DNA from: Blastococcus saxobsidens
GTDB lineage: Bacteria; Actinomycetota; Actinomycetes; Mycobacteriales; Geodermatophilaceae
DNA length: 64,000 bases
Assembly: GCF_002938435.1 (NCBI RefSeq)
Contig: NZ_POQT01000011.1
Span: 1-64,000, forward strand
Direction: 5' to 3'
Shown in pieces: positions 1 through 64,000 of this stretch (its first letter is position 1; each line of letters starts with the position of its first letter). Below the pieces are notes generated by a model. That model searched no databases, had not been told where the DNA came from, and was given only the letters and a program-made list of their open reading frames with translations. A program made the translations under genes and the position numbers.

Positions 1-1
1 C

Positions 2-1045
2 GCGCGGTCGCGGCGACGGACGCCGCTGGCGCTCGCCGGCGCGGTCGCGGCGCTGATCGGCGCGCTGCTGGCCGGCGTGTGGTTCGGCGCCCTGCCGCTG
101 CCGCCGGGGGCGGTGGTCGCCACCCTGCTCGACCGCGTCCTGGGGCCGGCCTTCGGCGTCCGGGTGCCGGGCGCGCTGGAGGGCACCGAGGCGGCCGTCC
201 TGCTGGAGCTGCGGCTCCCCCGGGTGGTCCTGGCCGTCCTCGTCGGCGCCGGGCTGGCCATCTCCGGCGCCGCCTACCAGGGGGTCTTCCGCAACCCGCT
301 GGCCGATCCGTACCTCCTGGGCGCCGCTGCGGGCGCGGGTCTGGGAGCGACCCTCGTCATCGCCTACGCCCCCGGGCAGAGCATCGGCCCGGTGGGCGTC
401 GTACCGCTGGCGGCCTTCGCCGGTGCGCTGCTGGGGGTCGGCCTGGCGGTGGCCCTCGGCAGCGCCGCGGGGGGCTGGCACAGCGCCACCCTGCTGCTGG
501 CCGGGGTCGCGGTCGCCGCCTTCCTCGCCGCCGGCCAGACCCTGGTGCAGCAGCAGAACACCGAGGACCTCCGCGAGGTCTACGGCTGGATCCTCGGCCA
601 GCTGGGCCGTTCGCAGTGGTCCGACGTCGCCCTGGTGCTGCCCTACCTGGGCGTCTCCTGCCTCGTCCTCCTGCTCTGCGGCCGAGCCCTGGACGTGCTG
701 GCCGTCGGCGACGACGAGGCGCGCTCGCTGGGGGTGCACCCCGGCCGGATGCGGCTCCTGGTCATCGCCGCCGCCTCGATGGCCACCGCCGCCGCGGTGG
801 CGGTCAGCGGGCTGATCGGGTTCGTCGGCCTGGTGGTGCCGCACATCGTGCGCCGGCTGGTCGGCGGCGCGCACGTCCGCGTGCTGCCCCTGTCGCTGCT
901 GGTGGGGGGCGCCTTCCTGGTCGTCGCCGACCTCGTCGCCCGGGTCCTGCTCGCCCCCGCGGAGCTGCCGCTGGGCGTGGTGACCGCCTTCGTCGGCGCC
1001 CCGTTCTTCGCCGGGCTGCTCTGGATGGGCGGGCGGCGGCGGTGA
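2..1045 (+). CDS. FecCD-family ABC transporter permease (5' end cut by window)
   Basis: Integral membrane permease of the BtuC/FecCD family, which imports iron-siderophore, heme or cobalamin across the inner membrane together with a binding protein and an ATPase. The reading frame is open to the window edge, so the true start lies upstream; 347 codons are visible. Hydrophobic segments run throughout, and the family motif around RNPLADPYLLG lies near residue 98 of the visible part. The stop overlaps the GTG start of the downstream ATPase by 4 bases, so the two are translationally coupled. The ligand cannot be decided from the sequence; the binding protein is presumably upstream, outside the window. 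Confidence 0.9.
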   Translation, partial: ARSRRRTPLALAGAVAALIGALLAGVWFGALPLPPGAVVATLLDRVLGPAFGVRVPGALEGTEAAVLLELRLPRVVLAVLVGAGLAISGAAYQGVFRNPLADPYLLGAAAGAGLGATLVIAYAPGQSIGPVGVVPLAAFAGALLGVGLAVALGSAAGGWHSATLLLAGVAVAAFLAAGQTLVQQQNTEDLREVYGWILGQLGRSQWSDVALVLPYLGVSCLVLLLCGRALDVLAVGDDEARSLGVHPGRMRLLVIAAASMATAAAVAVSGLIGFVGLVVPHIVRRLVGGAHVRVLPLSLLVGGAFLVVADLVARVLLAPAELPLGVVTAFVGAPFFAGLLWMGGRRR

Positions 1046-1833
1046 CGTCCGCACCCGGACCGGCGGGCGCCTCCGTCGAGGTGGTCGACCTGAGCGCCGC
1101 GCACGGCAGGATCCCCGTCCTGCACGGCGTCCGGCTCACCGTGGCCCCCGGCGGCTGGCTCGCGGTGATCGGACCGAACGGCTCGGGCAAGTCGACGCTG
1201 CTGCGCTCGGTGCTCGGTTTCCACCCGCACGAGGGGACGGTCCGCATCGACGGCGTCCCGACCTCGGGCATGCCGCGCCGGGCGCGCGCCCGCCTGCTGG
1301 CGTACGCGCCGCAGCACCCCGTCCTGCCCGAGGGCGTGAGCACCAGCGACTACGTGCTCCTGGGCCGCACCCCGCACCGCCCGCTGCTGGCCGCCCCCCG
1401 GGCCCGCGACCGCGAGGTGGCGGCCGAGGTGATGGACCGGCTCGCGCTGCTCCCCCTCGCCGACCGCCCGGTCACCCAGCTCTCCGGTGGCGAGCAGCAG
1501 CGCGCCGTCCTCGCCCGGGCGCTGGCCCAGCAGCCGCGGGTCCTGCTGCTCGACGAGCCGACCGCCGCCCTTGACCTCGGCCACGCCCAGCAGGTGCTGG
1601 ACCTGCTGGACCGGTTGCGCCGCCAGGACGGGCTCACCGTGCTGAGCACGCTGCACGACCTCACCCTCGCCGGGCAGTACGCCGACCGGCTGACCCTGCT
1701 GTCGGAGGGCCGGGTCGCCGCCCACGGCACCCCCACCGAGGTGCTGACGCCCACGGCGCTGGCGACCCACTACGGCGCGCGCGCCCAGGTCGTGGCCGGA
1801 CCGGACGGACCGGCGGTCCTGCCGGTGCGGTGA
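1042..1833 (+). CDS. ABC transporter ATP-binding protein (FepC/BtuD type)
   Basis: Cytoplasmic ATPase that powers the preceding permease. It has 263 residues from a GTG start overlapping the permease stop (GTGA). Walker A is GPNGSGKST at residues 44-52, the signature is LSGGEQQR near 147, and Walker B is VLLLDEPT near 167, followed by a switch histidine in STLHDLTLA. Length and motifs fit the iron-siderophore/heme/cobalamin importer class. The substrate is undetermined. No promoter is seen between permease and ATPase, which form one operon. Confidence 0.93.
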   Translation: MTSAPGPAGASVEVVDLSAAHGRIPVLHGVRLTVAPGGWLAVIGPNGSGKSTLLRSVLGFHPHEGTVRIDGVPTSGMPRRARARLLAYAPQHPVLPEGVSTSDYVLLGRTPHRPLLAAPRARDREVAAEVMDRLALLPLADRPVTQLSGGEQQRAVLARALAQQPRVLLLDEPTAALDLGHAQQVLDLLDRLRRQDGLTVLSTLHDLTLAGQYADRLTLLSEGRVAAHGTPTEVLTPTALATHYGARAQVVAGPDGPAVLPVR

Positions 1834-1952
1834 TCCGGTGGCGGTGCGATCCTCCGGATGGCACCGCGACCAGGTTCCGTCCCCGCCCGCGTGGAGCCGC
1901 TGCGTCGTCCCTGCTCGGCCCCCCTCCGAGGGTCCGCTCGGGACGACCCCGA

Positions 1953-2801
1953 TCAGCCGGGCCGGAACCGCAGCACGTCACCGGGCCGGGCCTGGGCCGC
2001 GGCGGGCAGGTCGGCGGTGACGACGACGGCGAGCACCGGGTAGCCACCGGTGACCGGGTGGTCGGCGAGGAAGAGCACCGGCGCGCCGTCGGGCGGCACC
2101 TGCACGGCGCCCGGCACGAGCCCCTCGCTGGCCAGCTCCCCCTCGCGGGCCCGATCCAGCGCCGGGCCGGTCAGCCGCAGGCCCACGCGGTCGCTCGCCG
2201 TCGCGACCGTCCACTCCGCGGTGGTCAGCGCCGTCCACGCCGACGCCGCCAGCCAGTCCCGCCGGGGGCCGGGCAGCACGCGCAGCGCCGCCGTCGGTCC
2301 CGGCGCGGCCACCGGGGCGACGTCCACGACCGGCTGGTCCGGTCCCGGCGGACCGATCGGCAGCCGGTCCCCCGCCCGCAGCGGCCGCGGCCCGAGCCCG
2401 GAGAGGGTGTCGGTGCTGCGCGACCCCAGCACCGGGGGCACGTCGATCCCGCCCCGGACGGCGAGGTAGCTGCGCAACCCGGCCGTCGGCGTCCCGAGGG
2501 AGAGGACCGCACCCGCCGGTACGGGCAGCGGCGCGTTCCACGGCGCCGGGCGGCCCGCCACGTCGACCGGCGTGGGCGCCCCGGTGAGGGCCACCAGCAG
2601 CGTCCGCTCGGCCCGCACCCGCAGTCCCCCCGCCGTGACCTCGAGGACCGCGGCGCCGGCCGGGTTGCCCACCAGCCGGTTGGCCAGGCCGGCCGAGGAC
2701 GCGTCGGCGGCGCCGGACCGGGTCACGCCGATCCCGGCCCAGCCCGGGCGCCCGGCGTCCTGCACGGTGGTCAGCGGCCCCGGCGCCAGCACCGCGAGCA
2801 C
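1953..2801 (-). CDS. pxpC: 5-oxoprolinase subunit PxpC (biotin-dependent carboxyltransferase family)
   Basis: PxpC acts with PxpA and PxpB in the ATP-dependent opening of 5-oxoproline (pyroglutamate) to glutamate; the family was formerly annotated as allophanate hydrolase subunit 2. The 282-residue protein starts with the family pattern PGPLTTVQDAGRPGW and has the later motif YLAVRGGIDVPPVLGSRSTD. Its GTG start directly abuts the TGA of pxpB (TGAGTG), so the two are co-translated. Downstream it converges with the ABC ATPase. The pxpA partner is about 2 kb away on the same strand. Confidence 0.92.
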   Translation of the reverse strand: MLAVLAPGPLTTVQDAGRPGWAGIGVTRSGAADASSAGLANRLVGNPAGAAVLEVTAGGLRVRAERTLLVALTGAPTPVDVAGRPAPWNAPLPVPAGAVLSLGTPTAGLRSYLAVRGGIDVPPVLGSRSTDTLSGLGPRPLRAGDRLPIGPPGPDQPVVDVAPVAAPGPTAALRVLPGPRRDWLAASAWTALTTAEWTVATASDRVGLRLTGPALDRAREGELASEGLVPGAVQVPPDGAPVLFLADHPVTGGYPVLAVVVTADLPAAAQARPGDVLRFRPG

Positions 2802-3446
2802 TCAGCCCACCGCCCGCAGGGCGACCGTCGTACCCGGGGTGAGCAGCGCGGGCGGGTCGCGCTCGACGTCGAACAGGACCAGGTCGGTGCGGCCGACCAG
2901 CTGCCAGCCCCCGGGTGACGCGCGGGGGTAGATGCCGGCGTAGGGGCCGGCGAGCCCGACCGCGCCGGCGGGCACCCGGGTGCGCGGGGTCGGGCGGCGG
3001 GGCACGTGCAGCTCCTCCGGCAGTCCGGTGAGGTAGCCGAAGCCCGGCGCGAAGCCGCCGAAGGCGACGGTGAACCGCGTTCCGGTCAGCTGCGTCACCA
3101 GGTCGGCCTCGGAGCGGCCGGTGCGGGCCGCCACGTCGCCGAGGTCGGGGCCGTCGAAGACCACCGGCACCTCCAGGTGGCCCGTCGGGGCCGTCGGCGG
3201 GCCGGCTCCCGGGCGCAGCCGGCGCAGCGCGGCCAGGTCGGGGTCGGTGGGCGGCCGGTCGAGGACCACGAGCAGTGTGCGGGCCGCCGGCACCAGGTCC
3301 AGCTGGCCGTCCAGGGGCGCCGCCGCCAGGGCGGCCCGCAGCGCCGGCACCAGCGCCGGGTCGGCCTCCAGCAGCACCGCACGGTCGCCGTAGGCCACCA
3401 CCCGCTCGACTCCCCCGACCCCGGACACCGGCCCATGATCGGGCAT
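2802..3446 (-). CDS. pxpB: 5-oxoprolinase subunit PxpB (allophanate hydrolase subunit 1-like)
   Basis: Small subunit that forms the kinase-like complex with PxpC for 5-oxoproline cleavage. It has 214 residues from an ATG. The family features GDRAVLLE near the N-terminus and GFAPGFGYLTGLP with TPRTRVPAGAVGLAG in the C-terminal half are clear. An internal GTG about 12 codons in would give a shorter N-terminus that aligns better with the family core, so the start is uncertain. It is immediately followed by pxpC. It diverges from the membrane protein gene starting at 3529. Confidence 0.92.
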   Translation of the reverse strand: MPDHGPVSGVGGVERVVAYGDRAVLLEADPALVPALRAALAAAPLDGQLDLVPAARTLLVVLDRPPTDPDLAALRRLRPGAGPPTAPTGHLEVPVVFDGPDLGDVAARTGRSEADLVTQLTGTRFTVAFGGFAPGFGYLTGLPEELHVPRRPTPRTRVPAGAVGLAGPYAGIYPRASPGGWQLVGRTDLVLFDVERDPPALLTPGTTVALRAVG

Positions 3447-3528
3447 CGGTCACCCGGACGTGGCATCTGCGGCTCCGACCTCGTCCCGGCAGCGCCCGCC
3501 CGCCCCGTGGGTGGAATGCTGGGCGGCC

Positions 3529-4650
3529 GTGACCGTGCAGACGTCCCAGCAGCAGGTCGGCGAGGACGTGCCGCCGGTCCTGGTCGTGGGGCTCGTGGCT
3601 GCCCCGGGCGCGCCGGCCGAGCTGGCGAAGGGGCTGGCCGGCGAGCTGGCGAGCGAGCTCGGGAGCCGGCACCCGGAGGTCGGCTGGCGGGTGGAGACCG
3701 TCGAGGACGGCCTGGTGCGCCCCCCGGCCGACGACGCCGAGCTGGTCGCCGCCACCCGCGAGCGGCTGCTGGCCGCCGACTGGGACCTCGCGCTCTGCCT
3801 GACCGACGTCCCGCTCGAGGTGTCCCGCCGGCCGGTGGTCGGCCACGCCAGCCCGCTGCACGGCGTCGGGGTGCTGTCCCTCCCCGCGCTCGGCGCGATG
3901 GGCCGGCGCCGGCGGGCGCTGGAGACGGCGGTCGGCCTCGTGCAGGCCCTGGTGAGCGACGGTGACGACGACCCCGACGACCCGGCCGACCGGGCCACCC
4001 TGGGCCGGCGCCTCCAGCAGCTGGCCACCGATCCCGACGGCCCGGACGACGGGGTCCGCTTCACCGCCCGGGTGCTGTCGGGCAACCTGCGGGTGATCAG
4101 CGGGATGGTGCGCGCCAACCGGCCGTGGCGGCTCGCCGTCCGCCTCTCCCGGGCGCTGACCGCGGCCATCGCCGCCGGCGTCTTCGCCCTCGTGAGCGCC
4201 GACATCTGGCGGCTGGCCGACGCCTTCGGGTGGCTGCGGCTGCTGCTGGTCGGCGTCGGCTCGGTGGTGGCCATCGCCGTCACCCTCATCGTGGGCGCCG
4301 AGATGTGGGAGCGGCCGCGCGGGCGCCGGGTCCGCAAGCAGGTCGTGCTGTTCAACATCGCCACGGCGGCCACCGTGACGATCGGCGTGCTGTCCCTCTA
4401 CCTCGCCCTCTTCGTCCTCGCGCTCCTCGGCGGGCTGTTCCTGGTCGTGGAGCCGCTGTTCAGCGAGGGGCTCGGGCACCCGGCGCAGTTCTCCGACTAC
4501 CTCGAGCTCGCCTGGCTGACCAGCTCGCTGGCCACGGTGGGCGGCGCGCTGGGCGCCGGGCTGGAGAGCGACGAGGCCGTCCGCGAGGCGGCCTACACCT
4601 ACCGTCCCGGGCACGCGGGGCCCGTGGCCGACGAGACCGGGCGGCTCTGA
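3529..4650 (+). CDS. hypothetical membrane protein with cytoplasmic N-terminal domain
   Basis: I do not recognise the family. The GTG start at 3529 gives 373 residues. The first ~200 residues are soluble and alpha/beta-like (VLVVGLVAAPG... and WDLALCLTDVPLE...), rich in acidic residues. The C-terminal part has about four or five hydrophobic segments (starting LTAAIAAGVFALVSADIW, LRLLLVGVGSVVAIAVTL and VTIGVLSLYLALFVLALLGG). It lies between the divergent pxpBC pair and a GAF-ANTAR gene, so context says little about function. A GTG two codons downstream is an alternative start. Confidence 0.75.
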   Translation: MTVQTSQQQVGEDVPPVLVVGLVAAPGAPAELAKGLAGELASELGSRHPEVGWRVETVEDGLVRPPADDAELVAATRERLLAADWDLALCLTDVPLEVSRRPVVGHASPLHGVGVLSLPALGAMGRRRRALETAVGLVQALVSDGDDDPDDPADRATLGRRLQQLATDPDGPDDGVRFTARVLSGNLRVISGMVRANRPWRLAVRLSRALTAAIAAGVFALVSADIWRLADAFGWLRLLLVGVGSVVAIAVTLIVGAEMWERPRGRRVRKQVVLFNIATAATVTIGVLSLYLALFVLALLGGLFLVVEPLFSEGLGHPAQFSDYLELAWLTSSLATVGGALGAGLESDEAVREAAYTYRPGHAGPVADETGRL

Positions 4651-4708
4651 CCGCTTCCCCGGCGGCCGCTCGGGGTGTGCCGGACCGTCCGCGGCGGGAC
4701 ACTCGGGT

Positions 4709-5437
4709 GTGACCATCGCCGATCGGTTCGCCGCCGCGCTCGCCGCCGAGAACCGACCCGAGCTCGCCGGACCGGAGCTGCTGCCGGTCCGCCTCAGCCG
4801 GGCCTGCGCCGCGGTGACCGGTGTCGACGGCGCCGGCCTGAGCACGGTCGACGGCGCCGGGCGCTGGCTGCCCCTCGGGGGGAGCGACCCCTGGGCGAGC
4901 ACCGCGGAGCGCCTGCAGTTCAGCGCCGGGGAGGGGCCCTGCATGAGCTCGCGCAGCGCGGGCCACCCGGTGCTCGCCACCGAGGAGGACCTCGGCCGCC
5001 GCTGGCCCCGGTTCGCCGAGCTGTTCCTCTCGCTGTCCCCGTACCGCGGGGTGATCGCCCTGCCGCTGGGCCCCGCACCCTGGGGCGGCGGCGCCCTCGA
5101 TCTCTACCTCACCGACGGGGCCGCGGTCGTCGAGGTCGACGTCTTCGCCGCGACCGCCGTCGGCGAGCTCGCCAGCGCGGCGCTCAGCGACGCCACGATC
5201 TGGTCCAGCTGGTCACCCGGCGACGACCCCGCCTGGTTGCGCGGGCCGGCGCCCCGCCGGCGGGCCCGCGTGTGGGAGGCGATGGGCCGGTTGAGCCTGG
5301 ACCTCGACGTCCCGGCCGAAGAGGCGCTCCGCCTGCTGCGCGACGACGCCGTCTCCCGCGGCTGCCCTGTGGACGAGGTGGCGGGCGACCTGCTCGCCGG
5401 CCGCCGCCGGCCGGCGGACCTCGGCGCCCCCCGATGA
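4709..5437 (+). CDS. GAF and ANTAR-like domain protein (putative transcription antiterminator)
   Basis: 242 residues from a GTG start. Residues ~20-165 form a GAF-like sensor domain (EGPCMSSRSAGHPVLATEED is typical of actinobacterial GAF-ANTAR proteins). The C-terminal ~55 residues (RARVWEAMGRLSLDLDVP then EEALRLLRDDA) match the three-helix ANTAR RNA-binding fold, which in its family binds paired hairpins in nascent RNA and prevents termination. The ANTAR assignment is from pattern and is moderately divergent. It ends 4 bases before the convergent pxpA stop. Its RNA target is unknown. Confidence 0.8.
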   Translation: MTIADRFAAALAAENRPELAGPELLPVRLSRACAAVTGVDGAGLSTVDGAGRWLPLGGSDPWASTAERLQFSAGEGPCMSSRSAGHPVLATEEDLGRRWPRFAELFLSLSPYRGVIALPLGPAPWGGGALDLYLTDGAAVVEVDVFAATAVGELASAALSDATIWSSWSPGDDPAWLRGPAPRRRARVWEAMGRLSLDLDVPAEEALRLLRDDAVSRGCPVDEVAGDLLAGRRRPADLGAPR

Positions 5438-5441
5438 CGGC

Positions 5442-6215
5442 TCAGCCGGCGAAGGCGGCCACGGTCAGCCCGGCCGACTCCAGGGACGCCCGCACCGAGC
5501 GCGCCAGGTCGACCGCTCCGGGGGTGTCGCCGTGCACGCACACCGACTCGACGTCCACGGCCACGCGGGTGCCGTCGACGGCCAGCACGACGCCGTCGGC
5601 GGCCATCCGCACCGCCCGTTCCGCCACCTCCGCCGGGTCGTGCACCACGGCACCGGCGGCGCTCCGCGGGACCAGCGCGCCCTCGGGGGTGTAGCCCCGG
5701 TCGGCGAAGCCCTCGGCGACCGTGCGGAGGCCGGCCCCGGCCGCGAAGCGCAGCAGCACCGAGCCCGGCAGCCCTAGCACCGCCAGGTGCGGGTCGTAGG
5801 CGGCCACGGCGTCGACCACCGCCTGCGCCTGCCGCTCGTGGTGCACGACGGCGTTGTAGAGCGCGCCGTGCGGCTTCACGTAGGACACCCGACCCCCGGC
5901 GGTCCGCGCGATGCCGTCGAGCGCGGCGAGCTGGTAGAGGACGTCGGCGGTGAGCTCCGCCGGAGCGACGTCGAGGAACCGGCGGCCGAAACCCGCCAGG
6001 TCCCGGTAGGCCACCTGGGCGCCGATCGACACGGTCGAGGCCACGGCGGCGGCGCACACCCGCCGCATGGTCAGCGGGTCGCCGGCGTGGAAGCCGCAGG
6101 CGACGTTCGCGCTGCTGACGACGCCGAGCAGGGCGTCGTCGTCGCCCAGCCGCCACACGCCGAAGCCCTCGCCGAGGTCGGCGTTCAGGTCGATGCGGGG
6201 CCCCGGTGCGCTCAC
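5442..6215 (-). CDS. pxpA: 5-oxoprolinase subunit PxpA (LamB/YcsF family)
   Basis: Metal-dependent TIM-barrel-like subunit that hydrolyses the activated 5-oxoproline. The GTG at 6215 gives 257 residues starting VSAPGPRIDLNADLGEGFG, the classical LamB/YcsF N-terminus. Other family blocks are NVACGFHAGDP and SYVKPHGALYN. A longer frame upstream would overlap the divergent radical SAM gene and lacks homology, so it was not used. The gene is split from pxpBC by two plus-strand genes, which is unusual because the three are often contiguous. Confidence 0.94.
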   Translation of the reverse strand: MSAPGPRIDLNADLGEGFGVWRLGDDDALLGVVSSANVACGFHAGDPLTMRRVCAAAVASTVSIGAQVAYRDLAGFGRRFLDVAPAELTADVLYQLAALDGIARTAGGRVSYVKPHGALYNAVVHHERQAQAVVDAVAAYDPHLAVLGLPGSVLLRFAAGAGLRTVAEGFADRGYTPEGALVPRSAAGAVVHDPAEVAERAVRMAADGVVLAVDGTRVAVDVESVCVHGDTPGAVDLARSVRASLESAGLTVAAFAG

Positions 6216-6267
6216 CGGGGCAGTCTCGCACCGGAATGGCGCCCGTCCCCAGGACGGTGCACCGGGC

Positions 6268-7386
6268 ATGGCAGCCGCCGAGCCGCTCTCGCTCTTCGAC
6301 CTCGGTCCCCCAGCGTCCCCGATGCCGCCCAACCCGCTGCTGGCGATCCGCCGGGTCTACGCCGAACCCGCGGCGCTGGACTCGCCCCGCGGCCGTCAGG
6401 TGCTGGGCCGGGTTCCCGGGGCGGAGGTGGTCGAGGTGCCGTCGCACTGGCAGATCCCGGGCCTGCACGGCAACGACGAGCTCGTCGACCGGTGGGTGCG
6501 GGTGAAGACCGAGACGCTGGTCCTCGGCGTCCGCAAGGGGCTGGCCGCCCGCCCGAACGGCCGGTCGGCCGACTTCATCGCGCCCGGGGCCGCCAACGGC
6601 TGCGCAATGGCCTGCGCCTACTGCTACGTGCCCCGGCGCAAGGGCTTCGCGAACCCGATCACCGTGTTCACCAACATCGAGCAGATCACCGCCCACCTGC
6701 GGCGGCACGTCGCCCGCCAGGGCGTCAAGCAGGAGCCGGACCAGCGCGACCCGACGGCCTGGGTGTACGACATCGGGGAGAACAGCGACTGCTCGGTGGA
6801 CGCACTGGTCAGCGACAACGTGGCCGACCTGGTCGCCACGTTCCGCGGGCTGCCGACGGCCAAGGCCTCGTTCGCCACCAAGTACGTCAACCGGCAGCTG
6901 CTGGACCTCGATCCCGCGGGTCGCACCCGCATCCGCTTCTCGGTCATGCCGCACGACGACGCCCGGGTCCTCGACGTGCGCACCAGCCGGGTCGCCGAGC
7001 GCATCGCGGCGGTCGACGACTTCGTCGAGGCCGGGTACGAGGTGCACCTCAACCTCTCCCCCGTCGTGCTCCGCGACGGCTGGGAGCCGGCGTGGGCGGA
7101 CCTGCTGCGACAGCTGGACGACGGGCTCGGCCCGGCCGCCAAGGCGCAGACGGCAGCCGAGGTGATCATGCTGACCCACAACGAACCGCTGCACGAGGTC
7201 AACCTCGGGTGGCACCCGACGGCGGAGGGGCTGCTGTGGCGGCCGGACCTGCAGGAGCCCAAGCGCAGCCAGAACGGGCAGGACAACGTCCGGTACCGGG
7301 CCGGGGTGAAGCGGGCCGCGCTCGACCGCCTCCGGGGGCTGCTGGCGGCGCACGCGCCCTGGTTGCGGGTCCGGTACGCGTTCTGA
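6268..7386 (+). CDS. spore photoproduct lyase-family radical SAM protein
   Basis: 372 residues from an ATG. The 4Fe-4S/SAM motif is C112-x3-C116-x2-C119 (GCAMACAYCYVPRRKG), as in the SPL-like radical SAM proteins found in non-sporulating actinobacteria (compare the Rv2578c-type group). Downstream blocks IGENSDCSVDALVSDN and FATKYVNRQLLDLDP also fit that group. Known SPL repairs the UV-induced thymine spore photoproduct; whether this relative repairs DNA in a non-spore former is not established. It stands alone, divergent from pxpA. The GC-rich region immediately downstream carries an inverted-repeat cluster. Confidence 0.85.
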   Translation: MAAAEPLSLFDLGPPASPMPPNPLLAIRRVYAEPAALDSPRGRQVLGRVPGAEVVEVPSHWQIPGLHGNDELVDRWVRVKTETLVLGVRKGLAARPNGRSADFIAPGAANGCAMACAYCYVPRRKGFANPITVFTNIEQITAHLRRHVARQGVKQEPDQRDPTAWVYDIGENSDCSVDALVSDNVADLVATFRGLPTAKASFATKYVNRQLLDLDPAGRTRIRFSVMPHDDARVLDVRTSRVAERIAAVDDFVEAGYEVHLNLSPVVLRDGWEPAWADLLRQLDDGLGPAAKAQTAAEVIMLTHNEPLHEVNLGWHPTAEGLLWRPDLQEPKRSQNGQDNVRYRAGVKRAALDRLRGLLAAHAPWLRVRYAF

Positions 7387-7387
7387 C

Positions 7388-7427
7388 GGTCGACACGTCG
7401 CGATGTCGACGTGACCACTTGTCGACC
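7388..7427. promoter_or_regulatory. inverted-repeat cluster upstream of the SpoIIE-phosphatase gene
   Basis: GGTCGACA at 7388-7395 is mirrored by TGTCGACC at 7420-7427, and a second inverted pair CACGTCG/CGACGTG lies between them with a central TGTCGAC. Three GTCGAC cores within 40 bases, less than 115 bases upstream of the next start, look like a nested operator. The short stretch after it (AAACGTATACGG) is notably less GC-rich than the surroundings. Function is inference; it could also be the transcript end of the radical SAM gene. Confidence 0.4.
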
Positions 7428-7499
7428 AAACGTATACGGAGGCTCACCCCTCGTGTGAGACGCTGACGGACGTGGGGTCCTGCCGCTCCCACACGGGGG

Positions 7500-9182
7500 A
7501 TGTCGCGGCACGAGGGGGAACTGGTGCCCGAGTACAGCTCCGGGGTGCCTGCGGAGAATCTGCTGGCCGCGCTCCCGGACACCGTGGTCGTCGCCGACGC
7601 CCACGGCATGGTGGCCTACGTCAGCCCCGCCGTCGAGGCGCTGCTCGGATACCGCCCGGCGGACCTGATCGGGAGACCGCTGCAGGTGCTGATGCCCGAG
7701 CGTCTGCGCCGGGGGCACGGCGAGGGCTTCTCCCGCTTCCGCGCCACCGGCGAGGGCAAGCTCGTCGGGGCCACCACCCAGGTGCCGGCGCTGCACGCCG
7801 CCGGCCACGAGGTGGCCGTCGACCTCACCCTCTCCCGCCTCGCCGCGACGCCCGGGGCCACGGCCACGGACGCCTTCGTCGTCGGGGTGCTCCGTGACGC
7901 CAGCACGACGATCCTCCTGGAGCGCCAGTTCCAGGTGAGCCGGTACCTCGCCGCCACGCTCCGGGTGACCGCCGCCCTCACCGAGGCGCGGGACGCCGAC
8001 ATCGCCTTCCAGCAACTGCTGCCGACGCTCTGCATGGAGCTGGACTGGGACGCCGCGATGCTGTGGCAGCCCGACGAGCGGGGCGGGCTCGCCCACGCCG
8101 GCACCTGGAGCGCACCCGCCAGCCCCGTGCCCGCACTCGTCGCCGAGTCCACCGGCCGATCGTTCCGGCGCGGTGAGGGGCTGCCGGGGCATGCGTGGCA
8201 GCAGCGCGAGCCCGTGGTGGTCGAGAACCTCGGTTCCGATCCACGGGTGGTGCGTCGCAGCGCGATGCGGGCCGACGGGCTGAGCACCGGCGTCGCCTTC
8301 CCCGTGCTGCGCGGGGACACGCTGCTCGCCGTCTGCGAACTGTTCTCGACCGATCCGCGGCCGGTCCCGCCGGAGCTGCTGGAGGTGCTCTCCCACGCCG
8401 GCCGGCAGATCGGCCAGTTCCTCGCCCGGCTCCGGGCCGAGTCCGACGTCCGCGAGCTGGCCGACACCCTGCAGCGGAGCCTGCTGCCCTCGCACCTGCC
8501 CACCATCCCGGGCGTCCAGCTGGCCGCCCGGTACCGCCCCGGCGGCGACACAGCGCTGGTGGGCGGCGACACCTACGACGTCATGCCGCTGCCCGACGGG
8601 CGCTGGATGGTGCTCATCGCCGACGTCTGCGGCACCGGCGCCGAGGCGGCCGCGGTCACGGCGGTCACCCGGCACACCGCCCGCGCGGCTGCCGCCTCCG
8701 GCGGCCCGGCGGAGATCCTCTCGGCCGTCAACACCGCCCTCCTGCACGAGCAGGGCCAGGCCCCGCTGCGCTTCGTCACCGCCTGCTGCCTGGTGCTGGA
8801 ACCGGCCGAGGACGGGCACCGGGTGTGCCTGAGCGTCGCCGGCCACCCGCTCCCGATCCTCCGCGGTGCCACCGGGGCGGCCCGGGAGGTCGGGACCGCG
8901 GGCCGGCCGCTCGGCATCGACGCCGACGTGGAGTTCGACGAGTCGGCCCTCGACCTCCCTCCGGGGTCGACGCTGGTGCTCTACACCGACGGGGTGACCG
9001 AGGCGCGGGACGACGCCGGGCGCCAGTTCGGGGAGGACGCCCTCCTCCGGGTCCTCACCGGCGCCCCCGCCGACGCGGAGGCGACGGTCGGAGCGGTGAC
9101 CGCGGCCGTCGAGCAGCAGCTGGCCGGCTCCCGCCACGAGCACGACGACCTCGCCGTCCTGGCGCTCTCCATCCCTCGCTGA
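7500..9182 (+). CDS. PAS-GAF-SpoIIE (PP2C) protein phosphatase
   Basis: 560 residues. A PAS domain spans ~15-130 (TVVVADAHGMVAYVSPAVEA), a GAF domain ~150-310 (QLLPTLCMELDWDAAMLW), and a SpoIIE/RsbU-like PP2C phosphatase ~335-558 with metal-binding blocks VGGDTYDV, IADVCGTGAEAA, LYTDGVTEARDD and HDDLAVLAL. This class dephosphorylates anti-sigma-factor antagonists and so feeds partner-switching stress control. The ATG at 7500 is used; a GTG at 7524 preceded by GAGGGGG at ideal spacing is an equally good start. The window also has SigB-like promoters (near 43.7 and 58.7 kb) that such a phosphatase might control; that link is inference. Confidence 0.92.
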   Translation: MSRHEGELVPEYSSGVPAENLLAALPDTVVVADAHGMVAYVSPAVEALLGYRPADLIGRPLQVLMPERLRRGHGEGFSRFRATGEGKLVGATTQVPALHAAGHEVAVDLTLSRLAATPGATATDAFVVGVLRDASTTILLERQFQVSRYLAATLRVTAALTEARDADIAFQQLLPTLCMELDWDAAMLWQPDERGGLAHAGTWSAPASPVPALVAESTGRSFRRGEGLPGHAWQQREPVVVENLGSDPRVVRRSAMRADGLSTGVAFPVLRGDTLLAVCELFSTDPRPVPPELLEVLSHAGRQIGQFLARLRAESDVRELADTLQRSLLPSHLPTIPGVQLAARYRPGGDTALVGGDTYDVMPLPDGRWMVLIADVCGTGAEAAAVTAVTRHTARAAAASGGPAEILSAVNTALLHEQGQAPLRFVTACCLVLEPAEDGHRVCLSVAGHPLPILRGATGAAREVGTAGRPLGIDADVEFDESALDLPPGSTLVLYTDGVTEARDDAGRQFGEDALLRVLTGAPADAEATVGAVTAAVEQQLAGSRHEHDDLAVLALSIPR

Positions 9183-9272
9183 GGCTCGCGCCCGGGACAC
9201 CGACGACGAGGGCGCTCGGCACGTGAGCCGTCGAGCGCCGACGTGACGCGGCGGCTCGCTACGGTGGCGGGC

Positions 9273-10775
9273 GTGGCGCGCGTCGTGGTGGTGGGCGCCG
9301 GGCTCGGCGGGCTGGCCGCCGCGGCACGTCTGGCGGCGCTGGGCCACGCCGTGACGGTCCTGGAGCAGGCCGCCGAGTTCGGCGGGAAGCTCGGCTGGTT
9401 CACCCGCGACGGGCACTCCTTCGACACCGGGCCGAGCCTGGTCACCCTGCCGCAGGTGCAGCGGGACCTCTTCGCGGCCACCGGCGCCCGGCTCGAGGAC
9501 GCCGTCGACCTGGTGCGCCTGGACCCGGCCGTCGGCTACCGCTTCGCCGACGGCACCGCGCTGGCGATGCCGGGCCGGCTCGACGCCGTCCCCGCCGCGC
9601 TCGACGACGCACTGGGTCCGGACGCCGGCCGCCAGTGGAGCGCCCTGCTCGACCGGGCCGCGACGATGTGGCGGATCAGCGAGGAACCCTTCCTGCGCAC
9701 CCCGCTGGCCGGGGCCGCCACGCTCGCCCGGCTGGCCCGCCGTCCCGGCGACGTGCGGGCGATCGCCCCGTGGCAGTCGCTGCGGGGGCTCGGCCGGCAG
9801 TACCTGCGCCACCCCCACCTGCGCACGCTGCTCGACCGCTACGCCACGTACTCCGGCTCCGATCCGCGACGCGCCCCCGCGGTGCTCGCGACCGTGCCGT
9901 ACGCCGAGCAGGCGTTCGGTTCCTGGTACGTGCGCGGCGGCCTGCACCGGCTGGCCCGGGCGGTGCTGGAGCGGGCCGTCGCGCACGGCGCCGTCGTCCG
10001 GACCGGCAGTGCCGTCGCCCGGGTGCTGCTGGACGCCGGGCGGGTCGCCGGCGTGCAGCTGGCCGGCGGGGAGCGGGTGGCCGCGGACGTCGTCGTCTCC
10101 GGCGTCGACGCCGCCGCCCTGCACACCGACCTGCTCCCGGAGGACAGGCGCACCCGCGCCGCCCGCCGCGACCTCGGCCGGGCCACGCCGTCGCTGTCGG
10201 GGTTCGTCCTGCTCCTCGCGCTGCGCGGCCGCACCGAGGGGCTGGCGCACCACACCGTGCTGTTCCCCGACGACTACGACGCCGAGTTCGACGCGGTGTT
10301 CGGGGTCGGCCGGCACGCGGGGCACCCCGCCCCGGTCGCCGACCCGACGGTCTACATCAGCGCCCCCGAGGACCCCGCGCTGGTGCCCGACGCCGACAGC
10401 GAGTCGTGGTTCGTGCTGGTGAACGCCCCGCGGCACGACCCGGTCGGTGGCGTGGACTGGAGCTCTCCCGGACTCGCCGAGCGGTACGCCGACCGGGTGC
10501 TGGAGGTGATGGCCGCCCGCGGGCACGACGTGCGGGGCCGGCTGCGCTGGCGCGTGGTGCGCACCCCGGCCGACCTGGAACGGGACACCGGCAGCGTCGG
10601 CGGCTCGATCTACGGCACGTCCAGCAACGGCAGCCGGGCGGCGTTCCTGCGCCCGGCCAACGCCTCGCAGGTGCCCGGCCTCTTCCTCGTGGGCGGGTCC
10701 GCGCACCCGGGCGGCGGGCTGCCCCTGGTCGGGCTCTCGGCGCAGATCGTGGCGGGCCTCGTCGGACCGGCCTGA
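9273..10775 (+). CDS. CrtI-family carotenoid (phytoene) desaturase/FAD oxidoreductase
   Basis: 500 residues from the GTG at 9273, which places the FAD dinucleotide motif VVVVGAGLGGLAAAARL at the very N-terminus; a GTG ten codons upstream is an alternative. The C-terminal block GLFLVGGSAHPGGGLPLVGLS is the bacterial phytoene-desaturase signature. The enzyme family introduces double bonds into C40 or C30 carotenoid precursors at the membrane. No phytoene synthase or cyclase is next to it, so it may be CrtI proper, a CrtD-like enzyme, or another member of the family. It converges with a methyltransferase gene, leaving 2 bases between them. Confidence 0.85.
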   Translation: MARVVVVGAGLGGLAAAARLAALGHAVTVLEQAAEFGGKLGWFTRDGHSFDTGPSLVTLPQVQRDLFAATGARLEDAVDLVRLDPAVGYRFADGTALAMPGRLDAVPAALDDALGPDAGRQWSALLDRAATMWRISEEPFLRTPLAGAATLARLARRPGDVRAIAPWQSLRGLGRQYLRHPHLRTLLDRYATYSGSDPRRAPAVLATVPYAEQAFGSWYVRGGLHRLARAVLERAVAHGAVVRTGSAVARVLLDAGRVAGVQLAGGERVAADVVVSGVDAAALHTDLLPEDRRTRAARRDLGRATPSLSGFVLLLALRGRTEGLAHHTVLFPDDYDAEFDAVFGVGRHAGHPAPVADPTVYISAPEDPALVPDADSESWFVLVNAPRHDPVGGVDWSSPGLAERYADRVLEVMAARGHDVRGRLRWRVVRTPADLERDTGSVGGSIYGTSSNGSRAAFLRPANASQVPGLFLVGGSAHPGGGLPLVGLSAQIVAGLVGPA

Positions 10776-10777
10776 GA

Positions 10778-11800
10778 TCAGCGGAGCCGCGTGGCCTCCA
10801 GGGCGATCAACGGGGCCCCCGGTGCGATCCGCCGCGGCTCGCGCGGCAGCAGGCCGGCCGCCCGCAGCGCGGCCGACAGCGAGTCGACGTCCGGGAGCGA
10901 CATGTCCCCCTCCTGGGCGCGCAGCAGCAGGTCGAAGTGCCGGCTGAACAGGTGCGGCGTCGCGATCGTCGTGACCACCAGCAGCGTCCCTCCCGGCGCC
11001 AGCAGCGCGGCGATGCCCGCCAGCAGGGCGGGCCGCTCCTCGGCCGGCACGTAGTAGACGACGTTGGCCAGCAGTGCGAGGTCGAACGTCCCCGCCGTCC
11101 CGACGGCGAGGTCCCGGACGTCGGCGCGCAGCACCCGTCCCCGCACGCCGAGACCCCGGTCGTCCAGGGTCCGCCGGGCCAGCGCGGCGGCGGCCTCGTC
11201 GAGATCGATCCCCACGCCTTCCGCTCCGGGGGCGGCCGCCAGCATCGTGGCCAGCTGCAGCCCCGCGCCGCAGCCCGCGTCGAGCACCCTGCGCGGCGAC
11301 GCCTCGGCGACCGCCTCCCGCAGGACGTCGTCGACGAACGGTTCGAAGGCGGCCGACACCCGTGCGATGACCGCACCCTGCTCGACGACGTCGCGCCGCC
11401 CCGGCGCACCGGCGAGGAGGCCGTCCAGCTCGCGGTACACGCCGGTGTGGAACCCGGCGAAGGCCTCGTACGAGGCGCGCACCAGGTCGTCGGAGACCAC
11501 GGCCCGCCCGGCGGGGGCCAGCGACCACCGGGCGTCCTCCTCCCGGACCAGGTCGGCCACGCTCAGGACCCGCAGGAACGCCTCCAGCAGGTCCTCCCTC
11601 GCCACCCCGAGCCGTCGGGCCAGGTCGGCGGTCGTCGCGGGCCCGTCCCGGACGGCGTCCAGCACCCCGGTGCCCAGTCCCGCCGCTCCCACGTGCAGCC
11701 GGACCGCCGCCTGGCCGTCGCGGGTGGCCCGGAGCCGGGCCGCGGCGTTCCCCGCCCGCAGCACCGTGACCAGGGTGCGGGGGCTGAACATCCGGGCCAC
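10778..11800 (-). CDS. class I SAM-dependent methyltransferase with N-terminal winged helix
   Basis: 340 residues. The GTG at 11800 is chosen because GAGGAGG lies 5 bases upstream; the ATG three codons later is less well placed. Residues ~40-90 form a winged-helix dimerisation-type region (TTADLARRLGVAREDLLEAF), as in small-molecule O-methyltransferases. Motif I is VLDAGCGAGLQLATML and the acidic loop is VGIDLDEAAAALARR. The substrate is unknown. It sits downstream of the 487-residue unknown gene on the same strand with an ~80-base gap and next to a CrtI-type gene, hinting at a small secondary or lipid metabolism locus. Confidence 0.82.
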   Translation of the reverse strand: MARMFSPRTLVTVLRAGNAAARLRATRDGQAAVRLHVGAAGLGTGVLDAVRDGPATTADLARRLGVAREDLLEAFLRVLSVADLVREEDARWSLAPAGRAVVSDDLVRASYEAFAGFHTGVYRELDGLLAGAPGRRDVVEQGAVIARVSAAFEPFVDDVLREAVAEASPRRVLDAGCGAGLQLATMLAAAPGAEGVGIDLDEAAAALARRTLDDRGLGVRGRVLRADVRDLAVGTAGTFDLALLANVVYYVPAEERPALLAGIAALLAPGGTLLVVTTIATPHLFSRHFDLLLRAQEGDMSLPDVDSLSAALRAAGLLPREPRRIAPGAPLIALEATRLR

Positions 11801-11879
11801 GTGCGCCTCCTCGGGTCGGCCGGGGACCCACTGTGGCCCGGCCGGCCGAAGCGCACCAGTGCCTCGCCCGCAACCCGGC

Positions 11880-13343
11880 TCAGGCCCGGGCGGCCCCGTA
11901 ACCGAGCAGCGCCGCGAGCCCGAGGGCGCTGCGCGGGGCGTAGGCGGCCCGCCACAGACCGCCGTGCGCGGCCTCGTGGGCCTCGTCCTGCCACGGGTGC
12001 GCGTGCGTCGGCCCGCCGCCGGTGTGCAGGTCGTGGACCAGCAGCGCGGCCATGAGCACGTTGGCCGTGGCGGGCTCGAAGATCTGGACACCGAACCGGT
12101 GCGCCCCGGCGTAGGCCGCCGCCAGCGCCCGGTTCTTGACCACCGACCGGGTGCGCGTCGGTGGCGCCACGTTCATCGAGACGGTGCTCCCGGACGCGCG
12201 CGCCACCGTCGCCCGCCAGCGCTGGAGACGCTTGGCCAGCGCGTAGTTGGGGCCCTGCTGGGCCACCAGGCTGTCGGCGATGCCCGGGTCGGCGCCCGGT
12301 ACGTACGCGCGCCGCAGCAGCCGTCCGCCGGACACCGTGCGCAGCGGCCGGCCGAGGAGCTTCGCCGTCCGGGACCGGGCGGCGTATGCCCGCACCGACT
12401 GCTGCACGGCCTCGGCGGACACGGCGAAGACGTCGGTCGGTGTCGCGAGGAAGGCCAGCGCCAGCTCGGGTCGCGCGGCGGTGAGCCGCACCGTCAGCGC
12501 GTCGACGGCCGTGGAGACCCGGACGTTCGTGGCGCCGTCGGCGTAGACGTAGTTGCCGAGCACCGGCCGCCCGGGCAGGCCGGCGGCCCAGTCGGCGAAC
12601 GCCGGTACCTCGGCGACGAGATCCCCGCCCGCTCGGCGCGGGTCGGCGTCGGTCCCGGTCCCGTCCATCGGCACCAGCAGGGTGCCGGCCCCGCTGCGCG
12701 CGGTGTCCAGCACCCGCTCCCACAGCGGCGCCCGTGGCAGGTCGACCGCGGCCACGCGGGCACCCCAGCGGAGCAGCGCGGTCAGCGGCCCCATCTCCGC
12801 GCCCGCACCGAGGACGACGACGGTGCTGTCGGGGAGGGAGAGCCACCCCGGGTTGGCCGCCACGGTCCGCACCGCCTCGGCGCACGACGGCTCGACGATC
12901 CCGTCCTCGGCCCAGCGGTCCAGCCGGCGCAGGAGCGCGTCCCCGCGCAACCGCTCCCCGTGGAAGGGCAGCGAGAGCTCCCGCTCGGGCTCGGCCGTGC
13001 CCGTCACCTCCACGGTGCGCAGCGACCGGCCGGCGGGCGCGGCGGTCAGGGCCCCCAGGTCGGTCTCGCCGTCCTGGCCCGCGACCCGCATGCGCGCGTG
13101 CAGCGAGTCCAGCCCGAAGGCGGCGATCGTCCGAGCCGCCTCGGCCGACGGCAGCCCGGCCTCGACCAGCCGCCGGAAGTGGGTCAGGTAGCCGGCCCGC
13201 CAGTTCGTCTCGTGCGCCGCGGCCAGTGCTCCCGCTGCGTCGACCGGGCGCAGCGCATCGGCGACGACGGCGCGACCGAGCGCGCCCGTGCTGCGTCGTC
13301 CGTCGGGTCCGGCCGGGAACACGACACCACGTTGCTCGCTCAC
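11880..13343 (-). CDS. uncharacterised 487-residue protein with Rossmann-like core
   Basis: I do not recognise this family by name. The GTG at 13343 has GGAG five bases upstream. The N-terminal 165 residues are helical and lack known motifs. Residues ~174-202 (VVVLGAGAEMGPLTALLRWG, then acidic AAVDLP) are a clear nucleotide- or SAM-binding beta-alpha-beta unit, so an oxidoreductase or methyltransferase-like fold is plausible. A conserved-looking stretch GNYVYADGATNVRVS follows, and the C-terminus is hydrophobic and Ala-rich. Its neighbours are a methyltransferase on the same strand and a CrtI-like gene. No signal peptide is evident. Confidence 0.7.
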   Translation of the reverse strand: MSEQRGVVFPAGPDGRRSTGALGRAVVADALRPVDAAGALAAAHETNWRAGYLTHFRRLVEAGLPSAEAARTIAAFGLDSLHARMRVAGQDGETDLGALTAAPAGRSLRTVEVTGTAEPERELSLPFHGERLRGDALLRRLDRWAEDGIVEPSCAEAVRTVAANPGWLSLPDSTVVVLGAGAEMGPLTALLRWGARVAAVDLPRAPLWERVLDTARSGAGTLLVPMDGTGTDADPRRAGGDLVAEVPAFADWAAGLPGRPVLGNYVYADGATNVRVSTAVDALTVRLTAARPELALAFLATPTDVFAVSAEAVQQSVRAYAARSRTAKLLGRPLRTVSGGRLLRRAYVPGADPGIADSLVAQQGPNYALAKRLQRWRATVARASGSTVSMNVAPPTRTRSVVKNRALAAAYAGAHRFGVQIFEPATANVLMAALLVHDLHTGGGPTHAHPWQDEAHEAAHGGLWRAAYAPRSALGLAALLGYGAARA

Positions 13344-13588
13344 AGCTGCTCCACCACTCCCCCAGCTTTCACCGGCGCACCCGACCGCGGCCAGCCGGCT
13401 CCCTGCCCACCACCTCGGCGACGCCCGCGCGGCCTCGCTCGGTTGAGCACGTCCGATCCGGGCTATGAGCACCGAACCGGTCCAGCACGGGGCCGACCCG
13501 ACCCGGTCGAGCCGCGTCGCCACCCGGGCGCCCCACGTCCGGGCGGCGAGCGACCGAGGTGTCCGACGGCACGGAAAGCGAGATCCAC

Positions 13589-14248
13589 ATGCCTCCTGCA
13601 GCCACCGACCTCTACGCGGCGGCTCTGCAATCCGTCCGATCTGACGAGGTGGCCGGATCCCGGCCGTGGTCCGTACGCGACCACGACGGACGCGCGTTCC
13701 CCCTTGCCGGTGCGCTGGACCGGTGGACCGGGCGCGCCGACGCCGTGGACCGACGCTTCCTCGGCCGCGCCCGGGGAACCGTGCTCGACATCGGCTGCGG
13801 GCCGGGTCGGCTGGCCGCTGAACTGGCCCGCACCGGCGTGCACGCGCTGGGGCTCGACATCTCCCCGGCGGCGTTGCGGCTGGCTCGCCGGTCAGGGGCC
13901 ACCGTCATCCAGCGATCGGTCTTCGAGCCCGTCGTCGCGGAGGGTTTGTGGGGTACCGCGCTGCTCGCCGACGGCAACATCGGCATCGGCGGCGATCCCA
14001 CGGTCCTGCTCCGGCGGTGCCGGTCACTGCTCGCACCTGACGGGTTGGTGCTGGTGGAGACCGAGCGCCCCGGGGCGGGGCTGCGGACCACCCGCCTGCG
14101 GCTCGAACGGGTCGACGCGGTCAGCGCCTGGTTCGACTGGGCCGAGGTCGGCTGCGACGCCGTCGAGGAGCTCGCCGGCTCGGCGGGCCTCCATCCGAGC
14201 GAGACCTGGCAGGACGGGGGCCGCTGGTTCGTGGCACTGCGCCGCTGA
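13589..14248 (+). CDS. class I SAM-dependent methyltransferase
   Basis: 219 residues from the ATG at 13589; a GTG ten codons upstream in the same frame is an alternative. Motif I is VLDIGCGPGRLAAELA, followed by the acidic strand LGLDISPAAL, so the fold is clear. A later LLADGNIGIGGDPTVLLRRC segment resembles the group that methylates small molecules. The substrate is unknown. It is the last plus-strand gene before a pair of strong hairpins and the convergent DUF3117 gene. Confidence 0.8.
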   Translation: MPPAATDLYAAALQSVRSDEVAGSRPWSVRDHDGRAFPLAGALDRWTGRADAVDRRFLGRARGTVLDIGCGPGRLAAELARTGVHALGLDISPAALRLARRSGATVIQRSVFEPVVAEGLWGTALLADGNIGIGGDPTVLLRRCRSLLAPDGLVLVETERPGAGLRTTRLRLERVDAVSAWFDWAEVGCDAVEELAGSAGLHPSETWQDGGRWFVALRR

Positions 14249-14305
14249 CCTCGTCCTCGTCCCTGCGCCGCGACGGAGCGGCGCTGCACGACCGGTCGGG
14301 GGAAC

Positions 14306-14352
14306 GACACGGCCCCGGCTGCCGGCGAGGTGCCGGCGGCCGGGGCCGTGTC
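14306..14352 (+). terminator. long hairpin after the methyltransferase gene
   Basis: GACACGGCCCCGGC (14306-14319) pairs perfectly with GCCGGGGCCGTGTC (14339-14352), with further pairing GCCGGC/GCCGGC inside. No U-tract follows, which is normal in high-GC actinobacteria. It lies 57 bases past the methyltransferase stop. Confidence 0.65.
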
Positions 14353-14356
14353 GCCC

Positions 14357-14385
14357 GAGCGGGCCTGCCCGAGGCAGGCCCGCTC
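14357..14385 (-). terminator. perfect 13-bp hairpin after the DUF3117 gene
   Basis: GAGCGGGCCTGCC (14357-14369) and GGCAGGCCCGCTC (14373-14385) form a perfect stem with a three-base loop, ending 4 bases from the DUF3117 stop. Together with the preceding hairpin it insulates two convergent genes. Confidence 0.7.
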
Positions 14386-14389
14386 CGGT

Positions 14390-14557
14390 TCAGCTGGTCG
14401 CGCCCTTCAGTGCCTCGGACAACGCCGCCGCCTCGTCGGGCGACAGCTCGACCACCAGGCGACCGCCACCTTCCAGCGGGACCCGCATGACCAGTCCGCG
14501 CCCTTCCTTGGTGACCTCGAGGGGACCTTCACCCGTGCGCGGCTTCATGGCCGCCAT
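14390..14557 (-). CDS. DUF3117 small actinobacterial protein
   Basis: A 55-residue protein. It starts MAAMKPRTGEGPLEVTKEG and continues with RVPLEGGGRLVVEL, the pattern of the short DUF3117 proteins conserved throughout Actinobacteria, including mycobacteria. The Shine-Dalgarno sequence is GAAGGAGG five bases before the ATG, one of the strongest in the window. The function of the family is not known to me. It is cytoplasmic by composition. It lies next to tag on the same strand but is separated from it by ~110 bases. Confidence 0.93.
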   Translation of the reverse strand: MAAMKPRTGEGPLEVTKEGRGLVMRVPLEGGGRLVVELSPDEAAALSEALKGATS

Positions 14558-14669
14558 GCGTGCCTCCTTCGCCAGCCGCTCGCCTGCCTCGTGAACAGGC
14601 GCGCGGTGTCCGATGCTGTGAGCTCCGCAGCAATGATCCCGTATGACCGCATTCCGTCCAACATCGGGC

Positions 14670-15215
14670 CTATACGGGTGACGCCCGGAAGCAGCCGGTC
14701 ACGTGATCGTCGACCATGCCCGTCGCCTGCATCAGGGCGTAGGCGGTGGTCGGGCCGACGAACACGAATCCGCGCCGCTTGAGCTCCCGGGCCATGGCGA
14801 CCGACTCCGGACTCGTCGCCGGCACGTCGGCGAGGGTGCCGGGACGGCTCCGCGGGCCGGGCGGGGAGAAGGACCACAGCAGCTCGGAGAGGCCCTCGGG
14901 CAGCTGCTCGGCCGCACGGGCGTTGCTGACCGCCGCGGCGATCTTGGCCCGGTTGCGGACGATCCCGGCGTCCGCCATGAGCCGCTCCTGGTCGGCCTGC
15001 GTGAAGGCGGCCACCGCGCCGATGGAGAAGCCGGCGAAGGCGGCCCGGAACGCAGGCCGCTTGCGCAGGATGGTGATCCAGGAGAGCCCCGACTGGAACG
15101 CCTCGAGGGTGAGCCGCTCGAACAACGCGTCGTCGCCGCGCAGGGGCCTGCCCCACTCCTCGTCGTGGTAGGCGATGTAGTCGGGGGCACTCGTGGCCCA
15201 GGCGCAGCGCTGCAC
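14670..15215 (-). CDS. tag: DNA-3-methyladenine glycosylase I
   Basis: Base-excision repair glycosylase that removes 3-methyladenine from alkylated DNA. It has 181 residues from the GTG at 15215, giving the typical N-terminus QRCAWATSAPDYIAYHDEEWG with the family's Cys, His and acidic residues. Further family blocks are LTLEAFQSGLSW, GIVRNRAKIAA and GFVFVGPTTAYALMQATGMV. The zinc-binding set seems complete: Cys near the start, the YHDEEWG His, and a VDDHVTGC tail. It is divergent from the epimerase gene. Confidence 0.95.
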   Translation of the reverse strand: MQRCAWATSAPDYIAYHDEEWGRPLRGDDALFERLTLEAFQSGLSWITILRKRPAFRAAFAGFSIGAVAAFTQADQERLMADAGIVRNRAKIAAAVSNARAAEQLPEGLSELLWSFSPPGPRSRPGTLADVPATSPESVAMARELKRRGFVFVGPTTAYALMQATGMVDDHVTGCFRASPV

Positions 15216-15293
15216 GCCCCGGACCGTAGCCCCGGGCACCGACACCACCGCTCGACCGGCGGGGGAGGCCGCCCGGCAGTAGCCTCGCCGCTC

Positions 15294-16358
15294 GTGCGTG
15301 TCCTCGTCACCGGCGGTGCCGGCTTCATCGGTTCGGCGGTCGTGACCGCCCTGCGCGACAGCGGCCACGAGGTGCGGGTGCTCGACGCCCTGCTGCCGGC
15401 CGTCCACCCCGCGTACCCCGACGGGCCGCCGCTCCCAGCAGGAGCGGAACTGCTCGTCGGCGACGTGCGCGACGCCGCGACGGTCGACCGGGCCCTCGAC
15501 GGCGTGGATGCGGTGTGCCACCAGGCGGCGATGGTGGGGCTGGGCGTCGACGTGCAGGACATGCCGCTCTACGCGGGCATCAACGACCTGGGCACCGCCG
15601 TGCTGCTGGCCGCCATGGCCCGCGCCGGGATCGACCGATTGGTGCTGGCCAGCTCCATGGTCGTCTACGGGGAGGGCCGGTACTCCTGCGCCGAGCACGG
15701 TCCGGTGCCGGCGGCGCCGCGGCGGCGGGCCGACCTCGATGCCGGTCACTTCGAGCCGCCCTGCCCGCGCTGCGGCCGGCAGCTGGGCTGGGACCTGGTC
15801 ACCGAGGACGACGTGCCCGACCCGCGGAACACCTATGCGGCGACGAAGCTCGCCCAGGAGCACCTCTCGGCCGCGTGGGCCGGCGCGACCGGCGGCAGCG
15901 TCGTCGCCCTGCGGTACCACAACGTCTACGGCCCCCGGATGCCGCGGGACACCCCCTACGCGGGCGTGGCGTCGATCTTCCGCAGCGCCCTGGAGTCCGG
16001 CCGCGCCCCGGCCGTCTTCGAGGACGGCGGCCAGCAGCGCGACTTCGTGCACGTCTCCGACGTGGCGACGGCCAACCTTCGCGCCCTCGAGCACCCGCCC
16101 GGGGAGTCCGTCCTGCGCGCCTACAACGTGGCCTCGGGACGACCGCACACCGTCGGCGACATGGCCCGTGCGCTTGCCGACGCCATGGACGGCCCGGCGC
16201 CGGTGGTCACCGGCGAGTACCGGCTCGGGGACGTGCGGCACGTCGTGGCCAGCCCCGCCCGGGCGGAGACCGAGCTCGGCTTCCGGGCGCGGGTCGACTT
16301 CCTGGACGGCATGCGGGAGTTCGCCACCGTCCCGCTCCGCGCGGCCCCGCAGGGGTGA
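15294..16358 (+). CDS. NAD-dependent sugar-nucleotide epimerase/dehydratase (SDR family)
   Basis: 354 residues from a GTG, beginning VRVLVTGGAGFIGSAVV with the extended-SDR TGxxGxxG motif. The catalytic pair is in NTYAATKLAQEHL (YxxxK), and the active-site Ser/Thr region is VLASSMVVYGEG. Between these lies an unusual ~40-residue insertion carrying Cys residues (YSC..., then PPCPRCGRQ) that looks like a small zinc site. It probably acts on a nucleotide sugar or nucleoside-diphosphate substrate; the exact reaction cannot be assigned. It converges with a membrane glycosyltransferase-like gene. Confidence 0.88.
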   Translation: MRVLVTGGAGFIGSAVVTALRDSGHEVRVLDALLPAVHPAYPDGPPLPAGAELLVGDVRDAATVDRALDGVDAVCHQAAMVGLGVDVQDMPLYAGINDLGTAVLLAAMARAGIDRLVLASSMVVYGEGRYSCAEHGPVPAAPRRRADLDAGHFEPPCPRCGRQLGWDLVTEDDVPDPRNTYAATKLAQEHLSAAWAGATGGSVVALRYHNVYGPRMPRDTPYAGVASIFRSALESGRAPAVFEDGGQQRDFVHVSDVATANLRALEHPPGESVLRAYNVASGRPHTVGDMARALADAMDGPAPVVTGEYRLGDVRHVVASPARAETELGFRARVDFLDGMREFATVPLRAAPQG

Positions 16359-16368
16359 CCCCGGCCGA

Positions 16369-17733
16369 TCACCACTCCGTGCGGACCAGCACCTCCACCG
16401 CGATCGCCGTGACCGCCGACAGCACCAGCCACAGCCGGGCGCCCCGCACGGGCAGGAAGGCCGCGGCGGCGGGCAGCCAGACGGTGAACGGCAGCCAGAT
16501 CCGCTCCGTCTCGCCCCGCACCAGTCCCGTGACGTCGCTGACCAGCAGCGCGACCAGCACGGCGAGCAGCGGCAGTGCCAGGCGCGTGCGCCGCAGGCAG
16601 GCCAGTCCGGCCACCGCCGCGGGCCCGGCCGCCACCGTCGCGGCGGCAACGTTGGCGAACAGGAAGAACGCCAGCGGCCGGTTGGCGTAGGACGGTCCCG
16701 AGCGCACCCGTTCGGCAGTGAGGGACAGCCCCTCGAACCAGCCGTACCCGGACGCTGCGAAGACCGCGAAGACCACGAGCACACCCGCGGCCGCGAGCGC
16801 CAGGACGCGGACGACCCCGCTCCGGCCCAGCCTCCGCCGGTGCACGACCACGACCGCGAGCGCGAGCAGCCCCAGCGACGTCATCCCGAAGGACATGTGC
16901 AGCGCCAGCCCGAGCAGCAGCCCGCCGCCCAGCGCCCGCCCGGCGCCGCCGCCCGCCCCCCGGGCCGCCGCGGCGGCCAGCAGGGCCACGCCCCAGGCGA
17001 AGACGCCGGCGAACAACGCATCGGCGCTGGTGGCGACCCACAGGGCGGTCGGCGCCAGCACGAGGAACGGCGCCACCGTCCGTGCGGTGCCCTCCCCCGC
17101 CACCGCCCGCACGGTCACCAGCACCGCGGGGACCGCCAGCGCCCCGCCGGCGACGCACATCGCCGCGGCCCAGCCCAGCCCGCCGAGTCCCACCCGCTCC
17201 AGGAGGACGAAGGCGAGCAGCGCCGCCGGGGGGTGCCCCGCTACGTGGGTGGTCCAGGGATCGGCGGAGTCGGCGAGGACGGAGTCGTTGAAGGTGCGCA
17301 GCAGCTCGCCGATCCCCGCCACCCGGCCGACGTCGTAGGGGTACTCGTAGACGCTGTCCAGCGGCTCGGTCAGCCGCCCCCAGCCGGAGGCCAGCGCGAG
17401 GGCGACCGCCCAGACCGCGGTCACCACGGCCGAGCCGACCAGGAGCGCCCGCCAGCCGGCCCTCCGGGCCGCCGTGGGGCCCCACAGCACGACGACGACG
17501 GCGACGACGACCGGCAGGAGCACCCGCGGGGCGAGCAGCGGGTCCCAGCCGCCGCGCAGCACGTACCCGCCGAGGAGGTGGAGCACGACGCCGTCGCGGG
17601 CCAGCTCCCGGCCGGCCAGCGCCGTTCCACCGACGAGGACGACGGCGACCAGGAAGCCGGCCACCGGGCGCCACGGACGCGCCTGCGGAGGGTCTGCCCC
17701 CCGCTGCGGCGTACCGGTGGTGGCCTGCGTCAT
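16369..17733 (-). CDS. polytopic membrane protein, GT-C glycosyltransferase-like
   Basis: 454 residues from the ATG at 17733, with about ten to twelve hydrophobic segments. A large extracytoplasmic loop follows the second or third helix and contains acidic and aromatic residues (LDSVYEYPYDVG, NDSVLADSADPWTTHVAGHPP), resembling the catalytic loop of polyprenyl-phosphate-dependent GT-C mannosyltransferases. The presence of a GT2 glycosyltransferase divergently next to it supports a cell-envelope glycan role. Donor and acceptor are unknown. Confidence 0.75.
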   Translation of the reverse strand: MTQATTGTPQRGADPPQARPWRPVAGFLVAVVLVGGTALAGRELARDGVVLHLLGGYVLRGGWDPLLAPRVLLPVVVAVVVVLWGPTAARRAGWRALLVGSAVVTAVWAVALALASGWGRLTEPLDSVYEYPYDVGRVAGIGELLRTFNDSVLADSADPWTTHVAGHPPAALLAFVLLERVGLGGLGWAAAMCVAGGALAVPAVLVTVRAVAGEGTARTVAPFLVLAPTALWVATSADALFAGVFAWGVALLAAAAARGAGGGAGRALGGGLLLGLALHMSFGMTSLGLLALAVVVVHRRRLGRSGVVRVLALAAAGVLVVFAVFAASGYGWFEGLSLTAERVRSGPSYANRPLAFFLFANVAAATVAAGPAAVAGLACLRRTRLALPLLAVLVALLVSDVTGLVRGETERIWLPFTVWLPAAAAFLPVRGARLWLVLSAVTAIAVEVLVRTEW

Positions 17734-17831
17734 CAGCCCGGAGGGTAGGGCCCCCGCTCCTCCCCCGCCCCTCGGCCGCGGACAGGAGCTCTGGACGGGC
17801 AGGACCGGTACATCCGTGATTTCGTGCTGGC

Positions 17832-18485
17832 GTGCCCGACGTCGTCCTCCCCTGCCTCGACGAGGCCGGTGCACTGCCGTGGGTGCTCGGCCGGCTGCCG
17901 GCCGGCTACCGCGCCATCGTGGCCGACAACGGCTCGACCGACGGCTCGCCGGAGATCGCTGCTGCCCACGGCGCGACGGTGCTGCGCGTCCCCCAGCGGG
18001 GCTTCGGTGCGGCCGCGCACGCCGGGCTGGAGGCGGCCACCGACGACGTCGTGTGCTTCTGCGACGCCGACGGCTCCATGGACCCGGCCGACCTGCCGCT
18101 GGTCGCCGACCCCGTGCTGGCCGGCAGCGCCGACCTCGTGCTCGGCCGCCGCCGGCCCACCCGACGGGGCGCCTGGCCGGCGCACGCGCGGGTGGCCAAC
18201 GTCGCGCTCGGCATCATGCTGCGCCGCCGGACCGGCCTGGCGCTGCACGACCTGGGTCCCATGCGCGCCGCCCGCCGCACGGACCTGCTCGGGCTCGGGC
18301 TCACCGACCGCCGGTTCGGCTACCCGCTGGAGATGGTCACGAGGGCCGCCGACGCGGGCTGGCGGGTGCACGAGCTGGACGTGCCGTACGCGCCGCGGGC
18401 CGAGGGCACCCGCTCCAAGGTCACCGGCACCGTGCTGGGCACGGTGCGCACGATCCGCGACATGCGCCAGGTGCTCTCGTCGTGA
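17832..18485 (+). CDS. family 2 glycosyltransferase
   Basis: 217 residues from a GTG. It begins with the GT2 nucleotide-binding strand VVLPCLDEAGALPWVLGRLP, followed by IVADNGSTDGSPEIA and the metal-binding DADGSMDPADLP (DxD). No transmembrane helix is evident. It resembles the small cytoplasmic GT2 proteins often fused to or adjacent to DUF2064 proteins. It is the first gene of a four-gene, tightly coupled operon, and its stop overlaps the next start by 4 bases. Confidence 0.9.
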   Translation: MPDVVLPCLDEAGALPWVLGRLPAGYRAIVADNGSTDGSPEIAAAHGATVLRVPQRGFGAAAHAGLEAATDDVVCFCDADGSMDPADLPLVADPVLAGSADLVLGRRRPTRRGAWPAHARVANVALGIMLRRRTGLALHDLGPMRAARRTDLLGLGLTDRRFGYPLEMVTRAADAGWRVHELDVPYAPRAEGTRSKVTGTVLGTVRTIRDMRQVLSS

Positions 18486-19153
18486 CACCCACCCAGCTGC
18501 TGGTCATCACCAAGGCCCCCGTGCCGGGCCGGAGCAAGACCCGGCTCAGCCCCCCGTGCACGCCCGAGCAGGCGGCGGCCATCGCCGCGGCCGCGGTCGG
18601 CGACACGCTGGACGCCGTCCGCGCGGCACCCGTCGCCCGGCGGGTGGTGGCGCTGGACGGCGCCCCGGGCGAGCTGGACCTGACCGGCTGCGTCGTCGTC
18701 CCGCAGGCCGACGGCGACCTCGGCGTGCGGCTCGCGGCCGCGTTCGCCGACGCCATGCGCGGGCCGGACGGCGCGCTGCCCACCCTGCTCATCGGGATGG
18801 ACACCCCGCAGGTGAGCCCGGAGCTGCTCGCCGACTGCCTCGACCGGCTGGTGCGGGCCGGCCCCGGCACGGCGGTGCTCGGCGTCGCCCCCGACGGCGG
18901 CTGGTGGGCGCTGGGCCTGCACGCACCGGAGCCGGCGCAGGTGCTGCCGGGCGTCCCCATGTCGCGGGAGGACACCGCCGTCCGCACCCGCGCGGCGCTG
19001 GAGGAGGCGGGGCTCACCGTGCTCGACCTGCCGGTGCTCACCGACATCGACCACTTCCCCGACGCGCTGGCGGTCGCGGAGCGGTGCGCTCCCGGCACGC
19101 GGACGCACCGGGTGGTGACCGGGCTCGCCGCCACCCTCGGGACGGCGTCGTGA
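18482..19153 (+). CDS. DUF2064 / TIGR04282-type nucleotidyltransferase-like protein
   Basis: 223 residues from a GTG overlapping the GT2 stop. The N-terminus LLVITKAPVPGRSKTRLSPP and the block LIGMDTPQVSPELLADCL are typical of DUF2064 (TIGR04282), a GT-A-fold family related to nucleotidyltransferases such as CofC. VLGVAPDGGWWALGL is a further family landmark. In other bacteria these proteins sit next to GT2 enzymes, as here, but the reaction here is unproven. The stop overlaps the molybdoenzyme start by 4 bases. Confidence 0.88.
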   Translation: MTPTQLLVITKAPVPGRSKTRLSPPCTPEQAAAIAAAAVGDTLDAVRAAPVARRVVALDGAPGELDLTGCVVVPQADGDLGVRLAAAFADAMRGPDGALPTLLIGMDTPQVSPELLADCLDRLVRAGPGTAVLGVAPDGGWWALGLHAPEPAQVLPGVPMSREDTAVRTRAALEEAGLTVLDLPVLTDIDHFPDALAVAERCAPGTRTHRVVTGLAATLGTAS

Positions 19154-20388
19154 CCGGCCGGCTGGACCGCCTGCTGGGTGCCCGCCTGCCCGACCCGCCC
19201 GAGCGGCTGCGCCGCGGGCCGTTCCGCGCCGGCGCCTTCCCCAGCCCCCTGCACTCCGAGCGCCGCGCCGCGCGGGTCGGGGTGTGGCTGGGGGCGGCCT
19301 TCCTGGTGTGCTTCCTGACCGGGCTGGTCAGCGACCTGATCCAGTCGGGGCCGGAGTGGTTCTCCTGGCCGTCGTCCCCGGTGTGGCTCTACGAGCTCAC
19401 CCAGGGGTTGCACGTGGCCACCGGGCTGGCCGCGATCCCGCTGCTGCTGGTCAAGCTCTGGACGGTCTACCCGCTGCTGTTCGAGTGGCCGCCGGCCGGC
19501 TCGCTCGCCCGGCTCGCCAGCCGGCTGTCGATCCTGGTGCTCGTCGGCACGGCCGCCATGCAGCTGGTCACGGGCCTGTTCAACATCGCGCAGTGGTACC
19601 CGTTCGGCTTCTTCTTCCCGACCGCCCACTACTGGACCGGGTGGATCGCCATCGGCGCGGTGGCGGTGCACGTCGGGGCGAAGGCACCGGAGATCCGGCG
19701 GGGGCTGGCCCGCCGCGGCTCCCCCGCCGCCACGGCCGGGCTGGTGCCCGAGCAGGCCGAGGAGCTGCGCGCGGCGGAAGCGGCCGCGGAGGAGGGCGCC
19801 ATCGACCGCCGCACCTTCGTCCTCGCCTCCGGGCTGGGCGTCGCCGCGGTCACGATCACCACGCTGGGCCAGACGGTCACCCCCCTCGCCCCGGTGTCCG
19901 TCCTGGCGCCGCGGCTGCCGCACGCCGGCCCGCAGGACCTGCCGGTCAACCAGACGGCGGCCGCGGCGCAGGTGGAGGAAGCCGCGACCGACCCGGGCTA
20001 CCGCCTCATCGTCGACGGACCCCGCCGGCTGGAGCTGTCGCTCGCCGAGCTGCGCCGCCGTCCGCAGCACACCGAGACCCTGCCGATCACCTGCGTCGAG
20101 GGCTGGAGCGCGTCGGGCCGCTGGACCGGGGTGCGCCTGTCCGATCTGCTCGAGGAGGCCGGGCTGCCCCGCGACGCGCGGGTCGTGGTCGAGTCGTTGC
20201 AGACCGGCGGGCTGTACCGGACGAGCGTGGTGGCCCCACCGCACGTCACCGATCCGCGCACCCTGCTGGCGCTGCAGCTCGGGGGCGAGCCGCTCGCCCT
20301 GGACCACGGCTACCCGGTGCGGTTGATCGCGCCAAACCGGCCGGGGGTCATGCAGACGAAGTGGCTGGCCCTGGTGCGGCCGGCATGA
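19150..20388 (+). CDS. membrane-anchored molybdopterin-dependent oxidoreductase (b561-like plus sulfite-oxidase domain)
   Basis: 412 residues. Residues ~40-180 contain four transmembrane helices with histidines in ELTQGLHVATGLAAIPLL and WTGWIAIGAVAVHVGAK, suggesting a b-type heme cytochrome. A further helix lies at ~225-245 after DRRTFV, and then comes an extracytoplasmic sulfite-oxidase/YedY-like molybdenum domain with the ligand cysteine in LPITCVEGWSASG. The design moves electrons between a periplasmic Mo centre and the quinone pool. The substrate is unknown. It is translationally coupled to DUF2064 upstream and a membrane protein downstream. Confidence 0.88.
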   Translation: MTGRLDRLLGARLPDPPERLRRGPFRAGAFPSPLHSERRAARVGVWLGAAFLVCFLTGLVSDLIQSGPEWFSWPSSPVWLYELTQGLHVATGLAAIPLLLVKLWTVYPLLFEWPPAGSLARLASRLSILVLVGTAAMQLVTGLFNIAQWYPFGFFFPTAHYWTGWIAIGAVAVHVGAKAPEIRRGLARRGSPAATAGLVPEQAEELRAAEAAAEEGAIDRRTFVLASGLGVAAVTITTLGQTVTPLAPVSVLAPRLPHAGPQDLPVNQTAAAAQVEEAATDPGYRLIVDGPRRLELSLAELRRRPQHTETLPITCVEGWSASGRWTGVRLSDLLEEAGLPRDARVVVESLQTGGLYRTSVVAPPHVTDPRTLLALQLGGEPLALDHGYPVRLIAPNRPGVMQTKWLALVRPA

Positions 20389-20945
20389 GCACCGGCGTCT
20401 CACGGGACGACCGCGCGGCCGGCCGGGTCGACCAGGACCCGTACGCCTCCGATCCGGCCCGCCCGCTGGCGTCGGCCGCCCGGCCGTGGTGGCGGTGGCT
20501 CTTCCTGGTCCCGGGTCTGGCCGCCGTCGCCTGGGGGGTCGCCGGTCTGCTCGGCGCCGGCGACCGGGTGCCCCTGCCGGCGTGGGCCGTGTGGTTCCTC
20601 GGCAGCGCGCTGCTGCACGACGTGGTGATCGCGCCCCTGGTCGTGCTCGTGGGGGCACTCCTCGCCCGCCTGCTGCCCCGGCCCGCCAGGGCACCCATCG
20701 CCGTCGGGCTGGTCGTCTGCGGGGTGCTGACCCTGGTGGCCCTGCCCTTCGCGCTCGACCCGGGTGGCGTGCCGGAGCCGGGGTTCCTGCCCCAGGACTA
20801 CTCCCGGAACCTGCTGCTGCTCGTCGCCGGGACCCTCGCCGTCGCCGGGACCTGGGCGGCGGTGCGCACACGCCGCCGGTCGCGGGGCCGCGCCGGTCAG
20901 CCCAGCGGCGAGGAGACCACCCCGGTCCCGAGGTCCTTGAGGTAG
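20385..20945 (+). CDS. small polytopic membrane protein coupled to the molybdoenzyme
   Basis: 186 residues from an ATG overlapping the molybdoenzyme stop (ATGA). Four hydrophobic segments are visible (WLFLVPGLAAVAWGVAGLL, VWFLGSALLHDVVIAPLVVL, IAVGLVVCGVLTLVALPFAL and LLLLVAGTLAVAGTWAA), with a charged C-terminal tail. I do not recognise the family. The coupling suggests a role in assembling or serving the molybdoenzyme membrane complex; this is inference. The 3' end overlaps a propeller relic on the other strand by 49 bases. Confidence 0.78.
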   Translation: MSTGVSRDDRAAGRVDQDPYASDPARPLASAARPWWRWLFLVPGLAAVAWGVAGLLGAGDRVPLPAWAVWFLGSALLHDVVIAPLVVLVGALLARLLPRPARAPIAVGLVVCGVLTLVALPFALDPGGVPEPGFLPQDYSRNLLLLVAGTLAVAGTWAAVRTRRRSRGRAGQPSGEETTPVPRSLR

Positions 20946-21230
20946 AGGTCGCGGAGCCGGTTGGTGTCGGCCGAGACCAGCGCCTGCGACGTCGTGACGA
21001 CGACGCGGTCCGCGGTGAGCGCGATCAGCCGGCCGTACTCCGGGGGCATGACCGAGCCGATCGGGCCGCCGGTGGTCCGGCCGTCGGAGTCGCTGGTCAC
21101 CAGCACCAGCGGGCCGGCGACGCCACCGCCCAGGTCGCGTCGGTAGTGGTCGGTGTGCCCGTTCGTGTCCACGGGCAGCTGCCCCGACGCGGTGGCGAAG
21201 AAGGCGTGGCGACCGCCGTGCGCACGGCGC
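20897..21230 (-). pseudogene. remnant of a TolB/PD40-type beta-propeller protein
   Basis: On the minus strand an open frame encodes GGRHAFFATASGQLPVDTNG, then HTDHYRRDLGGG, and later TTSQALVSADTNRLRDLYLK. These are about one and a half repeats of the pattern ...LVxxDTNxxxDxYxRDLxTG found in extracellular WD40-like/PD40 propellers, which normally have six or more. No good start exists: the first GTG is inside a repeat and a stop lies just upstream. No signal peptide remains. It fills most of the 319-base gap between two plus-strand genes and even overlaps the upstream one, as expected of decaying DNA. Confidence 0.6.
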
Positions 21231-21264
21231 CTGCGGGCCCGGTGGGTCCACTACGGTCGCTCGG

Positions 21265-22767
21265 GTGACCGCGGTGGCGCAGGCGCAGCACGACCGGACC
21301 GCGGCCACCCGCCCGGCCACCTCGGCCCTGCTGGCGCTGGGGGCGGCCCTCGCCGTGGCGCTGCTCGCGCTGGCCGGCCGCTACGGGTACCACCGGGACG
21401 AGCTGTACTTCCTGCGCGCCGGGTCCGAGCCCGCGGCCGGCTACGTCGACCAGCCGCCCTTCACCCCGATCGTGGCCGCCGCCATGGACGCGCTGGCGCC
21501 CGGGTCGCTGGTGGCCCTGCGACTGCCCTCGGCGCTGGCCGCGGGGGCCGTGGTGGTGCTCACCGGCCTGCTCGCGCGGGAGTTCGGGGGCGGACGCACC
21601 GCGCAGCTGTTCGCCGCCGCCTGCATGGCGGTGTCCTCGGTGCTGCTCGCCGTCGGCCACCTGCTGTCGACGACGACGTTCGACCTGCTGTTCTGGACGC
21701 TGCTCTCCTGGCTCCTGGTGCGGGCGGTCCGCGACGGAGGCCGCACCTGGCTGCTGGTCGGCGGGGTGGCCGGGCTGGCCCTGCAGAACAAGCTGCACCC
21801 GGCGTTCCTGCTGGGCGCGGTGGTGCTGGGCCTGCTGGCCGTCGGCCCACGGCGGGTCCTCGGCTCCCCCTGGCCGTGGGCGGGGGGCCTGGTGGCCCTG
21901 CTGGTCTGGGCGCCGAACCTGGTCTGGCAGGCGAGGAACGACTGGCCCCAGCTGGCGCTGGCCGACGCGATCGCTGCCGGGAGCTCGGGGACCAGCGAGC
22001 CCTGGTACCTGTTCGTGCCCTTCCAGCTGGTGCTGGTCGGCCCGCTGCTGTTCCCTGTGTGGATGGCGGGGTGGTGGCGGCTGGCGCGGGACCGGCAGCT
22101 GCGGACCTGGGGGTGCTTCGCCGTCGCCTACGCCGTGCTGGCGCTGCTGTTCCTGGTCACGGGGGGCAAGCCGTACTACCTGGCCGGCCTGTACCCGCTG
22201 CTGCTGGCCGCGGGCGCCGACCCGGCGCTGCGCTGGGCCCGGCGGTTCGGCGCCCGGGCGCGGACGGTGCTGCTGTCCGCGCTGGCGCTCAGCCTCGTCG
22301 TCTCCGCCGTCCTGATGCTGCCCGTCCTGCCGGTCCGCTGGCTGGCGTCCACACCGGTGCCGGCGGTCAACTACGACGCGGGCGAGACGGTGGGGTGGCC
22401 GCGGTTCGCCGCCGCCGTCGAGCAGGCGCACGGCCGGCTGCCCGACGGCGACCGCGCCGTCGTCCTCACCGGCAACTACGGCCAGGCCGGCGCCGTCGAC
22501 CGGTACGCACCCGAGCTGGGGCCGGCGTACAGCGGCCACAACTCCTACTGGACGTGGGGGCCGCCGCCGGAGGAGGCCACGGCCGCCGTGGTGGTGGGGC
22601 TGCCGCGCGAGCAGCTGGAGCGCTGGTTCGGCTCCGTGCGGGCCGCCGGCCGCATCGACAACGGCGTCGGGCTGGACAACGAGGAGCAGGGCACGACCGT
22701 CTGGCTGGCCACCGAGCGGCAGGTGCCCTGGTCGCAGATCTGGTCCGAGCTGCGCCGGCTGGCCTGA
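21265..22767 (+). CDS. family 39-type membrane glycosyltransferase (PMT_2-like)
   Basis: 500 residues from a GTG, with about eleven transmembrane helices. The first loop carries the motif GYHRDELYFLRAG, and GYVDQPPFTPIVAA follows; this DE pair in the first external loop is typical of ArnT/PMT-like enzymes that transfer sugar from a polyprenyl-phosphate donor to an extracytoplasmic acceptor. The C-terminal ~100 residues are soluble and extracytoplasmic. The acceptor is unknown. It converges with the EamA gene with one base between them. Confidence 0.88.
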   Translation: MTAVAQAQHDRTAATRPATSALLALGAALAVALLALAGRYGYHRDELYFLRAGSEPAAGYVDQPPFTPIVAAAMDALAPGSLVALRLPSALAAGAVVVLTGLLAREFGGGRTAQLFAAACMAVSSVLLAVGHLLSTTTFDLLFWTLLSWLLVRAVRDGGRTWLLVGGVAGLALQNKLHPAFLLGAVVLGLLAVGPRRVLGSPWPWAGGLVALLVWAPNLVWQARNDWPQLALADAIAAGSSGTSEPWYLFVPFQLVLVGPLLFPVWMAGWWRLARDRQLRTWGCFAVAYAVLALLFLVTGGKPYYLAGLYPLLLAAGADPALRWARRFGARARTVLLSALALSLVVSAVLMLPVLPVRWLASTPVPAVNYDAGETVGWPRFAAAVEQAHGRLPDGDRAVVLTGNYGQAGAVDRYAPELGPAYSGHNSYWTWGPPPEEATAAVVVGLPREQLERWFGSVRAAGRIDNGVGLDNEEQGTTVWLATERQVPWSQIWSELRRLA

Positions 22768-22768
22768 C

Positions 22769-23671
22769 TCAGCGCGCGGCGGCGTCCACGGCTTCGACGC
22801 TGGGCTCCACCCGTGGTGCGCTGCGCCGGGTGGCCAGCACGCAGCCGACCAGCACCAGGGGGAGGCCCAGCGCGATGCCGAGGGTGAACGGCTCGTCGAG
22901 GAGCCAGACCCCGAGCAGCACCGCGACCACCGGGTTCACGAACGTGATGACCAGCGCCCGCTGCGGTCCCACCTCGCGGATCAGCACGAAGAACAGGGCC
23001 AGGGCGACCGCCGTGCAGAGCACGCCGAGGGTCACCAGCGAGGCCACGGCGTCGAGAGACGCGTCGGCCACCTCGCCCAGCCGCGGCACGGCGAACGGCG
23101 CGTAGACGACCGCGGTGACGAACAGCGCCACCGAGCTGGCGGCCACCCCGGGGACCTCGGGCAGCGCCCGGGAGACGATCAGCGGCGCGGTCGCGTAGCC
23201 GACCACGACCAGCGCGACGGCGAGGATCGGCAGCAGCTGCGCGCCCTCGAGGTCCAGCCCGAGCAGCACCGCGATCCCGACGACGCCGACGCCCATGCCC
23301 CACAGGCGGACCGCGGTCAGCCGCTCCTCCTCACCGGCCAGCCGGGCGGCCAGCGCGGCGGCGAACGGCACCCCGGCCACCAGCAGACCGGTCAGCGAGC
23401 TGGACAGCGTCTGCTCGGCCCACGACAGCAGCAGCCAGGGCCCGGTCATCTCCAGGACCGTGAAGGCGAGCAGCGGCTTCCAGTGCCGCAGCGCGGGGCG
23501 CAGCTGCCCGCGGGCGATCGTCCACGGCAGCAGCAGCGCCGCGCCGACCACGCAGCGGGCGAAGACGACGACGACCGGCGACACCTCGCCGACCGCCACC
23601 TTGATCAGCAGGTACGGCACGCCCCAGATCACCGACATGGCCAGGAACAGCACCCAGCCCCGGCGGCTCAC
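22769..23671 (-). CDS. EamA/DMT-family transporter
   Basis: 300 residues with ten predicted helices in two repeated EamA halves (WGVPYLLIKVAVGEVSPVVV in the first; FVNPVVAVLLGVWLLDEPFT in the second), the standard architecture of drug/metabolite transporters that export amino acids or other metabolites. The substrate cannot be inferred. It is monocistronic as far as visible. The 188 bases between its start and the next gene (23672-23859) hold no convincing gene. Confidence 0.92.
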   Translation of the reverse strand: MSRRGWVLFLAMSVIWGVPYLLIKVAVGEVSPVVVVFARCVVGAALLLPWTIARGQLRPALRHWKPLLAFTVLEMTGPWLLLSWAEQTLSSSLTGLLVAGVPFAAALAARLAGEEERLTAVRLWGMGVGVVGIAVLLGLDLEGAQLLPILAVALVVVGYATAPLIVSRALPEVPGVAASSVALFVTAVVYAPFAVPRLGEVADASLDAVASLVTLGVLCTAVALALFFVLIREVGPQRALVITFVNPVVAVLLGVWLLDEPFTLGIALGLPLVLVGCVLATRRSAPRVEPSVEAVDAAAR

Positions 23672-23859
23672 GCCGCCCCCTCGCCCGTCCCGGTCCCGTC
23701 GCGCACCCGGTCATGATCGCCCATGCCCCGACGGCTCCCGACGTCACCACTCCAGGCGGAGGCCGACCTCCAGGACGATCGCGAAGAGCACCGAGGCGGC
23801 CGGCCGCGGCCGCGGCCAAGGAGCCGTCCGGGCCGCCGCCTCCCGGGCCCCCGCGGGCG

Positions 23860-24318
23860 TCAGGCGGCGAACGTGCCGGCGAATGCGGCGAACCGCCGGA
23901 GCGACCAGCGGATGCCGAGCAGCGCGAACGGCTTCACCAGCACCCAGCCGACCACGCCGAGCGGCCCGTAGGGCAGGTACAGCCGCTCGGTCCAGACGAA
24001 GGTCGAGTGAGCACCCCGCGGCTCGATCCGGAAGATCCCCGGGCCCCGCACCAGCCGGCCGGTGTGCTGCACCTCCACCAGGCGCGGCGGGTCCCACTTC
24101 GTGATGACCATGGTGTCGAGCAGGCCCACGTGCCGCCCACCTGGCAGCGGCAGCCCGGTGCGGGCGGCCAGCCTGCCACCCACGCCCTGGGCCGGCCCGG
24201 CGACCGTCCGGACGTCGGTGGCGACCATCCACTCCCCCTGCCGGGTCCAGGCGGTCAGCGCCGCCCACACCTGCTCGGGCGGTGCGTCGACGTCGATCCG
24301 CTCCACGAGCTCAGGCAT
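23860..24318 (-). CDS. SRPBCC (polyketide cyclase/START-like) protein
   Basis: 152 residues beginning MPELVERIDVDAPPEQVWAA, the typical first strand and helix of the Bet v 1/SRPBCC fold, a hydrophobic ligand-binding cavity. It contains HTGRLVRGPGIFRIEP and WTERLYLPYGPLG in the strands and C-terminal helix. The ligand is unknown. It overlaps the upstream DivIVA-like gene by 8 bases and is the last gene of a dapE-LOG-DivIVA-SRPBCC run, an arrangement often seen in actinobacteria. Confidence 0.9.
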   Translation of the reverse strand: MPELVERIDVDAPPEQVWAALTAWTRQGEWMVATDVRTVAGPAQGVGGRLAARTGLPLPGGRHVGLLDTMVITKWDPPRLVEVQHTGRLVRGPGIFRIEPRGAHSTFVWTERLYLPYGPLGVVGWVLVKPFALLGIRWSLRRFAAFAGTFAA

Positions 24319-24679
24319 CGCGGTCCACCCCTCTCTCGGGCAGGGCGGCCCCCGGTTCGGGAGGCGTCTCCTGCGTCGACCGCGCGCCGATCTCGGCCCG
24401 CAGCCCGGCGATCACGGCGTCGCGCTCGTCCAGCGTCCGCGCGAGCTGGTCGAGTAGCCAGTCCACCTCCGCCATCCGGTATCCGCGGGCCGTGACGGTC
24501 ATCCGCAGGGCCCGCACGTCGGCGGCGGTCACCGCCCGGTCCACGGGGAGCTCCACCGGCGAGCGGTCGGGATCGGCCGGCGGCCGGGTCTCCCCCCGGC
24601 CCAGGACGAGCGACGCCACCAGGAAGAGCGCCCCGCCGACCAGCAGGACCACGACCACGAACAGGACGAACGACAGCAC
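24311..24679 (-). CDS. DivIVA-like membrane-anchored protein
   Basis: 122 residues with an N-terminal membrane helix (LFVVVVLLVGGALFLVASLV) and a DivIVA-type domain: VTAADVRALRMTVTARGYRM, then AEVDWLLDQLARTLDERDA, matching the GYR...EVD..L signature. A short coiled coil follows, then a Pro-rich tail. DivIVA-like proteins sense membrane curvature or organise cell-wall growth. Next to dapE and other wall-precursor genes, a role in growth or division is plausible. Confidence 0.88.
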   Translation of the reverse strand: MLSFVLFVVVVLLVGGALFLVASLVLGRGETRPPADPDRSPVELPVDRAVTAADVRALRMTVTARGYRMAEVDWLLDQLARTLDERDAVIAGLRAEIGARSTQETPPEPGAALPERGVDRDA

Positions 24680-24680
24680 G

Positions 24681-25511
24681 TCAGGCGTCGGACGGGCCGG
24701 TGTCCGCCGGCGGCCGCGGCGCCGCCCGGTCGTCGCCCGTGGAGCGCGCCGCGTCCGCCGCCTGGATGACCGACACCGCCTCGGCGACGTCGTCGGTCAC
24801 CGTGATGAGGTCGAGGTCCCCGGGGCTGATCATGCCGTCGGCGATCATGGCGTCGCGGATCCAGTCGACCAGACCCGACCAGTACGCGGTGCCGACCAGG
24901 ATCACCGGGAACCGGGTGACCTTCCGCGTCTGGACCAGGGTGAGGGCCTCGAAGAGCTCGTCGAGGGTGCCGAACCCGCCGGGCAGGATGACGAAGGCCT
25001 GGGCGTACTTAACGAACATGGTCTTGCGCACGAAGAAGTAGCGGAACGAGATGCCGACGTCGACCCACTCGTTGAGCTCCTGCTCGAACGGCAGCTCGAT
25101 GCCCAGGCCGACCGACATGCCGCCGGCCTCGGAGGCCCCGCGGTTGGCGGCCTCCATCGCACCCGGCCCGCCCCCGGTGATGACGGCGTAGCCGGCCTCC
25201 ACCAGCGCGGCACCCAGTTCGACGCCGATGGCGTAGTGGGGGTGGTCGCGAGGCGTGCGGGCGCTGCCGAACACGCTCACCGCCCGGGGCAGCTCGGCGA
25301 GCAGACCGAACCCCTCGACGAACTCCGACGTGATCCGCATGACCCGCCAGGGGTCGGTGTGGACGAAGTCGGCACCGCCGTCGCGGTCCAGCAGCCGCTG
25401 GTCGGTGGTCGTGCCCTGGTTCTTCGGGTCCGGCTCGCCACCGCGCAGCATCACCGGGCCCTTGTGCCGGGCGGTCCTGCCGCGGCGGCCGTCGGACGGG
25501 GGGATGCTCAT
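24681..25511 (-). CDS. LOG-family protein (TIGR00730, Rossmann fold phosphoribohydrolase)
   Basis: 276 residues with the diagnostic motif [21 protein letters not shown] and the [14 protein letters not shown] loop. LOG enzymes release free base from nucleoside 5'-monophosphates (cytokinin riboside monophosphates in the characterised members), but many bacterial members serve general purine turnover. The N-terminal ~60 residues are an extension found in actinobacterial members. The start overlaps the dapE stop by 4 bases. Its usual position next to dapE in actinobacteria is kept. Confidence 0.93.
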
Positions 25512-26620
25512 GAGCTGCTCCCGGACAGGTAGGCGGTCAGGGCGTCGACGGCGGGCTGGAGCCGGTCCACCAGGACGTGCTCCTCCCGCGTGTGGGCCAG
25601 CTGCGGGTCGCCCGGGCCGTAGTTGACGGCCGGGATGCCGAAGGCGGCGAACCGGGCGACGTCGGTCCAGCCGAGCTTGGCCCGGGCCGGGCGCCCGACG
25701 GCGGCGATGAAGGCGGCCGCGGCGGGCTCGGACAGACCCGGCAGCGCTCCCCCGGAGTTGTCGACGACGGTGAGCGTGGCCCCGTCGGCAATCGCTTGCG
25801 CGAAGACCTCGCGCACGTGGGCCTCGGCGGCGTCCTCGTCGCGGTCGGGCGCGTAGCGGAAGTTGACGGTGAGGGACGCCTCGTCGGGGATGACGTTGCC
25901 CGCCACCCCGCCGGAGATGCCGACCGCGTTGAGCCCCTCGCGGTAGGTGCAGCCGTCGATCTCCACCTCGCGCGGCCGGTAGGCGGCCAGCGCGGCGAGG
26001 GCCCCGGTCAGCCCGTGGACGGCGTTCTGCCCCAACCAGCTGCGCGCGCTGTGCGCCCGGCGGCCCTTGGTCCGCAGCACCGCCCGCAGCGTGCCCTGGC
26101 AGCCGGCCTCGATCTCGCCGTCGGTCGGCTCGAGCAGGATCGCGAGGTCGCCGTAGAGCCAGCCCCGGCGCTCCCGCGCCACCCGGCCGAGGCCGTTCTT
26201 CACCGCCTCGACCTCCTCGTTGTCGTAGAAGACGAACGTCAGGTCGTGCGCGGGCTCCGCGCCCGGGACCCCGAAGACGGCGGCCAGCCGGAGCATGACC
26301 GCGTCGCCGGCCTTCATGTCGCTGGTGCCGCAGCCGTAGAGCCGCCCGGTGGCCTCGTCCAGCACGCTCGGCACGTTGTCCGCGATCGGCACCGTGTCCA
26401 GGTGCCCCGCGAGGACCACCCGCGTCGGCCGGTCGAGGTCGGTGCGGGCGAGGACGGCGTCGCCCACCCGCTCGACCTCCAGACCGCCCAGGGCCCGCAG
26501 AGCGGACTCGACGGCGTCGGCGAGAGCTGTCTCGCTCCCCGACACCGACGGCGCGTCCACCAGGGCGCGGGTCAGCGCGAGGACGTCGGAGGAGAGATCG
26601 AGTTCTGGCACGGCACTCAC
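25508..26620 (-). CDS. dapE: succinyl-diaminopimelate desuccinylase
   Basis: 370 residues. A zinc peptidase M20-fold enzyme that removes succinate from N-succinyl-LL-diaminopimelate to yield LL-DAP for lysine and peptidoglycan. Metal-binding blocks are [31 protein letters not shown] and [17 protein letters not shown]; the terminal histidine is in LAHTREEHV. Only one later-step neighbour (LOG) is coupled. It is divergent from dapD, with a hairpin repeat in the intervening 110 bases. Confidence 0.95.
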
Positions 26621-26631
26621 GCGGGCGAGCC

Positions 26632-26712
26632 TAGAAGGACCCCGCTACCCCCCGCCCCTCGCATGCTCGCGGCGGGCCCCTGCAGCGGGGCCGTTCCAGC
26701 ACGTCACCACGG
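26632..26712 (+). repeat. interspersed hairpin repeat, copy A (dapE/dapD gap)
   Basis: Begins TAGAAGGACCCCGCT, has inner stem CCCGCC/GGCGGG around a TCGCATGCTC loop core, closes with AGCGGGGCC and ends GTTCCAGCACGTCACCACGG. It shares order, loop and tail with copies at 30841, 49733 and 63300 but with different, still complementary stem bases. This is the only copy not starting at a stop codon; it lies upstream of both divergent genes. Confidence 0.8.
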
Positions 26713-26730
26713 CTGGGTAGCGTCGTCGCC

Positions 26731-27720
26731 GTGACTGACGCAGCGTCCGCCCCCGTCTCCGCCACCTCCGCCGTCGCCGCCGGGCTGGCGACCGTCACCC
26801 CGTCCGGCACCGTCCTGGACACCTGGTACCCCGAGCCCCGGCTCGGCGCGCCCGGCGGGGCCGCCACGGGGACGACCCGGCTGGGCGCGCTGGAGCTCTC
26901 CGGCGAGCTGGGCCCCGACTACGGCGGCCTCGTGCGCACCGACGAGGCCCGCGGCGTGGAGATCATCGCCGTCCGCACCGTGATCGCCGACCTCGCCCAG
27001 CCGCCGGTCGACACCTACGACGTCTGGCTGCGGCTGCACCTGCTCTCGCACCGGCTGATCCAGCCGCACGGGGCGGACATGACCGGCGCCTTCGGCCTGC
27101 TCACCAACGTCGCCTGGACCAGCGCCGGCCCGGTCGAGGCGGCCGGGTTCAACGCGCACCGGCTGCGCGCCGCCGTCGGCCACGTGACCGTGTTCGGCGT
27201 CGACAAGTTCCCGCGGATGGTCGACTACGTCATCCCGACCGGTGTGCGGATCGCCGACGCCGACCGGGTGCGCCTGGGCGCCCACCTGGCCGAGGGCACC
27301 ACGGTCATGCACGAGGGCTTCGTCAACTTCAACGCCGGCACGCTGGGCCCCTCCATGATCGAGGGCCGGATCAGCGCGGGTGTCGTCGTCGGCGCCGACA
27401 GCGACATCGGCGGCGGCGCCTCGATCATGGGCACGCTCTCCGGTGGCGGCAAGGAGGTCATCTCGATCGGCACCGGGTGCCTGCTCGGGGCCAACGCCGG
27501 CATCGGCATCTCGCTCGGCGACGACTGCATCGTCGAGGCCGGCTGCTACGTCACCGGGGGCTCGCGGGTCACGCTGCCCGACGGCTCGGTGGTCAAGGCC
27601 CGGGAGCTCTCCGGCCGCGACGGCCTGCTCTTCCGCCGCAACAGCGTCAGCGGTGCGCTCGAGGTCGTCGTCCGGAAGGGCACCTGGGGCGCGCTGAACG
27701 CGGAGCTGCACGCCAACTGA
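26731..27720 (+). CDS. dapD: 2,3,4,5-tetrahydropyridine-2,6-dicarboxylate N-succinyltransferase
   Basis: 329 residues; a left-handed beta-helix acyltransferase that adds succinate to tetrahydrodipicolinate. The C-terminal hexapeptide repeat region ([20 protein letters not shown] and [20 protein letters not shown]) is clear, and the actinobacterial-type N-terminal domain has the [15 protein letters not shown] block. The GTG at 26731 is used. It divides the lysine branch with dapE (divergent) and dapC at 30.9 kb. There are only ~18 bases between repeat copy A and the start, so the repeat may lie in the leader. Confidence 0.95.
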
Positions 27721-27799
27721 CGCCCCGGCCGCCCGAGCGACGGACATCTCTTCCGCAGGCACAGGAACCACCCAGGAACCGCACCTACAGTCGCAGGCG

Positions 27800-28495
27800 A
27801 TGACCAGCCTCCGCACCGCGTCGCACCCTGCCGCGGCACGCACGGGGGCACGAGCGGGTGCGCGCTCGGACGGCCGCGGCCGGGGGGCGGGGCGCCGGGC
27901 ACCGGCCCGCCGGCCGGCGAAGAGGAAGCGCCGCGCGCCGCGCCGCAGCGGTGCCGCCGGGATCATGCGCTGGTGGCCGGCCCTGCTGATCGCGGCAGCG
28001 CTCGTCGCCGGAGCCGCCTGGGGCACCGAGCGGGCACCCAGGCCCGGCACGTGCACCCTGCCCGGCTCGTCGGTGACCCTCTCCGCCGACCAGATGGCCA
28101 ATGCGGCCACCATCGCGGAGGTGGGCTGGGACCGGGGCCTCCCGGACCGGGCAGTCGTCATCGCGCTGGCGACGGCGATGCAGGAGTCGACCCTGCGCAA
28201 CCTCGACTACGGCGACCGGGACTCGCTCGGGCTCTTCCAGCAGCGACCCTCGCAGGGCTGGGGCACACCCGAGCAGGTGCAGGATCCCGTCTACGCGGCC
28301 GGCCAGTTCTACGACCGCCTGGTCCAGATCCCTGAGTGGGAGTCCGGTCGATTGACGAATATCGCCCAGGCCGTCCAGATCTCGGGCCATCCAGAATTGT
28401 ACCAAAAGTGGCAGGAATTTGCACAAGAATTGACCACCATGCTGCAGTCCGGTGCTATGATGGACGACAACTGCTCGCGCCCCACGCCCATGTGA
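27800..28495 (+). CDS. putative membrane-anchored lytic-transglycosylase-like protein
   Basis: 231 residues. An Arg/Ala-rich basic N-terminus is followed by one helix (RWWPALLIAAALVAGAAWG, ~57-75) and an extracytoplasmic domain with MQESTLRNLDYGDRDSLGLF and QQRPSQGWGTPEQV, resembling the Glu-containing motif of SLT-like muralytic folds. Catalytic activity is unproven. The last ~50 codons (from about 28344) are conspicuously AT-richer than everything upstream: one full line (28381-28440) counts 28 G/C of 60, whereas the first part is over 70 percent. The protein pattern stays family-like, so the 3' end seems to come from another genome by recombination. Confidence 0.75.
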   Translation: MTSLRTASHPAAARTGARAGARSDGRGRGAGRRAPARRPAKRKRRAPRRSGAAGIMRWWPALLIAAALVAGAAWGTERAPRPGTCTLPGSSVTLSADQMANAATIAEVGWDRGLPDRAVVIALATAMQESTLRNLDYGDRDSLGLFQQRPSQGWGTPEQVQDPVYAAGQFYDRLVQIPEWESGRLTNIAQAVQISGHPELYQKWQEFAQELTTMLQSGAMMDDNCSRPTPM

Positions 28496-28570
28496 GACAC
28501 CATGTGGTGACCAAGCAGCGCGCCTGGAACACGACGGCGAATTGTCACCACCCTTCGAGATCATGCGTGC

Positions 28571-30169
28571 ATGGCCGCGCCACCCGAGCACTCGACCGCC
28601 ATCAGCCAGTTCTTGGGCGCAGCCCCTTTGGATCCCAAGTCGCCCCTGACCGCGGAAGTGCTCACGCAACTGTTCCTGCTGGGGTTGACGGCCGCAGAGA
28701 TCGGCGCTCTGTTTCGTCGGGACCCTGGCCAGATCAGGCGCATCGCGAGGAAGTGGGGACTCGACGGACGAAGTCTCCGAGCCGGCGCGGTCAGCATGGC
28801 CGTGCTGACGCCCACCCTGGCGGCCGAATTCCTGGAAGAAGTGGGGGGCTCGCGCAGGCGCGGACCCGAGCACCTGACCCTCGGCGCACCCGCCCGGTGC
28901 CGCTGGCGGTGCGCCTCCTGCGCATTCGAGTGGGAAGCCACGGTCAGCAATCGCGCCTTGCGCGGCTCGGGTTGCCCCTCGTGCGCGCGCCGACGCAATC
29001 GAGAGACCGCGTTGACCACTCGGGCGAAGACGCCGGCCCTTGCACTCGTCCGACCTGAGCTGGCCGCAGAGTTCGTGGAGAACGAAACAGTCCCCCAGAG
29101 GGATGCTTCATCTACGCCGGCGGGCAGCCACGACCGCATTCGTTGGCGATGCCGAGCGGGGCACGAGTGGGTCGCCAGCGCCAAGCAGCGCGTCTCACAT
29201 AGGACCAATTGCCCCGGATGTCGCCCTGGCTTCAGGAGCAGCCGGCTGGAGTACGACGTCGCTGAGCTGATCACCGTGGCCACCGGGCTGGGCGTCCAGG
29301 TCTCGCACGAGGAACCTCGGCAGGACAGGGCGGATGTGGAGCGCATCGACCTCTGGATCCAAGAGTTGGACATGCTCATCGATCTCGACCCGGAACGGTG
29401 GCACCGCGGCGAGGCGGCCAGAAGGCGCGACGCGCGGAAGCTCCGCCGCCTGGCATCCCGCAACTACGTACGCGCGCGATCGCTTCAACTCGGAGCGCTG
29501 GATGTCCCGCTGCCGCCGGGGAGTCGAGCCCGTCAGGTAATTCTTTCCGGTAGTGCTGACGGGGACCCGGAGCTGTGGCTCGCGGCCCTGGTTCCGATTC
29601 TGCGAGAGGGCTCCGCCCAGACCTCCACCCCCCTGACCCTGCCGAGAGCCGCCAAGGCCCAGGCATTGGGACGAGCCGCTCGGCGGTGGGCCGACCGCCA
29701 TCACGAACCTCGGGCTCGCAGCCTTGCCAGTGAGCATCCGCATCTCGCGACCGAGTTCGTGGCTGTGGTCGATCGTCCGGGACTCACCGCCGCAGATATT
29801 GCACCGGCCGGTGACGACCTCGTTCTCTGGCGCTGCACGGCCTGCCTCCACGAATGGCAGACCAAGACGAAAAACCGGACGCGCCTCGGGACCGGCTGTC
29901 CGCCCTGTCGCTATCAGCAAGGGGGGCGGCTCGCAGCACGAGCCGCACCCGGGAACAGCTTCGCCGACCGCAACCCGCAACTGGTCGACCAGTTCATCGC
30001 CAACAGGACACACCCAGGCGTCGGCCCGCGGGAATTCAAGCCGAACAGCACGGACAGCTGCGAATGGCGATGCCCGCGTTGTGATGCCACTTGGGTGACG
30101 AGCCCACAGTCCCGCAACCGTCGACCGGACGGAGGGTGCGGCTGCGGTCGACGCCGAAGCGGCAACTGA
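28571..30169 (+). CDS. zinc-finger (DUF4379-like) protein with PD-(D/E)XK-type nuclease-like domain
   Basis: 532 residues from an ATG. Residues ~38-67 look like a helix-turn-helix (LTAAEIGALFRRDPGQIRRI). Four treble-clef modules of the WxCxxxHxW...GCPxC type follow: C114/C117...C135/C138; C194/H198...C214/C217; C422/C425...C443/C446; C501/C504...C523/C525. Each is preceded by a P-x-LAxEF helix. Between modules two and three, residues ~225-310 resemble the Vsr/DUF559-like restriction fold: E227, then RIDLWIQELDMLIDLDPERW with D260 and D271, then R286-D287...K290. The gene is lower in GC (about 68 percent in hand-counted lines) than its neighbours, standing alone in an insert. Function is unknown; DNA binding or cleavage is inference. 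Confidence 0.8.
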   Translation: MAAPPEHSTAISQFLGAAPLDPKSPLTAEVLTQLFLLGLTAAEIGALFRRDPGQIRRIARKWGLDGRSLRAGAVSMAVLTPTLAAEFLEEVGGSRRRGPEHLTLGAPARCRWRCASCAFEWEATVSNRALRGSGCPSCARRRNRETALTTRAKTPALALVRPELAAEFVENETVPQRDASSTPAGSHDRIRWRCRAGHEWVASAKQRVSHRTNCPGCRPGFRSSRLEYDVAELITVATGLGVQVSHEEPRQDRADVERIDLWIQELDMLIDLDPERWHRGEAARRRDARKLRRLASRNYVRARSLQLGALDVPLPPGSRARQVILSGSADGDPELWLAALVPILREGSAQTSTPLTLPRAAKAQALGRAARRWADRHHEPRARSLASEHPHLATEFVAVVDRPGLTAADIAPAGDDLVLWRCTACLHEWQTKTKNRTRLGTGCPPCRYQQGGRLAARAAPGNSFADRNPQLVDQFIANRTHPGVGPREFKPNSTDSCEWRCPRCDATWVTSPQSRNRRPDGGCGCGRRRSGN

Positions 30170-30336
30170 CGCCAGCTGAGCCGTCGCCGGCGAACGCCCG
30201 GGCGTCGGCGGTGGACGGTCCGCGGAGCTCCTGATCGGTGGCGTCCCCCACAGTTGCGTCCGGACCCGTCCCCCTCCGGAGGGACATCCCGGTCCGGGCT
30301 CTCAACGAACCGGGCCGTGGCACCGACTGCTCAGCC

Positions 30337-30843
30337 ATGACGATCGCGCCGAACGACCATTCCCCGGCGGCCCGCGCCGCCGCTTCCGCGGTCGCCGACA
30401 TGCCGGTGCTGCTCCCCACCCGCGAGGGCCTGCTCGAGCGGCTCGCCGCCGACCTCCCCGCTTCCGGTGAGCAGCCGACCACGCTCCTGGTCATCGGGCT
30501 CCTCCGCCGCGACGACGGCTGGCCGACCCCGACGAGCACCCTGGCCCAGGTCACCCAGCTGTTCGCCCGCTCCGTCCGTGGCGACGACTGGCTCGGCGCC
30601 TGCGGGGCGGCCGAGTTCGCCATCGTCGTCGCCGGTGCCACCACCGCCGCGGAGGTCGCCGGGGCGCGCCTGATCACCGCGATCACCGCGCTCGGCGTCC
30701 CGGGGCTCTCCGCCGCGGCCGGCTACACCACGCTGCGGCCCGGGCTCCCGGCGAGCGAGGTCTTCCGCCGCGCGACGCTGAGCCTGACGGCGGCCCGCCG
30801 CGTGGGTGCCGGCACGGTCATCCGGTACCGCGAGCCTGTCTGA
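30337..30843 (+). CDS. degenerate GGDEF-like domain protein
   Basis: 168 residues from the ATG at 30337. The fold pattern of a diguanylate cyclase is recognisable: LLERLAADLP, LLVIGLLRRDDGW, then DDWLGACGAAEFAIVVAGAT, where the GGDEF loop has become GAAEF. Lacking the catalytic acidic pair and most nucleotide contacts, it should be catalytically dead and may act as a receptor or partner. The stop codon is the first triplet of hairpin repeat copy B. A 167-base non-coding stretch (30170-30336) separates it from the zinc-finger gene. Confidence 0.65.
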   Translation: MTIAPNDHSPAARAAASAVADMPVLLPTREGLLERLAADLPASGEQPTTLLVIGLLRRDDGWPTPTSTLAQVTQLFARSVRGDDWLGACGAAEFAIVVAGATTAAEVAGARLITAITALGVPGLSAAAGYTTLRPGLPASEVFRRATLSLTAARRVGAGTVIRYREPV

Positions 30844-30903
30844 AGAAGGACCCCCTGCCACCCACGGCTCGCACGCTCGCCGTGGGCCCCTGCAGGGGGC
30901 CTA
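30841..30903 (+). repeat. interspersed hairpin repeat, copy B (between convergent stops)
   Basis: Starts TGAAGAAGGACCCCCTGC, where TGA is the stop of the GGDEF-like gene. The inner stem CCCACGGC/GCCGTGGG encloses a loop with TCGCACGCTC, and the outer arm closes with GCAGGGGGCC. It ends exactly in the CTA that is the dapC stop on the other strand. The GTTCC...CACGTCACC tail of the other copies is absent. It probably works as a bidirectional terminator here. Confidence 0.8.
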
Positions 30904-32019
30904 ACGCAGGCGCTCCACTGCGGCATCGATCCGCTCGTCCGAGGCGGTCAGCGCCAGCCGGACGTGCCGGGCTCCGGCGGCTCCGTAGAAGCTCCCGGGA
31001 GCGGCGACGATGCCGAGCCCGGCGAGCCGGTCGATGGTGGTCCAGCAGTCCTCGTCCCGGGTGGCCCACAGGTACAGGCCCGCCTCCGAGTGGTCGATGC
31101 GCATGCCCGCGCCCCGCACCGCGGCGGCCAGCCGCTCGCGGCGGGCGCGATAGCGCTCGCGCTGGGCGTCGACGTGCGCGTCGTCGTCCAGGGCCGCGAC
31201 CATCGCCGCCTGCACCGGCGCCGGGACGAGCAGCCCCAGGTGGCGGCGGACCTCCCACACCCGGCGCACCAGCACGGGGTCACCGGACAGCAGACCGCCG
31301 CGGTACCCGGCGGCGGTCGACTGCTTGGACAGCGAGTGCACCGCGAGCAGACCGGTGTGGTCCTCCCCCGCGATCGCCGGGTGCAGGATCGAGCGCGGAG
31401 ACACGTCCCAGCCGAGGGTGATGTAGCACTCGTCGGCGACCACCGGCACGCCGTGCGCCCGGCCCCACTCGACCCAGGCCCTCAGCTGCTCGTCGGTGAG
31501 GACCCGGCCGTGCGGGTTCCCCGGCGAGTTCAGCCAGACCAGCGACACCGCGCCGGCATCGGCAGGCGGGGCGTCGCACCGGCGCACCGAGAGCCCGGCC
31601 AGCACCGCGCCGACCTCGTAGGTGGGATAGGCGATCTCGGGCAGCAGCACCGTGGTCGCGCTGCCCTGCAGGCCCAGCAGGGTCGGTAGCAGGGCGACGA
31701 GCTCCTTGGACCCCACCGTGGGGATCACCGACGGTTCCGCGCCGGCCGGATCGGCGATCTCGACGCCGAGCCGGCGCCGCAGCCAGCCGGCGGCGGACGC
31801 GCGCAACGCCGTCGTCCCCAGGGCCGTCGGGTACCCGGGCGCATCAGCGGCAGCGGCGAGCGCCTCCCGGAGGACCGGTGGCGTGCTGTCGACCGGGGTG
31901 CCGATCGAGAGGTCGACGACCCCGCCGGCGTGCTGGGCGGCACGCGCCCGGGCCCCGGCAAGGGAGTCCCACGGGAAGTCCGGCAGCGCGCGGGGCGCGC
32001 CGGGCGCCGGAGTGGTCAG
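30901..32019 (-). CDS. dapC: succinyldiaminopimelate transaminase
   Basis: PLP-dependent aminotransferase (class I/II) that converts N-succinyl-2-amino-6-ketopimelate to N-succinyl-LL-DAP with glutamate. It has 372 residues if read from a CTG at 32019 that overlaps the ferredoxin TGA (CTGA). The protein has NSPGNPHGRVL, the VVADECYITLGW aspartate region and the PLP lysine in VHSLSKQSTAAGYRGG. No ATG, GTG or TTG lies between the ferredoxin stop and the conserved core LPDFPWDSL, which makes the CTG start likely. The fdxA-dapC pair is a common actinobacterial arrangement. Confidence 0.92.
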   Translation of the reverse strand: MTTPAPGAPRALPDFPWDSLAGARARAAQHAGGVVDLSIGTPVDSTPPVLREALAAAADAPGYPTALGTTALRASAAGWLRRRLGVEIADPAGAEPSVIPTVGSKELVALLPTLLGLQGSATTVLLPEIAYPTYEVGAVLAGLSVRRCDAPPADAGAVSLVWLNSPGNPHGRVLTDEQLRAWVEWGRAHGVPVVADECYITLGWDVSPRSILHPAIAGEDHTGLLAVHSLSKQSTAAGYRGGLLSGDPVLVRRVWEVRRHLGLLVPAPVQAAMVAALDDDAHVDAQRERYRARRERLAAAVRGAGMRIDHSEAGLYLWATRDEDCWTTIDRLAGLGIVAAPGSFYGAAGARHVRLALTASDERIDAAVERLR

Positions 32020-32342
32020 TGGCCTTCGCCCTGCGGCGGCAGCGCGGCCACCAGCGGATGGTCCTTGCCGACCTTGCCGGTCTTCGCCGCACCGCCGGGG
32101 CTGCCCAGGTCGGAGAAGAACTCCACGTTGGCGTTGTAGAAGTCCTTCCACTTGTCCGGGACGTCGTCCTCGTAGTAGATGGCCTCGACCGGGCACACCG
32201 GCTCGCACGCACCACAGTCCACGCACTCGTCGGGGTGGATGTAGAGCATCCGGTCGCCCTCGTAGATGCAGTCCACCGGACACTCGTCGATGCACGCCTT
32301 GTCGAGAACGTCGACGCAGGCCTGGGTGATGACGTAGGTCAC
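32016..32342 (-). CDS. fdxA: 7Fe/8Fe-type ferredoxin
   Basis: 108 residues from the GTG at 32342 (GGGAGGG upstream). The N-terminus TYVITQACVDVLDKACIDEC and the second cluster motif CVDCGACEPVCPVEAIY give a [3Fe-4S][4Fe-4S] or two-[4Fe-4S] ferredoxin of the mycobacterial FdxA type, with the usual acidic C-terminal extension (PDKWKDFYNANVEFF). A longer in-frame extension upstream has no homology. It is co-translated with dapC, a conserved but unexplained coupling in actinobacteria. Confidence 0.94.
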   Translation of the reverse strand: MTYVITQACVDVLDKACIDECPVDCIYEGDRMLYIHPDECVDCGACEPVCPVEAIYYEDDVPDKWKDFYNANVEFFSDLGSPGGAAKTGKVGKDHPLVAALPPQGEGH

Positions 32343-32528
32343 GGGGTTCCCTCCCGGGGACGTTCGGGCGGCGCCTTCGGCCGGGACCGGGGCGCCAGAT
32401 GCGCGTCCAGTATCACCTGCCCGGTCGCCGTCCGTTCGGCGGGCCACCTGGTCAGGGGGCCCTCACCCGTTGGGGGTGCGGCGCAGGTCCCCGCTCAAGA
32501 CGGGGTCGCGGACGCCGATCCTGACGAC

Positions 32529-35390
32529 GTGTCGGAGCAGAAGACGCATTCCCGGGCAACGCCGCGGCATCCGTCGTCGGTGTCGCCCTACGACGCCGAG
32601 GCAGCTCTGGAACACCTCCTCGGCAGGCTGCGCGCCTCGGCCGGGGCCACCCGCGTCTCCGTGTGGGTCCACGAGGCCACCACCGATCTCGTCATCCCCT
32701 TCCGGCGGGCCATCCGCCCCGGCGACGACCCTGCCCTCCCCCACCCGGCGATGCGCACCCCCGCCCTCGTCTCGGACACCCCGTTCCTGGAAGCCGTGAT
32801 CCGCACCCGGCGGCCCGTCACCGGTCGGGCGGACGGCCGGCGGGCCAGTGACCAGCAGCTGGCCGCGCTGGGCATCCGGTCCGCCCACGGCGAGCCCCTG
32901 GTCGTCGACGGCGAGGTCGTCGGCGTCCTCACCGTCGAACCGGCCGCGGCCGCGGCCCCGCACCTGCTGCGGCAGGTGACCCCCAAGCTCGCCGCGGCCA
33001 TGTCCGAGGCGTGGAAGCGCCGCTCGCAGCAGCGCCGGCTGGACCAGGCAGCGGTGCTGCTCGGCCTCATCGAGTCCGCCGCCCAGGCGCAGTCCATGGA
33101 CCACCTGCTGGGTTCCGCCTGCCGCCAGCTCGCCGAGCTGGGGGAAGTGGAGCGGGCGTGCGTCTTCCTCCTGGAGGACGACGAGCTCGTCCCGCGCATG
33201 GCCGCCTACGCCGACGGTCGCCGCGACCTGGCGACCTGGCAGCAGTTCCGCAACGCGCCGGTCGGGCTGCAGCTGGCCGAGACCGTGCTGCGCACCGGCG
33301 AACCCATGACCGCGGACCGGAACTCCGGCCTGGTGTCGGGGTGGTGGGTCGACTCCTTCCAGGTGGCCTCCGCCCTCGCCGTGCCGCTGGGCCGCGCTCC
33401 CGACCTGGCCGGCGTCCTGACCCTCGACAGCACCCAGGTGCGGCCGTTCTCCGAGGACGTCCGCCGGCTCGCCGCGGCCGCCGGCGCGCACCTCGGTGGC
33501 GTCATCGAGCAGGCCCGCACCAGCCAGGCGCGTGCGGCCTCGCTGACCACCGCCCGTGTCGTCCGCCAGATGCTGGTGGACGGCTCGGGGGTGACCGGCG
33601 CGGCCGAGGCCGCTGAGGTCCTGGCCCGTGCCGTCCAGCGCCTCGCCGGCACCGACCGCAGCGCCGCCTACCTGGAGGGCCCCGGAGGCATCGTCGGCGA
33701 GGTGCGCCACATCGACTGGCCGGAGGCGCACAAGCAGGTCGTGCAGACGCAGCTGATCGGCCGCCCGGCCGCAGACGTGCCGCTGTGGCGGCTGACCTCC
33801 GACCAGAAGACGCCGGTGTTCGTCGAGGACGCCCCGGGCAGCGAGCTGCTCGACCCCCGGCTCACCGAGGCGCTGGACCTGGCCTCCTACATCAGCGTGC
33901 CGCTCATGTCCGGCGACCGGCTCCTGGGCCTGGTCGTCACCGGGTCGATCGGGACCCGGCGCACCTGGACGCCGTCCGTCCGCGACGCCGTCCGGCAGGT
34001 CACGCTCGAGGGCGCGCTCGTGGTGGAGAACGCCGAGCTGCGGGCCGCCGAGCAGCAGCGGCTGGCCCAGCTGGCCTCCGAGGCCCACCACGACCCGCTC
34101 ACCGGCCTGGCCAACCGCCGCCGGTTCATCGAGCAGGTGGAGGCCACCGTCTACGGCGACGGCGACGGCGACAGCGCGCTGCTCATGATCGACCTCGACC
34201 GGTTCAAGGAGATCAACGACAGCTTCGGGCACAGCGTCGGCGACGACCTGCTGTGCCTGGTCGGCCCGCGCCTGGAGCAGGCACTGCGTCCGGGCGACCT
34301 GCTGGCCCGCATGGGCGGCGACGAGTTCGCCGTCCTCCTGCCGGGCGCCGGCGCCGAGCGGGCCCGCGAGGTGGCCGAGAGCCTCGGTGCGGCGCTGCGG
34401 GACGCCTTCGTGCTGGACGGGATGCCCCTGCACGTCGACGCCAGCATCGGCATCGCGCTGTGCCCCGACCACGGCCGGGACCGCTCGCTGCTGCTGGCCC
34501 GGGCGGACACCGCGATGTACGCGGCCAAGCGCGCCCGGCACGGCTACGAGGTGTGGGCGCCGGACGGCACCCCGGCCCCGCGGGACCGGCTGGAGACCCT
34601 GGAGCAGCTGCGCGCGGCCCTGGACACCGAGCAGCTGGACAACCACTACCAGCCCAAGCTGGACCTGCGCAGCGGCGTCGTGGTCGGTGTCGAGGCGCTG
34701 GTGCGGTGGAACCACCCCGAGCGCGGGCTGCTGTTCCCCGACGTCTTCCTCCCGCTGGCCGAGCAGGCCGGCCTCATGCGCCGGCTGGCGCTGCGCGTGC
34801 TCGAGCGCTCGCTGCGCGACCTCCGGGGCTGGCGGGCGCAGGGCCACGACCTCTCCGTGGCGGTGAACCTCTCGGTCTCCAACCTGCAGGACGTCGCGCT
34901 GCCGGAGCAGGTGGAGATGCTGCTGGACGGCTTCGCCGTGCCGGCGGAGGCGCTGATCCTCGAGATCACCGAGGACGTCCTCATGGCCGACGCCGCGCGC
35001 AGCCAGCAGGTCATGGCCGGGCTGCGCCGCCTGGGCGTGCGCCTCTCGGTCGACGACTACGGCACCGGCTACTCCTCGCTGGCCTACCTGCGGGCGCTGC
35101 CGGTGGACGAGCTGAAGCTCGACCGCAGCTTCGTCACCCACCTGACCAGCGACACGCGTGCGGCCGCCATCGTGCGCAGCACGCTGCAGCTGAGCCGCGA
35201 CCTGGGCATGAGCATGGTCGTCGAGGGGGTCGAGGACGCCGCCTCGCTCGCCGCGCTGCGGGAGTGGGGCTGCGACATCGCGCAGGGCTACCACATCTCC
35301 CGGCCCATGCCCGCCGAGCGCGTGCTCGGCTGGCTGGACGCCCGGCCCATGCAGGCCGACGTCGTCCATGCCGGGCGCCTGCCGCGCTGA
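32529..35390 (+). CDS. triple-GAF GGDEF-EAL cyclic-di-GMP enzyme
   Basis: 953 residues from a GTG; cytoplasmic, without membrane helices. Three GAF-like sensor domains (~20-150, ~175-325, ~345-505) precede a GGDEF domain (ARMGGDEFAVLL near residue 596) and an EAL domain (GVEALVRWNHP near 722). Both catalytic sets look intact: GGDEF itself; in EAL the E of EAL, NLSVSNLQ, LEITEDVL, DDYGTGYSSL, ELKLDRSF, VVEGVED and QGYHISRP. It could therefore both make and degrade c-di-GMP, or use GGDEF for allosteric control. It probably stands alone. Confidence 0.94.
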   Translation: MSEQKTHSRATPRHPSSVSPYDAEAALEHLLGRLRASAGATRVSVWVHEATTDLVIPFRRAIRPGDDPALPHPAMRTPALVSDTPFLEAVIRTRRPVTGRADGRRASDQQLAALGIRSAHGEPLVVDGEVVGVLTVEPAAAAAPHLLRQVTPKLAAAMSEAWKRRSQQRRLDQAAVLLGLIESAAQAQSMDHLLGSACRQLAELGEVERACVFLLEDDELVPRMAAYADGRRDLATWQQFRNAPVGLQLAETVLRTGEPMTADRNSGLVSGWWVDSFQVASALAVPLGRAPDLAGVLTLDSTQVRPFSEDVRRLAAAAGAHLGGVIEQARTSQARAASLTTARVVRQMLVDGSGVTGAAEAAEVLARAVQRLAGTDRSAAYLEGPGGIVGEVRHIDWPEAHKQVVQTQLIGRPAADVPLWRLTSDQKTPVFVEDAPGSELLDPRLTEALDLASYISVPLMSGDRLLGLVVTGSIGTRRTWTPSVRDAVRQVTLEGALVVENAELRAAEQQRLAQLASEAHHDPLTGLANRRRFIEQVEATVYGDGDGDSALLMIDLDRFKEINDSFGHSVGDDLLCLVGPRLEQALRPGDLLARMGGDEFAVLLPGAGAERAREVAESLGAALRDAFVLDGMPLHVDASIGIALCPDHGRDRSLLLARADTAMYAAKRARHGYEVWAPDGTPAPRDRLETLEQLRAALDTEQLDNHYQPKLDLRSGVVVGVEALVRWNHPERGLLFPDVFLPLAEQAGLMRRLALRVLERSLRDLRGWRAQGHDLSVAVNLSVSNLQDVALPEQVEMLLDGFAVPAEALILEITEDVLMADAARSQQVMAGLRRLGVRLSVDDYGTGYSSLAYLRALPVDELKLDRSFVTHLTSDTRAAAIVRSTLQLSRDLGMSMVVEGVEDAASLAALREWGCDIAQGYHISRPMPAERVLGWLDARPMQADVVHAGRLPR

Positions 35391-35442
35391 CCGGAGGGGG
35401 TCGCCCGGTCGGTCACGGGGGGCGGGCACCAGGATCGTCGCC

Positions 35443-36205
35443 GTGCGCGCCGTCCCTGCCGGAACCGTCGACGACCTCGAACGCCTGGCGGCGCGGACCT
35501 GGCGCGGGCTGGAAGAGCAGCCGCTCGGGGGCTGGCTGCTGCGGGCCGGTGGTGGGTTCACCGGCCGCGCCAACTCCGTGCTCGTCGTCGGGGATCCACC
35601 GGCGGACCCGACGACGGCGGTCGGCGACGTCACCCGCTGGTACCAAGACCGGGGCCTGCGGCCGTGCGCCGCCGTCCCGACCCCGGGGCCGGTCGCCGCG
35701 GACGACGCGTTCGCGGCCGCGGGCTGGACCCGGGACGAGGACAACCTCGTGCTCACCTCGGCGCTGCGACCGTGGGCGGGCGCGGCCGACGACGTCGCCG
35801 TTCCCCTGGCGACCGAGCCCGACGACGCCTGGCTGGCCGGCTACCGGTACCGGGGCGCTCCTCTGCCCGCCGCGGCCGCCGCCGTGCTCCGGCACGCCGA
35901 TCGCCCGCTGTTCGCCTCGGTGCGCCTCGACGCCGCCCCCGCGCCGCTGGCGGCCGTCGCACGTGGCGTGCTCGCCGACGGATGGCTGGTCATCAGCGCC
36001 GTGACCGTGGACGACGCCTACCGGCGCCGCGGGCTGGCCACCCGGGTGATGTCCGCGCTGGCCACCGACGCGCTGGCCCAGGGCGGGCACTCCTGCCTGC
36101 TGCAGGTGGCCGCCGGCAACGCCGCCGCGCTGTCGCTCTACGCCCGCCTGGGGAACACCTACGCACCACCGCTACCACTACCGGTGGGCGCCCGCGGAGA
36201 GCTGA
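35443..36205 (+). pseudogene. GNAT-family acetyltransferase with a 3' frameshift
   Basis: The GTG at 35443 opens an acetyltransferase with VISAVTVDDAYRRRGLATRV (acetyl-CoA loop RRRGLA) and NAAALSLYARLG. After CTGGGG near 36150 the expected family ending [14 protein letters not shown] is found only in the next frame, stopping at 36203-36205. In the original frame translation runs on for over 500 bases across the antisense strand of two other genes, giving a Ser/Thr/Pro-rich nonsense tail. A one-base insertion or two-base deletion in the G run (36151-36153), real or a sequencing error, explains it. The corrected length would be ~254 residues. Confidence 0.72.
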
Positions 36206-36584
36206 CGGGCCGCGGCCCTCCGCCCATCGCCGTCCCCACGGAGAAGGCGGCGGCGAGCACTCCGAGCAGCAGGAACGCCGTGGTGACGACGGTGTATCCA
36301 CCGGTACCGATGGTGATCACCAGGTCGCCCTCCGGCCGGCGGCCCATCGCGGCGACGACCACGACCAGCCAGACGAGCGCCGGCACCGCGGCGACCAGCC
36401 TGGAGCCGGACACGCGCAGCGCCGCACGCACCAGGAGCACGTTGCCGACGACGGCGGCGAGCACCGACACCGGCACGGGGACGCCGCCGACGCGCAGCGG
36501 CAGCCAGAAGACCTCCACGACGGCCAGCCAGCCCGCCACCAGCACCGCGGCCAGCGCCCAGCCGGCCAGCAGCAGTCGGCTCAC
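36159..36584 (-). CDS. small integral membrane protein downstream of mshB
   Basis: 141 residues from the GTG at 36584, overlapping the mshB stop by 4 bases. There are four hydrophobic segments ([56 protein letters not shown] and [18 protein letters not shown]). Similar small membrane proteins follow mshB in many actinobacteria, but their role is unknown to me. The 3' end overlaps the frameshifted acetyltransferase by ~47 bases. Confidence 0.85.
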
Positions 36585-37477
36585 CCCGGCAGACCGGCGA
36601 ACAGGTCGTCCTCCCAGCCCTCCGGACCGGGCCCGGCCGGCCCGCGCTCGCCCTGGACGAGCCGGTAGTGCTCGACGGCCATCATCTCCAGGCCCAGGTT
36701 GTTCGACAGGGCGAAGAAGGGGCCGTCGACCATGATCTGGGTGGGGTGGGACCGCATGGCGGCGTCCTTCTCCGCTGCGTACCGGCTCCCGTCGACGGCC
36801 GCCGTCACCTGCTCGTCCGGCACGCCGAAGGGCAGGTCGTCGGCGCTGGTCACGCCCTCGAAGAACGTCTGGTCGCCGGCGGCGGCCATGGCGTCGATGC
36901 CGCGCTGGAGCACCGACCGGGGCATGCAGCACCAGTAGACCTTCGCGACCGCCCACGCCGCACCCAGGTCGGGCCGGTAGGCGGGGTCCGCCGCGGCCGC
37001 CACGGCGCCCATGGCGACCCGGTGCGCCTGGATGTGGTCCGGGTGGCCGTAGCCGCCGTTCTCGTCGTAGGTGACGACCACCTGGGGGCGCACCCCGCGC
37101 ACGACCGCGACGGCGTGCGCGACCGCCTCGTCGAGGTCGGCGTTCCAGAAGGCCCGGGGGTGCTCGTTGGCCGGCACGCCCATCATGCCGGAGTCGCGGT
37201 ACCGGCCGGCCCCGCCGAGGAACCGGATGTCGGTGACGCCGAGGGCGTCCATCGCCGCCCGCAGCTCCCAGATGCGGTAGCCGCCGAGCTGGTCGGCCTG
37301 GTCGGCGGCCAGCTGCTCCAGCTCCGGGACGAGGATCTCGCCCTCCTCGCCCAGCGTGCAGGTGAGCAGCGTGACCTGCGCGCCCTCGGCGACGTAGCGG
37401 GCCATGGTGGCGCCGTTGTTGATGGTCTCGTCGTCGGGATGCGCGTGCACGAGCAGCATGCGGCGGTCGGAGGTCAC
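36581..37477 (-). CDS. mshB: mycothiol biosynthesis deacetylase MshB
   Basis: 298 residues. Zinc-dependent deacetylase that converts GlcNAc-inositol to GlcN-inositol in mycothiol synthesis. The metal motif [20 protein letters not shown] is at residues 11-30 (H13, D16), with further family blocks [20 protein letters not shown] and AMRSHPTQI. It confirms that the organism makes mycothiol, the actinobacterial low-molecular-weight thiol. It is the first gene of a two-gene unit with the small membrane protein. Confidence 0.95.
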
Positions 37478-37550
37478 GAGGAGGCATTCTCCCTGAGGCG
37501 GCCCGGGGCGCGAACGGGTCGGGGTGCACCCGCGTCCTCCCCCACCGCAA

Positions 37551-37617
37551 CGCGTCCTCCCTCACCGCGCACGGTGAGGGAGGACGCGCGGGGATCAGGT
37601 GACCTGATCCCCGCGCG
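37551..37617 (-). terminator. two overlapping perfect hairpins at the end of the opp operon
   Basis: CGCGTCCTCCCTCACCG (37551-37567) pairs with its complement at 37572-37588. CGCGCGGGGATCAGG (37585-37599) pairs with its complement at 37603-37617. The two share four bases, so they are mutually exclusive in full length. They lie 7 bases after the oppF stop on the minus strand and before mshB. An imperfect duplicate of CGCGTCCTCCC lies just outside at 37531. Confidence 0.75.
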
Positions 37618-37623
37618 AGGTGC

Positions 37624-38679
37624 TCAGGCCTCGGTGGGGACGACGGTCCGCGCCTCGGCGAAGTGGCACGCCGACGGGTGCCCCTGGCCGCGATCGACCA
37701 GTGCCGGCGCCTCGGTGGCGCAGATGTCCTGGGCCTTCCAGCAGCGAGTGCGGAAACGGCAGCCCGACGGCGGGTTCGCGGGGCTCGGGACGTCCCCCTC
37801 CAGCAGGATGCGCTCCTTGAGCCCCCGCAGGTGCGGCTCGTGCACCGGGACCGAGGACAGCAACGCCTGCGTGTACGGGTGGGACGCGGCGGTGTAGACC
37901 TGCGCGTCCGTGCCCTCCTCGACCACGCTGCCGAGGTACATCACGGCGACCCGGTCGGAGATGTGCCGGACGACCGACAGGTCGTGCGCGATGAACAGGT
38001 AGGACAGGCCGAAGTCGTCCTGCAGGTCCTCGAGCAGGTTGACCACCTGGGCCTGCACCGAGACGTCCAGGGCGCTGACCGGCTCGTCGCAGACGATGAT
38101 CTCCGGCTGCAGGGCCAGGGCCCGCGCGATGCCGATGCGCTGACGCTGGCCACCGGAGAACTGGTGCGGGTACCGGTTGACGAAGTCGGGGTTGAGCCCG
38201 ACCCGCTCCATGAGCTCCTGGGTGCGCTGCAGCCGGCCCTTGCGGGGAGCGATGTCGGCGTGCACGGACCAGCCCTCGGCGACGATGTCACCGACGGTCA
38301 TCCGCGGGTTCAGCGAGGCGTAGGGGTCCTGGAAGATGATCTGGACCTCGCGCCGGTACTGCTTGAGCGCGCGACCGCCCATCTTCGCGACGTCGTCGCC
38401 CTTGTAGAGGATCTGCCCGCTCGTGGGCTTCTCCAGCGCGACCAGCAGCTTGCTGACGGTCGACTTCCCGCAGCCGGACTCGCCCACCAGGCCCAACGTC
38501 TCCCCGCGGCGCAGCGTCAGGTTGACGCCGTCGACCGCACGCACGTGGCCCACGGTCCGCTTGAAGACGATGCCCTGGGTGAGCGGGAAGTGCTTCTTGA
38601 GGTCCTTGACGTCGAGCAGGACCTCTCCGGGCGCAGCGGCCGGGCGCGGTGCCGCGGCGGCGTCGGTGATGTCAGACAC
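37624..38679 (-). CDS. oppF: oligopeptide ABC transporter ATP-binding protein OppF
   Basis: 351 residues from the GTG at 38679. Walker A is GESGCGKST, the signature [15 protein letters not shown], and Walker [13 protein letters not shown]. The C-terminal oligopeptide/dipeptide extension has the cysteine set [18 protein letters not shown], as in OppF/DppF, which bind a 4Fe-4S-like or structural site in some members. It overlaps oppD by 8 bases. It is last in the five-gene operon oppABCDF and is followed by two strong hairpins. Confidence 0.94.
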
Positions 38680-39724
38680 CGAGGACCTCCTCGCTGTAGT
38701 GGCAGGCCGCCTCGCGCCCAGGGACGACCAGCCGCAGCGGCGGGACGTCCTCGGCGCAGTGACGGCCGGGCGGTGCGTCGGCACCGAGCCGGCGCTTGGG
38801 GCACCGGGGGTGGAACGGGCAGCCCGACGGGATCGAGGAGAGGTTCGGCGGCTGGCCGCCGATCGGCTGCAGCCGGCCACCCTTCGCCTCGAGCATCGGG
38901 ATGGAGGCCATCAACCCCTCGGTGTAGGGGTGCGCGGGGTTGCCGAACACGTCGTCGACCGTGCCGCGCTCCACGATGCGCCCGGCGTACATGACGGCCA
39001 CGTTGTCGGCGACCTCGTTCACCACGCCGAGGTCGTGGGTGATGAGCACCAGGCCCATGCCGGTGTCGCGCTGCAGGTCCTTGAGCAGGTCCATGACCTG
39101 CGCCTGGACCGTCACGTCGAGGGCTGTCGTCGGCTCGTCGGCGATGAGGATGCGCGGGTCCAGCGCGATCGCCATGGCGATCATCACGCGCTGCCGCATG
39201 CCGCCGGAGAACTGGTGCGGGTAGTCGTCGACCCGCTGGGCGGCGGCGGGGATGCGCACCCGGTCCATCAGCTCGATGGCGAGCTTCTTGGCGTCCTTGC
39301 GCGACGTGCCGCGGTGCGCCCGGAACATCTCGCCGATCTGGAAGCCGACGCTGTAGACGGGGTTCAGCGACGAGAGCGCGTCCTGGAAGATCATCGAGAT
39401 GCCGGGGCCGCGCACCTTGCGCTGCTCCTCGGCCGACGCCGTGAGCAGGTCCCGGCCCTCGAACATGATCCGGCCGCTGGTGATCTCCGCCGGCGGCATG
39501 TCGAGGATGCCCATGATCGCCTGCGCCGAGACCGACTTGCCCGAGCCCGACTCGCCGAGGATCGCCACGGTCTCCCCCTCGGAGACCGTGTAGCTGACGC
39601 CGTTGACGGCGTTGACCAGGCCGGAGCCGGTGCGGAACTGCACCCGCAGGTCCTGGACCTCCAGGACCGGGGCGGACGCGCCGCGGGCGGAACCGGACGG
39701 TACGGACATCGACGCGGTGCTCAT
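38672..39724 (-). CDS. oppD: oligopeptide ABC transporter ATP-binding protein OppD
   Basis: 350 residues. Walker A is GESGSGKSV, the signature [15 protein letters not shown], and Walker [13 protein letters not shown]. The oligopeptide-transporter extension [19 protein letters not shown] lies near the C-terminus. It pairs with OppF as the heterodimeric ATPase. It overlaps both neighbouring genes by a few bases, indicating translational coupling from oppC through oppF. Confidence 0.95.
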
Positions 39725-40671
39725 GAACGCTGCCTCGGGTCGAGGGCGTCGCGCAGCGCGTCACCCATCATCACGAACGCCATCACCGTCATCGTCAGGA
39801 TCAGGCTGGGGAAGAGGACCAGGTGGGGGGCGATGCGCAGCAGCCGCTGCCCGGCGTCGATCTGCAGCCCCCACGAGATGGCCGGACGCTGCAGGCCCAC
39901 GCCGAGGAAGGTCAGCGTCGCCTCCGCGGCGATGAGCACCCCGATGGTGATCGTCGCGTAGACCAGCACCGGCGCGACCGCGTTGGGCAGGATGTGCCGC
40001 ACCAGGATCCGGCCGTTGGAGGCGCCCATGGCGCGGGCCGCGGCCACGTAGTCGGAACTCTTCACGGCGATCACCTGGGAGCGGACCAGCCGCATCGCCG
40101 TCATCCAGCCGAAGGCGGCCAGCGCGATCGCCACCGCCACGACGCCGCGGCCGAGGAAGCCGCTGCGCAGCACCACGAGCGCCCCGAGGATCAGCGGCAG
40201 CGCGTAGAAGATGTCGGCCACCCGCGAGAGCAGGCTGTCGATCCACCCGCCGAAGAAGCCGCTCAGTGCGCCGACCACCACGCCCATGAGCAGGATGACC
40301 ACCACGGCGAGCAGACCGATGATCAGCGAGTTCCGGGCACCGTGCACGACGTTGGCCAGGTAGTCGCAGCCCTGCTGGTCGAAGCCGAACCAGTGCTCCG
40401 ACGAAGGCGCCTGCCCGGACCGGGAGAGGCTGCAGTCACGCGGGTCGACGCCGCGGGAGAACACCCCGGGGAAGAGCGCCATCAGCAGGAAGAGGAGCCC
40501 GAGCACGGCCCCGATCCAGAAGAGGACGTTGCGCCGCAGCTGCTTCCAGGCGTCGCTCCACAGGCTGTTCTGGCGGTCGCTGGCCGGGTCGACCGACGGA
40601 CTGGCCAGACCCGTGGTGGTGCCGGCCTCGACCTCGTCCTTGCGGAGGTCGGCCTGCTGCTGGTCACTCAT
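39721..40671 (-). CDS. oppC: oligopeptide ABC transporter permease OppC
   Basis: 316 residues. A cytoplasmic N-terminal extension (~35 residues) is followed by six helices. The binding-protein-dependent permease signature is AARAMGASNGRILVRHILPN, the EAA-loop contact with the ATPase. The loop after the first helix has paired Cys (RDCSLSRSG..., DQQGCDY), typical of OppC/DppC. It overlaps oppD by 4 bases and oppB by 8. Confidence 0.95.
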   Translation of the reverse strand: MSDQQQADLRKDEVEAGTTTGLASPSVDPASDRQNSLWSDAWKQLRRNVLFWIGAVLGLLFLLMALFPGVFSRGVDPRDCSLSRSGQAPSSEHWFGFDQQGCDYLANVVHGARNSLIIGLLAVVVILLMGVVVGALSGFFGGWIDSLLSRVADIFYALPLILGALVVLRSGFLGRGVVAVAIALAAFGWMTAMRLVRSQVIAVKSSDYVAAARAMGASNGRILVRHILPNAVAPVLVYATITIGVLIAAEATLTFLGVGLQRPAISWGLQIDAGQRLLRIAPHLVLFPSLILTMTVMAFVMMGDALRDALDPRQRS

Positions 40672-41587
40672 AGCGGATCCTCGGGTCGAGGACGGCGTAG
40701 AGCACGTCGACGACCAGGTTGAAGAAGATGAAGAAGAAGACCATCAGGGTCACGATGCCGACCACGACGGCACCTTCCTGGGCCCGGACGGCGTCGAAGA
40801 TCGCCCGCCCGATGCCGGGCAGGTTGAACACCGACTCGGTGACGATGGCCCCGCCGAGCAGCGTGCCGATGTCGGCGCCGACGAACGTGACCACCGGGAT
40901 CAGGCTGTTGCGCAGGGTGTGCCGGACGACGACCGTCCGGTTCGGCAGGCCCTTGGCCCGGGCGGTGCGGACGTAGTCGGCCCGCATGTTCTCGGCCACG
41001 CTGGTACGGGTCAGCCGGGCCACGTAGGCCAGGGAGCCCGACGCGAGCACGAGGCCCGGGAGCAGGAAGCTGTACCAGCCCTCCTGGACCCCCGAGATCG
41101 GGAAGAGGCCCAGCTTCAGGCCGAACACGAACTGGGCGATGAAGGCCAGCACCAAAATCGGGATGGACACCACCAGCGTGGTGGAGACCAGGACCACGTT
41201 GTCGAAGAAGCTGTTCCGGCGGATGCCCGCGAGGACACCGGCGACGATGCCGATGATCGCCTCGATCAGGATGGCGACGACGGTCAGCTTGATGGTGACG
41301 GGCAGCCGCTGAGCGATCGTGTCGAGCACCGGGCGGCCGCGGAAGTCGGTGCCCAGGTCACCCTGGGCGAGGTCACCGAGGTACTTGAGGTACTGGATGC
41401 CGAGCGGGTCGTTGAGGTTGAACTCCTGGCGCAGCTGGGCGACGACGGCCGGCGCGAGCGGGCGGTCGCCGCCGAGCGCGCGGATCGGGTCGCCCGGCAG
41501 GGCGTACACCATCGCGAAGATGAGGAAGGACGCACCCAACAGGACCGGGATCGTCAGCAGCAGGCGGCGCGCTACGTAGCGGCCCAT
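40664..41587 (-). CDS. oppB: oligopeptide ABC transporter permease OppB
   Basis: 307 residues with six helices. It begins GRYVARRLLLTIPVLLGASF and includes VYALPGDPIRALGGDRPLAP, typical of OppB/DppB. The EAA-type contact region is TARAKGLPNRTVVVRHTLRN. It is separated from oppA by 141 bases containing a hairpin, whereas all later genes overlap; expression of the membrane components is therefore probably lower than that of the binding lipoprotein. Confidence 0.95.
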   Translation of the reverse strand: MGRYVARRLLLTIPVLLGASFLIFAMVYALPGDPIRALGGDRPLAPAVVAQLRQEFNLNDPLGIQYLKYLGDLAQGDLGTDFRGRPVLDTIAQRLPVTIKLTVVAILIEAIIGIVAGVLAGIRRNSFFDNVVLVSTTLVVSIPILVLAFIAQFVFGLKLGLFPISGVQEGWYSFLLPGLVLASGSLAYVARLTRTSVAENMRADYVRTARAKGLPNRTVVVRHTLRNSLIPVVTFVGADIGTLLGGAIVTESVFNLPGIGRAIFDAVRAQEGAVVVGIVTLMVFFFIFFNLVVDVLYAVLDPRIRYE

Positions 41588-41660
41588 GTTCCCCCTCGGG
41601 TGTGTGCGTCGCCGGCGCGCCGGCGACGCGGAACCATCGTGCCAAAGTCCCCCGCACGGG

Positions 41661-41705
41661 CGCCGCCGGGGGCGACTGCCCTTGCGGACAGCACCCCCGG
41701 CGGCG
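41661..41705 (-). terminator. intra-operon hairpin between oppA and oppB
   Basis: CGCCGCCGGGGG (41661-41672) pairs with CCCCCGGCGGCG (41694-41705), with a short inner CTG/CAG pairing in the 21-base loop. It lies 24 bases after the oppA stop and ~75 bases before the oppB start. Such hairpins commonly protect or partly terminate after the binding-protein message. Confidence 0.6.
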
Positions 41706-41728
41706 GCAGGGGTCGTGCTGGGCGAGCG

Positions 41729-43381
41729 TCAGTTGTTGACGGTCACCTTGGAGGTGTCGACCTGCCCGAAGATGTCGACGAAGACGCCGGACACGTTCTC
41801 CGAGTGGACCGCCTGCTCGAGCCCGAAGAACATCGGGATGATCGGCATGTCCTCGAGGAGGACGTCCTCGGCCTGGTTGTAGAACTCGATGGCCTCCTCG
41901 TTGCTGGAGGCCTGGTTGCCCTGGGCCACCAGCTCGTCGAACTCGGGGTTCGAGTAGAACGAGGCGTTCGAGCCCGCCGGCGGCAGGGCCGCGGTGGAGT
42001 ACAGCGGCTCCAGGTAGTTCTGCGGGCTCGGGTAGTCCATCGCCCACGCGAGGCGGAACGGACCGGTGATGCCCTTCTCGTCGAGGAGGGGCAGGTACTG
42101 CGAGAAGTCCAGGTCGCCACGGAGCTGGTACTCCACGCCGAGGTTCTCCCGCAGCTGGTTGCCGACGGCCTCCATCCAGGCGTCGTGACCGGCGCCCGAG
42201 TTGAACCACAGCTCGACCGGCTGGCTGCGGTCGAAGCCGGCCTCGTCGAGGAGCTGGTTGGCCCGGTCGACGTCGACCTCGCAGTACTCGCAGGCACCCT
42301 CGCGGTACCCGTCGACGACCGGCGCGATGGCGGCGTCGGCGGGGGCACGCGTGCCGTTGAAGATGGCGTCGGTGATCTGCTCGCGGTCGATGGCCAGCGA
42401 GAAGGCCTGCCGGACCCGCTTGTCCTGGTAGCGCGGGTCGTAGGTCGGGAAGCCCACGTAGGTGAACTGCGACGACGGCGACTCGAGGAACCGGTCACCG
42501 AACTCGTCGGCCGCCGTGGTGATGGCGTCCGGCGGCACGTCCCGGGTGATGTCCAGACCGCCGGCCTGCACCTCGGTGTAGGCGGTGTTCAGGTCGGCGA
42601 AGACCTTGTACTCGACGCCGTCGGCCTGCGCCTCGTTCTCGCCGGCGTAGTCCTCGTACTTGGACAGGGTGATGCCCTGACCGGGGACGAACTCGCCGTC
42701 GGCCTTGAACGGGCCGTTGCCGATCGGGTTCTTGCCGGCGGCCTCCGGGTCCTCGAAGAAGGACTCGGGGAGCGGGAAGAAGGCGTTGTAGCCCACGGTC
42801 ACCGGGAACTGGGCGAACGGCCCGGTCAGCGTGACGGTGAAGGTGGTGTCGTCCACGACCTCGAGGCCCGACATCTCTGTCGCGGCGGGCTCGCCGGTGA
42901 CGTTGCCCTCCTCGTCCGTCGGCGCCTGCAGGTCCTCGTAGCCCTCGATGTTCGAGAAGAAGTACGACGCACCCTGGGCGTTCGGGCTGTAGGCGGTGTA
43001 GTTCCAGGCGTCGACGAAGGACTGCGCGGTCACCGGGGTGCCGTCGTGGAAGGTCCAGCCGTCGTTCAGCGTGACGGTCCAGGTGACGTTGTCCTCGGAC
43101 TCGATCGACTCCGCGACGCCGCTGAACTCGGCCTCGCCCTCGGGGCCGTACTGGATCAGGCCGGTCCACAGGGACTTGACGACCTGGGAACCCTCGCTCT
43201 CGGTGGTGTTGCCGGGCACCAGCGGGTTCTCGGGCTCGTTGATGTACATGCTGAAGGTGCCGCCGGCCTCGCCGCCGGCGCCACCCTCACCGCCCTCGTC
43301 GCTACCGCCGCAGGCGGACAGCACCATCGCGGCGGTGATGCTCGCCGCGACGAGCGCACCTCTGCGCTTGCTCAGGTTCAC
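41729..43381 (-). CDS. oppA: oligopeptide-binding lipoprotein OppA
   Basis: 550 residues from the GTG at 43381, with GGGAGG eight bases upstream. The signal peptide RRGALVAASITAAMVLSAC ends in a lipobox with Cys at residue 24, followed by an acidic/Gly linker, so it is a membrane-anchored extracytoplasmic binding protein (SBP family 5). Landmarks are LVKS-type region SLWTGLIQYGPEGEAEFSG, WTVTLNDGWTFHDGTPV and RVRQAFSLAIDREQI. It captures peptides and delivers them to OppBCDF. Composition is a little less GC-rich than neighbours, as usual for highly expressed secreted proteins. Confidence 0.95.
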   Translation of the reverse strand: MNLSKRRGALVAASITAAMVLSACGGSDEGGEGGAGGEAGGTFSMYINEPENPLVPGNTTESEGSQVVKSLWTGLIQYGPEGEAEFSGVAESIESEDNVTWTVTLNDGWTFHDGTPVTAQSFVDAWNYTAYSPNAQGASYFFSNIEGYEDLQAPTDEEGNVTGEPAATEMSGLEVVDDTTFTVTLTGPFAQFPVTVGYNAFFPLPESFFEDPEAAGKNPIGNGPFKADGEFVPGQGITLSKYEDYAGENEAQADGVEYKVFADLNTAYTEVQAGGLDITRDVPPDAITTAADEFGDRFLESPSSQFTYVGFPTYDPRYQDKRVRQAFSLAIDREQITDAIFNGTRAPADAAIAPVVDGYREGACEYCEVDVDRANQLLDEAGFDRSQPVELWFNSGAGHDAWMEAVGNQLRENLGVEYQLRGDLDFSQYLPLLDEKGITGPFRLAWAMDYPSPQNYLEPLYSTAALPPAGSNASFYSNPEFDELVAQGNQASSNEEAIEFYNQAEDVLLEDMPIIPMFFGLEQAVHSENVSGVFVDIFGQVDTSKVTVNN

Positions 43382-43756
43382 GTGCAATGCCTCCCTCGTC
43401 CCGCGTATCGCGGGGGGAACGGACAGGTCGGCCACGGCCCCTCGGGCATGTGGACGACTGACTGGTCACGAGCCGAACGCAGCCGGGTGACGGAGCCACC
43501 AGGACTGCGACGGGTGGACCCTAGGCGCGCTTCGGAGAGGGTGTCCACGGACGTCATCGAGTTGTGACCTGGGCTCACGATCCGCGCGCCAACCGCAACT
43601 TCCACATCTCCCACCCCCGCCCGGGCCCCGTCTTTCCGCCGCCGCCGCGGGCAGACCGGAGGCCTTCCCGCAGGTGGGGGCCGCGGCGTGTCGCCGCCCT
43701 CCGGTCTGGGTAGTGCCTTCTGGACACAGACCGACAACGACGCGGAGGTGCTCGAG
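43382..43756. other. 375-base intergenic region between oppA and csbD
   Basis: The left part (43382-43560) should hold the opp promoter on the minus strand; I see the SD but no confident -10/-35. The central part (43570-43690) has CCGGGCCCCG and GGAGGCCTTCCCG-like imperfect inverted repeats without clear function. The right end contains a SigB-like promoter for csbD (43688-43713). No additional gene is supported. Confidence 0.6.
43688..43713 (+). promoter_or_regulatory. SigB/SigF-like promoter of csbD
   Basis: GTGT (43688-43691), a 16-base spacer, and GGGTAG (43708-43713) match the actinobacterial general-stress sigma-factor consensus GTTT-N15-17-GGGTAT with one change in each half. It sits 44 bases upstream of the csbD start. 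CsbD genes are stress-sigma controlled in other bacteria, which fits. Confidence 0.55.
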
Positions 43757-43930
43757 ATGAGTGGCACGGACAAGCTGACGAACAAGATCGAAGAGATGTC
43801 GGGCAAGGGCAAGCAGGCCGTCGGTGACGCCACCGACGACCGCGACCTCCAGGCCGAGGGCAAGAAGGAAGAGTCCAAGAGCAACCTCAAGCAGGGTGTC
43901 GAGAACGTCAAGGACGCCTTCAAGTCCTGA
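43757..43930 (+). CDS. CsbD-family stress protein
   Basis: 57 residues from the ATG at 43757; GGAGG lies 8 bases upstream. Sequence: DKLTNKIEEMSGKGKQAVGD, then DATDDRDLQAEGKK, the hallmark of CsbD/YjbJ proteins, highly charged, helical and abundant under stress. Lys/Glu codons make it much less GC-rich than neighbouring DNA. The biochemical role is unknown. A SigB-like promoter precedes it and a terminator hairpin follows. Confidence 0.93.
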   Translation: MSGTDKLTNKIEEMSGKGKQAVGDATDDRDLQAEGKKEESKSNLKQGVENVKDAFKS

Positions 43931-43945
43931 GGTAGCCCTCTCCGA

Positions 43946-43983
43946 CGACGGGCGCCGCTCCCCACCGGGAGGGGCGCCCGTCG
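43946..43983 (+). terminator. terminator hairpin after csbD
   Basis: CGACGGGCGCCGCTCCC (43946-43962) pairs with GGGAGGGGCGCCCGTCG (43967-43983) with one mismatch and a four-base loop. It starts 16 bases after the csbD stop. Confidence 0.75.
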
Positions 43984-44000
43984 CCGTCCCCCGGTCCGGC

Positions 44001-44055
44001 CGCCGGGCGGTTCGTGCACTTTCCGCCGGGCGGTTCGTGCACCTTCCGCCGGGCG
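44001..44055 (+). repeat. tandem 23-base repeat flanking the DUF559 gene (left)
   Basis: Two near-identical units beginning CGCCGGGCGGTTCGTGCAC (44001-44023 and 44024-44046, differing in one base, T or C, before TTC), followed by a third partial unit CGCCGGGCG to 44055. It ends 15 bases from the DUF559 stop. The same unit appears in opposite orientation at 45018-45064, on the other side of the gene. Confidence 0.85.
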
Positions 44056-44069
44056 CCCGGCCGGCACGG

Positions 44070-44972
44070 TCACGCCCGGTCGGCGGCGCCGGCCAGCTCG
44101 GCGGCGATGCGCCGGACGACGCCGTCGAGGTCCCGCAGGTCTGCGGCGCTGAGGCGGATCACCCGCCAGCCCGCAGCCAGCAACCGCGCCAACCGTGCGT
44201 CGTCCCGCACCACCTGCACGCCGTCGAAGTGGTGCTCCCCCTCGTACTCGACGATCAGCCGCTGCTCCGGCCAGGCGAGGTCGACCCGCGCGAGCCAGAC
44301 GCCGTCGTCCGCCACTTCGTACTGCGGGACGGGAGCCGGCAGCCCGCCGAGTGCGCACGCGACCCTGACCCACGACTCCGGCGGCGATTCCGCCCTGCCG
44401 TCCACGAGCTCGAAGACCCGGCGGGCGCGCGTCACCCCCCATCGCCGGGCCCCGTCCTGCAACGACCGACCGAGGTCCGCGTGTACCAGGGCACGCGAGC
44501 GCAGGAGCGCGTCGAGCACCCCCACGGCCGTCGCCGTCGTCTCCACCGCGGCGACGTCCCATGCGGTTCGCACGGCCGTCGTGAACCGGAGGCCTTCGTC
44601 GGTGACGACGACGTCCTGCGGCGGTAAGGGACCGCGGCGTACCCGCACGCCGACCGGCCCCCGCCACTGGACGTCGGCCGGCACGACGACGGTCACGGGC
44701 TCGCCGTAGCCGGGCGCCGGCGCGCCGAGAACAGCGGCCGCGGATCGTGCGGCGAGCGCCGCACAGGACGGCATCAGGAGAGCCGCCGCACGACACCGCA
44801 GCAGGTGGTCGCGCGGCAGCGAGGCGTCCGCGTAGACGCCGCGCAGCACCCGGACGTAGGGACCTTCGCGCAGCTGGCGCACCGTCAGCACGCCCTCCGA
44901 CACGGCATGGGCCCCGATGAACACGCCGCGCAGACCGTGGCTCCGCAGTAGCACCGAGGGATCGTGGCCCAA
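44070..44972 (-). CDS. DUF559 endonuclease-like protein with AbiEi-type N-terminus
   Basis: 300 residues. The N-terminal ~85 residues (VLTVRQLREGPYVRVLRGVY) resemble the winged-helix of AbiEi-type antitoxins and related actinobacterial proteins. The C-terminal ~110 residues are a DUF559/Vsr-like restriction-endonuclease fold: E199, D231 in ARVDLAWPEQRLIVEYEGEH, E242, then RDDARLARLLAAGWRVIRLS, so a PD-(D/E)XK-like active site may be present. Such genes are abundant in actinobacteria, with unknown function. This copy is bracketed within tens of bases on both sides by inverted copies of a short repeat. Confidence 0.85.
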   Translation of the reverse strand: MGHDPSVLLRSHGLRGVFIGAHAVSEGVLTVRQLREGPYVRVLRGVYADASLPRDHLLRCRAAALLMPSCAALAARSAAAVLGAPAPGYGEPVTVVVPADVQWRGPVGVRVRRGPLPPQDVVVTDEGLRFTTAVRTAWDVAAVETTATAVGVLDALLRSRALVHADLGRSLQDGARRWGVTRARRVFELVDGRAESPPESWVRVACALGGLPAPVPQYEVADDGVWLARVDLAWPEQRLIVEYEGEHHFDGVQVVRDDARLARLLAAGWRVIRLSAADLRDLDGVVRRIAAELAGAADRA

Positions 44973-45017
44973 TCGGTGGTCCGGCCGCTCCGGTCATCCA
45001 CATCCCCACCCATCCCA

Positions 45018-45064
45018 GGGCGGTTCGTGCACGAACCGCCCGGCGAAAAGTGCACGAACGGCTG
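45018..45064 (-). repeat. inverted copy of the 23-base repeat (right of DUF559 gene)
   Basis: Read on the minus strand this is ...GCCGTTCGTGCACTTTTC then GCCGGGCGGTTCGTGCAC then GAACCGCCC. It contains a perfect 24-base palindrome at 45018-45041 (half site GGGCGGTTCGTG). It lies 46 bases upstream of the DUF559 start and ~11 bases from the end of the Nudix gene. Confidence 0.85.
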
Positions 45065-45074
45065 GGAACTGGGG

Positions 45075-45836
45075 TCAGAGGCGGGCGAGGAGGGCGCGGA
45101 CCGCGGGCAGGAGCGGGCGGTCGGCCGGGATCCAGTCCAGCGCGGCCAGCTCACCGGCGCCGACCCAGCGCAGCTCGCGGTGCTCGCGCGCGACCGGTTC
45201 CCCGTCGGTCACCCGCGCCCACCAGACCCGCATGGTCGAGGCGCCCGGTGCCCCACCGCCGACGACGCCGTCCAGCGGCACCTCGCCGAGGAACGCCTGC
45301 GGCACGACGGCGACGCCGAGCTCCTCCGCGCACTCGCGCACGAGCGCGGTCAGCTCTGCCTCCCCCGGTTCGACCTTGCCGCCGGGGAACTCCCAGCAAC
45401 CGTCGAAGGGGCCTCCGGCGCGCTGCGCCACGAGCACCCGGTCGCCGTCGACGAGCGCGGCGCCGACGACCTGGACGACGTCGAGGGCACGCCGTGCGGC
45501 GGCCGCGGCGTAGGCGTCCAGGTGCGCCTGCATCGCGCGGACGATCCGGCGGCGGAGCACCACCTGGTCGACCAACCCGCCGAGCACGCCGGGCAGTCCG
45601 CCCTCCCAGTCCACCTGCTCCTCGACCAGCGTGCCGGCGCCGGTGGCGGAGAAGCTCCGCGAGTGCGAGACCCGGCGCCGGCCCGCCGGGGAGCCGGAGG
45701 CGAAGACGTCCCGCTCCGGCCGGACGGAGACGACCTCCTCCAGGGGGAACGGCCACGGACGGCCGAGCGCGCGGGCGACGTCGAACGCCACGGTCAGCGG
45801 CGCCTCCACCAACGTGGTGAAACGCAGCTGGAACAC
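45075..45836 (-). CDS. SRPBCC-Nudix fusion protein (MutT-like)
   Basis: 253 residues from the GTG at 45836, with GGGAGGG upstream. Residues ~1-105 form an SRPBCC/START-like domain (FQLRFTTLVEAPLTVAFDVA and AMQAHLDAY helix), and residues ~118-250 a Nudix hydrolase of the MutT/8-oxo-dGTPase type. The Nudix box is complete at ~152-174 (GGKVEPGEAELTALVRECAE, then ELG). Both domains are in one frame without a stop or internal start signal. The Nudix domain hydrolyses nucleotide diphosphate linkages, typically sanitising oxidised dGTP; the attached cavity domain may add a substrate or regulator. Confidence 0.85.
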   Translation of the reverse strand: MFQLRFTTLVEAPLTVAFDVARALGRPWPFPLEEVVSVRPERDVFASGSPAGRRRVSHSRSFSATGAGTLVEEQVDWEGGLPGVLGGLVDQVVLRRRIVRAMQAHLDAYAAAAARRALDVVQVVGAALVDGDRVLVAQRAGGPFDGCWEFPGGKVEPGEAELTALVRECAEELGVAVVPQAFLGEVPLDGVVGGGAPGASTMRVWWARVTDGEPVAREHRELRWVGAGELAALDWIPADRPLLPAVRALLARL

Positions 45837-45872
45837 GGGTCCACCCTCCCAGACCACGGCAGGATGGCCGTC

Positions 45873-46346
45873 GTGCGCATCAATGCCCGGGTCGACTACG
45901 CGGTCCGAGCCGTCGTGGAGCTCGCCGCGGCCGCGCCGGGCTCGCTGACAGCCGAGCGCATCGCGACCGCGCAGGACATCCCCAACCGGTTCCTGCAGGC
46001 GATCCTCACCGATCTGCAGCGCGCCCGGCTGGTCACCAGCCAGCGCGGCCGGGAAGGGGGCTACCGGCTGGCGCTGCCGGCCTCGGAGATCTCGATCGCC
46101 CGGGTCATGCGCGTGGAGCAGGGGTTCCTGGCCGAGGTGCACGGCCAGCGCCCGGAGGACGTCAGCTACCCGGGGCCTGCGGCCGAGCTGGCCAGCGTGT
46201 GGGTCGCCGCCCGCGAGGCCTACCGGCGGGTGCTGGAGGGCGTGACCGTCGCCGACGTCGTCGCCGGGCAGCTGCCGGCGCACGCCGCCGAGCTGGTCGC
46301 GATCGACAACGCCTGGCGGTCCTTCAGCGAGACCGACCGGGACTGA
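45873..46346 (+). CDS. Rrf2-family transcriptional regulator without cysteines
   Basis: 157 residues from the GTG at 45873, which gives the standard Rrf2 N-terminus RINARVDYAVRAVVELAAAA; the ATG at 45864 is an alternative. A winged-helix DNA-binding region includes RFLQAILTDLQRARLVTSQR and GREGGYRLALP. Unlike IscR, NsrR or RsrR, no cysteine is present anywhere, so it cannot carry a cysteine-ligated Fe-S cluster and resembles CymR-type Rrf2 proteins, which control cysteine metabolism in Bacillus. It is directly upstream of the sulfate-assimilation genes, making it a good candidate regulator of them. Confidence 0.9.
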   Translation: MRINARVDYAVRAVVELAAAAPGSLTAERIATAQDIPNRFLQAILTDLQRARLVTSQRGREGGYRLALPASEISIARVMRVEQGFLAEVHGQRPEDVSYPGPAAELASVWVAAREAYRRVLEGVTVADVVAGQLPAHAAELVAIDNAWRSFSETDRD

Positions 46347-46396
46347 CGACGGACCCGGTCGTGCGCGACGCGGGACCCGGCGGCGACACTGGCGGC

Positions 46397-46933
46397 ATGA
46401 CCGCTGCACCGCGTCCTGGCGTCACCGTGTTCCTCACCGGCCTGTCCGGCGCGGGCAAGTCGACGATCGCCGACGCCCTGGTCGCCCAGCTGGAGGCCGA
46501 GGGCCGGCCGGTCACCGTCCTCGACGGCGACGTCGTCCGCACCCACCTGTCCAGCGAGCTGACGTTCGCCAAGGAGCACCGCGACCTCAACATCCGGCGC
46601 ATCGGCTGGGTGGCCGGCGAGGTGGTGAAGCACGGCGGGACCGCGGTCGTGGCGGCCATCGCGCCGTACGAGGCCGCCCGCGAGGAGGCCCGGCAGCTGG
46701 TCGAGAAGCACGGCCGTTTCGTCCTCGTGCACCTCGCCACCCCGCTGGAGGTCTGCGAGCAGCGCGACGTCAAGGGGCTGTACGCCCGGGCCCGCGCGGG
46801 CGAGATCCCCGGCTTCACCGGCGTCAGCGACCCCTACGAGCCGCCGGCCCGGGCCGAGCTGGTCATCGACACCTCGGTCACCCCGCTGGCCGACTCGGTC
46901 GCCCGGATCCGCGCGGAGATCGACGCGTCCTGA
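46397..46933 (+). CDS. cysC: adenylyl-sulfate kinase
   Basis: 178 residues. It phosphorylates APS to PAPS with ATP. The Walker A is GLSGAGKSTIADAL, followed by VLDGDVVRTHLSSELTFAKE with the APS-binding residues, and IAPYEAAREEARQ. The usual cysDN sulfurylase genes are not in the window. Because the nearby CysH is of the APS-reductase type, PAPS made here may rather serve sulfotransferases, or be an alternative branch. It lies 50 bases after the Rrf2 gene and is followed by a hairpin. Confidence 0.93.
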   Translation: MTAAPRPGVTVFLTGLSGAGKSTIADALVAQLEAEGRPVTVLDGDVVRTHLSSELTFAKEHRDLNIRRIGWVAGEVVKHGGTAVVAAIAPYEAAREEARQLVEKHGRFVLVHLATPLEVCEQRDVKGLYARARAGEIPGFTGVSDPYEPPARAELVIDTSVTPLADSVARIRAEIDAS

Positions 46934-46954
46934 CCCGCCCCGTCCCCCGTACGG

Positions 46955-46978
46955 GCCGGTGCGCCGTGGCGCACCGGC
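46955..46978 (+). terminator. hairpin after cysC
   Basis: GCCGGTGCGCC (46955-46965) pairs perfectly with GGCGCACCGGC (46968-46978) with a two-base gap. It lies between cysC and the leader-peptide ORF, suggesting that the sulfite-reductase operon has its own promoter. Confidence 0.65.
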
Positions 46979-47000
46979 GCCGCTGTGGCACCATCGACGC

Positions 47001-47087
47001 ATGACCGATGGCAGCGCTCTCCTCGTCGCGCGGCTGCACATCGATCTGGCGCTCGTCTCCAGCGCCGCCTGTCGCGCCGCGCGCTGA
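47001..47087 (+). CDS. putative cysteine-sensing leader peptide upstream of sulfite reductase
   Basis: A 28-residue ORF: start MTDGSALLVARLHIDLALVS, then SAACRAAR and stop. The RLHIDLxxVSSxxC pattern is that of the actinobacterial leader peptides found upstream of sulfur genes, where ribosome behaviour at a C-terminal cysteine codon signals cysteine supply (cysteine-responsive attenuation, described in mycobacteria). Here there is a single Cys (residue 24). The 106 bases between its stop and the sulfite reductase start can form hairpins, including a CCGGC/GCCGG pair around 47145-47160, that could be the switch. Confidence 0.8.
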   Translation: MTDGSALLVARLHIDLALVSSAACRAAR

Positions 47088-47193
47088 CCCAGGTTCACCC
47101 GCGCAGCTCTCCCGCTACGCCCCGATCCAGCAGCGCCCCCGTCCTCCGGCCCGGCTGCCGGACGGGCGGCGAGCGCAGGAAGAAGTACGCCAC

Positions 47194-48867
47194 GTGAGCA
47201 CCCCCACCCGCACCAGCAACCGGCCGCAGCGCGGTCAGGGCCAGTGGGCGCTGGGCTACCGCGAGCCGCTCAACCCCAACGAGCGGATGAAGAAGGACTC
47301 CGACGGGCTCGAGGTCCGGCAGCGGATCCTCGACATCTACTCGAAGACCGGCTTCGACGGCATCGACCCGGGCGACCTGCGGGGCCGCATGCGCTGGATG
47401 GGTCTCTACACCCAGCGGGCGCAGGGCATCCCCGGCGGCAAGACCGCCGTGCTGGAGCCCGAAGAGCTCGAGGACTCCTACTTCATGATGCGCGCCCGGA
47501 TCGACGGCGGGCAGCTGACCAGCGATGCGCTGCGGGTCCTCGGCGGCATCAGCACCGAGTTCGGCCGGGACGTCGCCGACGTCACCGACCGGCAGAACGT
47601 CCAGTACCACTGGATCCGCATCGAGGACGTGCCCGAGATCTGGCGCCGGCTGGAGTCGGTGGGCCTGTCCACGATGGAGGCCTGCGGTGACGTGCCGCGG
47701 GTCATGCTCGGCTGCCCGCTGGCCGGCATCCTCGAGGACGAGGTGATCGACGCCACCGACGTCATCGCCGACACCGTCGCCAAGTACGTGGGCAGCCCCG
47801 AGTTCTCCAACCTGCCGCGCAAGTGGAAGACGTCGATGTCCGGCTGCGTCGACCACTGCACCGAGCCCGAGATCGACGACGTCTCCTTCGTCGGCGTGGT
47901 GAACGAGGCCGGCGAGGCCGGCTACGACCTGTGGGTCGGCGGCGGCCTGTCGACCAACCCGATGTTCGCCCAGCGCATCGGCGTCTTCGTCCGGCCCGAC
48001 CAGGTCACCGACGTCTGGGCCGCCTGCACCGCCGTCTTCCGCGACTACGGCTACCGCCGGCAGCGCAACCGGGCCCGGATCAAGTTCCTCATGGCCGACT
48101 GGGGTCCGGAGAAGTTCCGGCAGGTGCTCCAGGACGAGTACCTGGAGGAGCAGCTGCCCGACGGTCCCGCCCCCGCCCCGGCCAAGCACGACCAGCGCGA
48201 CCACGTCGGCGTCAGCCGGCAGAAGGACGGCCGCAACGCCGTCGGCTTCGCGCTGCGCACCGGCCGGATCAGCGGCTCGCTGCTCACCACGATCGCCGAC
48301 CTCGCCGACGAGTACGGCCAGGGCCGCATCCGGACGACGACGCAGCAGAAGCTGGTCATCCTGGACGTGCCGGACGAGAAGGTGGAGGCGCTGGTCACCG
48401 CTCTCGCCGAGCACGACCTGCAGGTGCGGCCCAGCGCCTTCCGCCGCGGCACCATGGCCTGCACCGGCCTGGAGTTCTGCAAGCTGGCGATCGTGGAGAC
48501 CAAGCAGCACGCGCAGGATCTCTACGCCGAGCTGGAGCGGCGGCTGCCGGACTTCGACACCCCGATCGGGATCAACGTCAACGGCTGCCCGAACAGCTGC
48601 GCCCGGTTCCAGACCGCCGACATCGGGTTCAAGGGCTCGATGGTCAAGGACGACAGCGGCGAGATGGTCGAGGGCTTCCAGGTGCACCTGGGCGGGCACC
48701 TCGGCGTGGAGGCGACCTTCGGCCGCAAGTTCCGCGGCCACAAGGTGACCAAGGCCGAGTCCGCCGACTACTGCGAGCGGGTGCTGCGCGGCTTCCAGGA
48801 GCGGCGGACGCCCGGTGAGTCCTTCGCCCACTACGTCTCGAGGGCCGAGGAGGACTGGCTGCTGTGA
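47194..48867 (+). CDS. ferredoxin-dependent sulfite/nitrite reductase (siroheme, 4Fe-4S)
   Basis: 557 residues from a GTG. It reduces sulfite to sulfide (assimilatory sulfite reductase, SirA/NirA type) using ferredoxin; the sulfur neighbourhood favours sulfite over nitrite. Siroheme/cluster cysteines are in ACTGLEFCKLAIVETK and NGCPNSCARFQTAD. Two ferredoxin-like repeats flank the siroheme sites (e.g. GDVPRVMLGCPLAG and RTTTQQKLVILDVPD). It is headed by the leader peptide and overlaps the zinc-ribbon gene by 4 bases. Confidence 0.94.
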   Translation: MSTPTRTSNRPQRGQGQWALGYREPLNPNERMKKDSDGLEVRQRILDIYSKTGFDGIDPGDLRGRMRWMGLYTQRAQGIPGGKTAVLEPEELEDSYFMMRARIDGGQLTSDALRVLGGISTEFGRDVADVTDRQNVQYHWIRIEDVPEIWRRLESVGLSTMEACGDVPRVMLGCPLAGILEDEVIDATDVIADTVAKYVGSPEFSNLPRKWKTSMSGCVDHCTEPEIDDVSFVGVVNEAGEAGYDLWVGGGLSTNPMFAQRIGVFVRPDQVTDVWAACTAVFRDYGYRRQRNRARIKFLMADWGPEKFRQVLQDEYLEEQLPDGPAPAPAKHDQRDHVGVSRQKDGRNAVGFALRTGRISGSLLTTIADLADEYGQGRIRTTTQQKLVILDVPDEKVEALVTALAEHDLQVRPSAFRRGTMACTGLEFCKLAIVETKQHAQDLYAELERRLPDFDTPIGINVNGCPNSCARFQTADIGFKGSMVKDDSGEMVEGFQVHLGGHLGVEATFGRKFRGHKVTKAESADYCERVLRGFQERRTPGESFAHYVSRAEEDWLL

Positions 48868-49028
48868 CCGAGGAGCCGACGTCGGGAAGGACCCGGCAGC
48901 TGCCGGTGTTCCACTGCCCGTACTGCGGCGACGAGGACCTCACGCCGCACGAGGACGAGGGTTGGCGCTGCGGCGCCTGCCTGCGTGCGTTCTCGGTCCG
49001 CCTGATCGCGACGGGAGTCCAGGAATGA
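48864..49028 (+). CDS. small zinc-ribbon protein between sulfite reductase and cysH
   Basis: 54 residues; both ends overlap neighbours by 4 bases (GTGA and ATGA), proving it is part of the operon. It has C18-x2-C21 (FHCPYCGDEDL) and C36-x2-C39 (WRCGACLRAF), a classical zinc ribbon. Small ribbon proteins of this type occur at the same position in other actinobacterial sulfite-reductase operons. The function is not known; a role in cluster or protein assembly is possible. Confidence 0.88.
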   Translation: MTEEPTSGRTRQLPVFHCPYCGDEDLTPHEDEGWRCGACLRAFSVRLIATGVQE

Positions 49029-49735
49029 CGACGGCCATCTCGCCGACGCCGGAGCTCGCTGCCGACGCCGACGCCCGCTTCGAGGGCATCGCCGACCCGG
49101 TGGAGCAGGCCCTGGCCGTGCTGCGCTGGGCCGGGGAGATTTTCGGCGACCAGTTCGCCATCACCTCCTCCATGGCCGACGGGCTGCTGTCGCACCTGGC
49201 CTCCCGGGCGGTCCCCGGCGTCAACGTGGTCTTCCTCGACACCGGCTACCACTTCGCCGAGACCATCGGCACCCGCGACTGGATCAGCAGCGTGCTGCCG
49301 ATCACCCTGCACAACGTCACCCCACCGCAGACCGTGGCGGAGCAGGACCTCTCCTTCGGGCCGGAGCTGCACGACCGCGACCCCGATCTGTGCTGCGAGC
49401 TGCGCAAGGTCAAGCCGCTGGCCCAGGCCCTGGCCGGTTTCGCGGCCTGGGGTTCCGGGGTGCGCCGGGACGAGTCGCCGACCCGGGCGGGCACGAAGCT
49501 GGTCGACTGGGACGCCAAGCGCGGCATGGTGAAGGTCAACCCGATGGCGGCCTGGACCCAGGACGTCGTCGACGCCTACGTCGCCGAGCACCGGATCCCG
49601 GTGAACCCGCTGTTCGAGCTGGGCTACGGCTCCATCGGCTGCGCGCCGTGCACCCGCCCGGTCGCCCCGGGCGAGGACCCGCGCGCCGGGCGCTGGGCGG
49701 GGTCGAACAAGACCGAGTGCGGCCTCCACACCTGA
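49025..49735 (+). CDS. cysH: adenylyl-sulfate (APS) reductase, CysH family
   Basis: 236 residues from an ATG. Reduces adenylated sulfate to sulfite with thioredoxin-like donors. The Fe-S ligand set C123-C124 (DLCCELRKVK) and C206-x2-C209 (GCAPCTRP) marks the 4Fe-4S APS-reductase subtype rather than PAPS reductase, and the catalytic Cys is C232 in ECGLHT. Nucleotide-binding region: FAITSSMADGLLSHLA; VFLDTGYHFAET. The stop TGA is also the start of hairpin repeat copy C. Confidence 0.95.
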   Translation: MTTAISPTPELAADADARFEGIADPVEQALAVLRWAGEIFGDQFAITSSMADGLLSHLASRAVPGVNVVFLDTGYHFAETIGTRDWISSVLPITLHNVTPPQTVAEQDLSFGPELHDRDPDLCCELRKVKPLAQALAGFAAWGSGVRRDESPTRAGTKLVDWDAKRGMVKVNPMAAWTQDVVDAYVAEHRIPVNPLFELGYGSIGCAPCTRPVAPGEDPRAGRWAGSNKTECGLHT

Positions 49736-49815
49736 CGAAGGACCTCGTCCCTCCCCCACCCTTCGCGAGCTCAGGGCGGGCCCCTGGGACAAGACCGTTC
49801 CAACACGTCACCATG
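49733..49815 (+). repeat. interspersed hairpin repeat, copy C (after cysH)
   Basis: Starts with the cysH stop (TGACGAAGGACCTCGTCCC), has a TCGCGAGCTC loop core between CCC and GGG, closes with GGGACAAGACC and ends GTTCCAACACGTCACCATGG. The outer stem is the least regular of the four copies. It stops just before the GTG of the PCD gene, so it may act both as transcript end and as leader. Confidence 0.8.
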
Positions 49816-49820
49816 GGCTC

Positions 49821-50111
49821 GTGCCTCGCCCACCGCGACTCTCCCCTGACGAGCTCTCCGCCGCGATGCACGGCCTGCCGCTGTGGTCGGGCGACGGGGA
49901 CGGCATCCGCCGCACCGTCGAACTGCCGAGCTTCCGGGACGCCGTCGCCGCGATCGGGGCGATCGCCGACGTCGCCGAGGAGATGGACCACCACCCCGAC
50001 GTGGACCTCCGCTACCGGACGCTGCACCTGACCCTGGTCAGCCACTCCGCCGGCGGCGTCAGCGAGCTGGACCTCGAGCTCGCCCGCCGGATCGACGCGC
50101 TCCTGCCATGA
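49821..50111 (+). CDS. pterin-4a-carbinolamine dehydratase family protein
   Basis: 96 residues from a GTG. The family signature is present: VAEEMDHHPDVDLRYRTLHL with the two active-site histidines and the following aspartate, and SFRDAVAAIGAIADV in the first helix. The enzyme dehydrates 4a-hydroxytetrahydrobiopterin; in bacteria without aromatic hydroxylases it is thought to serve other pterin repair roles, including molybdopterin-related ones. It is monocistronic, ended by an 18-bp perfect hairpin. Confidence 0.94.
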   Translation: MPRPPRLSPDELSAAMHGLPLWSGDGDGIRRTVELPSFRDAVAAIGAIADVAEEMDHHPDVDLRYRTLHLTLVSHSAGGVSELDLELARRIDALLP

Positions 50112-50115
50112 ACGC

Positions 50116-50155
50116 ACGACGGCGCCGGCCCCGGTCGGGGCCGGCGCCGTCGTGT
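50116..50155. terminator. bidirectional terminator between PCD and phoX
   Basis: CACGACGGCGCCGGCCCC (50116-50133) pairs perfectly over 18 bases with its complement at 50138-50155 around the loop GGTC. It lies between two convergent stops (50111 and 50169). Confidence 0.85.
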
Positions 50156-50168
50156 GACGAGCCGTCGA

Positions 50169-52403
50169 TCAGCGACCGAGCCGTCCGCCGTCGCTGCGAT
50201 AGACCAGCGCGACGCTCGGCCGCGGGAAGCCCCCCGAGCGCTGCTTGTCCGGCCACGTGCTGGACGGGTTCTCGCGAGTGGAGCCCTCGGTCTCCCCCGG
50301 GTGCTGGACCGCGACGAAGACTGCCTTGTGGTCCGGCGTGATCAGCGGGCCGCTGCACTCGGCCCCGACGGGCACGGTCAGGAAGGCCTTGACGTGACCG
50401 CGCTCCGGGCCCTCGGTCGGGACGGCGAAGAGCCCGTCGTTGGCCCCAGCGATCGTCCCCTCCTCGCGGTTCACCGTCGACAGGACGTTGCCGTCGGTGG
50501 AGATCCAGAGGTTGCCTGCCGGATCGAACTCGAGGTTGTCCGGGCAGGAGATCGGGCTGACCTTGGACTTGTCGTACCCGGCGAAGTAGGTGCCGGGGTA
50601 CCCCGGGTCGCCGCACACGATGAAGATGTTCCACTCGAACGTCGTACCGGCGTCGCCGGCGGTCTCCCGCCACTCGATGACGTGCCCGTTGCGGTTTCCG
50701 GGCCGCGTCGTGTATGCCCCCGGCGCGGTGTCGGAGGCGGGGGTGAAGGCGTAGGACCGGGTGAGCGGGTTGGCCTCGTCCGCGCCCGGGCGGCCGTTGG
50801 CACCCGTACGGTTGGAGTTGTTGGTCAGGGCCGCATAGACCCGGCCGTTGACCGGGTTGACCTGGATGTCCTCCGGCCGGTCCATCTTCGTCGGCACCTT
50901 CGACGCGTCGACGACGACGGGGGCCGCCGGGTCGGGGAAGTCCCCCTGTGCGTCGAGCTGCTTGCCCAGCCGGTCGGCCGCCAGGCGGGTGTAGGTGAGC
51001 ACCCACGCGACGTCCTTGCCGGGGATCTGCGACTCGCCGTCCAGCACCAGCGGGATCCATTCACCGGTGCCGTCGAACTGGCCGTCGGAAGGCAGGTTCC
51101 CGCTGCCGTCGATCTCCTCCTTCGGCGAGTCGCCGTCGAAGCGGGCGACGTAGAGGTCCCCCTCCTCGAGCAGCGTCAGGTTGTGCGCGCGCGCGGCGGC
51201 GTCGTCGCCCGGCCGGTAGCTCTTCTTCGAGACGAACTTGTAGATGTAGTCGAAGCGCTCGTCGTCGCCGGAGTAGGCGACGACCCGGCCGTCCTCGGCG
51301 ATGCGCACGTTGGCGCCCTCGTGCTTGAACCGGCCCATCGCGGTGCGCTTCATGGGAACGGAGTTCGGGTCGTAGGGGTCGAGCTCGACCACCCAACCGA
51401 ACCGGTTGACCTCGTTCGGCTCCTGGGAGAGGTCGAAGCGGCTGTCCACCTCGTCCCAGCGGCGGCCGGGCGGCTCGTTGCGGTTGATCCCGTAGCGGCT
51501 GTAGACCGGCTGCTTGGGGTCCTCCGCGACGGGGGTCGTGGCCCCGAAGTACTGGTTGAAGTTCTCCTCGCCGTGCAGCGTGGTGCCCCACGGGGTCATG
51601 CCGCCGGCGCAGTTGTTCAGCGTGCCCAGGACGGTGCTGCCCGCCGGGTCGGCGCTGGTGCGCACGTACTCGGTGCCGGCGACCGGGCCGGTGAGCGCCA
51701 TCGGCGTGTAGGCGGTGATCCGGCGGTTGCGCGGGCGGCCCGGCAGCGCCTTCCACTTGCCGCCGATGCCCTGCCGCTGCACCTCGACGACCGAGATGCC
51801 GTGCGCCATGAGGGCGATCCGCTTCTGCAGGTCGGTGGTGGGCGCGTCCTCGCTCTCCACCCCCGCGAACATGAGCTGCTCGTCGGTGTACTCGTGGTTG
51901 ACCACCATCAGGGCCCGGCGGTACTCCGGGTCGAGAGGCAGGAGCCCGATGTAGTCGCAGTTGTAGCCGAACTGCATGGCCTGCGCCTCGGGCGTCTGCC
52001 GGTCGATGTCGAAGGCGGGGGCGCCGGCCACGACCGGGTCGCCCCATCGCATGACCACCTTCGAGCCGTAGCCGAAGGGGACGACGAGCTCGTCGAGCGT
52101 GTTCTGCTCCACGGGCCGGAAGGTCAGCGACCTGCCGTCGTCCTTCGGCGCGGCCGCGGCGACGCCTACCGGCCCGGCCGCGAGGACGATCGCGCCGATA
52201 CCGGCCGCCTTGAAGACCGATCGCCGGCTGATCGCCGTCTCTACGACGTCGGCGAAGGTGGGGTTGTCCGTCTGGTTCGGCACGGGCGCGTCGCAGGCGT
52301 TGCCGCACTTGTAGTAGCAGGTGACGTGGCTGCGGTTGCCGTGACGCACGCTCGACAGCAACGGCAGGAGCGCGCGGGCACGAGGCTTGCGGATGTCGGT
52401 CAT
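50169..52403 (-). CDS. phoX: PhoX-family alkaline phosphatase (DUF839), Tat-exported
   Basis: 744 residues. Calcium/iron-dependent phosphatase of the PhoX family that frees phosphate from organic esters outside the cell. After a ~55-residue extension with clustered cysteines (HVTCYYKCGNACDAP) comes an internal twin-arginine signal SRRSVFKAAG (59-68) and hydrophobic stretch. Family blocks are VNHEYTDEQLMF, MTPWGTTLHGEENF, RPEDIQVNPVNGRVYAALTN and CPDNLEFDPAGNLW. The cysteine-rich pre-Tat extension is a regular feature of actinobacterial members. A PHO-box-like direct repeat lies 59 bases upstream. Confidence 0.93.
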   Translation of the reverse strand: MTDIRKPRARALLPLLSSVRHGNRSHVTCYYKCGNACDAPVPNQTDNPTFADVVETAISRRSVFKAAGIGAIVLAAGPVGVAAAAPKDDGRSLTFRPVEQNTLDELVVPFGYGSKVVMRWGDPVVAGAPAFDIDRQTPEAQAMQFGYNCDYIGLLPLDPEYRRALMVVNHEYTDEQLMFAGVESEDAPTTDLQKRIALMAHGISVVEVQRQGIGGKWKALPGRPRNRRITAYTPMALTGPVAGTEYVRTSADPAGSTVLGTLNNCAGGMTPWGTTLHGEENFNQYFGATTPVAEDPKQPVYSRYGINRNEPPGRRWDEVDSRFDLSQEPNEVNRFGWVVELDPYDPNSVPMKRTAMGRFKHEGANVRIAEDGRVVAYSGDDERFDYIYKFVSKKSYRPGDDAAARAHNLTLLEEGDLYVARFDGDSPKEEIDGSGNLPSDGQFDGTGEWIPLVLDGESQIPGKDVAWVLTYTRLAADRLGKQLDAQGDFPDPAAPVVVDASKVPTKMDRPEDIQVNPVNGRVYAALTNNSNRTGANGRPGADEANPLTRSYAFTPASDTAPGAYTTRPGNRNGHVIEWRETAGDAGTTFEWNIFIVCGDPGYPGTYFAGYDKSKVSPISCPDNLEFDPAGNLWISTDGNVLSTVNREEGTIAGANDGLFAVPTEGPERGHVKAFLTVPVGAECSGPLITPDHKAVFVAVQHPGETEGSTRENPSSTWPDKQRSGGFPRPSVALVYRSDGGRLGR

Positions 52404-52461
52404 CGGTCCCTCTGGTCGCGAGGCGGTGGGGGCCTATGCACCCAAACCGACCGCCGCCACC

Positions 52462-52483
52462 ACCCGGTGGACATCCGGTGAAC
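52462..52483 (-). promoter_or_regulatory. PHO-box-like direct repeat upstream of phoX
   Basis: On the minus strand two adjacent 11-base units GTTCACCGGAT (52483-52473) and GTCCACCGGGT (52472-52462) match the actinobacterial (Streptomyces) PhoP box, made of 11-base direct repeats with GTTCACC cores. The site ends 58 bases before the phoX ATG. Phosphate-starvation control of phoX is the natural reading. Confidence 0.65.
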
Positions 52484-52513
52484 GGAGGATGTCCTCCGGC
52501 CACCGTTTTGCGG

Positions 52514-52903
52514 TCAGGTCCCGACGGGGAGCACCAGCAGGCGCAGCAGCCGGTCGGCCTCGGCGTCGGGGTCCGCGGTCAGCCCGGTGTGCACCGGCCC
52601 CGGCTGGACGACCGTGCTGCGGGGTGCGGTCAGCCAGCGGAAGCGCGAGCCCAGGGCCTCGCGTCCGGCGGCGCCGGCGCCTGGCTCCGCGGCGCAGACG
52701 TCGGTGGCCGCCTGCAGTGCCCTGGCGATGGCCGACGCGTCGGCGGTCGGGTCCAGGGCGTGCAGCCGGTCGGCGTCGAGGTGCACCCGCGAGCCGAGGT
52801 AGTCGCGCTGCCGGCAGTAGACGAGGACCCCCGCGTTGAGCGACTCCCCCCGTTCGATGCGCGGGACGACGCGCAGCACGGCGTACTCGAACGTGTCCCT
52901 CAT
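52514..52903 (-). CDS. DUF3037 protein
   Basis: 129 residues from the ATG at 52903, overlapping the HipA-like gene stop by 4 bases. It starts MRDTFEYAVLRVVPRIERGE, then SLNAGVLVYCRQRDYLGSRV, the DUF3037 pattern. The function of the family is unknown. It is regularly paired with a HipA-like kinase-domain gene, as here, which suggests a functional couple. Confidence 0.9.
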   Translation of the reverse strand: MRDTFEYAVLRVVPRIERGESLNAGVLVYCRQRDYLGSRVHLDADRLHALDPTADASAIARALQAATDVCAAEPGAGAAGREALGSRFRWLTAPRSTVVQPGPVHTGLTADPDAEADRLLRLLVLPVGT

Positions 52904-53757
52904 CGCTGGCTGATCCCTTCCGGCGGCGGTGGCCCGAGCCAGCCGGGGCGGTTCTCCCCCACGCGCGGGCGCCGGCGGCCCGCGCCTCCTGCCGCCGCGG
53001 CGGCGACCAGGCCCGGCAACCAGGCGTCGCGGGCCGCCAGCCGCGCCAGCAGCTGCCCCGCGTAGCGGTCGCGGACGACGTGCGCCGGGTCCTCCGGCGT
53101 CTCGCCCTCCAGCCACTCGTCGGGCACCTGCGCCAGAACGTCCTCCAGCAGCGGCCGGGTGACCCGCCCCGCCAGGGCGGCGTTCGCCGCCGGCACGTCC
53201 GGAGCGCACTCGATCAGGGCGTGCGCCGACGCGTCGTAGGGACGGGTGACCGCGGCCTCGGCGCCCGGCCAGTGGTGGTGGAAGGTCAGCGCGGCGCCGT
53301 GGTCGATGAGCTGCAGGCGGCCGTGCCAGAACAGCATGTTGGGGTTGCGCCAGGAACGGTCGACGTTGCCCACCAGCGCGTCGAACCACAGCACCCGGCC
53401 GGCGGTCTCCGGGTCCACCCCGTCCGCACCGGCCTCGAAGTCCAGCGCCCCGGGCAGGTAGTCCAGGCCGAGATTGCGCCCGGCGGAGCGCTGCAGCAGT
53501 TCCTGCACCTCGTGGTCGGGCTCCCCCACCGCGAGCTCCGGGGCGACGTCGACGGTGACGAGCGCGGGCACCGGCAGACCCAGGGCACGGGCCAGCTCGC
53601 CGCAGACGATCTCGGCGACCAGCACCTTCACGCCCTGGCCCGCGGCGCGCCACTTCACCACGTACGTGCCCAGGTCGTCTGCCTCCATGAGCCCAGGCAG
53701 CGAGCCACCCTCGCGCAGCGGGGTGACGTAGCGGGTGGCGGTGACGGCGGGCAGCAC
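52900..53757 (-). CDS. HipA-like kinase-domain protein (HipA_2 type)
   Basis: 285 residues from the GTG at 53757. It has the compact HipA-like core: TYVVKWRAAGQGVKVLVAEI with a possible ATP lysine, WFDALVGNVDRSWRNPNMLF with the catalytic N/D pattern, and LQLIDHGAALTFHH (metal-binding D). It is shorter than toxin HipA and lacks a HipB-type antitoxin gene nearby; instead it is coupled to DUF3037. The last ~30 residues are Pro/Gly/Arg-rich. Kinase activity and target are unknown. Confidence 0.88.
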   Translation of the reverse strand: MLPAVTATRYVTPLREGGSLPGLMEADDLGTYVVKWRAAGQGVKVLVAEIVCGELARALGLPVPALVTVDVAPELAVGEPDHEVQELLQRSAGRNLGLDYLPGALDFEAGADGVDPETAGRVLWFDALVGNVDRSWRNPNMLFWHGRLQLIDHGAALTFHHHWPGAEAAVTRPYDASAHALIECAPDVPAANAALAGRVTRPLLEDVLAQVPDEWLEGETPEDPAHVVRDRYAGQLLARLAARDAWLPGLVAAAAAGGAGRRRPRVGENRPGWLGPPPPEGISQR

Positions 53758-53911
53758 AGTGCGGTCAACCTACGCCCGCGGTCCGCCGGACGGCCCCCGT
53801 GCCGGGGCAGGTCGCCCCCCGGCAGGGGGACAGCGGCTCCGACATGCTCAAGGCGAGACCCACGGCCGCCGATTCCGCGGGGAGAGGACGGCCCTGATCT
53901 GGGAGGTGCGC

Positions 53912-55474
53912 GTGGACCGGACCGCCGCCACCGCCGGCATTTCCGCACTCCGGGCCCGCGTGCTGCGCGACGTCGCCGTCGTCGTGCTGATGACCGCAGC
54001 CTTCACCGTGGCGAGCGTGACCTGGGACTGGTCCGACCTGCTCGGGGGCCCTGCCGACGACGTGGTGCTCGTGCTCGCCTTCTCGCACCTGCTGATGATG
54101 GTCTTCGGCAAGCGCCGGTCCGACGAGCTCAAGGCCGAGGTGGAGTCCCGCCGGGCCGTCGAGCGCGCGCTCAGGCACCGCGCCCGGCACGACTCCCTGA
54201 CCGGTCTGCTGAACCGGTCGGCCATGGTCGAGGAGGTGACGGCAGCCGTGGCGGACACGGCCTCCGGCGGGCCGGGGACCGCCGTGGTGCTCATCGACCT
54301 CGACCGCTTCAAGGAGGTCAACGACACCCTGGGCCACCACGTCGGCGACATCCTCCTGCGCTCGGTGGCGCTCCGCCTCGCCGACGAGCTCCGCGACGGC
54401 ACCCTGCTGGCCCGCCTGGGGGGCGACGAGTTCGTCCTCCTGGTGCGCGACTGCGACCCCGAGGAGGCCGAGCAGGTGGCCGGACGGGCGCTGCGCGCCA
54501 TCCGCCGTCCCTTCGCCGTCGAGGGGCTGGTGCTGGAGGTCGACGGCAGCTGCGGGATCGCCGTGTCCGGGTCCGATGCCGCGGAGATGCTCCGGCACGC
54601 CGACGTCGCGATGTACGCGGCCAAGGCCGACCACCTGGGGGTGGCGGTCTACCGGCCCTCCCTCGACACCGACGCGCCCGGCCAGCTGACCCTCTTCGGC
54701 GACCTGCGCCGGGCCATCCGGGACGGCGGGCTGGTGGTCCACTACCAGCCCCGCGTCGCACTCCCCGGCGGACGGGTCCTCGGCGTCGAGGCGCTGGTCC
54801 GCTGGCAGCACCCGGACCGGGGGCTCGTGCCGCCCGCCCAGTTCATCCCGCTGGCCGAGCAGACCGGCCTGATCCAACCGCTGACCGAGGTGGTGCTGGA
54901 GCAGGCGCTGGCCGCCTGCCGGCGGTGGCGCGACCGGGGCCTGCAGCTGACCGTGAGCGTCAACCTGTCGGCACGCAGCCTGCTGGACGGCGGGCTCCCC
55001 CACCGGATCGGCGAGCTGCTCGGCCGGCACGGGCTGACGGCGGACTGCCTCGAGCTCGAGATCACCGAGAGCGCAGCCATGAAGGACCCCGTCCGCGCCC
55101 TCGAGGTGCTGCACCGGCTGCGCGATCTCGGCCTGGAGCTGTCCGTCGACGACTACGGCACCGGGCACGCCTCGCTGGCGTACCTGACCCGCCTCCCGGT
55201 GAGCACGCTGAAGATCGACCGCTCCTTCGTCCAGACCATGGAGCTGGACGCCAGCGACCGGACCATCGTGCGGTCGACCATCGACCTCGCGCACAGCCTG
55301 GGCCTGCACGTGGTGGCCGAGGGCGTCGAGACGCGCGCGACCTGGGACGAGCTCGGGATGCTGGGCTGCGACGCCGCCCAGGGTTACTGGCTGGCCCGGC
55401 CGCTGCCGGAGACGGACCTGCCCGCGTGCGTGGCCGAGCTGCAGCAGCGGCTCGTCGCGTCCCGGCCGGCCTGA
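53912..55474 (+). CDS. membrane-anchored GGDEF-EAL protein
   Basis: 520 residues from the GTG at 53912 (GGGAGG five bases upstream). Two hydrophobic segments (VAVVVLMTAAFTVASVTW and DDVVLVLAFSHLLMMVFG) form a short membrane anchor. Then a GGDEF domain (RLGGDEFVLL near residue 170; LIDLDRFKEVNDTLGHH) and an EAL domain (GVEALVRWQHP near 292) with intact catalytic blocks NLSARSLL, LEITESAAM, DDYGTGHASL, TLKIDRSF, VAEGVET and QGYWLARP. It may make and degrade c-di-GMP. It is divergent from the HipA-like gene. Confidence 0.94.
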   Translation: MDRTAATAGISALRARVLRDVAVVVLMTAAFTVASVTWDWSDLLGGPADDVVLVLAFSHLLMMVFGKRRSDELKAEVESRRAVERALRHRARHDSLTGLLNRSAMVEEVTAAVADTASGGPGTAVVLIDLDRFKEVNDTLGHHVGDILLRSVALRLADELRDGTLLARLGGDEFVLLVRDCDPEEAEQVAGRALRAIRRPFAVEGLVLEVDGSCGIAVSGSDAAEMLRHADVAMYAAKADHLGVAVYRPSLDTDAPGQLTLFGDLRRAIRDGGLVVHYQPRVALPGGRVLGVEALVRWQHPDRGLVPPAQFIPLAEQTGLIQPLTEVVLEQALAACRRWRDRGLQLTVSVNLSARSLLDGGLPHRIGELLGRHGLTADCLELEITESAAMKDPVRALEVLHRLRDLGLELSVDDYGTGHASLAYLTRLPVSTLKIDRSFVQTMELDASDRTIVRSTIDLAHSLGLHVVAEGVETRATWDELGMLGCDAAQGYWLARPLPETDLPACVAELQQRLVASRPA

Positions 55475-55500
55475 CAGCTCCGGCGGGGCACACTGCCCCC

Positions 55501-56058
55501 GTGGGCCTGTTCCGGACGACCGATCCCGCCGCTCTCACCGACCTCCCGTTCAGCTATGCGGAGGTGGGTGCCACCGGCGACGACCTGCTGCCGACCGGCT
55601 ACCGCCTCGCCGAGCACTCCGCGGTGGTGGGCGCGGGACAGGAGGCCCTCGAACGGGCCGCCGCGGCCGTCTTCGACTGGCGGGCCCAGCGCGGCGCCGG
55701 TCTGCGCATCCGCGCCACCGGTCCGGCCAGCGCGCCGGGCACCGTCGTCGTCCTCACCGCCGGACTGCCCCGGCTCGGCTACGACATCCCCTGCCGCGTG
55801 GTCTGGGCCAGCACCGAGGGCCCGGAGCGGGGGTTCTCCTACGGCACGCTGCCCGGCCATCCGGAGAGCGGCGAGGAACGGTTCACCGTGCGCCTCACCG
55901 ACGACGGCGACGTCGTCTACACGATCCGGGTCTTCTTCCGGCTGGCCTCCCCGGCCGCCCGGCTGGCCGGTCCGTTCAGCCTCGTGCTGCAGCGGGCGGC
56001 CACCGCCCGCTACGTGTCGGCGATCCGCCGCGCCACCGCAGGTCAGACGTCCCGGTGA
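55501..56058 (+). CDS. DUF1990 family protein
   Basis: 185 residues from a GTG. DUF1990 pattern: FSYAEVGATGDDLLPTGYRL, AAAAVFDWRAQRGAGLRI and RGFSYGTLPGHPESGEERF. Members resemble SRPBCC-like folds and occur in actinobacteria and plants; the biochemical role is unknown to me. The last 16 bases overlap the convergent ABC permease gene. Confidence 0.9.
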   Translation: MGLFRTTDPAALTDLPFSYAEVGATGDDLLPTGYRLAEHSAVVGAGQEALERAAAAVFDWRAQRGAGLRIRATGPASAPGTVVVLTAGLPRLGYDIPCRVVWASTEGPERGFSYGTLPGHPESGEERFTVRLTDDGDVVYTIRVFFRLASPAARLAGPFSLVLQRAATARYVSAIRRATAGQTSR

Positions 56059-56792
56059 GCCAGCAGCACGGCGCCGAGGACCCAGGTGGCCACCGCCCAG
56101 GAGCCGAGCACGAGCAGCCCCAGCTGCCAGGTCGTCTGGACGGCGAGGAACGCGTCCTCCCCCACCCGGAGCGCCGGCACGAACCGCCCGATCCGCTCGC
56201 CGGCCGAGGTCTCGGAGATGGCGAGCAGCGGGTGGAGCAGGAACAGCACGCCGAAGGACACGCCCAGCGCGCCCGCCGACGAGCGCAGCAGCGCGCCCAG
56301 CCCGAGGGCGAGCACGCCGGTCAGCGTCGCGGCAGCGACCTGCACCCCCAGCTGGCGGACGACGCCCGGGTCGGTGAGCGGGATGCCGCCCTCGACGTAG
56401 GTGAGCCGGCCGGCGGCGAACCAGCAGAACAGCGCGAGCGACGACGACAGCAGCACGCACCAGACGGCGACGACGACGGTCTTGGCCAGCAGCAGCCTCC
56501 CCCGCCGCGGCACCGACGTGAACGAGGCCAGCACCATGCCCGTGCGGAACTCGCCGGTGACGGCGAGGACGGCGAACACGACCAGGACGATCTGCCCGAA
56601 GCCGAACCCGGTGAGCGCGGAGCCGACCGCGAGGTCGGGCTGCGGGGCGGACTGGGTGATCGCGGCACCGAACCACCCGCCGGCGCCGACCACCAGCAGG
56701 TACAGGGCGGTGCACCACCACGTCGAGCGCAGCGACCGCAGCTTGGTCCACTCGCTGGCGACCAGAGAGCGGAACGGCACCCCCCGGGTCAC
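56043..56792 (-). CDS. ABC-2 type exporter permease
   Basis: 249 residues from the GTG at 56792, overlapping the ATPase stop by 4 bases. It begins VASEWTKLRSLRSTWWCTAL, the typical start of ABC-2 permeases, and has six hydrophobic segments (e.g. VLALGLGALLRSSAGALGVS and LGLLVLGSWAVATWVLGAVL). With the upstream ATPase it forms an exporter of unknown substrate, possibly an antibiotic, lipid or lantibiotic-immunity type. Confidence 0.92.
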   Translation of the reverse strand: MTRGVPFRSLVASEWTKLRSLRSTWWCTALYLLVVGAGGWFGAAITQSAPQPDLAVGSALTGFGFGQIVLVVFAVLAVTGEFRTGMVLASFTSVPRRGRLLLAKTVVVAVWCVLLSSSLALFCWFAAGRLTYVEGGIPLTDPGVVRQLGVQVAAATLTGVLALGLGALLRSSAGALGVSFGVLFLLHPLLAISETSAGERIGRFVPALRVGEDAFLAVQTTWQLGLLVLGSWAVATWVLGAVLLAHRDV

Positions 56793-57691
56793 CGGGGCGC
56801 CGCCCGGTACTCGACGTCGTCGCCGGTGAGCTCCAGGTAGGCCGCCTCGAGCGACGCGGTGATCCGGGCCAGCTCGTGGACCCGCGCACCGGTGGCGAAG
56901 GCGATGTCGCCGATGGCCGCGGCGTCGAGCCCCTCGACCTTGAGGGCGCCGTCGATCTCCAGCTCGACGTGTCCGCCCGCCCGCTGCAGCGCGGAGGCCA
57001 GCAGCGGCGCCTGCGGGCTGCGCACCCGGACGGCGGCGTGCGCACCCAGCAGGTCGGCCATCGGGAGGTCGGCGAGCAGCCGGCCACGGCCGAGCACCAC
57101 CAGGTGGTCGGCGGTGTCCTCCATCTCGCTCATCAGGTGGCTGGAGACCAGCACCGTGCGGCCCTCGTCGGCGAGCACCCGGAGCAGCCCGCGGACCCAG
57201 CGGATGCCCTCGGGCTCCAGCCCGTTGACCGGCTCGTCGAGCAGCAGGACGTCCGGGTCGCCGAGCAGGGCCGCCGCGATGCCCAGCCGCTGCCCCATGC
57301 CGAGGGAGAAGCCGCCCACCCGGTCGTCGGCGACCGACTCCAGCCCGACCAGCTCGATGACCTCGTCGACGCGCGCCCGCGGCAGGGCGTTGCTCTGCGC
57401 CAGGGCCAGCAGGTGCGAGCGGGCGGTCCGCCCGGGGTGGCGGGCGCGGGGGTCGATGAGGGCGCCGACGCGGCGCATCGGGCGGGCCAGCTCGCGGTAG
57501 GGGTGGCCGAGCACCGTCGCCGTCCCCGCGGTGGGCCGGGTGAGGCCGAGGACGCACCGCATCGTCGTCGTCTTGCCCGAACCGTTGGGCCCCAGGAAGC
57601 CGGTCACCCGGCCGGGCTCGATCGTGACCGTCAGCGCGTCGACCGCGACGCGGGAGCGGTACCGCTTCGTCAGGGAGCGCAGCTCGATCAC
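56789..57691 (-). CDS. ABC exporter ATP-binding protein
   Basis: 300 residues from the GTG at 57691. Walker A is GPNGSGKTTTMRCVLGL, the signature FSLGMGQRLGIAAAL, Walker B VLLLDEPVNGLEPEG, and the switch histidine is in VLVSSHLMSEM. It belongs to the DrrA/CcmA-like group that pairs with ABC-2 permeases. The C-terminal ~80 residues are the usual regulatory extension. It forms a two-gene operon with the permease downstream. Confidence 0.94.
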   Translation of the reverse strand: MIELRSLTKRYRSRVAVDALTVTIEPGRVTGFLGPNGSGKTTTMRCVLGLTRPTAGTATVLGHPYRELARPMRRVGALIDPRARHPGRTARSHLLALAQSNALPRARVDEVIELVGLESVADDRVGGFSLGMGQRLGIAAALLGDPDVLLLDEPVNGLEPEGIRWVRGLLRVLADEGRTVLVSSHLMSEMEDTADHLVVLGRGRLLADLPMADLLGAHAAVRVRSPQAPLLASALQRAGGHVELEIDGALKVEGLDAAAIGDIAFATGARVHELARITASLEAAYLELTGDDVEYRAAPR

Positions 57692-57738
57692 GGGGCAAGC
57701 ATGGCGAACGCGCCGCGGCGCACACCGCAGGCGCGCGC

Positions 57739-58605
57739 CTAGTGACCGTCGGCGACAGCCGCCCGTTCCCGCTCGATGAGCTCCTTGCTGCGCACCAGCC
57801 GCAGCAGCGTGACCACCAGCAGCCCGCCGGCCATGTTGAGCAGCACCGTGTACCAGAACCAGGCGATCCAGTCGCCGTAGCCGATCGGCCCGCCGGCGTG
57901 GATGCCGGCGAAGATGATCAGCGAGTCCAGGACCGAGTGGAACAGCACGAGGCCGGCGAGCACGAACGCTCCGGCCACGGCGGCGACGATCTTGCCGCCC
58001 TCGCTCTCCGCACCCTGCTGCATGCGGGTCATCAGCGTGATGGAGCTGCCGGCCAGGAAGGCCAGGGCCATCGACTGCAGGTTCAGCGGGGCGTCGACGA
58101 ACTCGGTGGCCGATTCCACCGCCGTCGCGCCGAGCTCGGGCAGCGCGACCACCACGACCCACATGACCAGCCAGCCGCCGACCAGGTTGGCCACCAGGGT
58201 GCCGCTCCACAGCCGGGCCAGCTGGCCGATCCGGGCACGGCCGGCGACCACGGCCGTCACCGGCAGGAGGAAGCCCTCGGTGAACAGCTCGCTGCGGGCC
58301 AGCAGGAGGGCGATGAAGCCGACGCTGAAGGCCAGGCCGGCCAGCAGGTGGCTGCCCGTCTCGGCGTACACGGCCAGCAGCGCGAGCACGCCCACGCCGA
58401 CCTCGAAGCCGCCGGCCAGACCGGTGGTGAGCACCTCGCGCCAGGTGCGGTGCAGCCGCTGGGCCCCCTCGTCGACGACGCGGTCGAAGGCCTGCACCAC
58501 CTCGTCCTCGACGGGGGCGTCGCTGCTGCCGAGCTCCTCGCGTGCGCTCTGCTCGTCCGCGGCGTCCTGCGGGCTCCGCTCGTCACGGGCATGGTCCAGT
58601 GCCAC
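57739..58605 (-). CDS. formate/nitrite transporter (FNT) family channel
   Basis: 288 residues from the GTG at 58605, chosen because GGAGGAGG lies just upstream; a longer frame extends further but is Arg/Ala-rich without homology. After an acidic ~50-residue N-terminus there are six helices with FNT-type half-helix motifs (TGLAGGFEVGVGVLALLAVY; LLARSELFTEGFLLPV; AGSSITLMTRMQQG). FNT channels move formate, nitrite or other small monoacids. A SigB-like promoter precedes it, back to back with that of the catalase gene. Confidence 0.88.
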   Translation of the reverse strand: MALDHARDERSPQDAADEQSAREELGSSDAPVEDEVVQAFDRVVDEGAQRLHRTWREVLTTGLAGGFEVGVGVLALLAVYAETGSHLLAGLAFSVGFIALLLARSELFTEGFLLPVTAVVAGRARIGQLARLWSGTLVANLVGGWLVMWVVVVALPELGATAVESATEFVDAPLNLQSMALAFLAGSSITLMTRMQQGAESEGGKIVAAVAGAFVLAGLVLFHSVLDSLIIFAGIHAGGPIGYGDWIAWFWYTVLLNMAGGLLVVTLLRLVRSKELIERERAAVADGH

Positions 58606-58665
58606 GGGGCCTCCTCCGGCTCCGGACGCCGACGCCACGGCTCGGCGGCGTGTCCGCATGGCGGG

Positions 58666-58690
58666 CTACCCGCGCGGATGCGGCCCACAC
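58666..58690 (-). promoter_or_regulatory. SigB/SigF-like promoter of the FNT gene
   Basis: On the minus strand GTGT (58690-58687), a 15-base spacer, and GGGTAG (58671-58666), about 60 bases upstream of the FNT GTG. The elements match the general-stress sigma consensus GTTT-N15-17-GGGTAT except for single changes. Confidence 0.55.
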
Positions 58691-58737
58691 CGACTGCCCC
58701 GTCACCGGCCGGCGCCTCCCGCCCTGCGGAAGGCGCC

Positions 58738-58764
58738 GTTTCCCCGATGCGACGGCCCGGGTAG
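58738..58764 (+). promoter_or_regulatory. SigB/SigF-like promoter of the catalase gene
   Basis: GTTT (58738-58741), a 17-base spacer, and GGGTAG (58759-58764), about 40 bases before the catalase start. The -35 match is perfect and the -10 differs only in the last base. Stress-sigma control is established for katE-type catalases in other bacteria. Confidence 0.65.
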
Positions 58765-58804
58765 CCGCCCGGAGATCGAAGCAGCCCGATGATCAGGAGA
58801 ACCC

Positions 58805-60928
58805 GTGCCCCCCACGCGCAAGCCGAACACGTCCGCCCCCAGGACCGTCAGCCCCACCGGCGTCGGCTACGACGGACCCGAGGACGGCCGCGACCCGCGG
58901 GCCCAGGCCGGCGACACGCTGACCACCCCGAACGGTGTCCGCGTCGCCGACACCGACCACTCGCTCAAGGCGGGGCCCCGCGGCCCGGTGCTGCTGGAGG
59001 ACTTCCACCTCCGCGAGAAGATCATGCACTTCGACCACGAGCGCATCCCGGAGCGCGTCGTGCACGCCCGGGGCGCCGGCGCGCACGGCGTCTTCACCGC
59101 CTACGGCACGGCGTCCAAGGTCACGCGCGCCGCGGTGCTGGCCGAGAAGGGCCTGCAGACGCCGGTCTTCGTGCGGTTCTCCACCGTGCTGGGCTCGCGC
59201 GGCTCGGCCGACACGGTGCGCGACACCCGCGGGTTCGCGACGAAGTTCTACACGAAGGAAGGCACCTGGGACCTGGTCGGCAACAACATGCCGATCTTCT
59301 TCATCCAGGACGCGATCAAGTTCCCGGACATCATCCACGCGGGCAAGCCGCACCCGGATCACGAGATCCCCCAGGCGCAGTCGGCCCACGACACGTTCTG
59401 GGACTTCGTCACGCTCCACACCGAGGCCACCCACCACACGATCTGGAACATGAGCGACCGGGGCATCCCGCGCAGCTACCGGACGATGGAGGGCTTCGGC
59501 GTCCACACCTTCAGGCTGGTCAACGCCGAGCGCGAGACCGTCCTGGTGAAGTTCCACTGGAAGCCGAAGCTCGGCGTGCACTCCCTCACCTGGGAGGAGG
59601 CGCAGATCGCCGGCGGCGTCGACCCGGACTTCCACCGTCGCGACCTCTACGAGTCGATCGAGGCCGGCGCCTTCCCGGAGTGGGAGCTCGGCATCCAGGT
59701 CTTCCCCGACACCCCCGAGGAGACGTTCGAGGGGATCGACCTGCTCGACCCGACCAAGATCGTGCCGGAGGAGCTCGCCCCGGTGCAGCCCATCGGCCGG
59801 CTGGTCCTGAACGCCAACCCGACCAACTTCTTCGCCGAGACCGAGCAGGTCGCCTTCCACACCGGTCACCTGGTGCCGGGCATCGAGGGCACCAACGACC
59901 CGTTGCTCCAGGGCCGCAACTTCTCCTACCTGGACACCCAGCTCTCCCGGCTGGGCGGGCCGAACTTTACCCAGATCCCGATCAACCGCCCGCACGCGCC
60001 GGTGAACGACAACACCCGCGACGGCTTCCACCAGCACGCCGTCCACCAGGGGCAGGCGCCGTACACGCCGAACTCGGTCGACGGCGGCAGCCCCTTCCCG
60101 GCCGACTGGTCGGAGGGCGGGTACGTGCACGTGCCGCGCGTGGTCAGCGGCCAGGTGGCCCGCACCGCACCGGCGTCCTTCGACGACCACTACTCGCAGC
60201 CGGCGCTGTTCTACAAGAGCCTGACCACCATCGAGCAGCAGCACGTGGTCGACGCCTACACCTTCGAGCTCGGCAAGTGCTTCGAGCAGCCGATCAAGGA
60301 GCGCGCGCTCACCGTCCTGGCCCGCATCCACGCGGACCTGTGCTCGCAGGTGGCCGCCGGGCTCGGGCTCCCGGTGCCGAAGAAGATCAAGGCGGAGAAG
60401 GTGCGGGGTGAATCTCCGGCCCTGCGCCAGATCAAGCCCACGCCCTTCCCGATCGACGGCCGGATCATCGGCGTCGTCGCCGGGCCGGAGGCCGACCTCA
60501 GGGGCATCGCGAAGCTGCGGGCGGCGCTCGAGGCCGAGGGCGCCCAGGTCAAGGTCGTCGCCCCGCACGGCGGGCAGCTGGTCAGCGGCAAGGACGTCGA
60601 GATCGTCGAGCGGACCTTCGCCACCGGCCGGTCCATCGAGTTCGACGCGATCGTCGTCGCCGACGGCGCACCGAAGGACGGTGACTTCCGCGCCCTGGTG
60701 ATGCTGCAGGAGGCGTTCCGCCACCTGAAGGGCATCGGGGCCTGGGGCGACGGCGTCGAGGTGCTGCGCGCCGCCGGCATCGACCCGAAGGCCCCGGGCG
60801 TGATCACCGGCAGGAAGGCGAACGCCGCGATGGCCGCCGAGACCGTCGCAGCCCTGGGCATGCACCGCGCCTGGGACCGCACCCCGCTGGTTCGCTCGTC
60901 GATGGTGCCGCCGACCGTCCGCGCCTGA
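58805..60928 (+). CDS. katE: large-subunit monofunctional catalase (HPII/KatE type)
   Basis: 707 residues from a GTG, with AGGAG 6 bases upstream. Converts hydrogen peroxide to water and oxygen. The distal histidine is H87 in RVVHARGAGAHG and the heme-ligand tyrosine is Y375 in NFSYLDTQLSRLGG; the substrate-channel Asn is in FFIQDAIKFPD. After ~residue 540 a flavodoxin/DJ-1-like C-terminal domain (GVVAGPEADLRGIAKLRAAL) marks the large-subunit clade-2 catalases, which resist heat and denaturants. It fits an organism exposed to oxidative and desiccation stress. Confidence 0.96.
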   Translation: MPPTRKPNTSAPRTVSPTGVGYDGPEDGRDPRAQAGDTLTTPNGVRVADTDHSLKAGPRGPVLLEDFHLREKIMHFDHERIPERVVHARGAGAHGVFTAYGTASKVTRAAVLAEKGLQTPVFVRFSTVLGSRGSADTVRDTRGFATKFYTKEGTWDLVGNNMPIFFIQDAIKFPDIIHAGKPHPDHEIPQAQSAHDTFWDFVTLHTEATHHTIWNMSDRGIPRSYRTMEGFGVHTFRLVNAERETVLVKFHWKPKLGVHSLTWEEAQIAGGVDPDFHRRDLYESIEAGAFPEWELGIQVFPDTPEETFEGIDLLDPTKIVPEELAPVQPIGRLVLNANPTNFFAETEQVAFHTGHLVPGIEGTNDPLLQGRNFSYLDTQLSRLGGPNFTQIPINRPHAPVNDNTRDGFHQHAVHQGQAPYTPNSVDGGSPFPADWSEGGYVHVPRVVSGQVARTAPASFDDHYSQPALFYKSLTTIEQQHVVDAYTFELGKCFEQPIKERALTVLARIHADLCSQVAAGLGLPVPKKIKAEKVRGESPALRQIKPTPFPIDGRIIGVVAGPEADLRGIAKLRAALEAEGAQVKVVAPHGGQLVSGKDVEIVERTFATGRSIEFDAIVVADGAPKDGDFRALVMLQEAFRHLKGIGAWGDGVEVLRAAGIDPKAPGVITGRKANAAMAAETVAALGMHRAWDRTPLVRSSMVPPTVRA

Positions 60929-60939
60929 CCCACTGCGCG

Positions 60940-60979
60940 CGAGAGCGCCGGTCCTGCGCGTGCGGGACCGGCGCTCTCG
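60940..60979. terminator. bidirectional terminator between katE and the aldehyde dehydrogenase
   Basis: CGAGAGCGCCGGTCC (60940-60954) pairs perfectly with GGACCGGCGCTCTCG (60965-60979), with a ten-base loop, between two convergent stops (60928 and 60986). Confidence 0.85.
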
Positions 60980-60985
60980 TGCGTG

Positions 60986-62557
60986 TCAGCGGATGAAGGG
61001 GGCGCGCTCGAGCGCCTTGAGGCCGGCCGTCATCACCTTCGCGTAGCGGTCCAGCGGCAGGCCCGGCATGGGGCCGACCGGCAGCCCGCGCTGGACGGCG
61101 ACGGTCTGGCTCTCGGTGTACTTGAGGATGCCCTCGCGCCCGTGCCGGCGGCCCACGCCGGAGTCCTTCATGCCGCCCATGGGCGCGTCGTGCGACGCCC
61201 AGGCCGCGGCGTAGGCCTCGTTGACGTTGACCGTGCCGGCCTGGATACGGGTGGCGAGCTCCGCACCGCGCGCCGGCGTCGTCCAGATGCTGGCGTTCAG
61301 CCCGTACTCGGTGTCGTTGGCCCGCTCGACCGCCTCCTCGGCGTCGCGCACCCGGCTGATCGCCACGACCGGCCCGAAGGTCTCGCCCCGGGCCAGCTCC
61401 ATGTCGTCGGTGACGCCCTCGAGCACGGTCGGCTCGTAGAACAGCGGGCCGAGGTCGGGCCGCGCCTTCCCGCCGGCGAGCACGCGGGCCCCCTTCGCGA
61501 CGGCGTCGTCGACGTGCCGGGAGACGACGTCGAGCTGGTCGGCGCTGACCAGCGAGCCCATCTCGGCCTCCCACGTCAGCCCCGCGGCCAGCTTCATGCG
61601 CTCCACCCGCTCGACGAACGCCGGGACGAAGCGGTCGTAGATGCCGTCCTCCACGTACATGCGCTCCACCGAGATGCACAGCTGGCCGGAGTTGGAGAAG
61701 CAGGCGCGCACCGCGCCCTCGACGGTCCTGTCCAGGTCGGCGTCGGCCAGCACGACCATCGGGTTCTTGCCGCCGAGCTCCGCGGAGAAGCCGATCAGCC
61801 GCCGCGCGCACTGCTCGGCGACGATCCGCCCGGTGGCGGTGGAGCCGGTGAACATCAGGTAGTCGACGCCCTCGATCAGCGGGGTGCCGAGGTCGCGGCC
61901 GGCGCCGGTGACCACCTGGAACAGCTCCCGGGGCAGGCCGGCCTCGAGGAGCAGCTCGACGGCGATGAGCGCGGTGAACGGCGTCTGGGCGTCGGGCTTG
62001 AGGACGATGCCGTTCCCGGCCAGGAGCGCCGGGATCGCGTCGGAGACGGCGAGCGTGAGCGGGTAGTTCCACGGGCTGATGACGCCGATCAGGCCCTTGG
62101 GGTGGTGGTGCTCGACGGTGCGGGTCAGCACCGGCAGGGCGCCCTGGCGGCGGGTCGGGCGCAGGTGCCTGGCCGAGGTGTTCGCGTAGTACCGCGCGGT
62201 CATGGCGACGTCGGCCAGCTCCTCGAAGGCACTCACCCGCGCCTTGCCGGTCTCGGCCTGCGCGACGTCGAGGATCTGCTCCTGCCGCTCCAGGACCAGG
62301 TCGTGGTAGCGCAGCATCACCGCGGCCCGCTCGGCCAGCGGACGCCGCGCCCACTCCGCCTGCGCCGCCCGCGCCCGCCGCTGTGCCTCCCGGACGTCGT
62401 CGGCGGTGCAGGTCGGCACCTCGCCGACGACGTCTCCGGTGAACGGCGCGTACGAGGCCTGGCGGGGCCGGTCGGGCGCGGCGGTGACCAGGGCGGCGAG
62501 CCGGGAGACCAGCGCCGGGTCCAGAGCCGGGGACGGGTGCGGGGCGGTCGTCGTCAT
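60986..62557 (-). CDS. succinate-semialdehyde dehydrogenase-like aldehyde dehydrogenase
   Basis: 523 residues from the ATG at 62557. NAD(P)-dependent oxidation of an aldehyde, probably succinate semialdehyde (GabD2-like actinobacterial group). Landmarks: SPWNYPLTLAVSDAIPALLA, FTGSTATGRIVAEQC, catalytic Glu in AELGGKNPMVVLAD and catalytic Cys in CFSNSGQLCISVERMY. The exact substrate rests on overall resemblance and is not proven. Downstream it converges with katE; upstream it is 19 bases from the flavin reductase gene, so the three minus-strand genes may be one operon. Confidence 0.9.
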   Translation of the reverse strand: MTTTAPHPSPALDPALVSRLAALVTAAPDRPRQASYAPFTGDVVGEVPTCTADDVREAQRRARAAQAEWARRPLAERAAVMLRYHDLVLERQEQILDVAQAETGKARVSAFEELADVAMTARYYANTSARHLRPTRRQGALPVLTRTVEHHHPKGLIGVISPWNYPLTLAVSDAIPALLAGNGIVLKPDAQTPFTALIAVELLLEAGLPRELFQVVTGAGRDLGTPLIEGVDYLMFTGSTATGRIVAEQCARRLIGFSAELGGKNPMVVLADADLDRTVEGAVRACFSNSGQLCISVERMYVEDGIYDRFVPAFVERVERMKLAAGLTWEAEMGSLVSADQLDVVSRHVDDAVAKGARVLAGGKARPDLGPLFYEPTVLEGVTDDMELARGETFGPVVAISRVRDAEEAVERANDTEYGLNASIWTTPARGAELATRIQAGTVNVNEAYAAAWASHDAPMGGMKDSGVGRRHGREGILKYTESQTVAVQRGLPVGPMPGLPLDRYAKVMTAGLKALERAPFIR

Positions 62558-62576
62558 GGCGCCACCTTGCCGCAGG

Positions 62577-63299
62577 TCAGGTGGCTCCGCCGCTGGGACC
62601 GAACTGCTCCACCCGGATGGCCGCCGCCGGGATGCCGAGCGTCTCGAGCAGCCGGGTGGCCGCCCCGGCGAACGCGGCCGAGCCGCACACGAACGCCGTC
62701 TGACCGGGCTCCCACAGCGGCACGAGGTCCGCGGCGCTGAGCCGGCCGGCGGGGCGGATGCCGCTCGGCTCACGGGTGGTCGCGACCAGCGCCCCGGCGG
62801 CCCACAGCTCGTCGGCGTAGGGCAGCAGCTCCAGCTCGCGGACCGAGACCGCGATGCGGAGCAGGTCGGTGCGCCCGAGGGCCCGGGCGGTGCGCAGCAT
62901 CGACACGAACGGGACGACGCCGCTGCCGCCGGCGACCAGCAGGGCCGGCGTCGCGCCGTCCCACACGAACCAGCCGCCGATCGGACCGCGGACCTCCAGC
63001 TCGTCGCCGGGCTCCACGACGTCGGCCAGGTGGGTGGACACCTCGCCGTCGTCCAGCCGCTCGACGAACAGCTCCACCAGCGGGTCGCCCGGGGCGGAGG
63101 CGATCGAGTACGACCGCTGGGCGGTGTAGCCGTCGGGCGCGGTGAGCCGCACCACGTAGTGCTGGCCGGGCAGGTGGTCCACGCGGTCGGCGACGTCGAG
63201 CCGCAGCTGCACCGAGCGCGGCACGGAACGTCGCACGCCGGCGACCGTGGCGGTGCGCCACCCGCCGCTGGGCGCACCGGCGACCCCGGCACCGAGCAC
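62577..63299 (-). CDS. FAD/NAD(P)-binding ferredoxin-reductase-like protein
   Basis: 240 residues from the GTG at 63299. An FNR-fold reductase: the FAD motif RSYSIASAPGDP and the NAD(P)-binding region LLVAGGSGVVPFVSMLR with FVCGSAAFAGAATRLLE are clear. No plant-type ferredoxin domain is attached. It follows a YedY/sulfite-oxidase-like gene, a pairing seen in other actinobacteria, so it may pass electrons to or from that molybdoenzyme. Hairpin repeat copy D ends directly at its start codon. Confidence 0.9.
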   Translation of the reverse strand: MLGAGVAGAPSGGWRTATVAGVRRSVPRSVQLRLDVADRVDHLPGQHYVVRLTAPDGYTAQRSYSIASAPGDPLVELFVERLDDGEVSTHLADVVEPGDELEVRGPIGGWFVWDGATPALLVAGGSGVVPFVSMLRTARALGRTDLLRIAVSVRELELLPYADELWAAGALVATTREPSGIRPAGRLSAADLVPLWEPGQTAFVCGSAAFAGAATRLLETLGIPAAAIRVEQFGPSGGAT

Positions 63300-63357
63300 G
63301 GCCCCGTCCAGAGGCTCGCCCCGAGCTTGCGAGGGGTGAGGAGGACGGGGTCCTTCT

Positions 63358-63360
<3 letters not shown>
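63300..63360 (-). repeat. interspersed hairpin repeat, copy D (molybdoenzyme/reductase gap)
   Basis: On the minus strand: TGAAGAAGGACCCCGTCC, where TGA is the stop of the upstream molybdoenzyme gene, inner CCCC/GGGG stem with loop core TCGCAAGCTC, then the closing arm GGACGGGGCC, immediately followed by the GTG start of the reductase. It fills the entire gap between two genes of an apparent operon. Confidence 0.8.
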
Positions 63361-63966
<606 letters not shown>

Positions 63967-64000
63967 GGACGCATTCTCCCCCGCCGCGAGGCGGCCCAAC

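Follow-up and report, generated by a model that had tools for sequence, protein, structure and literature searches.

A stop-codon-associated hairpin family of Blastococcus and its relatives, probably a REP-like mobile element

Described hairpin repeats and the four copies in the window

Most reports of REP elements concern Proteobacteria, and those of the GTAG type are tied to RAYT transposases. Among actinobacteria, Mycobacterium has interspersed repeats, the MIRU, whose insertion site is given as DTGA, i.e. at stop codons; to our knowledge, they are without dyad symmetry. The attC sites of integrons, mentioned also in PMC8266576, are folded from the bottom strand with a free stem sequence. 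They have the core motif GTTRRRY. In three REP papers (PMC8266576, PMC3733652, PMC2817692), the repeats of the GTAG REP/RAYT superfamily are short imperfect hairpins, present in many copies and mostly behind genes, and complementary mutations are on record for REP stems as well. PMC8266576 describes TnpAREP, the REP transposase, as specific for one strand, as cutting at CT next to the hairpin and as dependent on a mismatch in the stem in E. coli. CGTC-tagged REP-like repeats have no dedicated transposase; the available part of the main text describing them (PMC3733652) makes no mention of actinobacteria, Geodermatophilus, Blastococcus or Modestobacter.

We analysed a hairpin repeat present in four copies in a 64,000-nucleotide stretch of Blastococcus saxobsidens DNA (the window). 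All four are located where the initial annotation had placed them, and its observation as a whole is confirmed. Copy A (26632-26708, plus strand) lies between a dapE-like gene (minus strand, start at about 26611-26620) and a dapD-like gene (plus strand, 26731), the neighbours being identified with Pfam and the dap names being our own assignment. It comprises a noncoding TAG (26632-26634), the hairpin core (26634-26692) and the tail GTTCCAGCACGTCACC (26693-26708). The other three begin, as had been noticed, with the TGA stop of the gene before them. In copy B (30841-30901, plus strand), the stop codon of a plus-strand gene (30841-30843) is followed by a tail-less core (30845-30901) that reaches a convergent aminotransferase gene ending at 30901 (Pfam). 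Copy C (49733-49812, plus strand) starts at the stop codon (49733-49735) of a PAPS-reductase (cysH-like) gene and consists of a core (49737-49796) and the tail GTTCCAACACGTCACC (49797-49812); the next gene codes for a pterin-4a-carbinolamine dehydratase (Pfam). Copy D (63300-63360, minus strand) follows a molybdopterin oxidoreductase-like gene, with the stop codon at 63360-63358 and a tail-less core at 63356-63300. Its last base adjoins the called GTG start, at 63299, of the next gene (62577-63299, minus strand), as had been noted, but this start is the gene caller's choice only.

The order of motifs that the four copies were said to share, including a closing GGNCC, gives three matches in the window versus none in 100 shuffles, but copy C fails the closing part. 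The tail regarded as an extra of copies A and C is present in both, but it belongs to the unit: GTTCCA(G/A)CACGTCACC was found in full or in part in 26 of 71 copies of the host genome and is absent from 42. The family resembles attC sites in its folded bottom strand and free stem sequence; with GTTCCA and no GTTRRRY core, and with mostly single dispersed copies instead of cassette arrays, it differs from them.

Copy number, distribution and fold

The pattern GAAGGACC-N10,35-TCGCNNGCTC has 82 matches in the whole host genome (41 per strand), against one for the reversed control pattern. A covariance-model search, as the initial annotation had proposed, revealed many further copies: our model R1 detected 71 in 1,615,974 bases of the host genome, corresponding to about 199 per genome. 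Most copy statistics refer to these 71 copies in 1.616 Mb, a high copy number as for GTAG REPs, and the gene-context counts refer to 69 copies. R1 was also run on the window and on 24 of 80 dapD-linked loci of relatives; these loci were found via dapD, a DUF4379 ORF tried first having yielded none. Single motifs are less specific. Thus, GAAGGACC alone has 111 matches (40 at known copies) versus 148 for its reversal, and the tail motif alone, with up to three mismatches, has 167 versus 93 for the reversed motif, only 23 of the 167 lying beside known copies, so that it is unusable alone as a search key.

The family is nearly confined to the Geodermatophilaceae. Counted by exact pattern, copy number spans 0 to 82 in a single genus. 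Some relatives have no copies (G022, G027, G030 and G032) or almost none (G010, two). In a class-wide sample of 246 genomes, searched under stricter filters with E up to 1e-5, only the host genome matched, and plasmids and phages gave no match to copy A. At least 120 stretches in IMG/VR matched the pattern, and R1 recognized none at E up to 0.01 among the 120 matches listed. Rfam had no match at gathering score over the window; around copy D, with E up to 10, three lncRNA/miRNA matches were all that it returned, each falling far short of its cut-off. The initial annotation knew of no published name for the family, and our literature search found none.

The unit has sharp edges, as matches to the copy A query typically start at 384-387 and end near 459. 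Its copies are divergent, the best pair among the 71 being 87.5% identical and the median identity 68%; since no two copies exceed 87.5%, there is no sign of a recent burst. Only one neighbouring pair is less than 600 bp apart, which argues against a REP-dimer habit.

The core comprises 57 positions. Its 18 pairs form two stems with an asymmetric internal loop (2 versus about 5 nt) between them, and a 16-nt tail follows in some copies. This two-stage hairpin is longer than the 20-40 bp REP palindrome. It also differs in sequence from the CGTC-tagged repeats, with their CGTC end tag, stem of 8-9 bp and loop of 4-5 nt (PMC3733652). The covariation of the stems claimed for the four copies extends to the family: 188 double-changed cells were counted versus 57 in shuffles, the covariation score was 0.427 versus 0.143 (0 of 500 shuffles as high), and 16 of the 18 pairs show double changes. 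A set of 25 copies, which make up 23 distinct rows and of which 22 come from other genomes, gave 0.505 versus 0.191. In copy C, one outer pair is broken (read by eye).

The wobble pairs reveal which strand folds. On the complement of the strand initially described, G-U pairs outnumber A-C mismatches by 75 to 11 in the covariance-model alignment of the 71 copies. Because an alignment fitted to a model could favour G-U, we repeated the count with a model-free parse of the inner stems, possible for 66 of the 71 copies, and obtained 62 versus 6. The hairpin had thus been described with genuinely covarying stems but on the wrong strand; the complement folds better, and copy A was modelled accordingly on the minus strand (26634-26692), likewise B, C and D. 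Folds of single RNA copies (z-scores of -0.7 to -3.4) are better on the complement strand in all four cases and are not decisive by themselves. The strand-specific wobble together with the double changes indicates that the folded single strand is what matters. GTAG REP/RAYT systems are marked by strand-specific recognition of a single strand, which may apply to this hairpin too, and share with it a stem mismatch or bulge and a short motif at one foot.

Position at stop codons and turnover of sites

Like GTAG REPs, the hairpins are extragenic and mostly behind genes: 58 of 69 copies follow a gene in sense orientation, and 7 of the 71 are flagged inside a called gene. In tandem gene gaps, the two orientations occur 35 to 6 (p 5e-6). 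The suggested preference for stops is borne out, as in 49 of the 58 sense copies no more than 3 nt separate the start of the element from the stop codon. Furthermore, among the 13 copies not counted as following a gene in sense, 8 have a stop-like triplet in the 9-nt window from -6 to +2; the frequency for random windows between genes is 8.6% (p 3e-6). In total, 58 of the 71 copies carry such a triplet at the element edge and 13 have none. The -6 to +2 window contains CT(A/G)(A/G) in 41 of 71 copies, reminiscent of the cleavage by TnpAREP at CT (PMC8266576), and GT(A/G)G in 13. In contrast with GTAG REPs, which have an unpaired GTAG foot tag, GTAG occurs in only 8 of 71. MIRU, as generally described, are similarly actinobacterial and inserted at stop codons, and differ from this family by their lack of dyad symmetry.

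Sites are gained or lost rapidly between relatives. In a comparison of the host genome (G000) with G018, a second species with about 89% DNA identity, none of 14 sites was shared; all 10 G000 sites among them are without the element in G018. When loci A, B and C are added, one of 13 G000 sites is shared, namely copy B, of which G018 has a nearly identical element. Within the genus, locus A is occupied in 7 of 23 genomes, and so is locus C, where the element lies directly behind the stop (six TGA, one overlapping TAA) and 13 of 14 empty alleles end the gene with CACCTGA. At both loci, the same spacers have repeatedly been filled in different species, with different stems.

At the 14 sites, the left match always ends at the 5' edge of the element, -3 to +2 nt from GAAGG. 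Such a sharp edge is partly expected at gene ends, because coding conservation stops at the stop codon anyway. As a control, the spacer is kept at 46 of 79 element-free gene ends versus 1 of 11 with an element, which softens this objection without removing it. On the other side, each of the 14 filled/empty pairs has 15 or more unmatched target bases before the right flank resumes, so that no target-site duplication, as expected of a classical MITE, is visible. Ordinary divergence of the spacer may also account for this apparent loss of target sequence; at cysH-pcd, the possible loss includes a likely ribosome-binding site. Since named Blastococcus genomes offer both occupied and empty sites, insertion, target choice and possible target loss are directly testable.

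Because copies come and go between close relatives, they look like tiny mobile elements rather than ordinary gene-end signals. Together with the stop phasing and the stop-like triplets elsewhere, this supports one of the two candidates put forward in the initial annotation, a REP-like mobile element, and not the other, a 3'-UTR or terminator module. The family is thus probably a short (57-75 nt), non-autonomous, REP-like mobile hairpin that inserts 3' of T(A/G)(A/G). One DNA strand, the complement of that initially described, folds into a two-stage hairpin. GG(bulged T)CC closes its outer stem, the asymmetric internal loop follows, and the inner stem, in which a G-T/G-U pair is favoured, carries the near-constant loop GAGCNNGCGA. 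A trans-acting nuclease or transposase specific for single strands may recognize the fold, the loop and the ends and join the element directly 3' of the triplet, often after C. Insertion would then be enzymatic and use single-stranded DNA, presumably with loss of some target DNA on the tail side. In a GC-rich genome, such triplets mostly belong to stop codons or, as judged by eye, to promoter hexamers of the TAGG type on the opposite strand, so that the element would pile up in sense behind stops, where it is least harmful.

Search for a mover and alternative readings

The cognate transposase hoped for was not found. None of 36 genomes of the family matched the profile of the Y1 transposases (RAYT-type, PF01797), a further difference from GTAG REPs and a likeness to the CGTC-tagged repeats; the profile matched 3 of 60 genomes overall, all three in other families, and 5 of 14 control genomes. 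The IS91-type Y2 profile (Y2_Tnp) lent no support to such a mover, but it was silent in control genomes too and is therefore uninformative. In the five regions inspected out of 12, from two genomes of other families and three low-copy genomes, no transposase was recognized beside the copies (gene starts by eye, without Pfam), and neither these regions nor the genes between neighbouring G000 copies showed a mobile gene in common (sequence starts by eye, without family search). A large, fast-changing, stop-phased hairpin population across an actinobacterial family, with no recognized mover, is a clean natural system in which to study repeat movement.

The family might conceivably need no element-type enzyme at all, although we consider this rather unlikely: host enzymes would insert nuclease-resistant single-stranded hairpin fragments at replication forks, anchored by short homology at TGA or TAG and replacing a short target stretch. 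On this reading, base composition alone would make stop codons the chief landing sites of a mobile element. Our literature search yielded nothing on short-patch double illegitimate recombination.

It is improbable that the hairpin acts in the upstream mRNA as a terminator or 3'-UTR module kept by selection at gene ends. The sense position of most copies would suit this role, as would the 23 copies between convergent genes, the departure of gap classes from background (p 4e-5), the stable GC-rich stems and the retention of copy B in G018. However, pairing is selected on the strand antisense to the gene upstream: the mRNA strand has the favoured A-C mismatch, which is G-U on the antisense strand only. 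There is no T run, and a terminator scan found no site at A, B, C or D (one hit just outside copy C). Moreover, the absence of the element from G018 at all 10 compared sites is at odds with a gene-end signal, 5 copies lie between divergent genes, and at C5:54187 and C5:73661 a terminator-like hairpin stands behind the element and also in the empty G018 alleles (by eye). A hairpin directly behind a stop codon is not always a terminator, which calls for caution in terminator prediction.

We give similarly little credence to a site for protein binding or DNA topology (linked to gyrase, the nucleoid or replication) that is useful to the host, spreads by inter-strain recombination and is kept where useful, turnover being site gain and loss. 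The near-constant loop and ends with free stems do resemble a protein recognition site, and the refilling of spacers A and C with different stems would fit; however, some relatives do with no copies or almost none, and the exact TGA/TAG phasing would not be expected. Least probable is a SINE-like retroelement, whose antisense RNA would be reverse-transcribed from a nick behind TGA: this would explain the exact 5' edge on the stop side and the variable, often missing tail, the structured strand being the RNA, but reverse transcriptase (RVT_1) has no match in the host genome, matched only 4 genomes among it and 21 of the same genus, and is missing from high-copy genomes such as G006, G008, G019 and G020, which goes part of the way to refuting this reading.

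Finally, in favour of the mobile reading, there are tail-only and hairpin-deleted remnants as well as 3'-half copies, all read by eye.

Size and distribution of the hairpin family

The four hairpin copies claimed in the initial annotation are all present in the window: copies A (26632-26708, plus strand), B (30841-30901, plus), C (49733-49812, plus) and D (63300-63360, minus). The closing GGNCC ascribed to every copy holds for three of them; copy C, in which one outer pair is broken, ends in GACC and for this reason was missed by the pattern that includes GGNCC, which gave three matches in the window versus none in 100 shuffles. Over the whole genome, the loose pattern GAAGGACC-N10,35-TCGCNNGCTC matched 82 times, 41 per strand, versus once for its reversed control. 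R1, a covariance model of the family seeded from 16 equal-length copies, identified at least 150 copies in the whole genome. The pieces of the genome that were read, about 36% of it (1,615,974 bases on contigs C1-C7, C10 and C11), hold 71 copies, which corresponds to about 199 per genome. The search proposed for further copies thus found them in number.

DapD matches Blastococcus at 88-89%, which puts the window inside or beside that genus, and its family is accordingly taken as Geodermatophilaceae. Among 60 sampled genomes, 36 belong to this family, and 32 of these, the own genome among them, contain the exact pattern in 1 to 82 copies. Five of the remaining 24, from other families of the same order, had one match each, and such single matches do not exceed the reversed-control count in single genomes. 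Among 121 genomes from the order, 17 had an R1 match at E up to 1e-4. Fifteen of these belong to the window's family; the 84 unlisted no-match genomes of that search may include more family members. The remaining matches come from two other families, one genome each, with two copies (G089:C17:105-163 and 2601-2656) and one copy (G098:C6:468-525). All three copies follow a TGA that ends a called gene, the G098 copy being upstream of rplU-like and rpmA-like genes (names by eye). With stricter filters, R1 at E up to 1e-5 matched only the own genome among 246 genomes drawn from the class. Copies within the genus can be few (0, 2, 5 and 13 in G022, G010, G021 and G016, respectively). Named loci gave clear R1 matches in Blastococcus (L034 and L035) and Geodermatophilus (L038), and a weak one of 25 bits in Modestobacter (L039).

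Stem covariation, strand and position behind genes

Across the 71 copies, 96.5% of stem cells are paired, and 16 of 18 pairs show changes on both sides. The covariation score was 0.427 versus 0.143 in shuffles, none of 500 being as high, in an alignment fitted to R1 that leans towards structure. A further set comprised 25 copies in 23 distinct rows, 22 of the copies being from other genomes; it scored 0.505 versus 0.191, also in a model-fitted alignment. The co-varying stems proposed initially are therefore upheld in both sets, each aligned by the model. On the complement of the strand first read, G-U pairs outnumber A-C pairs by 75 to 11. When inner stems were parsed purely as strings, which worked for 66 of the 71 copies, the counts were 62 versus 6, and 20 versus 3 once the favoured fifth pair was excluded (p 0.0005). 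This excess indicates that, relative to the gene upstream, the selected fold is probably that of the antisense strand. Given a best pairwise identity of 87.5% and a median of 68%, the copies are not young.

Some copies depart from the usual form. At G000:C7, about 71382-71591 (L293, own genome), an element has tandem 45-bp copies of its own 3' half and tail behind it, with three further tail matches spaced by 45 bp. Tandem element matches with a 66-bp period occur in a same-genus genome (G013:C24:140450-140641 and G013:C18:2-127). G000:C4:7818-7847 is an internally deleted copy in which the 5' arm GAAGGACCCCGTCC is fused straight to the tail in a way that resembles excision of the hairpin.

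Genes were called with a simple codon-usage script. Two of the 71 copies are at contig edges, and the other 69 were classed by their flanking genes, E being the element: 35 are -> E ->, 23 -> E <-, six <- E <- and five <- E ->. Strand bias relative to genes, one of the counts proposed initially, is evident in tandem gaps (35 to 6, p 5e-6). For the 58 copies in sense behind a gene, the distance from the stop to GAAGG, the element's 5' edge, is -3 to +3 in 49 and exactly +1 in 30. TGA, the stop highlighted initially, ends 37 of these 49 phased genes, TAG eight and TAA four. Across the full set of called genes the counts are 1234, 162 and 27, and TAG and TAA are therefore not avoided. Between -6 and +2 (9 nt), a stop-like triplet is present in 50 of the 58 sense copies, 6 of 11 others and both edge copies, and in 8.6% of random intergenic windows; 13 of the 71 copies have none at their edge. 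Of all 71 copies, eight contain GTAG within these 9 nt and 41 contain CT(A/G)(A/G). Seven of 71 copies were flagged inside a called gene, some of which may be gene-call errors.

Occupied and empty sites in relatives

The own genome (G000) was compared with G018 using 400 kb of sequence (median identity of long matches, 89%). Fourteen sites were comparable, 10 from the own genome and four from G018, and none of them is common to both. Of the 17 own elements on C5, C10 and C11, 7 were not comparable; among the 10 G018 elements the same held for 6, two of which are weak (31 and 23 bits). When loci A (dapE-dapD spacer), B (site of copy B) and C (cysH-pcd spacer) are included, 1 of 13 own sites is common to G018. 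The left match ends from -3 to +2 of GAAGG in all 14 cases, and the right flank resumes only after 15 to 170 unmatched target bases, or 1227 in one case. As a control, identity over the first 30 nt 3' of the stop reaches 70% or more at 46 of 79 element-free gene ends versus 1 of 11 beside an element (Fisher p 0.003). The break is thus linked to the element, although divergence of the spacer is enough to account for some of the unmatched bases. We infer insertion from occupied versus empty sites, not from witnessed events, the whole analysis being sequence comparison. By eye, the elements at C5:54187 and C5:73661 each have a terminator-like hairpin behind them, and one is also found behind the stop in the empty G018 allele. 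At G000:C5:129658-129714, the element apparently replaces the first codons of the downstream gene relative to G018 (by eye).

The three window loci were traced across 23 same-genus genomes. Locus A has an R1 match in seven, forward in four (G000, G005, G006 and G020) and inverted in three (G001, G008 and G019). By eye, degenerate remnants are also present in G011, G014 and G015. The CCTAG preceding the forward insertions is also present in several empty alleles. Two of four named Blastococcus loci carry an element at locus A (L034 and L035; L036 and L037 are empty), with very different yet self-complementary stems and additional 3' half copies adjoining. An element is also found downstream of dapD in L034, L035 and L038, and its opposite orientation in L035 suggests inversion in place or independent insertion. 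Both flanks of locus B were found in 12 genomes, three of which carry an element there, and nearly the same element is common to the own genome and G018. Locus C is occupied in 7 of 23 genomes, with one tail-only remnant, 14 empty alleles and one unclear case (G007). CACCTGA is at the site in 13 of the 14 empty alleles, the remaining one reading CACCTGTAG (by eye). Also by eye, an exact GGGAGG precedes the next start in six empty alleles and in no occupied allele. Only at locus C, where the empty allele is widespread, is there a hint of the direction of change, gain versus loss.

Relation to known repeats and search for a mover

The hoped-for cognate transposase did not emerge. Y1_Tnp (PF01797) had no match in 36 family genomes and was detected in 5 of 14 controls; RVT_1 had none in the own genome and was present in 4 of the 22 own and same-genus genomes searched. 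The Y2_Tnp search, with no match anywhere, controls included, says nothing. Copy A matched no phage or plasmid record, and none of the 120 viral stretches listed as holding the loose pattern gave an R1 match at E up to 0.01. Literature searches returned no description of the hairpin family among the matches listed, most subscription papers being outside their coverage. The MIRU of mycobacteria are a TGA-inserting repeat.

The family probably works like a REP population, with a strand-specific hairpin. The REP-like features are an irregular stem, one foot bearing a short motif, a mostly extragenic location and about 200 copies. According to PMC8266576, TnpAREP cleaves at CT beside the hairpin, is strand-specific and requires the stem mismatch in E. 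coli; REP stems are described as keeping complementarity (PMC2817692). Unlike REP/RAYT systems, however, the hairpin family has no RAYT match, no constant GTAG and a longer unit, and therefore we do not class it among them. Transposase-less repeats of REP-like type are known, namely the CGTC REPs (PMC3733652).

Two other features of the window were noted. An ORF at 28571-30169 has four DUF4379 (treble-clef zinc finger) stretches and no relative in a peptide scan of the genome contigs. A long GC palindrome at 50115-50154, directly 3' of the pterin-4a dehydratase stop and before a convergent gene, is devoid of the family motifs and looks like an ordinary terminator hairpin.
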